DNA from: Bolinopsis microptera
Lineage: Eukaryota > Ctenophora > Tentaculata > Lobata > Bolinopsidae
Reading direction: 5' to 3'
DNA: 50,433 nucleotides
Assembly (NCBI RefSeq): GCF_026151205.1
Contig: NC_087073.1
Coordinates: forward strand, 21,606,837-21,657,269
The notes beneath the pieces are model-generated. The model was not told the origin of the DNA. It ran no database searches and worked only from the letters and a program-made list of their open reading frames with translations. Positions 1 to 50,433 of the stretch are shown in pieces. A program made the position numbers and the translations under genes. Each line of letters opens with the position of its first letter. Position 1 is the stretch's first letter.

Positions 1-689
1 AGCTATAACAATATACCCAGGCTCTATGGTTTCAACCTGTATCTCTAATCTTATGATCTTTAAGTAAGCTGAGAGGGACTGAAAGTCAGGAATGTAAGAC
101 TGAAGGGCAGGAATGTTCGTTAACCCAGGTGGTCCCCTGAACTGGAACATGGAAATTAATTTAAACCTAGTTACAAGGTTACTAGTTACTAGTTACAAGC
201 CCAGACTCATTAGTCATTAGATTAGGACTGTTAAAGTGGCGCTATGTGCATCACGGCAACAATTTCATCCGAATGTGATTGAATATTCGGTCATTTAGGA
301 ATGTTACCAAACTCAATGAGTAGTTAAGGTTAGTGTCATGTGGTGAACTTATACAGATGTAGTGGACATTTACATTAATACTGTGAGGGTTACTGAGTCT
401 CCGAACCAGCTGACAAGCACAAACCATGCAGCCTCTATGTTATGTACTCGCTATAACATGCACTTGTAAGGCCTCTCAAATAGTTCAAAAAGAAATTCCT
501 GGCATATTTGTGTTGGAAGTATGAAAACTGTATTTTTTGTTATGTTTTTCAATCGAGTGCTGCTAATTCGTCCTCCTAAACGTTCTAGAAGCCAGGTCAG
601 ATTTCTTGATGATATTCGTATTCTGATCGTTTATCTGCATTGTAGTAGTTGTACAGCAATACTATCTGCATTGTAGTAGTTGTACAGCA
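1..689. other. Intergenic stretch with no gene seen
   Basis: No exon with a credible splice structure or family match was seen on either strand. From about 632 the sequence becomes a 31-bp tandem repeat whose unit contains GTAGTAGTTGTACAGCAATA. This repeat is the target interrupted by the foldback element that follows; it resumes at about 1346. Confidence 0.5.
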
Positions 690-1345
690 ATACTATCGGA
701 CCTTTACTGATAGTTGAAATTCGACATATGACGTCATCTAGCGTCATCTAGCGTCATCTAGCGTGAAATATCGCCAGATGATGATAGATGACGCTAGATG
801 ACGCTAGATGACGCCAATTAGCGACATTGTCGCTAAGTGCACGTCGCTAAGTGCACGCTTGATGGCGCCTGCGTCAGATGTCGTCGCGACAGATGTCGTC
901 AGATGACGTCAGATATCGCTAGATGGCGTCAGATAGCGTCAGATGTCGCGGCAACATATGACGCTAGATGACGCTAGATGTCGTCCCTAGAATTTTTATG
1001 AAAATAGCGCTATCTGTCGCCTGGCGTCAGTGCTGCGTGCTTAGCGTCATCTAGCGTCATCTAGCGTCATCTAGCGTCATATAGCGTCATATAGCGCTAG
1101 ATAGCGCTAGATAGCGCTAGATAGCGCTAGATAGCGCTAGATAGCGCTAGATAGCGCTAGATAGCGCTAGATAGCGACATTCGAAAGGTGCCGTGCACTT
1201 AGCGACAATGTCGCTAATTGGCGTCATCTAGCGTCATCTAGCGTCATCTATCATCATCTGGCGATATTTCACGCTAGATGACGCTAGATGACGCTAGATG
1301 ACGTCATATGTCGAATTTCAACTATCAGTAAAGGTCCATACTATC
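690..1345. mobile_element. Foldback/MITE-like DNA transposon with long inverted repeats and 8-bp target duplication
   Basis: The element spans 698-1337 (640 bp). It starts GGACCTTTACTGATAGTTGA and ends with the reverse complement of that sequence. The inverted arms run inward about 150 bp with near-perfect complementarity and share the same internal order: ATGACGTCATCTAGCG repeats, then a GCCAATTAGCGACATTGTCG block, then AAGTGCACG. Both flanks carry ATACTATC (690-697 and 1338-1345), which reads as an 8-bp target-site duplication inside a 31-bp tandem repeat. The centre is made of GCGTCATCTA-type decamers and, at about 1086-1175, of the self-complementary ATAGCGCTAG decamer. There is no coding capacity. 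Eight-base duplications occur in hAT, P and Merlin-type elements; the GG terminus does not settle which. It must have been moved by a transposase supplied from elsewhere. Confidence 0.85.
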
Positions 1346-3638
1346 TGCATTGTAGTAGTTGTACAGCAATACTATCTGCATTGTAATGACAATGAATACC
1401 CGGGCTGCATTCTCTTAATATTCATTACTTTTACCTTCGCCCGAGGGCACAATGCACATACACTAACATTTGAATGTTTGAAATGCGTTTAAACTGATAA
1501 GGGATGCTTTAGTGAACCTTTTTAACTGACGGATCTGGAATTAGATTATTTTTGTGCAGAGACAGTGCCCTGGTGCCCATAGTTACCCTTCAGAAGTTCA
1601 GAGCATTGAGTATGAAATTGATGGACATTTCTTCACGTTTTTATTAAATTTAGACAAATCATTAGGCAAATATCGTTCTAGAATATTATACTCATATTAC
1701 TGCCGAGCTGTACCAATATCTGTGCATATCTGATAATAAGAGTTATATTATAAATTTGCATAATTATTCCATAATTCTTAGATCTGGATTTCCATACACA
1801 GCAATGTCAGATAATTAGAGGAAATATTAAAATCATAAAATCATAAAGTATTTAGCTAGGTGAAGTTAAACATTATCATTATTCATTATAATAAGTCGGT
1901 TATATCGACCATTTTGAGCATTGTCTAAGACGATTATCTAAACAATCATGCTATGTATTTACATAACCCACACCTCAAAGCTGTAATGGGAGTATTAGTA
2001 GTACTAGTTCCCACATTAGTGACTAGTAGAGAGGTGTTCAAGTTTTGTAAATGACCAACAATCAACATTCCTGTACTTTGACACTTACATGCTACTGAGC
2101 TGTGGAACGATATGAATCAAGATTCCCAATTTTCTCCAGTACAATGTGCCAGTAAAATGTGTCCAGTAAAATGTGTGTGGGGTTAGCTCTCCTATTCTTG
2201 AAGTACACTATAGGTTCCTGACTGGGCCCTTATACAGGGGCCCTTTAAAAGACCTAAAAGATACCGACAGAGAAGTGTAAATATGTAACTGGCAGATAAT
2301 GACACTGTCATCAAAGAAAGTAGCGACAGTAATAATATTAGTAATAATATTAGTCCGTAAATAGTCCGTAATTAGCGAGTCCTGATACCCCTCAGGGCAA
2401 CTCTTCCCTCGGTTCTTAGTCCCTTGTTTTGGAGGCTGATCTAGATGTAGAAACTAGTCTGTGTAGATTTTGTAGAAAGACAAAGACTGAGGGCTTACAC
2501 TCAGCACAGTACTATATTTAACAAGGACCTCTTTCTCTCTTTGTCTTGATAAAACATAGCCCGCTAACAGACCTACTCTTCACTTGTAGCTCTTGACTTG
2601 GTGCTATTTTGACGCTCAATATTCTACAATAACACATTGTGTAACACATTGTGTAGCACATTGTCCGAATGTTTACCACTGACTTGGTGTGGTATATTAA
2701 TTGTATAGAGCTGCAGCTGACTTACTAAGTAGGGAACACTAGAGAAGAGTTAAGAGTAGGTATAGAGGAGGAGGTATACTCCTCACATACAATCTACATA
2801 CAATCTACCATCTACATTCTACTATCTACACAAAATATTATTGTTACATTTTGTACAGTATTGTCCACATCGCAATGTTCAAATAGTCTACAATCTAAAG
2901 TCAACAATATATATGTTACAATGTAGTTTCCAATGTAGTCCACAACATAGGTTACAGTGTATTCTACAAAGATAGGGCGTTTTATCCCCTAAGTGTCACG
3001 TGCTAGATGAGCTATTTTCACCTGTATTAGGATAGTTAAGATGAAAGAGGTAGCAGCTTAGTAAATGAAGGTGTCGACAGAAGGTAGACGACGTAACCCG
3101 CATGACTCTGCATGAGACAAATTATAATTCCTTAAAATTTGGAGTTCTTACTTCTTGCTTTCTTAAATCTGATTTTATCTGCGATATTCTTTTTTATAAT
3201 GTCAGGCATGGGTCCAGCTCATTATTTGGAGGGGCGAGTAGGGTTGGCACGGGAGGGGCATTACGCTGCGGAACATTTCACTGCAGAGAGTGGATCCTTG
3301 GGGGAAATTTTCAAAAATCAGCCTTTGAAGGAAACAATAATTTCTTCTAGATAAGAATATGATGGTAATGATGGCCTGGAGAGCTGATGCAAATTTATTT
3401 GATTTGATTTGATCGGTTGATGCTGATTGGTTAATAAACTTGCATCCCCTTCACGCTTTCACACACGTTTGCAAATAATAAGATTACAACCTTCATGCCT
3501 ATTGAATAAAAAGTGCCACAAAAAGTGGTTAAAACCAATTATTTGATTGCAAACTATTCAGGCTACTCGGAGAAGGAACACAGACAACTTCCCCCCTTCG
3601 CCAGACATCATAAACACTTTCAGAACTCATGCTAATTC
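1346..3638. other. Gene-poor stretch upstream of the IQSEC-like gene
   Basis: The tandem repeat interrupted by the foldback element resumes for about one unit. The rest is A+T-rich with short local repeats (ACATTGTGTA copies at about 2633-2660, CTACAATCTA-like copies at about 2790-2960, TTTGATTTGAT at about 3404). Upstream exons or the promoter of the IQSEC-like gene may lie here, but none can be supported. A short open stretch at 3139-3354 has no recognisable homology. Confidence 0.4.
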
Positions 3639-6600
3639 ATGGAGCAACTTCAACAACCAAGTCTCACAGCTATTATCATCCAGGTTAGATTAATTTTAGA
3701 CTCAAGTTCAACTGATCTTTTCAATCACCTTCATACAGTAGAGGAAATATTCCGGTCCGAGTTTCCGATTTGTCAAGGTTATTACGCTTTTGTGAGCACC
3801 CAGATAACATTGGACCAACCGACAGAAGTAGCACTTCTGAGTTTCTCTAATGATCACGCCGGTATTGGGTGAGCACATTCATTGATATTGATCACTGTAT
3901 TATTAGAATGATAACTTACCTTCCTCCCCAGCAGCAGCAACAGTGGCAGCTCACCTCTGGGTGAGAGAGTGAGCGGTGATGGCGCTGAGAATCCTGAGGA
4001 CCCTATTCGCATTGAAACTGACTCTAAACCCAGCAAATACCTTTCCCCTATCGCAGAGGTATGAGACTTACTATGTATTGTAGTTATAACATCACTCATT
4101 ACATTACATCACTCATTACATGCCTTTCTTAATTTAGTTTTAAGCAGGTAGTGACCCCCGTCGGCCCCCTTACTCAGGTATTGTAATCGTGCGTAGCTAC
4201 ATCAGTACATCATGTTTGGATGTGTTTCATACACTCTTCCGCTCCATTAACCGATACTGTTAACTTCCAAACCTGCCCCTGAGTAGCTATTCTCCATATG
4301 AAACATAAGACAGAACAGCCTGCTCGCAGCCAATCACAGCACAGTATTTGAACAATCCACCAATGAGAGCCTCTTATTTGGACCAATGTGTACAATACCT
4401 CTATCACACTAGCTCTGGTAACGTATTTTCTGACTGTGTCTGCTGGTTCTGTCTGTATTGTCTAGTAACCCCCGGCTTGTTACTTGTTCTTACTACCAGA
4501 ATATCTTAATTATCTTTGTTTGGTGGTTATGGTTGATTGAGTTGATGAACGCCAACCTGATGAATGTCATTAGCAATGTCAACGTTAGGAAACTTCCGAA
4601 TGTCGCTAAATTTGTACGTTGGGTTTGTAAAACATGCCGCATTCATCATATTACACCTCGTTAAATATCAGTTCTACCAAGTGGTTACTAGTGGTTACTA
4701 GTGGTTACTAGGCTAATAATTCAAATAATAAGAGTCACATCATGATTTCTCTAGTTTTGACTTTTGGTTTACACTCACGAGTCTTAATGTGTTATAAGTA
4801 CGCTAGATCCTTAATAACGGACTGAGTGTCTCCTTAGAATTATACCAGTACAACCCCGATTTACCGCGACCATTTCCTTCCCCCATGCACAATTTAAACT
4901 AACAAAACCCCGATTTACCGCAAACCCCGATTTACCGCGAACCCCGATTTACTGTGGTTGTGTCCTTTCCCCGCGGTAAATCAGGGTTTCACTGTATTGC
5001 GATAGTTAGGGCTGGGATCACATTGGTGCCCGGTACATTTACTACCAGGGTAATTATGAGAACTCCTTATTATTCGTGCGTCATCTTCTGCAAAAACAGA
5101 TTACATATTAGCTTGATAACCGGCTATATACTAGTTAGGACTCGCTCTGCTTGAATTGGGCGACCCAATCTTGAAGACTTGCAATTTCATTAAATTCCCT
5201 CAATTAAGGTCATGCTTAAAAGGTTATGTCGTAAAGGTTATTAAAAGGAACGAGATATTATAATATGATAGACACTTCGTCATTTAAATTTCTCTCATTT
5301 ACCAGAAATACGGGCACCTGTGGAGCTCGACCTCGAAGGATCCCGAACAGAGACAGATGTGTAGAAACTATAAACTAGGTGAGTTCTAGTTCTTAGTTAA
5401 ATCTTATACTATAAACTAGGTCAGTTCTTGTTCTTAGTTAAATCTTATACTATAAACTAGGTGAGTTCTAGTTCTTAGTTAAATCTTATACTATAAACTA
5501 GGTGAGTTCTAGTTCTTAGTTAAATCTTATACTATAAACTAGGTCAGTTCTAGTTCTTAGTTAAATCTTATACTATAATTTAGGTGAGTTCTAGTTCTTA
5601 GTTAAATCTTATACTATAATTTAGGTGAGTTCTAGTTCTTAGTTAAATCTAATATTATAAACTAGGTGAGTTCTAGTTCTTAGTTAAATCTAATATTATA
5701 AACTAGGTGAGTTCTAGTTCTTAGTTAAATCTTATACTATACACTAGGTGAGTTCTAGTTCTTAGTTAAATCTTATACTATAAACTAGGTGAGTTCTAGT
5801 TCTTAGTTAAATCTTATACTATAAACTAGGTGAGTTCTAGTTCTTAGTTAAATCTTATACTATAAACTAGGTGAGTTCTAGTTCTTAGTTAAATCTTATA
5901 CTATAAACTAGGTGAGTTCTAGTTCTTAGTTAAATCTTATACTATAAACTAGGTGAGTTCTAGTTCTTAGTTAAATCTTATACTATAAACTAGGTGAGTT
6001 CTAGTTCTTAGTTAAATCTTATACTATAAACTAGGTGAGTTCTAGTTCTTAGTTAAATCTTATATTATAAACTAGGTGAGTTCTAGTTCTTAGTTAAATC
6101 TTATACTATAAACTAGGTGAGTTCTAGTTCTTAGTTAAATCTTATACTATAAACTAGGTGAGTTCTAGTTCTTAGTTAAATCTTATACTATAAACTAGGT
6201 GAGTTCTAGTTCTTAGTTAAATCTTATACTATAATTCAATAGTATTGTGCCGTGGTACCGTGTGCTGTTGTTAGCGGTACCGTAGTGTGGTACCATGGTG
6301 TGGTACCGTATGTGTGGTACCATGGTGTGGTACCGTAGTGCGGTACCGTATGTGTGGTACTTCCTACGAGATAACAGACTTCTAATATCTATAAATTGAA
6401 AGGTTGCAATAGTTCAAATATATGTGCTGTGTTGGTTGTACCCAAACATGCTACATTGTAATATATGATTAATTGGGGCAGCAACTCTCATCTTAACATT
6501 GAATAGACCAATCACAGCACACTACCTCTAATTTCTATTTGATCTCGCTACCACAGAATAGTACTGTTGCTGCAATACAATACAGCGTAATGCTGTAATA

Positions 6601-9600
6601 CAAGGGGCGTGGTGGGCGTTATACAATTGCAACATTTACTTTATAATGTTGTGCAAGGACGCGTAGTGGTCGGGAGGAGGCCCAGAATAAATACTGCTCG
6701 AGCAGAGAATAGCGGGGGGGGGGGCATTACTATGGGGGGGGGGGGGGGGGAGGGGCATTACTATGGGGGGGGGGGGGAGGGGCATTACTATGGGGAAGGG
6801 GGGAGGGGTATAACTATGGGGAAGGGGGGGGGGGGCATTACTATGGGGAAGGGGGGATTACTATGGGGAAGGGGGAGGGGCATTACTATGGGGAAGGGGG
6901 GGGGGGGGGCATAACTATGGGGAAGGTAAATGACTTGGTTATCTCATTGTTCATATGTATCAGTTCTCAGCAAGTTTTAGCTATGTATGCTAATCTTGAA
7001 TGAACACACCAAACAATACGCTTGAAGCGAGAAGCTGTAAACATTTTCTTGAGAATTCCTGGTCTCGAATAACATTCCATAACTAGGGAATGTACCCGGG
7101 TAGAATTAGGACTGTGCTGTGCAGGAGATTGAAGTTTTAACCGGTCTCATTGCAGGAGTGCACAAGTTCAACAAGCGGCCCTCGAACGGAGTTAAGCACC
7201 TGACGACAGCTGGAGTGGTACGGGACTCACCTCACGACATAGCTGCCTTCCTCCTTAACGGAAAGGGGCTCAGCTTGTCCCAGATCGGCAACTTTATCAC
7301 GGAGCTTAGGAAGCCGCTCTCCATAGCCGTTCTAGAGTGAGTACTAATTCCATAGCCGTTCTAGAGTGAGTACTAATTCCATAGCCGTTCTAGAGTGAGT
7401 ACTAATTCCATAGCCGTTCTAGAGTGAGTACTAATTCCATAGCCGTTCTAGAGTGAGTACTAATTCCATAGCCGTTCTAGAGTGAGTACTAATTCCATAG
7501 CCGTTCTAGAGTGAGTACTAATTCCATAGCCGTTCTAGAGTGAGTACTAATTCCATAGCCGTTCTAGAGTGAGTACTAATTCCATAGCCGTTCTAGAGTG
7601 AGTACTAATTCCATAGCCGTTCTAGAGTGAGTACTAATGTCTAATTCCATAGCCGTTCCAGAGTGAGTACTCATTTCATAGCCGTTCTAGAGTGAGTACT
7701 AATTCCATAGCCGTTCTAGAGTGAGTACTAATTTCATAGCTGTTCTAGAGTGAGTACTAATTCCATAGCCGTTCTAGAGTGAGTACTAATTCCATAGCCG
7801 TTCTAGAGTGAGTACTAATTTCATAGCCGTTCTAGAGTGAGTACTAATTCCATAGCCGTTCTAGAGTGAGTACTAATTCCATAGCCGTTCTAGAGTGAGT
7901 ACTAATTTCATAGCCGTTCTAGAGTGAGTACTAATTTCATAGCTGTTCTAGAGTGAGTACTAATTTCATAGCCGTTCTAGAGTGAGTACTAATTAGTAAT
8001 TTCATAGCCGTTCTAGAGTGAGTACTAATTTCTTTTTGTGTCTGCTTAATTAATGTGTAAAAATGCTTTGACGTTTGAAGTGAGTAAAAGGGATAAAAAG
8101 CTAAACTTGAATTTTTCGGTACTGGTTTTCTGAAAATTGTATTAGTCAATAAAATATTGTCAGCGCGAAAATAAATATATACGAGTTGATGCGTCACCAC
8201 AGTAAAAGTACATTATGCAATAATTCGTGGGCCGGGGGATGTCATCTAAATTAAACTTGCAATTCACTTGTCAGATTAACTGGCTTGCTCTGTAATTTAT
8301 GTTGTCGGTTGTCGGTTGTATCGCATGCGACTATACAAATCTGACATTCTTACTTCGCGAGTAAATAACGATAAAGATCTTCGTCGTTTGATGACTATTT
8401 TAAGCTTGCACTACGTCAATAGGCTCGGATGTGATTGGGAGACAAATTGGTACCTGACAAGTGACAGAGAGTAACTAATGGTTACCAGTGGCTGTCATGT
8501 GGTTGTCATGTGGTTGTCACGTGGTTACCACGTGTTAAACTACTTCACACTTACTTCCACGTGGTCACCAAGTCTATAACTCTAACAGTTCTACTGCCAG
8601 TTCTACTGCCAGTTCTACTGCCAGTTCTAATACCAGTACAGTAGCTTACTAATTACTATGTGACTCACTGAAAACTACTATAAACGTACTTTTCTGGACA
8701 AGTGACACCAAACCAAGTGATTGGAAATGTCTGTGAAGTGAGCAGATCTAGTTGTTGTAGTATAGCGAGAAAGCAGATCTAGCGAGGAATTATTTTGGGA
8801 TTATTACATCAGCAATAAGTTTAAACTCTAGCTAAAGGACACATACTCCAGTACGTGATACATACTGGAGTATGTACATTTAGTTGGGTCAAAGGGGCTA
8901 CGACAGAAGCCTTCTAATGATTGTAAATCTTAACATACTCCACCCATAACTAGATATTATGCAGAAAAGCGAATAACACATACGCATCTCACTTCTAGGC
9001 TTCTTTACTTACATACCACGTACGTAACAGAAATGAGCCTACTGGTCACTGCTGGAGGGATCATTGGTTGTGATCTATATATATATTGGTTGTGATACTT
9101 GTCAAGCCTTTAAAAGGACGCGATTAATTTGTCATGTTTTGCAACTGAGAGAGTTTTAAATTCAACACAGAGTTTTTATCCCTTTACAATGCTTTTATAC
9201 AATCTATTTTTTCTATTTTTCAAGTGTATTTTTTTTTCAGGGAGTTCATGAAACAGATTGACTTTACATCGCTACCTTTCGAGCAAGCTCTGAGACATTT
9301 TATATCAAAACTTAGATTACCGGTAAGCAAATCTTTATCGTCATATTTCTCTTTTAATTAATGTTGGACCTTTTAGATCTATTAATAGATATTGAATCAT
9401 ATGCTGTCATTTGTCATACTACTGACTATTGGGGAATTTAAACTCTGACTATTTGGGAATTTAAACTCTTGTCATACTACTATAATATAAAAGAATAATA
9501 CAAGATAATATAGAAATAATACAGTTCCGTCAGAGGTTCGGGCGATAAAGACTCTAATTATTCCTCGAATAAGGGTTTTAAAGTTGCTGAGTTCAGCTGA

Positions 9601-12600
9601 AACTGACTCAACAATATAAAACACATGGTGTATAATATAATATCCAGTACAAGTACAATGTACAATTTAATATAGTAGTAGTTCATTGTTCCACTTCTTT
9701 GTTACACGCATTCTTGTGTAGTCACAATGAAACAATGTGACACAGCGCGCGGGAGGGGGGTTCATTATTTAAAATGTAAAGATACAAGTTTGATACAATG
9801 TTAAGGTACAAGTTTGATACAATGTTAAGATACAAGTTTGATACAATGTTAAGGTACAAGTTCGATACAATGTTAAGGTACAAGTTTGATACAATGTTAA
9901 GGTACAAGTTTGATACAATGTCGTCTATGATACAATATTTTTCAAATATGGGCTGATAGCACAGCGAATCAGCGATGTTACGATGTAATAAATGGTGTTT
10001 AATAAAGTATTATTTTTAACGAGTCACCACTAAGCTGTATATACTATATTTACGACGCTTACGCTCCAAAATGAAATGGTTTGCACAGCTGTAATGATAT
10101 TTTACGGACGTTCTTCAGAGAAGGCAGGCAGCCAAGATGTGATAAACAATATGGAAACGCAAGCAGCCCTTCTTATCGAATATATTATATTATATGAAGT
10201 CACCTCATCATATTATGTTCACAGAATATAAAACATCTCGCAACGAACTCAATTTTGTGTAGCCTCTCAAATTGAGATTAAAATTAAATTTTACATTAGA
10301 ATGAAACCAGGCCATGATAATGACAATAACGCGACTTTGCTACAACATAACGACAGATACGTTCGCTATAATTATACGTCACATAATCTATTTCTATTCA
10401 GACATTTCCTGAAACTCTTCCGGGTGTCAGAATGATAATCCCATCAACATGATGTGAATGTTATCTCTTTAACAAGATAACACGTTATATGTTTGAAACT
10501 ATTGTCAGCTCCCCGTCACGAGATTACACATTATCAGTAGTTAGTTCTAATAGATGAGGGTCCTGTAGCCGCGTGTAAAATGTACCGACACTTCTTACTT
10601 ACTGTGATCATGTTGATGAGGTTTAGTTGAACATTGTTCCTCCTCACGTAGTCAGCTGAATGTTTAGTTATAAGGGTATTAGTTACCAGTAATCCGGCCT
10701 GGGGTCGGAGGTTCATGATAATATTGTTACAGTTTTAAATTTAATGGCCTTTAGGAAGAAGATTCTACAGTTTGATAACTTTTACAGAGTTCAGAGAATA
10801 TTTATTTATGAACTTTCCCAGGATTATTGCTATTCCGTGTTAATTGTGTTAACACTAACAGAAGAGTAATGTGATCATGTTACAGGGTGAAGCACAGAAG
10901 ATAGACAAGCTGATGGAAGTATTTGCGGAGCGGTACTGCGAGTGCAATCCTGGTGCAATCAGCGACACTCAAGACACAATATACGTTCTAGCTTTCTCTG
11001 TTATTATCTTACAAACCGACCTTCACAATCCACAGATAAAGCTTCACAGGAAGATGGATTTAGAGTCCTTTATTCAGAATAACCGAGGTGAGTTTGTGTT
11101 TTTGTGTGTTTGTCGGTCTGTTTGTCGTTGCCTCACCTGAATCCTGACAAAACGCCTGTTGAGCTGTTGTGAGGTATGTTAGCAATGTGTGTGTGTGTGT
11201 AAGGGTGTAGGTAAGCGTGTGTATCTTGCAGCACAGTGTATCCCAGAGATTAACTCAATTACACAAACTGTTAATATAACCTTCCTACTACACCGAATTA
11301 GATCTTGAGACACCTCCATATCACACTATACACATACTTTAGGAGATCTTGAGACACCTCCATATCACACTATACACATACTTTAGGAGATCTTAAGACA
11401 CCTCCATATCACACTATACACATACTTTAGGAGATCTTGTTTTCTAGCCTGAAGTTATTACGAAATTCATCTAAGTTTAACAATTACAGAAAGTATGAGC
11501 CAATCTGTTGATACCATTAAGTAATTATACCTAATAATAATGTAGCTGCTGAAATGTTATTCCTGCACACAGGATTCTCCATAATCTATATTCTATACAC
11601 ATGGGAATTGTACACATGGGAATTGTACTTGTATAGGCCGGAAAAAGGACCTATAACTGCTCTCTACCTCTGTTCTAGTAGCTAACTAGTCTACCACATA
11701 GTGATGTAAGATAGCTAGTAGCTACATATCGTGTGGTGAGCAAGCCTGATTATAATAAAGTCTAATTAGTAGAATCAGTGTGATTAATTTAGTGAGTCCC
11801 TGATTTACTGAGCAAAAGATCGTGCTAAAGAGCTAAACTTCCTAGAAGTTCGCACGTTGTAAACATATTACAATATAGTCGTATGATATTTGGCTGTAAA
11901 CATAATAACATAACGTGTATATAGAGAAATTTAATTTGGACATCGTCCAATTTGTTTAATCACTAATCAGTGAATATTCCGCTAGATTGTTAATCGAATT
12001 CCACTAGTAATCATTGGTTAATGTTTGTGTTTAGTATTTAATGCACATTTTATTGAACTTGTTGTTTTGCACACACACAATATAGTTGATTGTCTGTTAG
12101 TAAGCGTATATGGGATGATCATTGCTATTGGAATCAATAATCCGCAAAATTTTGTTTCTGAGAGACCATGAACTGATGAACATCGCTAATGAAATTGAGC
12201 TTCTTTTATGGAACGCGCGAAGTAAATTTAGATGACTAAATTTTAAGGCATTGATCAATGAGTGAAACAGTAACCGCGCCGCGCGCACGTGTTTTATCTA
12301 TTCATGTTCTGTGTGTGACCGGTAAATTTAATTGTGTGATGTGACTGTTGTTTAAAAAGTAGGACAATGCAAAATGTTGTACAGACTTAAAACATCCAGA
12401 CTTTATGTAAGACATCGTATTCGAAAATCATTCATGAACTTTTGGCACAAATTAGTTTTGAAATTCAGAATTTTCACTCTGTGAGATTGATAATACATGA
12501 GCAAAATTCGTTAAATAAAACGTGTCGTCTCGTCACAGGTATCGATAATGGTAACGATCTGGAAAGAACATTGCTTGAAGCAATTTACGAAGGGGTGAAG

Positions 12601-13879
12601 AAAGAACCAATAATATCCGGCAGAGACCACCTTGATTTTCTGGAATCTATCGACAAAAGTATCGTGGGCAAGAAACTGAGCCTGATGGACCCCTGGAGAA
12701 TGCTTATGATGGTACGTACCCTCTACACTGATTTAAATTCAATATTATTATTACCTCGTGTTAACACCCAATGATATATTGAGTGCTTTTTTAGATTATA
12801 TTATTATAATAAAACTACCGATCTTGGAATGTGGAGTTTGTGGGGTTAGCTGTAGCAATTACATAACAATTACATACCATTAACCTCTCCTCTTCAGACT
12901 ACACAGATGCAGGAAGTAGTGAATAAGAACGAAAAACCTCCTCCAGATAAACATATCAGACATGTTTTCCTTTTTAACGATTTACTACTGGTACATATCT
13001 CTCTTTATTATTTGTGTTGTGGTGTTTTAAAAAAATTATTTCGGCTTCAGATTAATGTTGCATTTAATTGTTACTAAATGTTTCACGATAACAAAACCTT
13101 GTGATATCTTTATAAAAAGTTTACTTTCCTCAGATAACCAAGCAGATGAGCACTAGAGGGAAGGCAACAACAAAGACAGCCAAAGAGCGCGTCATAGCCA
13201 CCTGCTCCTTTCAGTACAGACAACATTGCACTGTGTGTAGCTTCAAAGCTGAGTCATTTTCCACCGAATGTAAGTATCTCTCTTATCATTTATCTATTTA
13301 TAGAGTGGGTATTCAGTAAGATAACAATCTCGGAAACAACTTTCACCATAATAAATATTAATAATATGTAGCTAAAGTCTAAACTTCTCAGATCATCCGT
13401 TTGGTATAAAGTTAGTAGACAGTTACGATGACAAGAGTGTTCTAGTCGAGCTAGCAGCCTATAACGAGGACGACAGGAGCGCTTTTCTGAACGAATTAGC
13501 AGAGGTCACGTGGGTCTATAGAGCTCTGGAGAACGATCGGATTGGGACACTCGGGGTTTCAGATAAAATGGGGCAGAGCACCCTGTCCCTTCATGTGAGT
13601 ATTCCTTAAATCAAGGTTTTGGTCCGATTTTTAAAAGAATATTTAAATATGATTTATTTCTGTTAATTGACACGATAATTTATAGAAAACTCATTACTTC
13701 AGAGTTTCAACTCGGACTCTGACGCTGGACGAAGGCACACGCACACTCTGGGTCGAAGGTTCTTCAAATCGAATATTTTCAAATCTGGTCACAAAAGGGA
13801 AGCACTCTCACCTTCAAGTTCAGTATTTTATAGCCAGGGTATCGGCTCGGCTGACATTCCTGATAGCGTGGAATCTTGA
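3639..13879 (+). CDS. IQSEC-like: IQSEC/BRAG-family Arf guanine-nucleotide exchange factor (Sec7 + PH)
   Basis: Exons: 3639-3868, 3932-4058, 5306-5378, 7156-7336, 9241-9322, 10886-11087, 12539-12711, 12898-12990, 13134-13269, 13392-13594, 13703-13879. All introns are GT-AG and phases join to one frame of 558 residues. The family loads GTP onto Arf6-class GTPases in endocytic and synaptic trafficking. Sec7 covers about residues 140-330: [23 protein letters not shown], then [20 protein letters not shown], with the catalytic Glu of GEAQK at 233. The second Sec7 motif reads [10 protein letters not shown]; Gln274 replaces the usual Asn. A PH domain follows (about 370-490; [12 protein letters not shown], then HPFGIKLV), arranged as in IQSEC rather than cytohesin. 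The C-terminus is a basic, Ser-rich tail. No IQ motif was seen, so upstream exons may be missing. The ATG at 3639 has an in-frame stop just before it, but an acceptor at 3682-3683 could make this an internal exon. The Sec7-PH part is certain; the first two exons are less so. Confidence 0.88.
4846..4994. mobile_element. Small Tc1/pogo-like MITE in IQSEC intron 2
   Basis: A 149-bp element with imperfect inverted ends of about 23 bp. The left end is CAGTACAACCCCGATTTACC and the right end is the complement of CAGTGAAACCCTGATTTACC. TA follows the right end directly; on the left TA lies one base away. The interior repeats the ACCCCGATTTACCGC motif several times. CAGT ends and TA targets are typical of pogo/Tigger-type non-autonomous elements. 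No coding sequence. Confidence 0.6.
5366..6234 (+). repeat. 41-bp donor-spanning tandem array (IQSEC intron 3)
   Basis: About 21 copies of a 41-bp unit. Each unit contains the last bases of IQSEC exon 3 (CTATAAACTAG), its 5' splice site GGTGAGTTCT, and intron sequence TAGTTCTTAGTTAAATCTTA. The first copy is the exon end itself (exon ends 5378). Some copies vary: GGTCAGT in copies 2 and 5, TTTAG before the donor in copies 6 and 7. Period 41 is not a multiple of 3, so use of downstream donors would shift the frame. Confidence 0.95.
6240..6362. repeat. GGTACC-rich short tandem repeat
   Basis: About ten GGTACC (KpnI) palindromes in variants of GTGTGGTACCATG and GTAGTGCGGTACCGTAT, directly after the donor-spanning array and inside IQSEC intron 3. 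No function is evident. Confidence 0.8.
6713..6927 (+). repeat. G-tract minisatellite in IQSEC intron 3
   Basis: About eight copies of a unit built on GCATTACTATGGGG followed by G runs of 6 to 16 bases. The run-rich strand is the sense strand, so the transcript could form G-quadruplexes about 230-440 nt before the exon 4 acceptor. An apparent Gly-rich open frame here is a by-product of the repeat. Confidence 0.85.
7320..8030 (+). repeat. 29-bp donor-spanning tandem array (IQSEC intron 4)
   Basis: About 24 copies of a 29-bp unit made of the end of exon 4 (CCATAGCCGTTCTAGA), its 5' splice site GTGAGT, and ACTAATT. The first copy is coding (exon ends 7336). A few units carry C/T changes (TTTCATAG, AGCTG) or 6- to 9-bp insertions near 7640 and 7992. 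The period is not a multiple of 3, so downstream donor use would shift the frame. Confidence 0.95.
9778..9921. repeat. 24-bp tandem repeat in IQSEC intron 5
   Basis: Six copies of a unit reading GGTACAAGTTTGATACAATG plus TTAA with few changes. It lies well inside the intron and contains no exon sequence. An open frame on the minus strand here is only the repeat. Confidence 0.9.
11293..11436. repeat. Triplicated repeat of about 55 bp in IQSEC intron 6
   Basis: Three near-identical copies of a unit starting AGATCTTGAGACACCTCCAT and ending ACATACTTTAGG. It is intronic and far from both splice sites. Confidence 0.85.
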
Positions 13880-15699
13880 TATTTGCTTTGTAGCGTAGGA
13901 CTATGGGAATCTTTCCTCTTTTTTATTTCATGTTTTTAATGTTGATTTGGATACGGTTGGATTGGGCTTTCATTAAAACAGTTCAAATTTCCTTAAAATT
14001 TCTTTACCAATTTCAAACGCATTGGGATGCAATGTGGAATGTTGGATTTCGGGAACTTGTTCGTTCTATCGAGTGATTATTTTTTCTTTAGAGTAGTTGG
14101 ATTTGACTATCACACTGCGGGCTATTAATAAAGTGACAATTTTCTCATTAAACGTTTTTAGATTTGAAGTAATATGATTTCTAGTTGATTTTATTACACT
14201 ATTACCGATTTATTTTAAATCATTTGATGACAGCAGATAAGTTCAGCTCTGGACAATGTTTGTTTACATTTATGCATTCTAAAGTTTTTATGTTTGATGT
14301 TTACAGATCAAAATCAATTTGAAGTTAAGAACTGTGTTTCAATCATAGGAGTCCTAACACTTCATTTGTCCTTACAACAATAAAAACCATCTGAAGTACC
14401 CTGTCCCCTGAGACAGTGAGACGGCTCCATATTTCTGCAATAATTTGAGAATGCGGCAGACGAAAATTAAGTCCAGACTTTGGGTCGGTAATTTATGAGT
14501 CAGTCATTGGATCATTCAATCTGGATTACCTTGGCCATGAAGAATATTGATCATCGGTGAACCAATGTTCATTGTTGAAAATATTCTGACCGGAGTTGTG
14601 GAGCACCATTTCCGAATGTCAAAAAAACATCTCCATAAAATATCCATCGTGATTTAATTTTATATGTTAATGAAATCATGATTATACTAGATGAGCAAAT
14701 CTTCAGCAGATCTATACATATATTAGACCATATTATGGTGATCGAATATGGCTTTCCTTAACCTAAAATGAGTCCTCTCAAACCGCTGCTCACCAGTAAA
14801 CTTTATTTCGAAATAAATTGCTCAATGTATCAGTGTAAGTGTGATATTCAATGCGGGAGGCATGCTTCTTCACATTTTTTATTGTATTGAAAAGTCGGTA
14901 CAATGTGACGAAGGCTCTTTTTCATTTAGTTCCTAAGAAATAGCACACTCCAGTGGATCCATCTATATGTAGATCGTTTCTATAGATACGCAAGTGCTTT
15001 CATTTAAAAGTTTACAAGTAAAGATACGGTTAGGCAATCGCGCGCGCCGTACCAGCCATGTTTATTTGTTGTTTCACAACTTGCATACAAAATTTTAAAT
15101 GCGTAGGCATAAATATTAAATAATGACTATTTCTCATGCCTGTGTCCCATGATCTCACAACTTCGTATAAAACGAAAATTATTTCAGTCAATAAGTGAGT
15201 CTTGGTTAAACAAACTGCCGAAGCATACACGAATTTTAAGGAACATAAAACATCTGCAACGAAAACATGCAACACATCATTCTGCGCTTAATTTCGCAGC
15301 ATTTATAATTCCCCCTCCAAATTCAATAAATAACCCTGTGGGTAAGTAATACATTAATGGTAACCTCGCATCCAGATAAAGTAACGAAATCTTAAGAAAA
15401 CTCTAAGTCTAAGTTATAAAACTCATCTTCGCCGGAAGCATTTGAAATTCCACTCACATGTGTATAAAAACATCAATTAAATTAGAGTTTAGACAAAAAA
15501 TACAATCTATAATGTACAACAACTATTTACACGTGCATGATAAAATCCATCTGTAGTGAAGAAACTTCGTTTCCAATAAAATGACATGTTGGTTTGTCAA
15601 TGTTTGGGTCTGGACTGGAGTCTGAATATGTCGACGCGACAAGAATTTACGATAAAAGAATTCAGGAGTGTTCGTTTGAGCACACCCGTGCAGGAATGC
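13880..15699. other. Space between convergent genes
   Basis: This is the 3' flank of the IQSEC-like gene (+) and of the CCDC92-like gene (-). An AATAAA at 14379-14384 could end the IQSEC transcript. TTTATT at 15061-15066 or 14802-14807 could be the AATAAA of the CCDC92 transcript read on the minus strand. Small overlapping open stretches near 15030-15350 on both strands have no homology I recognise. Nothing else seen. Confidence 0.45.
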
Positions 15700-18600
15700 T
15701 CACATAGCTTTGTTAGGGGGAATAGTTGGCACGATCGGCTTTGAGGAGCCGGTCCGTCGTCTGTTGAACTTCATTTTAGAAAGAAATGATTTTGTGGCGG
15801 TACGGTCGCCGATTGCAGGCAGTGGAACACTCTGATTCACTAATACGGTATTCTGGTCATGGTCACCGAGGATTTCTGCTGCTGCAGATGTGATTGGGTC
15901 GCTGATGATGGTTTTGGAGAAGTCTATTGAGTGGTGTCTGGAGCCGGGACGAGGGCTACCTCGTCGCAGTGGGGGCGGTGTAGGGGTGAACCTCTTTCCT
16001 GATTCATCTGGGTTAGTATTCACTTTCATTTGTATTAGCTTGGCATTGTGTATCTTGGACATGAGGTACGCTAACTGATCACTTTTACTCTCCAAGTCTG
16101 ACCGGAGGGAATGAATCAAAACGTCCTTTTTCTGTAAACTCTCCGTCAAATCTGCTTTCGTCGATTTTAACTGGAACTGCAAAAGTTTGATCTTTGAAAG
16201 CCGTTCCCCTCCCAAACTATCTAGCCGGCTGTTTTCGGAGTGAAGTTCTCGTACTGCAGAGTTGTACTCTGCCTTGAGCTTGTTGATCTCCACTGAGGAA
16301 TAACAAGCATGTGTTTTAATTAGCTTTATTATTCTCCGCAAGCATTACATCAATTGTATGTGAGAAGTGAGACCTCGTGATGTATCCGCTACCAGGAGGT
16401 AAAGCGGCTTTTAAATATTAAATCTACGTGAAAATAGAAGAGTGTGTGTCACGCACACCACATACACACTTGTAATTGTTAGCGATCGCTCTGACGCCAC
16501 AACAATGTGGCGGTTAGTCACGTGTTTCACTCTTTTCTCAACATTTAAAAAAGGTTATACATGAGATAACTGATAAGGTTTAAAAGAGGAGAAAGAGACA
16601 AACCAGCATGGTTGCACGTGGAAGTAGAGGGAGCCGCTGCGTCGCCCAACATATGTAGCTCAAACGTTAGCTCTGAAAATAGGATGGTGTTAAAACTTCC
16701 GCTTTGTCAAGATCACGTGATTGGGTGCTGTGTGAGTCACGTGATTGTGATAAGCTTGTTGTTGGATCTTGTTTAATAGACAGTGCTTTGTTGATGAAGA
16801 GTCTCTGCTTGATGTTCACACACAGGACAGTTACATAGAACAAGTGCCGTATAGAATAAACGAGTTTAGTTCTAATGCACCAGCCACATTCCACTTATAG
16901 CAGAGATTTTAGCCACAACTATTGTAGGTGGACATACCACACAATATTTCTACGAATCTTCAAAGATTTTGCAGTGTATGATAGTATTGATTATAATAAT
17001 TGCACTCACAAAACTCACAAAACTTCTAGATTTCAAATTAATTGCATTATTCCTGAAACCTCTTTAAGTCTGGTAGGTTCGCGTTAATGGAAAGTAAGCT
17101 ACTGTCACGCTGCAGGGAAACTGGAAATCATCGACATAAACACTCAAGAAGGTTTAAAAGTGGTTTTTTGACAAACTTAAAGAAAGCACGGCATGGTTGG
17201 AACTTAACAAGTAAGAACATGCCCACAATGGATCGTTACAAATGAACCACTGCACTGGATCTACTACGCAACTATTTGATTAGAAGCTCGAAAGTTTGAA
17301 CACTTTTTTAACATTCCACTGAATGAGCTGAGTGATGAAATAGCGACCCAAAACTCAAGGTTTAGTAGTTTGTAAAGGTTTATTCCCTAAAGGTTTATTG
17401 TAAAAGAATAACCCCCTAAATGAGGTTATTCATTGTAAGCATGATTCTCTAGGTCACTAATACTCATATTTATGTGTTTTAATTTTACCGATTTACTTGT
17501 AAAAGATGTTCTGGAACTTCGATGAGCTATTTACACTAGTAGTCATTTATAGGAACTATTACATCCTCTTTTCTAATACTGACTAAGCCGTACAGCTATA
17601 AAGCCTACAGAGCCTGCCTTTTTCTCAAGACATGCTCACTACAGATACCGGATAATGGTTTTGTACTGAGCAGCACCAAAAGCTGGTTATAATTAAAGTT
17701 ATATTTCCACGCTACATCTTAAAACTTGCACACTACCAAAAGCTGGTTATAATTAAAGTTATATTTCCACGCTACATCTTAAAACTTGCACACTACCAAA
17801 AGCTGGTTATAATTAAAGTTATATTTCCACGCTACATCTTAAAACTTGCACACTACCAAAAGCTGGTTATAATTAAAGTTATATTTCCACGCTAGATCTT
17901 AAAACTTGCACAGCAGATCAGGAAGGAACTATGACCTTGTTCCACTGGTGGGTACTTAATACTTATGATAGTCAGAAAACCGTGTTAAGTAGTTACTTCT
18001 CTGGAGAAGAGAATGTAACCCCTCATTTTGTGGTATTCACTTCCACCCCATTTTTCTGTGTTATTCGAGATGACCAGGAAATACTTTATAAAAGTTCTAC
18101 GGAAAGGGTGTGGGATTCCAGTAATTTTACAATACAACCATTGCGTGATAGTGTAAATGTACCGGAGTAATAGCTGCAAGTGTTGATTAATAAAGTTTCA
18201 GGGAACTTGATGTTTAGTACCACTATGATGATTTCATTCTTCACAATTCTTTATCATGTTTATAATGCAAATGAGTTAATATAATAGTAAGAATCAGGAA
18301 TGATGACTGTGCATCATGTATATATATCATTCTACAAGTACAAAGGATAACAAACTCAGAGGCAATTTGCACTAACTTAAGTAAATGCCACTTGGGAGTG
18401 CTAAATGATGTGATTTTCAAGGTTAATTTATCAAAGGCATCGAATATTTACACTTTATTCAATCATCATGCATTACCTTACGTTAAATACATAACTAGTT
18501 AGCAAATCTCAGTTAAATAAAGGTAGCCAGGTACAGTGAAGCAGTACCTAACACAAGACAACATACCACTGCATTTGTTTTGAAGTTTGTGAATCTCGTC

Positions 18601-18702
18601 GTGGAGCCCGTGGAGAGTTTGCGCGTGTTCCGCCTGCATGAACCGCATACTGCTCTCTGTGTTCTGCAGCTTTTCCTGCACTTGTGACAGTAACGTCGAC
18701 AT
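15700..18702 (-). CDS. CCDC92-like: CCDC92-like coiled-coil protein
   Basis: Exons in transcript order: 18702-18567, 16672-16604, 16292-15700. Both introns are GT-AG, phase 1, giving 265 residues. Exon 1 encodes a short helix (FMQAEHAQTLHGLHDEIHKL, residues about 21-40) that matches the conserved N-terminus of CCDC92. The 69-bp exon 2 continues with LTFEL, equivalent to LTYEL in the vertebrate protein, and is easily missed because of its size. Exon 3 has a coiled coil (about 69-170; LQFQLKSTKADL, then DQLAYLMSKIHNAK, like AYLTSQLH of CCDC92), then a Pro/Arg/Ser-rich disordered tail with PTPPPLRRGSPRPGSRHH. CCDC92 is known at the centriole-cilium interface; that role here is inferred. A 4 x 60-bp array sits in intron 1. 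Confidence 0.85.
17672..17911. repeat. 4 x 60-bp tandem array in CCDC92-like intron 1
   Basis: Four nearly identical 60-bp units beginning CACCAAAAGCTGGTTATAAT, differing at only a few positions, which suggests recent amplification. No exon sequence is included. An adjacent plus-strand open stretch (17931-18170) has no recognisable homology. Confidence 0.95.
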
Positions 18703-18718
18703 TCCTACCTTAACAGTA

Positions 18719-18768
18719 CTGGTTACTGGTTACTGGTTACTGGTTACTGGTTACTGGTTACTGGTTAG
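18719..18768. repeat. GGTTACT heptamer repeat upstream of the CCDC92-like start
   Basis: Seven consecutive copies of CTGGTTA end about 16 bp beyond the CCDC92-like ATG, in what would be its 5' UTR or promoter. Confidence 0.9.
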
Positions 18769-20250
<1,482 letters not shown>

Positions 20251-20823
20251 ATGAACCTCTGCTCATGTGTTATTCTGGTTATTCTCTCAGCTTGTTCTGC
20301 AGGCGAAATATTCGGTATTTAAAATTCAATGGTTATTATCACTGTTATTGATGCTACAAACGTTACAAATGAAAATTGTAAGTAGATTAAATTGGTAATT
20401 TAATAGTTTACAGATACGAGAGGTTATATCTAAGGTAAAATTTGCAGGTATGAGACCTGGTACACATGACCATTGTCCCAGACTTAAAAGGGATAAAGTT
20501 TGTACGTCCGCGTCAGGAAGTGGAACTCTCATCTGCCCCAAAGAGGTAAGTGTGCCTTCTTATGTCTATCCTTATATATTCCAGGTCAGTATGCTGTCAG
20601 CTGTGATTACAACTTGTTCAGTCATTTAGGAACAGACAATTGAGCCGAGTTAGTTGTTGATCTCTAACTATAACATGTAACTTCTCAGGCACCTTACATT
20701 AAAGCTGTATACTTTGAGCGTTGCGCTGCACAAAAGTACGTCCCATTTGGAGTAGACTGCATGGGAACGATAGATTGGAAAAATCCAGATTGTGATACGA
20801 ATGGAGACTCGAGCCACCGTTAA
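20251..20823 (+). CDS. Small secreted six-cysteine protein (hypothetical)
   Basis: Exons 20251-20314, 20448-20545 and 20689-20823; GT-AG introns with phases 1 and 0, giving 98 residues. Residues 1-17 form a signal peptide (VILVILSACSA core). The mature part has six cysteines at 31, 40, 51, 66, 78 and 89 with spacing C-8-C-10-C-14-C-11-C-10-C. It is mixed charged, with an acidic/Asn-rich end. An even cysteine count after a signal peptide suggests three disulphides and an extracellular role. I do not recognise the family. It could be a structural, immune or effector-type peptide; the sequence alone does not say. An ATTAAA at 20891-20896 could serve for polyadenylation. No family match was used in building the gene model, so expression should be verified. 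Confidence 0.72.
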
Positions 20824-21679
20824 ACAAAAAGTGCTCAAGAATTTTAGAACAGTTTATTCTATTTGTAGATAATCAAAGATCAGCAAGATCATTAAATTTT
20901 AATTTGTTACTGATTTCAAACCATATGTTATTTTCTATAACCACTGACCAGATTATGAACAATTATAAATTTACTGGTTATGTTTGAAATATTCTGCTGG
21001 ATGGAGAATTATTAGTCAATAATCAGATGTTGCAATTTAATTATTAACAATTATATTAACAATTCCTATTATGATTTCAGATAAAATGAATGACTCAATA
21101 TAGATAATGTGTTTTAATTTAAAATATAGTGAATCGCACAAGATTAGGTATTTGATTTTGAAAGGGAGAAAATAATCTATTGTAACTCCACAATACGAAA
21201 TGAGAGATGAAAAAATAATAACAAAAATAACAGAGCACACTCAGAATATTATATTCAACAATATTAAATCATTATAGGAACCTAATTTGTGGCTTGATCG
21301 TTATGTTAGGGCTATTCTGTTAGCTGATGCTGACAGGCACCGCATGGGGCAGAGGCTTAGGACCATTACACTGAAGGCTTACAATGACCCTTTTTGAACC
21401 CCATGGCAGTGCTAGTTTTACTCAGCATAATCGATCATGTAAGGTAGATTTGTCAATCCACAAAAACTATTTTGGGCAAAAGGTATTAAAGTAAACTTGT
21501 AACGTACTCTACAGAGCTCAATAAAGGGGAACAGGTTGCTGAACTGCTCATGCTCTTCAAACTGTTTTCAGTGTCAGCCTGCCTTTCATTTGCATCAGGT
21601 CATGTCACAGGTCTTATCACGTGTTTCGTGGACGAGAATCTTATCTGTTTATAATATTCAAGCTGATTTCTAAGTTGTA
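20824..21679. other. A+T-rich intergenic stretch
   Basis: No gene recognised on either strand. It is the 3' flank of the secreted-protein gene, with ATTAAA at 20891-20896. Confidence 0.45.
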
Positions 21680-22206
21680 TATTTATTAGCTGTGTTACAA
21701 GTGGCCACAAACCTTAATATTAGGAGCATTTTTACTGCATTTTTACTGCATCACATTGAGGACGAAAGTTACGTATTGATTGACTGTTTGCTCTACTCCT
21801 CAGTTAGGGAAAAATTAAATTTCCATCCCCAAAACATTACTGACCTATCCGGTTTGCTCTCCACAAAAAACTCTTGATCCTACCACACTCACTGCCACAG
21901 CAAGAGCAATCCATTCAATTCTCTCTGTGAACGAACAATATACAGCCTATTATAAGAGCCCAGATTTCCACTCAAATACTGGCAAGTGGATAATGCTATA
22001 GGACCTTAAAATAAAATTGAACCATACAAACTCTATTTATTTATCTTTTAAAAAACTAGCATTATATAACATTTCTAAATTATCCCTACACATTTGTAAA
22101 TAATTAGAATTGTGTAACTTAAATTATTTCAGAATTACAACTATTGTGTACTCAATAAAGTAATTATCACTTTTGTATCCTTGTATCCTTGTATCCTTGT
22201 ATCCAT
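21680..22206 (+). mobile_element. Non-LTR retroelement 3' fragment with octamer tail
   Basis: Broken open frame whose translation includes HHIEDESYVLIDCLLYS and SVREKL, resembling the C-terminal zinc-knuckle-type end of LINE ORF2 proteins (ED-Y-FL-CPLY-LR pattern). About 300 bp later the sequence ends in four copies of TTGTATCC (22175-22206), the kind of short 3' tandem repeat with which CR1/L2/RTE-like elements end. Stops and frameshifts show it is dead. Confidence 0.55.
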
Positions 22207-22438
22207 AGATGTAATTTAGATTATGATCAGACAGTGGCCTAACGTTTATATGGTATGCAAAAATTAGACCATAATCACTCATGGAACAATATCCAATGCA
22301 AACTTATACCTAAAATGTAACTCGGTAAAGCTACCAGATCGTGTCCCTAAAGAAGCTCCTAGGTCAAATCTTGCATAGTGCTGATGACTCCCCCGCAGCA
22401 TTAGCGTTAAAGTTTGCTGTCACAACAAACTGTAATAA

Positions 22439-22756
22439 TCTTACTATATATAAAGCGAGACGATATATATATATTTATTTATCCGTGCCATTTTACTGAC
22501 ACCACGGCATCAACTTTAACGCGAATTTCCGCAAAAATCGTAAAAGATATACAACTGAAACTTTTTTGACTGGGTCAAATGCTTTAATGGCCTTCAAATC
22601 AGCAGGAAAAAAAATTAAAAATTGGCCAAGGAATAAGAATTTTAGTGCCCAAAATTTGGACTCCCAAGTGGTGTCAAAAACGCGAATTAAATAGGTAATA
22701 ATTATTTTATTCTCTCGAGCCTTGACACCACTTTAGGGTAGACGGGTTCCTGCTAG
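22439..22756 (+). mobile_element. Non-autonomous Helitron, copy 1
   Basis: This 318-bp element starts TCTTACTATATATAAAGCGA and ends GACGGGTTCCTGCTAG. It lies between A (22438) and T (22757), matching the Helitron signature of TC at the 5' end, CTAG at the 3' end and insertion between A and T. Inverted AGTGGTGTCAA (about 22668) and TTGACACCACT (about 22721) can form a stem close to the 3' end. A second copy lies inverted at 45340-45656. No Rep/helicase is encoded, so it relied on an autonomous relative. Confidence 0.85.
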
Positions 22757-24839
22757 TACATATAAAGGGCGCGCATCGTAAGAATTTGTTTTATAAGATT
22801 ATTGTGAATGATTTGACCCTGAGAGGTTTAAAATTCAACTCTTTGAATGATATTAATAAGCTTAAGATATTAGCCGATGATAGAGTTGCTTGGAAAAACA
22901 AATTTTTACTTTAGCTGTCTTGATCTGTATTGATCACAAAGTTGTTGGTTTTTTGAATATTTTAATGGTGTAAAGTGTAAAAAGTTTTTTAATAATAAAC
23001 ACTTTGAAAAGGAGCATACAAACCCATTTTAAATAAACTAAAAATTCTAATTGTGCAAAACTTGTACAAATATCATGATTGCAGTTAATTGACGATGTCA
23101 ATTCATGGCAGCTCGGCGCGGCACAGTAGCGCATCTCGCCGATCTAGCTGTGAGAAGCCTTATTGAGTGCGCGGCGCGGCACAGTAACGCATCGCGCTAC
23201 AAGATTGCAGCTGCATTTCAGAATTCTCTAATATTATCAAACACCACTGCCCATACTCCTTTTATGAGTCCATCAAAATTTCAAACCGTACAACGAGTTA
23301 AACAGGAATTCTTCTAAATAAAAAATACCTTTTTGTTTAATGCAACTAAAATTTGGAATACTGTTCATTAAACAATTTTTTAACAAAAAAATTGATCTTT
23401 TAAACAAGTGATTTTACTTTCCAATTTTGCTACACGTTGTCAGTTGTATATTTCTTTCTCGCACCCAAAGCGTGCACTCCAGCCGGCTTGTAGGTTTATA
23501 ACCTACCAGGACGCGCGCCGAACTGGACTCGTCGACGGTACTAATATTTGGAACAAATATTTTACGGGTATCACCCGTTAATTTTGACACTATATCCACA
23601 GTTATTCACCATGGATTTGTTTGTTATTAAATAGTTTTTCATAAATTTTTGGATTTAGATTAATTCGATGTAATGGGTCCAAGTTACTGCGGACATAGTT
23701 CACTATGTTTTTACTTGATACATGTTACGTATCCCAAATATCAGAGATATATATATATATATTTTCCGCCTTCGGCGGCGCGCGCTTCGCGCGCGAAAAG
23801 TGGCATGCAACGTATGTCAAGTTTTTACCGTGTTTGGATGCCCATCATATTTTACAGATGGGGGCGATATTTTGAACGATTCTATTTTATATTCATCTAT
23901 TGCTGTACTCTGTAAAATTTGAAAAGTATTTAATAAAAAACAGCGGGCCGGCTGCCATGCGCGCGATCAAAAGTAAAACAAAATTTAAGTAAAACAAAGT
24001 TTAAATTTTAATTGTTTTGTCATAATACAATGAATAATAATATCATAATAAACAAAGTTAAACTTGAACATCCGATAATAAACTCATGAAAATTAGATAT
24101 GCTATGTAAAATACACTTTTTACTATATATTATTCGAAAATTCATCCCAATCATAAATTTCTATCAGCGTGGTGCTAGTCTGTAGTCATTTATTACAATG
24201 ACGGCTAACTAAATGAATGCAAAAACTAATGAATTCAACAATAAACAAAAATTCCAAAGCAGAAGTAAAAGTTATTTTTAAAATATTTTATTAACTGACT
24301 TGTATACTAAATGTTTAAATTTCCTAACTCGATTATAATCCATAATGCAAATGCTTTATTTCACATTGTAGCCCTGCCGCACATGAGTGCAATGACAGGG
24401 GTCACGACGTGATACAAGTAATTCCACGTTGTCATAAGAAAAATGTTAGTTGCAGCATGTGTCAACTCTAATTTATGATTTTGACTTCTCAAGGGATCTC
24501 AAAATTGCAGAATAAATTTGACTTTGAGATGTTCAGCGTCCATAGGACAGGCTTTCTGCTAGTAATTATAAGAGTGAAGGTAGTTAGTGGTTATCAAAGG
24601 TTCCAGTTGATAACTGATATGACTGACTCGTCATTTCATTGGGACAACGTGGAGATGTAACATTCTTTGCAATTATTTATAATCGGAAAGTTGCAGATTT
24701 GATCAGTTACAGGAATTGATCAGGATCATGATAAGTAATCACTTTGTCAGCTGGGAGAGTTTGCATGAAAGTCTATAGTGCATCCCCTGGGCCGTATCAT
24801 ACCATGAAGTTGGTCTAACTATAGACAACTTTCCAATAA
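22757..24839. other. Retroelement-rich intergenic stretch
   Basis: At 22790-22914 a short plus-strand open frame (VNDLTLRGLKFNS, later DDRVAWKNKF) resembles the C-terminal end of retroelement ORF2 proteins. Imperfect GC-rich direct duplications (GGCGCGGCACAGTA) occur at about 23115 and 23174. At 23765-23798 there are two adjacent perfect hairpins. No cellular gene seen. Confidence 0.4.
23767..23797. repeat. Twin GC hairpins with TTC loops
   Basis: Two abutting perfect palindromes: CCGCCTTCGGCGG (5-bp stem, TTC loop) and CGCGCGCTTCGCGCGCG (7-bp stem, TTC loop). They follow an (AT)n run and TTTTC and precede GAAAAG. They stand out in an A+T-rich setting and probably belong to a mobile element end or a terminator-like structure. 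Confidence 0.8.
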
Positions 24840-25190
24840 AAAGGTTTCGTCCACAAATTTCCTAGGATATATAATAAACAAGTTCAACCCTGCATCATGG
24901 GAAGATCACATTGAAGCCCTTAAGCGATCTCTAAATCATTCTACATCCACCTTATGTTAACTTCACTGCTCCCTTCTAATTTGTACATCGACAACTATAT
25001 TATACCTCGTATAATAATAATAATAATACCTCGTTTGGATCTCGCTTACTGTATATCTTTCTGGGGTGGTGCTGCAAAGCAAGTTCTTTGTTTGGAGGAC
25101 TTTGCCGCTTCGATGCGCCGTGCGAACTATCATTCTTGCTTCGTAGATCTACTTCACAGAGCAATGATTTCAAAGGGTTGACATCGTCCA
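24840..25190 (+). mobile_element. Reverse-transcriptase fragment, plus strand
   Basis: Translation in broken frames gives FLGYIINKFNPASWEDHIE, then LDLAYCISFWGGAAKQVL and RRANYHSC, the thumb/connection region that follows the RT domain in Jockey/CR1-type LINEs. It is interrupted by stops and an (ATA)n run. It meets an oppositely oriented RT fragment at about 25190. Confidence 0.65.
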
Positions 25191-26560
25191 TCAAGCTCTT
25201 TGTTTACTGCCCTAAAGACAGAAGTACTGCCGCGCCAATTAACATCAAGTGCAATTTTTGCCACTTTTTTGTATAAAATATCGAAAGAATTAAGTTTGGT
25301 TTTGGCAGCGCTACACCAAATAATATCCATGTAATTAAATTGAGGAACTGCAAGCATAAGAGCGTTTACAATTTTTTTTCTATATTTCAAGTATTTTTTT
25401 GACCTATGTAATGCTCCTACTAGCAATTTTAGATTTCACATAATCAATATGATCCTGAAAGTTTAATAGGTTGTCTATTATCAAACCTAAGTATTTATGT
25501 GATTTGGTTTCTTCTATGTGAATACTGCCATCTTCCGAATCAAGAGGCATCGACAGGCTATCAAGATTAGGACATTTTTCGAATACTATAAATGAGGATT
25601 TTGAAACATTCAGTCTCAGCTTATTAATTCTAAGCCATTCATATACAATCTTCATATCTTCTACTACATTTTCATACAAGCCTCTAGTGATATTATCAAG
25701 ATGTAGTGCACTGTCATCTGCAAATAAATAAGCAGTAGACTGTTTGCAATTACTACTAATATCATTAATGAATAAGCTAAAGAGAATTGGGCCTAATATA
25801 CTACCCTGTGGTACACCTGTGTTGACCGGAAGCAGTGGGCTCACATTACATTGTATTTTGGTGCACTGCTTTCTGCCACCCAGGTAGCTTGAACCACTTG
25901 ATGACAAAGCCATCTACGCCATAGAACTTAAGTTTTTCAACACAACCTTATGGCTAACGGTGTCAAAGGCTTTTTTATGTCTAAAAATACAATTGTAGGT
26001 TTCTTTAATTATTCTTTAGACATAAATATTTTGTCAAATAAATTTAGCATAAGGAAAGTGGTTGAATGGTCTTTCCTGAATCTATACTGATGGTTGGTGA
26101 GCAGTTAATTTGTTTCAACGTACTTGGTGAGCTGTTGGTTAACAAAATATTCTATACATTTCCCAAGTAGGAGAGTATGGATATTGATCGATAATTATTT
26201 GATCATTAGGGTCCCCGTTCTTGAGAATTAGAGTTACTGATGCAATTTTACATGCCATCGGCATAATTTGACTTTTCATGATTAGATTTACAATATGAGC
26301 TCAATCATTTCAGGGATGATATACTTAATAAGCATAATATCATTTATATTATTGATTTATCTGATGGTATACTGAATACATATTCTTTGACCTGTTCAAA
26401 AGTCACCTCAAAACAGAGAGTTTGCACTCTGTGGCATATAATCTAGAAAGTTGTCTGGGTCGTTCTCCTGAATTGACTCTTGTATGATTGTTCCAACTGT
26501 GGCAAATTGCAGGTCAACTCTGTTGACATTTAAGTTTCTTGGAAAGGTGTTTCTCATTTG
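25154..26560 (-). mobile_element. Degraded non-LTR retrotransposon reverse transcriptase
   Basis: On the minus strand, from 26530 downward, broken frames give ACKIASVTLILKNGDPNDQ, then HQYRFRKDHSTTFLML, then VFLDIKK. An intact piece (25913-25404) follows with GVPQGSILGPILFSLFINDI and YLFADDSALH (the FADD catalytic motif), and a further piece (25426-25154) with FNYMDIIWCSAAK. The order is that of a Jockey/CR1-type RT domain. Frameshifts and stops between the pieces make it a relic. It ends about 160 bp before the RBBP5 start. Confidence 0.85.
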
Positions 26561-26719
26561 GTTCACCATGTATTAATAAAACAAAAGTTTATAAAACAAA
26601 AGTTAAATTTATTACCAATTATTCAATCAATACATATCATAAATATTGCACATTGACTATTGTCATTGAAGAAAAAATGTTACTCACAAGTTCAATCTTT
26701 GGGTTTAGCTCAAGCTGTC

Positions 26720-28288
26720 ATGAATTTGGAACTGCTGGAAAGTTTTGGAAATAGTTATCCTGATGAGGCTGATGGCATACTTGAAAGTGGCAGCATGACT
26801 CTTACCTGCGCATTCAACAGACACGGTTCACTTTTAGCAGCTGGTTCGAATGATGGACGAATTGTTATATTTGATGTCATTACTCGTGGTATCGCAAGAT
26901 TTTTACAAGCTCATGTTCATCCCGTTTGCTCCTTAAGTTGGAGTCGGAATGGATTTTTATTGTTAAGTGGGAGCATGGATTGGACTATCAGTGTATGGGA
27001 AGTATTGAAAGGTGAATGTTTGTACAGATATCGATTTCCATCACCCATCTTAAGGGTACAGTTTCATCCCATTGAGACAGACGTTTTTCTTGTGTGCCCT
27101 ATGAAACTTAGACCTGTCTTAGTCAAGATAAAAGGTGAGCAAAAGCACATAAGCTTTGATGAAGAAGGAGGTGAGCAGAATATATTTGCATCATTTGATC
27201 GCCTTGGACAAAGGATTTTTACAGGAAACAGCAGAGGTAAAGTTTTGGTTTTTGATTCAAACTCTTTAGAACTCCTTACCTCATTTCAAGTAACAACTGG
27301 CTCTAGTACAACGACCGGAATAAAGAGTATAGAGTTTGCTCGAAAGGGCAGCAACTTTTTGGTCAACTCTTCTGACAGAATCATTAGAGTTTATGATGGA
27401 GATCTTGTCAAAGCAACGAAAGGTGAACCACAGCAAGTGGAACCAGTGCAAAAACTACAAGATCTAGTCAATCGAACTCAATGGAAGAAATGTTGTTTTA
27501 GTGGTGATGCCGAGTTCATTTGTGCTGGTTCTGCCCGTCAACATGATTTATATATATGGGACATGGCACATGGTAATTTGGTTAAGATATTACATGGACA
27601 AAAAGGAGAACACCTGCTCGATGTAGTTTGGCATCCTAATCGACCAATAATTGCATCAGTTGCCAGTGGAGTAGTTTCTGTTTGGGCACAGACACATGCA
27701 GAAAATTGGAGTGCATATGCTCCAAATTTCAAAGAATTGGATGAAAATGAGGAGTACGAAGAGAGAGAATCAGAGTTTGATATTTCAGATGAAGATAAAA
27801 GTGTTGAAGACAAAGATGAAAATAGAGAAGACAACATAGATGTTGATGTAGTAACCTGCGACCCTATCAAAGCTTATATTGACAGTGACATTGAAGATGA
27901 GGAGGAGATACTCACATTTATACCTATTACTCCAGAAATTGAAGATCCAGAGGATGGATTCTGGGCAATGACTGAGGAAGAAGTCACAAACTTAGAAAAA
28001 ATGAAACAAGAAGAAAAAAAACATCAAGAAGAACTCCAGAAGAATACTAAGATTGTTGACGTTAAATATGAGGGACATGAAATCCCAGAGAATCCTCCAG
28101 AGTTGGTGACTCTTCCTAAAAAGAGTGAACCGAAAGTAAAGATTCCCAAACCCACCGCTCCAAAGCCAACTAAAGATCAGCTACCACCACCTCCCATTGA
28201 CATGCCACTCGACATTCCTCATATAGACAAAACAAGTCAGCTTTTTACTGAGGAAAGGATTCATGAGGATGATAACCAGATGAACTGA
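26720..28288 (+). CDS. RBBP5: RBBP5, WD40 core subunit of MLL/SET1 H3K4 methyltransferase complexes
   Basis: A single uninterrupted frame of 522 residues; vertebrate RBBP5 has about 538. The start at 26720 gives MNLELLESFG, the conserved N-terminus; an upstream in-frame ATG-like codon adds 20 residues with no family match. The WD40 propeller (about 20-325) is well conserved (VHPVCSLSWSRNG, LQDLVNRTQWKKCCFSGD, RPIIASVASGVVSVWAQ). The hinge with FKELDEN (337-343) and the acidic EEYEERESEFDISDEDK box (344-360), which contacts ASH2L and the SET domain, is intact. A VDVVT stretch (375-379) lies where the WDR5-binding motif occurs. The C-terminus differs, as expected. AATAAA is at 28302-28307. It is the only large gene here besides the transferrin-like gene without introns, and retroelement debris lies immediately upstream. 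A retrocopy is possible, but all conserved regions are intact. Confidence 0.95.
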   Translation: MNLELLESFGNSYPDEADGILESGSMTLTCAFNRHGSLLAAGSNDGRIVIFDVITRGIARFLQAHVHPVCSLSWSRNGFLLLSGSMDWTISVWEVLKGECLYRYRFPSPILRVQFHPIETDVFLVCPMKLRPVLVKIKGEQKHISFDEEGGEQNIFASFDRLGQRIFTGNSRGKVLVFDSNSLELLTSFQVTTGSSTTTGIKSIEFARKGSNFLVNSSDRIIRVYDGDLVKATKGEPQQVEPVQKLQDLVNRTQWKKCCFSGDAEFICAGSARQHDLYIWDMAHGNLVKILHGQKGEHLLDVVWHPNRPIIASVASGVVSVWAQTHAENWSAYAPNFKELDENEEYEERESEFDISDEDKSVEDKDENREDNIDVDVVTCDPIKAYIDSDIEDEEEILTFIPITPEIEDPEDGFWAMTEEEVTNLEKMKQEEKKHQEELQKNTKIVDVKYEGHEIPENPPELVTLPKKSEPKVKIPKPTAPKPTKDQLPPPPIDMPLDIPHIDKTSQLFTEERIHEDDNQMN

Positions 28289-28663
28289 TGTTAACCAACA
28301 GAATAAATTATAACACAAATTTCTAATATTAAGACTATGTATTTGAAAAGGTGCTGCTTTTGTTGATTTATATCAGAGAGAATGAACAGATCTAATGTTG
28401 TCAAACTTCTTTCAAGTTATCCAATTTTATTAATTTGTTTCTATATTTCATCTTTACTGTATTTGTTAAGTTTGTAATGTAATTTTAATTATCATTTATC
28501 ACTTTCTGTCTCTCCTCTTATTCATAATTCTAATTTATCAATTCCATTCTCATTTGTGCTGCAGGCAGATATAGAACACAGCTTGACTCTACAGCTGCAC
28601 TATTTTTAATCAATATCATAATTACGAATTATAAATCCTGACTTTGATCTGTTTTCTACCCAG
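28289..28663. promoter_or_regulatory. RBBP5 3' flank and presumed ANKRD upstream region
   Basis: 375 bp of A+T-rich sequence between RBBP5 and the first ANKRD-like exon. It contains the RBBP5 polyadenylation signal. A good acceptor (TTTTCTACCCAG) lies directly before the first ANKRD exon, so a 5' UTR exon or a trans-spliced leader is possible; neither can be shown from this sequence. Confidence 0.4.
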
Positions 28664-28675
28664 AATGTGAGTGCT

Positions 28676-31600
28676 ATGACAAAGAGAAAACTGGGGGAGG
28701 AAACACCAACTACAGAGCCGTCTGTGTTGTCGCCGTCACCCCTGTTCAGTCCTGGTCTTACCGAGCGCCAACAGATAGCACTAGCCATGAAGTTGTCTGG
28801 GGAGTCCTCACAGACCGATAACTTTAACTCACCTCGTCCATCTAAAGTATGGGTTTGTATTTTTATAATAGTCCTCAAATTAGCCAACTCTGATCTGCTA
28901 TTTAAACCTGAAGTCATAATTATTAATTACTAGTTACTAATTGAATAATTACTTCAGATCAACAAAACGAATAAGCACGGCGAGAGTCCGTTACAGATAG
29001 CCGCAATAAAGGGGGATCTAAAGCAAGTTAAGCTGCTGATTAAGCAAGGTGCTCAAGTCAACACCCGTGACCATGCAGGTAACATACCCGGCACTATTCA
29101 GCTTTCAGCTTTTTAGGTGTGGTAAAACATGATGTGATCCCACAAAGAGGTCATTAAACTCTAATCAGTTAAAATGCAGGAAATATGATATTCTGCAATT
29201 GTGCAACCGCTGCAACTAAGAGCCTCTAATATTTGTTTTCATTACTACAAGCAGCTGTTTTGTTACTACTTTTTTACTGTCGGTTTCACTCTTGCAAGGC
29301 ACCTGAACTGAAAAGGGACTAATTTAATCATCATCTGCAATTACGTAATAAAATAATTTGATTTATTGTATTGAAATGATGCTAAATAATACGGCAGGTT
29401 GGTCGCCTTTACACGAAGCAGCTTGCAAAGGTTATCTGGATGTGTGTAAGATGTTGATAAAGAATGGGGCTGAAGTTAATGTACACGGGTACTGTGATGA
29501 AACCCCCTTACACGACGCCGCCTTTAACGGCCATCCTAAGGTGAAATCTTTAATAATTAACAAAAATAAATATAGTTACAAGAATTGCCATTTATGGAAC
29601 GATCACTGGATATCATACGTTAATTATAAAAGATTCAGTATATTGACCAATACAATATTTAAAGTCAGTTGAAGATTAATAATGACTGTTGCATAATATA
29701 ATTAGGTGGCTGCAATGTTAGTAGTGGAGGGGCTTGGAAACTTTTACGCAATATTTACGGAGGCGGAGGGGGTCTTAAATTGCTAAAATCTTGCTTATGT
29801 AATTATATGTGAGTTACGATCCCTATTCATTTGATCGATTTACGCCATTGAAGGATGGCGAAAAAAGTTTCCACTTTCTCATTTTAAATCGAATTATTTT
29901 TCTCTGCAGATAGTGACATTGCTGTTACAAAACGGAGCAAACCCACTTCTTAAAAACAAAAGCGGTAAAGTCCCCCACGAGATTGTGGACAATGAGCCGA
30001 TCAAAGAGATGTTACTTATCGCTGTCGCTACTGCAAGGGTGTCTACAACCGTTAAAGTGGAGGGTGACCCACTGGCTACTTACAATGCTGAAAAGGTAAC
30101 TGTTCTTTTTTCAAATTATTTGTAGTTAATGGTACTTTTCAGTAAAATATATGAACGTTAAGGGTATTAAAGTTATTGTAACATTTACAATAACAGTTAT
30201 TAATTTTACTGTGAGAGGTAATCTGTGTGACATAATCTAATAACCTCCACAGTGCAAACGGTTACAATTAAAACTGTGAGAGTGGCGGGTCAGTCATATT
30301 GTTGCATTATTCAAGTGATACCCCTGCTCAAAGTACTCATAATCAATTTTTGAATATTTTTATTTACATTATTTGTAACTATATTTGAACAACTCAATTG
30401 GTTCGTTTTGAACGGAGCAATTTTCTTGTTCAATATGTTCGGCAGTTTGTCACAGACTGTAACGGTGTATCAGTGTTCCCCAGTCGCTAGAAGTTAGCGA
30501 GCGGTTGTCCTTTGTCATCGTCAAAAATCCATTGCAATTGTCCTTTTCATCCTTATGACTTCTTTGTAGAAAATTACTTAATTTTTCTAATGATTGCATA
30601 AACGTTCCGGGATTTTGTAGTATGTCAACAAATTTACAACATAGTACATACACGTTTTTAAACCCGCCGGTTGATTTAAGTTGTGTGATTTTTAGCCGGT
30701 TTATTGAATCATTCCTCGACACTTTGCTGTTTTTATCCTTAATCTTGTCCTTTTTCTCTTCTGCACTCTCCTTTGTTTTAAATTCTGGCAGAACAAATAA
30801 TTTGAGTTAATGAGTATAACGTAGAAATGTCGATAACTGAGTCTATTCACTGAGTCTATTCAGAAAATATCAGAAACTTTTTGAAATAATCATAAAATGA
30901 GACACTACACAACATAACCAGATTACTTAAAATACGAAAAGAAACGAAGGTAAAAACCAAATAATGCACTGAGTACATGATGTGAAGGACTCCTGTGTAA
31001 TGTGATACTGTGTGGTGCTGCCCTGTCAAATTTAGTTGCATCACACTAGGAGGAGTAGTAATAAGTACCAATATTAGTGATACATATTACTACAGTACAA
31101 GTATTATCTGATCAACTGTGATCGATAAATGGATGTCAATCACGGGACATAACGTACTTTCAGCAACAAAACAATTTTCAAATTTCAAATTGTTTTAATT
31201 GTTTATCGTATGGACTGGTGTTTCGTCTATTGGTTGAGATTCTGCTGATTGGTCCAACACGTTATCATAAACAATGGTTAATAATTAGTGGACCCATGAA
31301 CAGGGAAACCGTATACTTGTCACAACATTGTATCAGATATCGGTCACCAGGTGGTACCCTGTATCATATAGGGTCTCTAACAATCGTGTACAAGTTACCA
31401 AATATTGTACATCAAACATTTGCTTAAATTTAATAAGCTTACAATAACTTTCTTTCACAATAACTTTCTTTCACAACAAAAATGTTTGTGAGTTTTGACA
31501 CGTGACCCTACTTCAGCTGGAGCAGGACAACAGGAATGTAACATCTGAGTTGGTCAAGGAGTCGACCGTCACCCCTAAACAGCTGTTCAAATCACCTGTA

Positions 31601-32220
31601 AAACAGGAGAGAAGTATGTACTGCCCAATAATTGATGATTTCAAAACTTTTTAATGTACAGTGAAGCAATCATGTCACTCATTATTCTAAACAATTGTCC
31701 TCTCTTTCTCTCAAACATGTCTCTATATATCGCCTAATTGTTCAGGTCTACCCAAAAGTGAGTCTCCTCCCGCCTCCTCTGCAGCCCCCTCCTCCGCTCC
31801 TCTGCTTCCTCCTTCCTTCCAACTAGAACCTGAAGAACTTCCACCGGAGGTGAAGGTGAAGCTGGAGCCAGAGGAGGTAAAAGAAGAGGAGATAACAGTT
31901 GATTTAACACCCATTAAAGAAGAAGTAGAAGAAGAAAAGGAAGAGGAAAAGGAAAAGAAAGAAGTTGAACGACCACCGTACTTCAAGTACAGTTACATGA
32001 TCCCTGAGTCGAATTGCTCTACATCGATCACACAAAACGGTCCAATCACGCTGTTCGTGGCCCGAAACAAACGCCCTGTGAAGCGAGCCCCCATGTTGGA
32101 GTGTAGATCACCTCCAACTACCAGATCCAGAGCTGGGGGTAAACCTGTTGATAATACTGAGGCAGAGGAACTGAAATCTCTGAGCGAGGGGTTTGTACTT
32201 CATTGTTGTATTTAAGGGGG

Positions 32221-32251
<31 letters not shown>

Positions 32252-34482
32252 TGTTGTATTTAATATGTTCTTAGTATTATGAGGATCGAGATGTTAAATT
32301 TTAAATTTCATCACTCCTAATATTGGCTGCTTCACTCAACCGATTGATTTAGCATAAGATAAAACATATGTTAGCATCTCAACAGTGTTTACTAGCTTCT
32401 TGAACATGTACACTTTTCCAGGCGCTATTTATTAAAGTCAGCCGTGGTAACGCCGCGGAAAAAGTGGCTTCACCAGCATGCCACCAAGAAACGGCACATG
32501 GGCGACATCTACGAGCTGCAACGTCGAGGAACACCAGCCGAGCCACCCCTTCCCTCCTGGATCACCAGCTCAATGCTTCACACCAAAAAGTACCTGCTTC
32601 AAAGCTCGGTCAGTGTTTATATTTTAATCCTCCTCGTGTCCTCTTTTATTATATGTATCGTGGGGGACTCTGTCACAGTGTGATGGTTTAGTAAATGTAG
32701 CGCGCGATGATATTCTTGTGACTAAACTTGTATCTTTCTTCGCGCGAAGATTTACAGATTTCGATCGATCAGTGCAGCTACACTGTACAGTGCACATACG
32801 TTTACATTTAGTCTGATTTGATTTTAAAATCCAATGCTTTACCTCTTCAAACATCAACAAGCACCTCATAGCACTGACCTTATTTCACCCCAGGTGGCAG
32901 GTAAGATAGATGAACAGACAGAAGAAAGACCTCACACTGAACACATACCCCCCATTATGAAAGAAGAAGTGGGGCAGATGAAACGCGACAACTGCCTGTT
33001 ATCGTGTAAACACGTCGCAGACAAAGTAAGCTTTCATCTCTTCGAGTGTGTGGATGATGTGATGATAATTCCTGGCACTCCCCCAAATATTCCGTGCGAT
33101 GATTTATACCTTTTACTGGAGGTTAATTACCTAATCACCTATGTAATACTCCTCGTGTGCAGGAGAGACTGTTACAGCAGCACGACCAGTCAATGCTCCG
33201 TGTCCGGCGACAATCCATCATGAAGCATCCTACACCGAGCGCCTGCAGTATTCTGTTACAGCAGCAGAGTTGTGAATATTCCAAAAAACTTCAAACTGTG
33301 TCGTATGACGTGAACAATGAACAGTTGCTTCTGGCTATGGGAGAGAAGGTAATGTACACACTTACCTCGCGTTGCGGCAAAGAGCTGCTAGGTGGCTGTG
33401 GACTAAACTTTTAGGTGGCAGACCTTTGTTGCTGGGGTATCCGTCAATATATCGGAATCCCTCTTTTGTCAGACTTTAGCCAAAATTTCGTTTAATGGTT
33501 TTTGCGTTTATTTTTTCAGGGAAGTTTAGATTTTTAGTCTGATTGAAACATGATACCACCAGTGGCAAGACCTCCAGGTTCAGCTTACTATGTTTCTCCT
33601 GATTACTGTCAGATCAGCAAAAGTATAATAACCTGATAAAATGTTCAGGTCTTGAAGACGTTTACAACCTTAGCAGAAAAGCTCCATCGGCGTCACCAAC
33701 AAGAAGCTGACACACAATACGCCACTCAGCGTTTTAGTTGGGTCAACAATATACACAAATACGGTCTCTACGATATGCCCATATTAGGTTAGTTGGGTTA
33801 ACTAATACGGTCTCTACGATATGCCCATATTAGGTTAGTTGGATTAACCAATACGGTCTTAACGATATGCCCATATTAGGTTAGTTTGGTTAACTAATAC
33901 GGTCTTAACGATATGCCCATATTAGGTTAGTTGGGTGAACTAATACGGTCTTAACAATATGCCCATATTAGGTTAGTTGGGTTAACTAATACGGTCTCTA
34001 CGATATGCCCATATTAGGTTAGTTGGGTTAACTAATACGGTCTCTACGATATGCCCATATTAGGTTAGTTGATCCGGGATAATTGTCCAATTATCGTAAA
34101 CCATTGCATCGTCCATATTCCATACTCTATAAGCTATTAGACTGTAAAGGTTCTGCGAGTGAAGTAAATGTACATTGTCTCTAGACGCCATGAAGCTCTT
34201 TTATCTCTTAAAGTGCTTTAAAATTCGAGTTCTTTCCTGTTTTGGATCTGTTCGTTCATCGAAAATTTGATCGTTCGTTGAAAATATTTCCATCATATCA
34301 TCAAAGCTTGTAAAAAGTAACTTTTAAAGTTTACCCAATATAATTAGGTGGTTCTGAATGTGCCATATTTGACAGGTAACCTAGACCTGTGGGTGGAAAG
34401 GGTGATAGTGACCAAGTTAAAACCTCAAGTTGAATACTACGACGAGTACGATCCTTCAGATAGTGACGAATCTAACAGATAA
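28676..34482 (+). CDS. ANKRD12-like: ANKRD11/12-like ankyrin-repeat protein
   Basis: Exons: 28664(ATG 28676)-28846, 28958-29078, 29398-29540, 29910-30095, 31517-31613, 31746-32190, 32422-32608, 32894-33025, 33163-33348, 33649-33787, 34376-34482. GT-AG junctions keep one frame of about 637 residues. The N-terminus has GLTERQQIALAMKLS, a motif that precedes the ankyrin repeats in ANKRD11/12. Then come about four ankyrin repeats (about 58-180): HGESPLQIAAIKGDLKQVKL, GWSPLHEAACKGYLDVCK, ETPLHDAAFNGHPK, LLLQNGANPL. A Pro/Glu/Lys-rich linker follows, then a charged C-terminal region rich in Gln, His and Arg. Vertebrate ANKRD11/12 are chromatin co-regulators of over 2,000 residues; here the middle is far shorter. 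Start alternatives: the conserved frame is open to the acceptor at 28663, so an upstream coding exon is possible. AATAAA is at 34735-34740. Confidence 0.85.
30451..30784 (-). CDS. Possible minus-strand coding exon inside ANKRD-like intron 4
   Basis: A frame on the minus strand runs from an acceptor-like CTGCCAG (30785-30791) to a TGA at 30450-30452, about 110 residues. It begins Lys/Glu-rich (FKTKESAEEKKDKIKDKN) and later reads CCKFVDILQNPGTFMQSLEK. It has no early ATG, so it would have to be an internal or last exon. I do not recognise it, and no partner exon was found. It may be chance or a relic. Confidence 0.25.
32222..32251 (+). repeat. Poly-G tract of about 29 bases in ANKRD-like intron 6
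   Basis: An almost pure G run begins about 30 nt after the exon 6 donor (32191). On the sense strand it would give a strong G-quadruplex next to a 5' splice site. Its length is probably polymorphic and error-prone in sequencing. Confidence 0.9.
33735..34071 (+). repeat. 46-bp donor-spanning tandem array (ANKRD-like intron 9)
   Basis: Seven copies, counting the exon end, of a unit holding the last bases of exon 9 (TACGATATGCCCATATTAG), its donor GTTAGT, and TGGGTTAACTAATACGGTCT. The exon copy has AGTTGGGTCAACAATATACACAAATACGG where later units have the shorter AGTTGGGTTAACTAATACGG, so the array grew from a shortened derivative. Exon 9 ends at 33787. The period is not a multiple of 3. Confidence 0.93.
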
Positions 34483-35100
34483 TATTCTTTGATTCCTTCG
34501 ACTAATGATTGTTTGCAGAAAACTCTAGATTGTTGTGAGCACACTGCTTGTTGTTCGTCGAGGGACCTTCTTTGATTGGGTAGCTTTTGATTATCAAAAT
34601 TAAAACCAAATACATCAGCGGCAGTAGGGCACTTGAAATAGCGACTGATTTTGATTTGAGTATTATGGGAATTGGTTACCAAGGTAACGAATATGTGCCT
34701 GCCTTCTGATGTATATGGCTTATTGGGGTTGACAAATAAAACGATTAACTAGGAATTAGGAACGTAGACAATAGTAGTACGGAAATGTGTTTTTTGACTC
34801 CTTAAATTCGATTGTAAATTAAACTAACTTATTTAATCGTGATTCCTAGCGTCCGTTAAATTTCTTGCTCTATTTTCAGAACTAAATTGTGTGATGTTTA
34901 TATTGTTATACATTGATTCTTTTATTGCTCGCAACTTATTGTTTCAATAAGTGTAAGTTAAAGTTCCACTTCAAGTATAGTTCTGCGATTTGATCAAGTT
35001 TCTGAAATTGTTGGATGAATTTGTTTATTGAGCTATCTCTACTTTAATTTATGAAGCTCCGTAGATTCAGACATTACCCCTCTCTCAAATCTAGGTCGAG
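34483..35100. other. Intergenic stretch between ANKRD-like and FIBP
   Basis: 618 bp containing the ANKRD polyadenylation signal (34735-34740) and the presumed FIBP promoter. AAATCTAG directly before GTCGAGATG could be an acceptor ending a 5' UTR intron. Nothing else seen. Confidence 0.45.
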
Positions 35101-38100
35101 ATGTACAAAGTTGATATAATGTCTTGCGTGTCTGACCCCTTGCTGATCGAGGAGGACGTCTTCAACTTGTGGCTGGCGGGACTTTCAGGTATTTATATTT
35201 TCTAAAATCTTCCGCTAAGTTAAAATGAAAAACTTAAATTTTTGGCATTGTATCATTATTCGTTAATTCACGCTATTACATTATTTCCCCGCAGTTGATA
35301 AAGCAGTGGACTACAGATACCAGAAAGACTCGTCCTGCTCCTCCTTCGACCGGACCATAGTAACCTTGGATACGGAGGACCAATACCAAACCTTCTCTCT
35401 CTTGGAGCCACTTCTCAGGAAACCTCCAGCGTTAGCTTCATCTCCTGTGGTCAACATGCCTTTCATCACCGATACTCTTCTGCAACAGTGGGTCAGCTTG
35501 TGTTTTAAACCGTCTTTAGTGATTTATATATCTCACCTTTAAAATTGCTATTCAGAATGTTGACACCTGTTGTGTAACAGTTTGAGTTATTGAATTGTGC
35601 TCCTCAATTTTATGAAGACTTGCTACCCGTGTATAATGTACATTATATAATATGTTTGATGATGATATGCTAGATAGTATGCTATATATTAGATATGTTA
35701 TTGTTATTGGTAGGTATTACTCTCTAGATAGTAGATATGTTAGTGTTATTGGTAGGTATTACTCTCTAGATAGTAGATATGTTAGTGTTATTGGTAGGTA
35801 TTACTCTCTAGATAGTAGATATGTTAGTGTTATTGGTAGGTATTACTCTCTAGATAGTAGATATGTTAGTGTTATTGGTAGGTATTACTCTCTAGATAGT
35901 AGATATGTTAGTGTTATTGGTAGGTATTACTCTCTAGATAGTAGATATGTTAGTGTTATTGGTAGGTATTACTCTCTAGATAGTAGATATGTTAGTGTTA
36001 TTGGTAGGTATTACTCTCTAGATAGTAGATATGTTAGTGTTATTGGTAGGTATTACTCTCTAGATAGTAGATATGTTAGTGTTATTGGTAGGTATTACTC
36101 TCTAGATAGTAGATATGTTAGTGTTATTGGTAGGTATTACTCTCTAGATAGTAGATATGTTAGTGTTATTGGTAGGTATTACTCTCTAGATAGTAGATAT
36201 GTTAGTGTTATTGGTAGGTATTACTCTCTAGATAGTAGATATGTTAGTGTTATTGGTAGGTATTACTCTCTAGATAGTAGATATGTTAGTGTTATTGGTA
36301 GGTATTACTCTCTAGATAGTAGATATGTTAGTGTTATTGGTAGGTATTACTCTCTAGATAGTAGATATGTTAGTGTTATTGGTAGGTATTACTCTCTAGA
36401 TGCTGAAGTTGCCCGGGAGTTGGTGGGTAGAGGACAGAAGATGACCGCCAAGCTACGTAAGGATCTAGACACAATCTCTGATAAAACTGGAATACCGCTG
36501 AAGAGCTGTCTAAGGCAATATGATAACATTAAACGTATTTATAAGGTACCTTTGATGATGTAAACTTGTTCTATGATTACATAGTAAATGTGACTAAAAT
36601 AATTTAAATTGCGATAAAATGTGTAGAACTTCATTTTCTCCTATATCTCCAGTTTGGTCACATGGTCACATGTTTGGTCACATGTTTGGTCACATGTTTG
36701 GTCACATGGTCACATGCCCCCCCCCCCCCCTCAGGAGGTAGATGAGAAGGATGGGAAGGTATCTCAGAACATACAGCGTTACTACGGTCTCAACCCCACC
36801 CTGTGCCAACAGTACGCGGCTATTATATACGTGTTGGATAACAGGATAGACGTTGCTCCCAGGAAGTAAGATCCCCCTTCTTACATATTATATTGAGATT
36901 TGTGAGATCAGTGTAGTCGGAGGTTATATAAATTAGACGTGAGACTAATTAAGTTGAACTATTTCCACACTTACAGTGAACTCTAATTTTACAGGATCCC
37001 CAATCTGACGTATCCCGCTCTAGTGAAGTGTGTAGTTGTTCTCATGTCGGTAAGTGTTGGGGGAGGGGGGGGGGGGTTACGTCATCGTGACGTCATCGTG
37101 ACGTATCCCGCTCTAGTGAAGTGTGTAGTTGTTCTCATGTCGGTAAGTGATGGGGGAGGGGGGGGGGGGGGGTACGTCATCGTGACGTCATCGTGACGTA
37201 TCCCGCTCTAGTGAAGTGTGTAGTTGTTCTCATGTCAGTAAGTGATGACTGATGGGGGAGGGGGAAGTAACTGGACCTTCTTCATATCACTTTTACAGTT
37301 GGGGCTTTTTAACCCGACCATGTTCTGTTATCTGTAGCCATGACTCATTCTAGCGATCTAAACTTTGTACGCAACTTAATTCTTAATTATTGACTAATTA
37401 AGTAATGTTTATTATACAGGAGTGGTGTAGAATGTCCGAGTAATGTTTATTATACAGGAGTGGTGTAGAATGTCCGAGGAAAGTAATGTTTATTATACAG
37501 GAGTGGTGTAGAATGTCCGAGGGAGCCTCAGACATGGACATAGACCGGACCTTCCTCAAGGAACTACATAGTCTGAAAGACAGGCTCTCAGATTCTATGT
37601 TGGTTGGAATGGTTAACCACGGCGCTGAAGCTTTCAAAAACAGTCCAGAGTTCCCTAAGAACTTCGGTAAATATTATTTGTTATCAGTGATATGTCAGTT
37701 GGGTGTGGTGGTTACATTATATGTGTGTTATGCAACTCATAATCACTCATTAACCTCATATACTCCTTCATAAATTAACCCTGCCAATTGCCTGTACTCT
37801 TTATCCTGCCTTCTCCTCAAATTGTTACTTACTCAGCTGTACAGGGAACATGTTGCCCGTAACTTCAACTTGTTTCAATATATGCTCACGCATCTTTTAT
37901 ACTGCAACATGTTCAACTGAATTGTATTGTTGTATCCTTGGAGCAAGAGAATGTGCACAATGCACTCTCCTGAGGTATCTCATAATACATATCAATATAT
38001 TTTGTATAATATATTTACCTTTGTTCGTCCAAACTTTTACTTTCCACTGAACCGGCAAGTAGTAGGTAGTTTAATTGCAGCTTTACTTAGATCGTTCGTA

Positions 38101-39016
38101 TATTACGTATATTACGTATATTACGTATATAACGTATATAACGTATATAACGTATATTACACATTGTGGCTGTTTAAGACCCCCTCCCCTCCCTAAGCCA
38201 CTATACACATATTTATTGTGTATAAATTACAAGCTGCTCAGTTGCTGTGTGAGTAGGAGGTACATGCCAGAATTGTTATAACATTTTCGTTAAAGTTTAG
38301 ATATATTGTTAACGTGTGAAAGCGTTATTTAATATTGTTTCTATATTGTTAACGTGTGAAACGGTTATTTTATATTGTTTCTATATTGTTAACGTGTGAA
38401 ACCGTTATTTTATATAGTTTCTATATTGTTAACGTGTGAAACCGTTATTTTATATTGTTTCTATATTGTTAACGTGTGAAACCTTTATTTTATATTGTTT
38501 CTATATTGTTAACGTGTGAACCCCTTGACAGTGAGCGAGCTAAGGAAGTTGGCAGTGAAGTTGATGAGTATAGGCTACAGTCTGGTGCACACTAAAGACT
38601 ACACGGATATCTTCATTGACCTGGATGAGATGATCCTGTGCCCCTGGGCTGGTGCTGGACTGTCTTTCTCACATCTGGAGCTAGGTCTGAGCACTCTGAG
38701 TGGGTGCTACGTGAGCGCTGTTCAGAACACTGGGTACGTCATCGTGACGTCATCACAAATCTAGACTAGTTTACTTGATCTGGGGTTTCAGTTTTGACCC
38801 ATGATCAAAGTTTGCCCTTTCAGTTTCATTTATCATTGCTATTGGTGTGTTGCACTACTGTTACCACTGCTTACCACTACTTATACACCTATACTACATG
38901 TGACGCAGTGACACCTAGTTAGTATGTGATATTTCAGGTTATCCTCGACAGTACCAGTATTTGACAAGTATCTCCGTTGTGTTTCAAACTGTTTGCTGGT
39001 CCTTGCTAACAGGTGA
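35101..39016 (+). CDS. FIBP: FIBP, acidic FGF intracellular-binding protein
   Basis: Exons: 35101-35188, 35295-35487, 36386-36545, 36735-36865, 36995-37049, 37501-37666, 38532-38733, 38938-39016; total 357 residues, the same size as vertebrate FIBP (357-364). Conserved blocks: [16 protein letters not shown] near the start, DTLLQQ joined to [15 protein letters not shown] across exons 2-3 (vertebrate ERYYGLDEALLREVLGR), and [20 protein letters not shown] then [11 protein letters not shown]. The C-terminal half fits less closely but keeps the family's helical pattern. FIBP binds FGF1 inside the cell and is linked to mitogenic signalling; its molecular function is poorly known. The gene is remarkable for three splice-site-spanning arrays, at the exon 3 acceptor, exon 5 donor and exon 6 acceptor. 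AATAAA is at 39348-39353. Confidence 0.93.
35691..36400 (+). repeat. 42-bp acceptor-spanning tandem array, open in frame (FIBP intron 2/exon 3)
   Basis: Seventeen copies of a 42-bp unit (the first slightly divergent). Each contains ATATGTTAGTGTTATTGGTAG, which is the 3' splice site, then GTATTACTCTCTAGAT, the first 16 bases of exon 3. The last copy runs on into the exon (start 36386). The conserved YYSLD at the start of exon 3, which matches FIBP of other animals, shows that this part of the unit is genuinely coding. The unit is 14 codons with no stop, so the upstream copies are open in the FIBP frame. Copies 2-17 are essentially identical. Confidence 0.96.
36652..36733 (+). repeat. GTTTGGTCACAT repeat and C tract at the FIBP exon 4 acceptor
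   Basis: Five to six copies of (GTTT)GGTCACAT(G) followed by a run of about 14 C and TCAG. The repeat and C run form the whole 3' end of intron 3 and act as the polypyrimidine tract. No exon bases are included. Confidence 0.9.
37007..37262 (+). repeat. About 94-bp donor-spanning array (FIBP exon 5/intron 5)
   Basis: Three copies, starting at 37007, 37100 and 37195. Each has the last 43 bases of exon 5 (from GACGTATCCCGCTCTAGTGA to CTCATGTCG), the donor GTAAGTG, a poly-G tract, and ACGTCATCGTGACGTCATCG. The first copy is coding (exon ends 37049). The third has TCA in place of TCG just before its donor, still a workable site. The GACGTCATCGT spacer is itself doubled. Confidence 0.95.
37401..37521 (+). 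repeat. Acceptor-spanning triplication (FIBP intron 5/exon 6)
   Basis: Three copies of AGTAATGTTTATTATACAG, the acceptor, with GAGTGGTGTAGAATGTCCGAG, the first 21 bases of exon 6. Candidate exon starts are 37420, 37458 and 37501, with spacings of 38 and 43 bp. Only the last leads into the conserved reading frame without a stop; the upstream acceptors meet an in-frame TAG or shift the frame. It lies at the other end of the intron that carries the donor-spanning array. Confidence 0.94.
38092..38162. repeat. ATTACGTAT short repeat in FIBP intron 6
   Basis: About seven copies of a 10- to 11-bp TATTACGTA/TATAACGTA unit. Intronic; no function evident. Confidence 0.85.
38300..38531 (+). repeat. 40-bp tandem array abutting the FIBP exon 7 acceptor
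   Basis: Six copies of a 40-bp unit with TATATTGTTAACGTGTGAAA and CGTTATTTTATATTGTTTC. The last is cut short at GTGTGAA, which is followed directly by CCCCTTGACAG, the acceptor. The branch-point region is therefore replicated, but the exon is not. Confidence 0.92.
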
Positions 39017-39779
39017 AACAAGCTCAACTAGCTCAACTAGCTCAACTAGCACAACTCCGGTCTGAGACATCCTGATCGGTTTGATTTTATGTCTTTCCTT
39101 GATAATATTTGTCAAGCCTATTGGCTAGTTCTAAAGTGATGGAAATGAATGAAGGCCTGTGAATTGGGATTTAAAAGATATTTGTTTGTAAAGGACCTGA
39201 CGTAAATATATAAAAGTTACTTTTATTTTCTAATAATTTATGTATAATAATTTAAGATCGTGAACATCTATAATTTGATTCGTTGACGTATCGTTTCAAT
39301 ACCTTAATTCATCATCATTATCCGCAAACATTAATAGTCGGGGTTGAAATAAAGTTTAAAGTTCGTCCAAGCCAGTTTCTGTCAGGAACACTATCTGAAT
39401 GTAGTTTATTTCCAACTTCCAATGTAGTTTATTTCCAATTTCCAACGACCTACAATGTGTTTTTCGTGCATAATAGGTTATTATTATTATATATATTCAC
39501 CTAGAATATACCCCATATATTGGGTATATTAGAGTTGTAACACATGTGATGTACTCAATACACTAGTCTATGTAAGACAATGATATCACCTTTCTAACTG
39601 TGTCATATATTGTTGTTGAAACAATAATTGGACTTTCAAATAACTGTTCGCTAACCAACATCTCTTACATAATAACTGTTCGCTAACCAACATCTCTTAC
39701 ATAATAGCCAGCAGGTATGTGATCATATTCTACAGAATGTAAACTAGGATAGAAGAATGAGTGTCTCTGCTACTCTGTC
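39017..39779. other. Intergenic stretch between FIBP and the transferrin-like gene
   Basis: Holds the FIBP polyadenylation signal (39348-39353), a direct duplication AATGTAGTTTATTTCCAA (about 39398 and 39420), and a doubled AATAACTGTTCGCTAACCAA (about 39640-39705) about 100 bp upstream of the next ATG. The latter may be promoter-proximal. No gene seen. Confidence 0.5.
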
Positions 39780-40964
39780 ATGATGCTGACTTTGCTTTTA
39801 CCCCTCACTCTACTCGCTCACTTCCCCCTCTCTTCAGCACTAGACTTCAACTGGTGCACCAAGACTCCCCCCGGTTTCAGAAAGTGTGGCGAGCTCCAGC
39901 AGGAGTACCAGTCTGCTGGTTCTGTTGAGTTCTCATGTTCTCACGACCTTGCTGAGGGAGGGTGTCTGCAGGAGGTGAATGAGGAACCTAACACTGTGGT
40001 GTCCGTTAATCCAGGGAAACTTTACCACTCCCAGAGATTAGGCGGGAGATACAAAGTTATACTGGCAGAGGATTACAGCAGTGCTGTGGCTCATACCTAC
40101 TATCGTTACTACTCAGTCGCAGTGGTCAAGGCTGGCAGGAGACATCTCAAGTTGTTGGATCTAAAAGGGAAGAAGGTTTGTCATGGTCAGTACGATTACC
40201 AGGGCTCCACAGGTTGGGATATCCCTATTAGTTACCTCTACACCTATCACAGAAGGTTCAAGATGGATGACAGGTGCAATGTTTTGGACGCAATTAACAG
40301 ATACTTTGGAGCCTCCTGCCTGCCCGACTCAGGAGGTTCCATTACAGATAACATGAGGCTATGTGCAGCCTGCTCCTCCGGCACCTGCTCTAGAGAGGTT
40401 AAATACCGGGGGTATAAAGGAGCGTTCAGGTGTCTGGTGGAGGATGCTGGGGAGGTAGCCTTTCTCACCCACAACACTGTCTCCCAGTGGACAGATGGTC
40501 AGAGTACTGAGTCCTGGACAGCAGGTTTGAAGAGCAGTGACTACCGGTTGCTATGTCCGGATGGTTCTCAGGTCACGGTTGATAATTATAACCAATGTTT
40601 TATCGGCTGGATGAGACCCAACGCAGTGGTTCTGGGTCAGGATGTGCCAGCCGGGCTCACCACTAAAATTCAGAATAGTCTGAGAAACCCTCCTCTGCGG
40701 GCAGCTGAGCGTATTTTCAACATGGACAGATACACTCAGTCGGATGAAGACGTGATATTTTCTGGAGAAACAAAAGAGCTGAGGATAGTGGAGGGTCGAG
40801 AACAGGACCCTGGTGAGTATCTGGGGGACACTGTGGGGAGATCGTACCAGTACTCCTATACTCGGGCTATGGACGGTCTGTACTGTGTTACTGGGCATGC
40901 TCACACTAATCATGTTAACATTCTGCTTATTTCCCTCTTTTATGTTTTTATTATATTATTTTAA
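39780..40964 (+). CDS. Single-lobe transferrin-like protein with C-terminal membrane/GPI signal
   Basis: One uninterrupted frame of 394 residues. Residues 1-20 are a signal peptide (ATG ATG start; either could serve). One transferrin lobe follows: FNWCTKTPPGFRKCGELQQE, YYSVAVVKAG, LKGKKVCHGQ, GYKGAFRCL, GEVAFLTHNTV. Several positions that bind iron in transferrin can be judged: the two Tyr (about Y111 and Y212) and the His (H231) are kept, but the Asp is replaced by His83. The carbonate-binding CHTGxGRTAGW loop is altered (CHGQYDYQGSTGW, residues 134-146): the Thr is gone and no Arg is present. Many Cys are kept. The protein ends in a hydrophobic segment (about 380-394), which suggests a GPI anchor or membrane tail as in melanotransferrin. 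It is half the usual two-lobe size and has no introns. Iron binding is doubtful. Confidence 0.88.
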   Translation: MMLTLLLPLTLLAHFPLSSALDFNWCTKTPPGFRKCGELQQEYQSAGSVEFSCSHDLAEGGCLQEVNEEPNTVVSVNPGKLYHSQRLGGRYKVILAEDYSSAVAHTYYRYYSVAVVKAGRRHLKLLDLKGKKVCHGQYDYQGSTGWDIPISYLYTYHRRFKMDDRCNVLDAINRYFGASCLPDSGGSITDNMRLCAACSSGTCSREVKYRGYKGAFRCLVEDAGEVAFLTHNTVSQWTDGQSTESWTAGLKSSDYRLLCPDGSQVTVDNYNQCFIGWMRPNAVVLGQDVPAGLTTKIQNSLRNPPLRAAERIFNMDRYTQSDEDVIFSGETKELRIVEGREQDPGEYLGDTVGRSYQYSYTRAMDGLYCVTGHAHTNHVNILLISLFYVFIILF

Positions 40965-41671
40965 ACTGCTGAAATAATTTTGTATAGTGATTATTAGAAG
41001 ATTTTTGATCAGTGATTATTAGAAGCGTTTAAATCGATTTTTAGACATGTTAAATGGTTGTAATTAATCAATTTTCATCAGATTTCATAACTTTTATTGA
41101 AGGATCAATACTTTTTAAATCTTAGAATTTTTAAATTTGATATAATAATAGAAATTTTAATAATTTTATTGATTATATAAGATTTATTTTATCGTTCAGT
41201 AATCCAGAATTATTATACTTTTCAGAGCCAGTTACTGCTTCAATTTCTAAATATTCTATTTTTTAACCGTTTAAGATATTGGAATAATTTATTACTATCA
41301 GAATAGTCAATCAACTAAATATTTTTATACAATTTACACTATGTAGACTGCTTAGAACGGCCGATAGCTGGCATGTATTTATAAATACTATTAAACTTAT
41401 ATTAATTTATCTTAATGTAATGTTTTTTCTAATGCGTTCGAATTAACTTGAGAATCTCTGCTAGAAATATGACGAATGGTAGATGTTTACCTCCCAATAT
41501 CAGTTTTATGTTTCAGATTCCTCTCCAGATCCCCTGTTATTGTAAACTGAACGTTTAAACAACTATTTAGTCTACATACCACACATTGCTAACCTCTCCT
41601 CCTGTGTAGTAGTATGACAGAGCACGAGGTCATGTGATATGCCAGGTATAGCATGTAGCGGGGGATGATTC
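40965..41671. other. A+T-rich intergenic stretch before TTC7
   Basis: Very A+T-rich 3' flank of the transferrin-like gene, then the TTC7 5' region. GTTAGTCAG-like splice sites make a non-coding first exon possible. No gene seen. Confidence 0.45.
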
Positions 41672-44600
41672 ATGTCGGGGAAGGCCTCACTTCGGATAGT
41701 AGAGTTGCTAGAAAGAGCTCGTATTGAAGGGGATTGGACTCATGTTAGTCAGGTAAGACAAACAAAGACACCGCAGAAAACCCATATATGGCAGAATTAG
41801 TTCCAATATAGTGAGTTTGAGAGTGCTCATTCTGAATTGAAGAGAATTCAAGCTTACACTTTACAGGCAACCTCGCTGTATGGCCATTGATTTCCCACCA
41901 TTTAAGAGAGCTTGTTCCCCATATATAACATAAGAATTATTATAAATATTTGAATTAGTCATAAATGTAAATATAATTACTATAAATATGAATCACATGT
42001 AAAATGTAAGACCTGGCTATGTTTAGTACGCGGAACAGTTGCCGAGAGAGTACTCGGTGCTGAAGTTTGTAAGTCTGGGGGAATGTCTGTTGGAGGGACA
42101 GCAGAACGGCAAGATCAGTTACAACTCATTACACCTCGCTAAGGACTACATTAACAAGGTAATTATTTAATTGATTAAGTAAATATTATTTATTAGAGTT
42201 ACGTAAGTTAATTGTGTGGCGTTACTTTTAACCTTGTGCTTTAAGAGAGACGGGACAGGATTGTAATCACTAATTGTAGATTATTAGATTTGAACAACCA
42301 CTTGTAGTTAAGTAGTTTATATCCAATATTCGATTGTCAAATTTTGTGTAAATTACGGGTCAATTGTCACTTCTGCTCAATTGAGACTGTTTTGAGAGAT
42401 ATTGAAATACGTTTAGGAGGGTAAAAATGTTCCCAGGGGGCTTCACCCCCGCGCCGCGCTGCATCCACCCAAAGATTTTGAGCTGGAGCCATGCCTGAAC
42501 CACTGGCCGGGATAATGGTATCATTTTCATAAAGCATTCCTAATTGCTTTACTTCTGGGATGATCCAGGAGCTAAGTGAATATTACCTCGCAGTTTCTAC
42601 ATGACCAACTCTAGCGGATATTTATTGAAGTGTTGTGGTTTTTTTATTAATGGCATCGATAGTTGTTCTCCCTTCATTACCACGGTTGAGTCTCAGATTT
42701 GATTGCGTTGAACCGTTCTTTAGCTTGTAGCTGCATACTTACATATTGTATGACTTACTAGCGTTACAGGCCCTTTTGAATCTTTTTAGTTACTCATGTA
42801 ACTTAATCGCGTGAAAATAGCGTTGATGCTTGAAGTTGTTACTTGGGCTTTTTTTAGCAATATTTCTGTGGCTACATATGTTTGTATTTCCAGATATCTT
42901 TGTATTCCTAGATATCTTTGTATTCCCAGATAATATAATAATAATAATAACTAGAAATTTATACATCGCTTTATAGCCAAAAAGAACTCAAAATCCAAAG
43001 ATTCACTTCAAGCCATCTAAAGCGACTCATGAACATGTACATAAGAACTTAGAATTTTATGAAGTATGGTTTGTATGAGAAAGATATTATATGATACTTA
43101 TAAGAACACTTTTTCAAAGAGATGAGTCTTTAGTCTCTTTTTAAACACGAAAATATCGGTCAATGTTCTCAATTGATAAGGAAGCTGATTCCATACGGAG
43201 GGTCCGCAGTAACTAAAACCTCTCTCAGTTTTACTATAATTTGAGACAGGAGGAACATTTAGAAGGAAATATTCTTGTTCAGTTCGTAGCACACGTACAG
43301 GCTGACTCTTGATGTCGATGCATTTGGTGATATAGTCTGGAGCTATGTTGTTGACGCATTTGAACACTGTTAGAGCAATCTTATAGTCTATTCGCTGTCT
43401 AATTGGAAGAAAATGGGCCTTTTTCAGGAATGGAGTGACACTGTCCCATTTTTTTAAAAGCTTTTCTACCAAGTTACAAGAATCGTACACAGGAATTTTG
43501 TACCTTCTTGAGTTTCTTTAATGGGAAAATCAGGTAAACCATAGAGAAGTTCATTGCAATAGTCTAGTTTTGAAAAGATCAAACAGTGAATGAGCTGTCT
43601 TTTTAGGTCATAGTTAAGCTTTGAGCCTATAACTCGAAGGTTCCTCAAATGGATGTTGCAACAACTGCAACTGATTAATGAGTGATTATTGAATTTACTT
43701 GATCTTCAAATGTAAGGAATTGATCAAAGAGGACACCTAAACTTTTTACTGTGTGGGATGCATCCACAGGGTCAGCTGCATTGTCAAGTTGTATTGAATC
43801 GACTGGACATGAAGAGTAACTGTTCTTGGTCTGTACTACAAGCGCTTCTGTTTTGTTTTGGTTTAATTTGAGTTTATTTTGGGTCATCCAGCTCTTAATT
43901 TCTTGAAAACAATGTGTTATTCTCTCTTCGATTGTTGACAGATCTCGAAATAGTGGGTTAAACTCGATGTAAAGTTGGGTGTCATCTGCGTACATGTGGA
44001 TGTTAAATCCGTGTCTCTTTGCAATATGATTAAGCTGCTCCTTTGTGTACAGTATAAACAGTATTGGACCTAGAATTGAACCTTGCGGGATTCCAATTCT
44101 AAGGAAGCATCTCTTTGTATTCCTAGATATCTGTGTATTTCCAGATATCTTTGTATTCCTAGATATCTGTGTATTTCCAGATATCTTTGTATTCCTAGAT
44201 ATCTTAAATGTAGTCCTAGATATCTTTGTATTTCCAGATATCGTTGTATTTCCAGATATCTTTCTATTCCTAGATATATTTGTATTTCCTGATATCTTTG
44301 TATTTCCAGATATCTTTGTATTCCTAGATATCTTTGTATTTCCACGTATCTTTGTATTGCCAGATATCTTTGTATTCCTAGATAACTTTGTATTGGGAAA
44401 GTGTGTTAACAGTGGAAATATCCTGCACTGATTAGCGAACATTTTCATAAAATGTAGCATGATTACAAGACCAGTCGTGGTGGCATAGTACATATTAGGA
44501 GCTAAAACAGGGTACACAGAAAGAGAGTGGTGCGTGAAGTGTAATAATATAGTCTCACCTTGAAGTTCATGAACTTTATTTAAACGGTTGTGCCACTACC

Positions 44601-47600
44601 GCATTGTACAATGTCTGGGAAGAGCCGTGTTTTTATAAGTATCAAATATAGCTTCACCTTCCTGCTCTGTTCGTTCCTGCCCCCGAATGGCATAATACTC
44701 CTTCATAATTAATTATTATTATTATTAATCAACTATATACAGCAAACACAAGATAATAGGAAATAAATCCTAAAATCGAGTGGCCGAGTAGTCTCGACTC
44801 ACCCATAGCTTCTCCATAAACGTCTATCATGAGCTTTGTACACTAAATCGTTGAAATTACTTAAACTAAATCTTTTATTTACAATCACAATAATAATTAT
44901 AATACTCCTTCATAATACTCCTTCATAATACTCCTTCATAATACTCGCTTCAATGTAGCTCTACTTCAATAAGACAGGTATTGCCATTATTCTCTGTCAG
45001 AGATTCGTAGTTCTCATTCTTACCCCAGATTATAAATGTAGCCGAGAGTTAATGTCGGTCACGTGGCATCTACTGATAACATGAGAATACTTGAGTACTT
45101 CCTCTGTTTTTCTTGTTCCCGGTCCATCAAGCAGCAGGTCTGGTTGATATCATATCTTGCTTTCTTTCTTTACTCGTCACTTAAATAGATTGCTCTCCAA
45201 TTTAGATTGATTAAACTTCTGACATACCATGCTTAATATTAAAAGTGTTGTAGCTACCCTAACTAGTAGCTATCCCCCTATTATTAGCAATAATATTATG
45301 CAGAATTTATTCTACATGGTTCCCATTATTTATACTGTACTAGCAGGAACCCGTCTAACCCTAAAGTGGTGTCAAGACTCGAGAGACTAAAATAATTATT
45401 ACCTATTTAATTCGCGTTTTTGACACCACTTGAGAGTCCAAATTTTGGGCACTAAAATTATTATTCCTTGGCCAATTTTTTATTTTTTCATGCTGATTTG
45501 AAGGCCATTAAAGCATTTGACCCAGTCAAAAAAGTTTCAGTTGTATATGTTTTACGGTTTTTGCGGAAAGTCGCGTTAAAGTTGATGCCGTGGTGTCAGT
45601 AAAATGGCACGGATATATACACATATATATATCGTCTCGCTTTATATATAGTAAGATTGTGATGAAAACAGTTCCAATCTAACCTCTAACCATAACTAGT
45701 TACACCACAAGTAACCAAAACTAGAACGCTAACACAACATGGTAACACCACGTGACCATGGTAACACCACGTGACCATGGTAACACCACGTGACCATGGT
45801 AACACCACGTGACCATGGTAACAACACGTGACCATGGTAACACCACGTGACCATGGTAACACCACGTGACCATGGTAACACCACGTGACCATGGTAACAC
45901 CACGTGACCATGGTAACACCACGTGACCATGGTAACACCACGTGACCATGGTAACACCACGTGATCATGGTAACACCACTTGATTGCAGGCGCTGAACAC
46001 TAAGAACGACCGTGAGGGCCAGTACTACAAGGAGGCGATGCTCCTCCAAGCCAAGACTTGTTACATCCAGGCTAAGTTCCAGGAATGTCTTGACATACTC
46101 GACAAGGTAAGAACTTGTTTGCCAGACTCCGTGAAATACTCCGTAATGGTCCTGTCAAATAGTGTAATTAGTATAGGACGTTTCGGCCCTGTCTCACTTG
46201 TCTCGAGTGTTTTGCAAGTTTGGGATGTTTCTTATCCTTCGATGTATTCAGTGACTGGACGTTTAAAATCTAAATATTTTGAGTCCGACTTTTTTAAACA
46301 CGCCCTTTTTATAAGGTTGATATGGAGAGTTTGAGAAAGGATGTGCTGACTTTCAACGCTTCCCGAGCTCTGGCTGATGCCTACGTTTATAAGGGAATGG
46401 CTATGGAGTATTTGAAATTTGTGTCAAACTCAGAGGAGGTGAGTTATAAAAGTTAAGAACCGCTCCCACCCCACCCCACCCCCACCCCCACCCCCACCCC
46501 TACCCCCACCCCCACCCCCACCCCCACCCCCACCCCCACCCCACCCCAACCCCCATCCCCACCCCCACCCCCACCCCCGACCCCACCACACTCCAAAACA
46601 CAGACCACACTATAAGATCCCTACACTCCGGGAGTGTAGTCAGACAGTACCACTCTCTGTTAGTCTGTATGTCCCTGTATGTCTGACTAATACCCTGTCA
46701 GGACACAGATATAGAGAGTATAGTGGAGTGTTACGAGACAGCTGGAGACCTGGGCTTAGAGCTCCTTAACAGCATCAGTAGGAGCACACTCAACCTCACT
46801 CTGTCTGGAGTGTTGGAGATCGCTCTTCTCAGATCATTCCTCCTGCAAATGTCACATGGAATGGTATGAACCACTTCACTGCAGATCCTTATATGTATTA
46901 TTAATATATAATATGGTCAGATTCATTATTTATATTATATCTAACTTTGTTGAATGGTAGTGTATGTTTTATCATACTATTGATAGTTCCCTCTCCTGTT
47001 AGGTAGAGAAAGGGTTGCATAGACTAAGAAGAATACTACAGACCTCTGATATGCCCGGTTCTGACAACCTCAGACTCACCTTATCTCTCACTCTCGGTAA
47101 AACTTGTTGTTACTGTGGGTTTAATCTGAAGCTTTGTCTTCTTTTTGTCATGTTGTGCCCCCCCCCCCCCCCCCTAACATGTTGACATAAAGTTGCCACC
47201 TTGATTTTCACATCCTCCTCTGCCCAGGTCAAGTGTTGCTACAAGGACTGCCTGACAACCAGTGGTCTCCACTAGTACACAGAGACACTGTTTCAGACAC
47301 ACTTACTAAACGGGGTCGCAACACCCCTACTCTTAAGAAATACGAGACTGTGTTCTGTCCTTGTAACAAAGTAGAGGAGGCGTTGCTATCATTACTTATA
47401 GGACAGGTTGGTTCTCTTTTCAAAATCAAATCGAGAAACTCCGGGTATCTAACACTTAGCAGCCCCTAAATTCTAAAAGCAGTCCCTAAAAGCATTCCCT
47501 AAAAGCAGCCCCTATAAAAGCAGCCCCTAAATTCTAAAAGCAGCCCCTAAAAGCAGCCCCTAAAAGCAGCCCCTAAAAGCAGCCCCTAAAAGCGGCCCCT

Positions 47601-50415
47601 AAAAGCAGCCCCTAACCTGTTACCCGGTACCAGGTGCTGCTGTACAAAGAGGGTTGTGTCAGTGTGCACCAGGAGGACGAAGTGGTTTACAAACAAGCAA
47701 ACAAACAAGCCCACACCCTACTCAACCTTCTCGTCTCCCTTCTCGCTAAATACTCCCAGCATCGGCCGCTAGCAGACGTCATTGAGAAATTCCTTAAGTA
47801 CAGTCACGATGTAAGTCGTTATCCCTATCTTTAAAAGTTTTAATACCCAAACCATAAATATTAAATACAATTCTGATAGTACCACGTGACCAGAATAAAG
47901 CCAATCAGAGCCCATGAATTGTTCCACGTGACACTAAAAACCCCACCCCTCAGGACGAGCACATCTGCAAGCAGTTCGGCTTGTCCCTAATCTCCTCTGA
48001 GCAGTTTGTCCGGGGTGCAGCTGTTCTGCAGAAATGCCATGATAGAAATGTGGACGTCTCTATTGCTCTAGTCTTAACTCAGGTAAGAAATGCCATGATA
48101 GAAATGTGGACGTCTCTATCGCTCTAGTCTTAACTCAGGTAAGAAATGCCATGATAGAAATGTGGACGTCTCTATTGCTCTAGTCTTAACTCAGGTAAGA
48201 AATGCCATGATAGAAATGTGGACGTCTCTATTGCTCTAGTCTTAACTCAGGTAAGAAATGCCATGATAGAAATGTGGACGTCTCTATTGCTCTAGTCTTA
48301 ACTCAGGTAAGAAATGCCATGATAGAAATGTGGACGTCTCTATTGCTCTAGTCTTAACTCAGGTAAGAAATGCCATGATAGAAATGTGGACGTCTCTATT
48401 GCTCTAGTCTTAACTCAGTTAAGAAATGCCATGATAGAAATGTGGACGTCTCTATCGCTCTAGTCTTAACTCAGGTAAGAAATGCCATGATAGAAATGTG
48501 GACGTCTCTATTGCTCTAGTCTTAACTCAGGTAAGAAATGCCATGATAGAAATGTGGACGTCTCTATTGCTCTAGTCTTAACTCAGGTAAGAAATGCCAT
48601 GATAGAAATGTGGACGTCTCTAATGCTCTAGTCTTAACTTAGGTAAGATAAGAGTGCCATGATAGAAATGTGGACGTCTCTAATGCTCTAGTCTTAACTT
48701 AGGTAAGATAAGAGTGCCATGATAGAAATGTGGACGTCTCTAATGCTCTAGTCTTAACTTAGGTAAGATAAGAGTGCCATGATAGAAATGTGGACGTATC
48801 TATTGCTCTAGTCTTAACTCAGGTAAGAAATGCCATGATAGAAATGTGGACGTCTCTATTGCTCTAGTCTTAACTCAGGTAAGAAATGCCATGATAGAAA
48901 TGTGGACGTCTCTATTGCTCTAGTCTTAACTCAGGTAAGAAATGCCATGATAGAAATGTGGACGTCTCTATTGCTCTAGTCTTAACTCAGGTAAGAAATG
49001 CCATGATAGAAATGTGGACGTCTCTATTGCTCTAGTCTTAACTCAGGTAAGAAATGCCATGATAGAAATGTGGACGTCTCTATTGCTCTAGTCTTAACTC
49101 AGGTAAGAAATGCCATGATAGAAATGTGGACGTCTCTATTGCTCTAGTCTTAACTCAGTTAAGAAATGCCATGATAGAAATGTGGACGTCTCTATTGCTC
49201 TAGTCTTAACTCAGGTAAGAAATGCCATGATAGAAATGTGGACGTCTCTATTGCTCTAGTCTTAACTCAGGTAAGAAATGCCATGATAGAAATGTGGACG
49301 TCTCTATTGCTCTAGTCTTAACTCAGGTAAGAAATGCCATGATAGAAATGTTGACGTCTCTATTGCTCTAGTCTTAACTCAGGTAAGAAATGCCATGATA
49401 GAAATGTGGACGTCTCTATTGCTTTAGTCTTAACTCAGGTAAGATACGAGTGCCATGATAGAAATGTGGACGTCTCTATTGTTCTAGTCTTAACTAAGGT
49501 AAGATAAGAGTGCCATGATAGAAATGTGGACGTCTCTATTGCTTTAGTCTTAACTCAGGTAAGATACGAGTGCCATGATAGAAATGTGGACGTCTCTATT
49601 GTTCTAGTCTTAACTAAGGTAAGATAAGAGTGCCATGATAGAAATGTGGACGTATCTATTGCTCTAGTCTTAACTTAGGTAAGATACGAGTGCCATGATA
49701 GAAATGTGGACGTCTCTATTGCTCGTCTTAACTCAGATAAATAAGATGTGCCGCGTCCGGGAACTAATTGTGGGTTATAACTTATTTACTTATAATCATC
49801 AGTACAATGTTTTAGATTTGTTAAGCACTCTGTAGCCCGGGAAAAATTATTATTCTATATTTTGAATGTTCTAATTATACACTCATAGATTTTTCAATCA
49901 TAAATTTCGAAAATTATCTTTAAATCATTGCTTACCAACATTTAAAACATAACAATTTCTAATCTTTCCACGTGCTCAGACGTACGTGAGACACCTGCAA
50001 CGTCACGCGGACGCTATAAAGATATGTGACGAATGTATGCCTCTAGCAGAGGCCCCCCATGAGAGGAGTAGGGTGTATCTTTACAGAGGGGTCGCCGAGG
50101 CTGCTCTCTGTCGATCTTCTAGGTACCTCACTTTTTACACTGTATAGTCTTCCTCACTTAGTTGTTTTTAAAGATGAAAGATATTTTACCGTAGCCTGAC
50201 TATGAAAGTATGAAAGGTATAAATTGTAAAACAATTTATTATTTACGCGGTAATTATATAAATTTACCCAGATTACGTGAAGATCAGAACTTATACAATA
50301 AGAGGTCGATAGAGAGTTTCCAGAAGTCATATTCCTTGGACCCGAACTGTTCGCAAACTTGGTACCACTTAGCTTTACGACTTGCTAGTGTTGGCGAAAT
50401 AAAAAAGGCGTTCAG
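41672..50415 (+). CDS. TTC7: TTC7, tetratricopeptide-repeat scaffold of the PI4KA complex (3' end outside window)
   Basis: Exons: 41672-41752, 42027-42158, 45990-46106, 46316-46438, 46702-46863, 47003-47096, 47228-47406, 47634-47810, 47954-48082, 49980-50122, 50272-50415. GT-AG junctions keep one frame; 493 residues are seen of about 850 in vertebrates. TTC7 with hyccin (FAM126) and EFR3 brings PI4-kinase III-alpha to the plasma membrane. Matches: IVELLERARIEGDW at the N-terminus, KEAMLLQAKTCYIQAKFQEC (first helical repeats), ECYETAGDLGLELL, TVFCPCNKVEEALLSLLIGQ (vertebrate NIFCPQENTEEALLLLLISE), and SIESFQKSYSLDPNCSQTWY with HLALRLASVGEIKKAF in the last exon (vertebrate LTFQRAHSLSPTDHQAAFYLALQLA). 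The 3.8-kb intron 2 holds a LINE and a Helitron; intron 9 holds a 1.7-kb donor array. The ATG at 41672 is the first in a good context and gives the conserved N-terminus. Confidence 0.93.
42885..42934. repeat. Left remnant of an 18-bp minisatellite split by a LINE
   Basis: Three copies of TATTTCCAGATATCTTTG and TATTCCTAGATATCTTTG variants. The same repeat resumes at 44113-44395, on the far side of the LINE fragment, so the two are probably one array interrupted by the insertion. Confidence 0.8.
42935..44112 (-). mobile_element. 5'-truncated non-LTR retrotransposon inside TTC7 intron 2
   Basis: Minus-strand frames encode GIPQGSILGPILFILYT, then MYADDTQLYIEF (YADD catalytic motif) and LKLNQNKTEAL, then KRQLIHCLIFSKLDYCNELL, then RIDYKIALTVFKCVNNIAP and GPSVWNQLP. 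This is the order of the RT and C-terminal parts of CR1/Rex/Jockey-like elements. A frameshift near 43470 and a stop near 43675 break the frame. The 3' end carries a (TTA)n tail (42935-42955 on the plus strand as AATAATAATA). The 5' end is truncated in the RT domain. It lies between two halves of an 18-bp minisatellite, its apparent target. Confidence 0.88.
44113..44397. repeat. 18-bp minisatellite, right half
   Basis: About 16 copies of an 18-bp unit alternating TTTCCAGATATCTTTGTA and TTCCTAGATATCTTTGTA. Because the unit is 18 bp, all frames stay open, which gives an artificial fusion of repeat peptide to the RT fragment on the minus strand and long repeat frames on the plus strand. It continues the array at 42885-42934. 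Confidence 0.92.
44398..45339. other. TTC7 intron 2, remaining sequence
   Basis: A+T-rich intron sequence with a short AATACTCCTTCAT repeat (44694-44712 and 44900-44945). No exon was recognised here. Confidence 0.45.
45340..45656 (-). mobile_element. Non-autonomous Helitron, copy 2 (inverted)
   Basis: Read on the minus strand it starts TCTTACTATATATAAAGCGA and ends CGGGTTCCTGCTAG, flanked by A and T as expected for a Helitron. It matches copy 1 (22439-22756) over its whole length with scattered substitutions and small indels, so the two inserted at separate times or have since diverged. It lies inside TTC7 intron 2. Confidence 0.87.
45738..45988 (+). repeat. 19-bp array with 12 CACGTG boxes at the TTC7 exon 3 acceptor
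   Basis: About 13 copies of CATGGTAACACCACGTGAC run to within 10 bp of the acceptor TTGATTGCAG. Each unit contains two palindromes, CCATGG and CACGTG (the canonical E-box). The last unit is changed to CACTTGATTGCAG, which supplies the acceptor, so the splice site seems to have arisen from, or been cut into, the repeat. Confidence 0.93.
46463..46588. repeat. (CCCCCA)n tract in TTC7 intron 4
   Basis: About 20 units of CCCCCA with some CCCCA, starting about 25 nt after the exon 4 donor. The complementary strand (TGGGGG)n resembles G-quadruplex- or telomere-like DNA, but the length and position fit an intronic microsatellite. Confidence 0.92.
47158..47175. repeat. Poly-C run in TTC7 intron 6
   Basis: Seventeen C in a row, about 50 bp before the exon 7 acceptor. 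Its length is probably unstable. Confidence 0.9.
47464..47616 (+). repeat. 13-bp AGCAGCCCCTAAA array near the TTC7 exon 8 acceptor
   Basis: About 12 copies of AAAGCAGCCCCT(A), some shortened or with ATTCT inserted, fill most of intron 7 and end about 20 bp before the acceptor GGTACCAG. The units supply CTAA sequences that could serve as branch points. Confidence 0.9.
48031..49738 (+). repeat. 56-bp donor-spanning tandem array, about 30 copies (TTC7 intron 9)
   Basis: The unit is the last 52 bases of TTC7 exon 9 (from GAAATGCCATGATAGAAATG to GTCTTAACTCAG) plus GTAA. The first copy is coding (exon ends 48082); about 29 more follow. Units near 48640-48800 and 49440-49700 are 60 bp because GTAAGATAAGAGTGCC replaces GTAAGAAATGCC, so variants have spread in blocks. 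Two copies (about 48418 and 49158) have CAGTTAAG in place of CAGGTAAG, which destroys the donor. If the first donor is skipped, a TAG follows in frame within one unit. Confidence 0.97.
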
Positions 50416-50433
50416 GTTAGATTGAATTAGATA

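What the first reader, a model, noticed from the sequence alone, without database searches (positions are those of the whole stretch)
5366..49738. Recurrent tandem arrays that duplicate splice sites together with adjoining exon sequence
Seven independent arrays in four unrelated genes (5366-6234, 7320-8030, 33735-34071, 35691-36400, 37007-37262, 37401-37521, 48031-49738) have units that begin or end inside an exon and carry its donor (five arrays) or acceptor (two arrays). Units differ in sequence and length (29, 41, 38-43, 42, 46, about 94, 56 bp), so this is not one dispersed repeat. About 105 splice-site copies occur in 7 of about 40 introns. Chance minisatellites would rarely cover a 2-bp landmark this often. 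It suggests a process that starts amplification at exon-intron borders, for example R-loop or spliced-RNA-linked strand slippage, or selection for redundant splice sites. I know of no described system of this kind.
Basis: partly seen in the sequence, partly recalled or inferred. Interest (0 to 1): 0.93.

Follow-up and report, generated by a model that had tools for sequence, protein, structure and literature searches.

The report
Tandem repeats spanning comb-jelly splice junctions
In a comb-jelly genome, short pieces of DNA that cross the border between exon and intron, mostly at the start of the intron, have been copied in tandem many times; the same kind of structure was described in lancelets as "mirages", and here it seems to lean towards strong splice donor sites.

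Summary
All seven arrays exist, 102 unit copies keep their splice site, and a gene finder run on array-collapsed DNA puts a junction inside all seven (at the claimed site in six). Protein homology supports exon-proximal joining in most. One "acceptor" array (FIBP, 35682) may instead be coding.

"No described system" is wrong: minisatellites spanning exon-intron borders are known from amphioxus as "mirages". This genome is a luminous ctenophore, probably Bolinopsis microptera, so the kind occurs in a second, distant phylum.

Chance is less remote than claimed: random placement puts 2.4 of 22 window arrays on a junction (7 seen), and in a 280-kb sample taken blind there is no clear excess (donors 5 vs 3.7, acceptors 2 vs 3.7). 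Pooled donors are twofold enriched (p 0.02), acceptors not; amplified donors are mostly strong (GTRAGT 7/8 vs 6/33). One donor word is in tandem far more often than its reversal genome-wide; a second donor word is inconclusive, and the acceptor words disagree.

Best reading: ordinary short tandem duplication and expansion, tolerated where the first-transcribed strong donor still defines the exon. A donor-directed amplification process is not excluded.

The parts
5306..6234 (+). Sec7-gene exon ending ...CRNYKL(G) (donor GT at 5379) and its donor array, 41 bp x21.2; unit = 12 bp exon + 29 bp intron
   Evidence: TRF; gene model; no gap at the junction against ARNO, IQSEC2 match covers query 4-134
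7156..8030 (+). Sec7 exon (7156-7336, donor GT at 7337) and its donor array, 29 bp x24.0; unit = 17 bp exon + 12 bp intron
   Evidence: Pfam Sec7 E 4.3e-53 over residues 1-154; ARNO alignment across the junction
33735..34071 (+). Donor array of an unidentified gene, 46 bp x6.8, donor ATTAG|GTTAGT first at 33788
   Evidence: predicted donor; no Pfam hit, so gene-model support only
35682..36401 (+). FIBP array at the start of exon 3, 42 bp x17.1, three candidate AG acceptors per unit; open in frame through all copies, so either an acceptor mirage or a coding repeat
   Evidence: (308-aa ORF 35637-36563); FIBP profile match, which cannot tell the three acceptors apart
36995..37262 (+). FIBP exon 36995-37049 and its donor array (donor GT at 37050), 95 bp x2.6
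   Evidence: FIBP profile match 9-329 in one stretch
37400..37522 (+). FIBP acceptor array, 38-43 bp x3.0; the last acceptor (exon starts 37501) gives the FIBP reading
47954..49740 (+). TTC7 exon (47954-48082, donor GT at 48083) and its donor array, 56 bp x30.0; unit = 51 bp exon + 5 bp intron (GTAAG)
   Evidence: TTC7_N Pfam hit upstream, weak TTC7B alignment across the junction; the corrected gene model uses another GT in the unit

Best explanation
These are 'mirage'-type minisatellites. A 30-95 bp stretch that happens to straddle an exon-intron border is duplicated in tandem and then expands by unequal exchange or slippage. The copies become intron and the mRNA is unchanged, because the exon-proximal donor, the first to be transcribed, still defines the exon. 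Duplications spanning an acceptor are less well tolerated, since array copies of the acceptor are transcribed before the true one; this would explain a lean towards donors, and towards strong GTRAGT donors that commit quickly. Shown: the arrays, the junctions, exon-proximal joining by homology for 7 of the 10 donor arrays, the donor lean (modest) and the donor strength. Inferred: the mutational route and the splicing-tolerance filter.
For: Spliced proteins without array copies match across the junction for 7 of 10 donor arrays: Sec7 two, FIBP, TTC7 (weak), TRRAP, POLR3A two (Pfam); in the TRRAP and POLR3A alignments a one-residue gap sits at or near the junction, where I had left out the split codon. 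Not across: 33758, POLR3A 32366 and the DUF4139 gene (no match for the first, domain matches beginning after the junction for the other two). Of the 10 periods 8 are not multiples of 3. A plain two-copy duplication with 20 bp of exon end and the donor is seen in POLR3A. In TRRAP copies 3-8 alternate two unit variants, as expected of growth in blocks (by eye). Donors 10 vs 5.0 expected (p 0.023), acceptors 4 vs 4.9; after inspection 10 to 2 (p 0.04). GTRAGT in 7 of 8 amplified donors of five homology-supported genes vs 6 of 33 other donors of those genes (p 0.0005). Acceptor word CTTTTCAGG: pairs 75 vs 69 for the reversed word although singles are 3982 vs 2106. In amphioxus, published RT-PCR suggests that mirages do not disturb regular splicing (PMC3087553, passage).
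Against: Tolerance alone predicts donors at no more than the rate of other non-coding DNA, yet pooled donors are twofold above random non-exonic placement and AAGGTAAGT is in tandem far more often than its reversal. Junction arrays have more copies (11 of 42 arrays with 2.5 or more copies span a junction vs 1 of 51 with fewer, p 0.0009), which tolerance does not predict. Against the lean: the acceptor word TTTTACAG has 1112 tandem pairs vs 220 for its reversal (many of the 100 listed are isolated pairs, singles not counted), and in the blind sample donors and acceptors are each near expectation. A weight-matrix score did not separate amplified from other donors (p 0.15). Two identical strong donors in vitro often favour the downstream one (recalled). 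No RNA data.
Confidence: 0.57

Rival explanations
1. Donor-directed amplification: strong donors are mutational hot spots, for example through U1/transcription-linked R-loops or splicing-coupled breaks, so tandem arrays are born there more often than elsewhere.
For: AAGGTAAGT tandem pairs 632 vs 4 for the reversed word although singles are 4018 vs 3288; the first 100 listed pairs form 7 clusters in about 48 Mb (3 multi-copy arrays, 4 single pairs) vs 4 control pairs in all 265 Mb (p 0.0004). Donor strength effect and more copies per junction array.
Against: In the blind sample donors are only 5 vs 3.7 expected. A second donor word, CAGGTGAGT, has 6 clusters in about 55 Mb vs 14 control pairs genome-wide, not significant (p 0.12). 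The word-found clusters were not shown to be real donors. An acceptor word, TTTTACAG, also exceeds its reversal in pairs (1112 vs 220).
Confidence: 0.2
2. Chance plus choice of window: a minisatellite-rich genome with short introns puts some arrays on splice sites, and the reader picked a window where this happened often.
For: About 11% of window arrays would fall on a junction at random; sample 7 of 71 vs 7.4 expected.
Against: Donor lean (10 vs 2 after inspection, p 0.04), strength effect, one donor word.
Confidence: 0.13
3. Selection for redundant or multiple U1-binding donor sites keeps and expands the arrays.
For: Strong donors and higher copy numbers at junction arrays; 102 unit copies keep their site.
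Against: Weak: a few copies have lost it (two in the TTC7 array read CAGTTAAG and the last reads CAGATAAA), and homogenisation alone would keep the rest. Use of a later copy would usually shift the frame (8 of 10 periods not multiples of 3).
Confidence: 0.07
4. Assembly artefact.
For: Long tandem arrays are a known assembly risk; no reads could be examined here.
Against: If the species is right, the assembly rests on PacBio CLR or HiFi and Hi-C data (PMC10232365, passages); copies carry distinct variants; a two-copy case exists.
Confidence: 0.02

Closest known systems
Amphioxus "mirages" (Adh3, globin BflGb6/BflGb9, TnC, PGBD5)
   Same: Minisatellite-like tandem duplications spanning exon-intron borders, at donors or acceptors, units 10-160 bp, in unrelated genes, with regular splicing kept (PMC3087553, PMC3902484; passages read)
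   Different: Here a ctenophore; up to 30 copies in the window; several arrays per gene (FIBP three, POLR3A three); a lean to donors and to strong donors, which the passages that I read do not report
Intron gain by tandem duplication of AG/GT proto-splice sites (Rogers model, cited in PMC3087553)
   Same: Tandem duplication carrying splice signals
   Different: In the gene models here the introns with donor arrays go on past the array to an acceptor, so the arrays lengthen existing introns; no new intron was shown
Introner elements (recalled)
   Same: Many copies of splice-site-bearing sequence in one genome
   Different: Introners are one dispersed family inserted at many sites; these units are unrelated from array to array

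Membership tests
mirage minisatellites | tandem units that span an exon-intron border of a real gene | tested here: met
   three of the ten donor arrays lack a protein match across the junction
mirage minisatellites | unit sequence and length differ from locus to locus | tested here: met
mirage minisatellites | regular splicing is kept (exon-proximal site used) | tested here: inconclusive
   homology supports it; no RNA data were available
mirage minisatellites | copy-number instability between haplotypes or somatically | not testable with these tools
   one assembly only, no reads
introner elements | one sequence family at many introns | tested here: not met
   array 5367-6234 has a single match in the genome (the only array searched this way); the units of the seven arrays are unrelated
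coding tandem repeats | period a multiple of 3, open frame, inside an exon | tested here: inconclusive
   possible for FIBP 35682; of the 10 donor arrays, 8 periods are not multiples of 3

The most novel reading that the evidence does not exclude
Strong 5' splice sites act as birthplaces of minisatellites in ctenophores: a transcription- or U1-coupled process duplicates the DNA around the donor, so that intron starts are turned into arrays of decoy donors far more often than acceptors or other non-coding DNA.
Probability: 0.2. Interest if true: 0.85.

Novelty: new member of a known kind. Interest (0 to 1): 0.5.

Why it matters
In the papers that I could search, mirages were reported from amphioxus only. 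Finding them in several genes of a ctenophore shows that splice-junction minisatellites arise in at least two distant animal lineages. Some introns here hold 20 or more near-identical donors while homology suggests that the protein is read normally, a natural experiment on how the spliceosome chooses between equal 5' splice sites, and on how minisatellites lengthen introns. The possible donor lean and strong-donor bias are directly testable with existing annotation and long reads.

Tried and rejected
A first gene-finder test on all splice sites gave no excess in the sample. A hexamer ranking of array units put GTAAGT 11th and 9th in the two sets of all arrays and 42nd and 53rd in the two sets with 2.5 or more copies; CACGTG and GTCACG words lead. 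Motif counts on units were mixed: in the sample GTAAGT 7 of 72 vs 1.8 in genomic segments (0 of 300 trials as high) but vs 3.7 in shuffled units (22 of 300); most other motifs were at expectation. The coding-likeness of unit halves of 9 word-found clusters was uninformative, and two of the nine gave an empty exon side through a script slip. Microhomology at array edges could not be read from TRF edges. A COX1 search found no mitochondrial contig. A PDB search with FIBP found nothing of use.

Calls of mine withdrawn: C1 31906 looked like a donor array by its GTAAGT but lies inside an intron just before an acceptor. C4 31300 lies in what looks like an inverted repeat (by eye). The acceptor calls C4 37896 and C6 14848 looked like gene-finder noise. 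The "curated" rows and copy-number medians contain 31906 and 31300, so I quote its automatic rows; by coincidence the automatic and the corrected donor counts are both 10 (automatic has 31300, corrected has C1 19196). The label of the last line is wrong; its hand-typed table is 11/31 and 1/50. The collapse step had a bug for array 48030, mended; the gene-finder parameters are those trained.

Rows dropped before the strength count: predicted donors not in homology-matched parts of the models, namely exons 1-3 of the Sec7 model, exon 1 and exons 15-20 of the POLR3A model, exons 1-7 and 12-13 of the TRRAP model, exons 8-11 of the FIBP model and exon 1 of the TTC7 model; for the DUF4139 gene exons 8-11 (one of these is GTRAGT). 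The 33 were counted by eye, plus one exon.

Full report
What it is in. The window lies at C2:21606837-21657269 of a 264.65-Mb, 232-contig genome. A recalled ctenophore photoprotein (berovin) has 61 matches there, 50 of them full-length at 85-90% identity. Nine contigs whose length was seen are 16.3-26.2 Mb, and matches fall on contigs up to C13. This is a luminous ctenophore; size fits Bolinopsis microptera (13 chromosome-scale scaffolds, about 254 Mb by k-mers; PMC10232365, passages). The species name is inferred.

Observation. All seven arrays are present and 102 copies keep their site. A gene finder trained on 330 kb of this genome (window plus 280 kb) and run after collapsing arrays calls a junction inside all seven, in six at the claimed site. 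For 48030 the corrected run takes a GTATCT inside the unit, the earlier uncollapsed run the claimed CAG|GTAAG. Joining exons at the exon-proximal site gives a Sec7 match with no gap at two junctions (Pfam E 4.3e-53), a FIBP profile match over three arrays (E 3.1e-70) and a weak TTC7B alignment (E 4.5e-6). Array 33758 has gene-model support only. Array 35682 may be coding, because its 42-bp unit is open through all copies.

The same in other genes. In the sample, donor arrays occur in POLR3A (C1 block 19196-19537, 32366-32708 and 37842-37913), TRRAP (C4 35448-35974) and a DUF4139 gene (C3 8986-9281). POLR3A 37842 is a simple two-copy case. POLR3A 32366 starts at the donor GT and carries almost no exon.

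Is it more than chance? Random placement, not wholly inside exons, of the 93 arrays (period 20 or more) gives 5.0 donor and 4.9 acceptor overlaps; observed automatically are 10 and 4 (donor p 0.023, acceptors not different). Two acceptor calls in the sample looked spurious, leaving 10 to 2 (p 0.04). Window alone: donors 5 vs 1.2 (p 0.006), acceptors 2 vs 1.2. Sample alone: donors 5 vs 3.7, acceptors 2 vs 3.7, neither significant. Of the arrays with 2.5 or more copies 11 of 42 span a junction, of those with fewer 1 of 51 (p 0.0009).

Genome-wide words. AAGGTAAGT occurs 4018 times, its reversal 3288; tandem pairs 20-50 bases apart number 632 vs 4. Many pairs come from few arrays: the first 100 listed places form 7 clusters in about 48 Mb (3 multi-copy arrays, 4 single pairs); against 4 control pairs in 265 Mb this is p 0.0004. 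CAGGTAAG pairs: 1298 vs 38, with nearly all listed places in one large array. CAGGTGAGT: singles 1908 vs 1364, pairs 383 vs 14; 6 clusters in about 55 Mb vs 14 control pairs, not significant. Acceptor word CTTTTCAGG: singles 3982 vs 2106, pairs 75 vs 69; the full list holds two arrays with a period above 20, two short-period clusters and three isolated pairs. Acceptor word TTTTACAG: pairs 1112 vs 220; the 100 listed hold four clear arrays and many isolated pairs; singles not counted. This last result goes against a donor-only effect. Whether word-found clusters are real splice sites was not shown.

Donor strength. GTRAGT is present in 7 of 8 amplified donors and in 6 of 33 other donors of five homology-supported genes (p 0.0005; with the DUF4139 gene 7 of 9 vs 6 of 39, p 0.0006; dropped rows are listed under tried and rejected). 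Over all ten donor arrays it is 7 of 10, against 29 of 242 predicted donors outside arrays. A weight-matrix score did not separate the groups (p 0.15).

Mechanism. The evidence fits ordinary short tandem duplication with later expansion, filtered by splicing: a donor array leaves the first-transcribed donor in place, an acceptor array puts decoys before the true acceptor. The filter explains a lean and the strength effect, but not a rate above that of other non-coding DNA, nor higher copy numbers; those leave room for donor-directed amplification. A few later copies have lost the site, a weak sign against selection for redundancy.

Known or new. Amphioxus mirages are the same kind (PMC3087553, PMC3902484; passages). 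My searches in the held library (listings, with passages of PMC12221973 and PMC8527503) showed no report in ctenophores; the library lacks most subscription papers, and the original Adh3 paper was not read.

Noticed in passing
G000 C1, C2, C3, C5, C9, C10, C13: 50 full-length photoprotein matches (61 in all), many in tandem series with equal scores spaced about 0.94-1.03 kb, for example C5:17012652-17026413 and C13:11082373-11094352.
   Followed up: no
window 720-1310: Clustered 10-bp repeats (CGTCATCTAG, CGCTAGATGA, ATAGCGCTAG) in opposite orientations, suggesting a palindromic structure.
   Followed up: no
window 25154-25913 and 43098-44595, minus strand: Reverse-transcriptase-like ORF fragments; the second runs into an 18/54-bp tandem array with an open frame. 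Named by eye, not searched.
   Followed up: no
L004-L005 (about C1:3023700-3030300): A cysteine-rich repeat-protein gene appears to lie inside an intron of POLR3A on the same strand, like the nested intronic genes reported for Hormiphora (PMC8527503, passages).
   Followed up: no
window and sample: CACGTG and GTCACG are the most over-represented hexamers in tandem units of all arrays (11 vs 1.65 and 10 vs 1.72 expected).
   Followed up: partly
G000 C3:5823835-5828349 (listing cut there): A 46-bp array of at least 4.5 kb whose unit reads like an exon end before CAG|GTGAGT (by eye); coding context not read.
   Followed up: no
G000 C8:17989344-17990270 and C9:16559819-16561639: Arrays with CTTTTCAGG and periods of 51 and 39/45 bp, all multiples of 3 and open in one frame by eye: possible coding repeats or in-frame acceptor arrays.
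   Followed up: no
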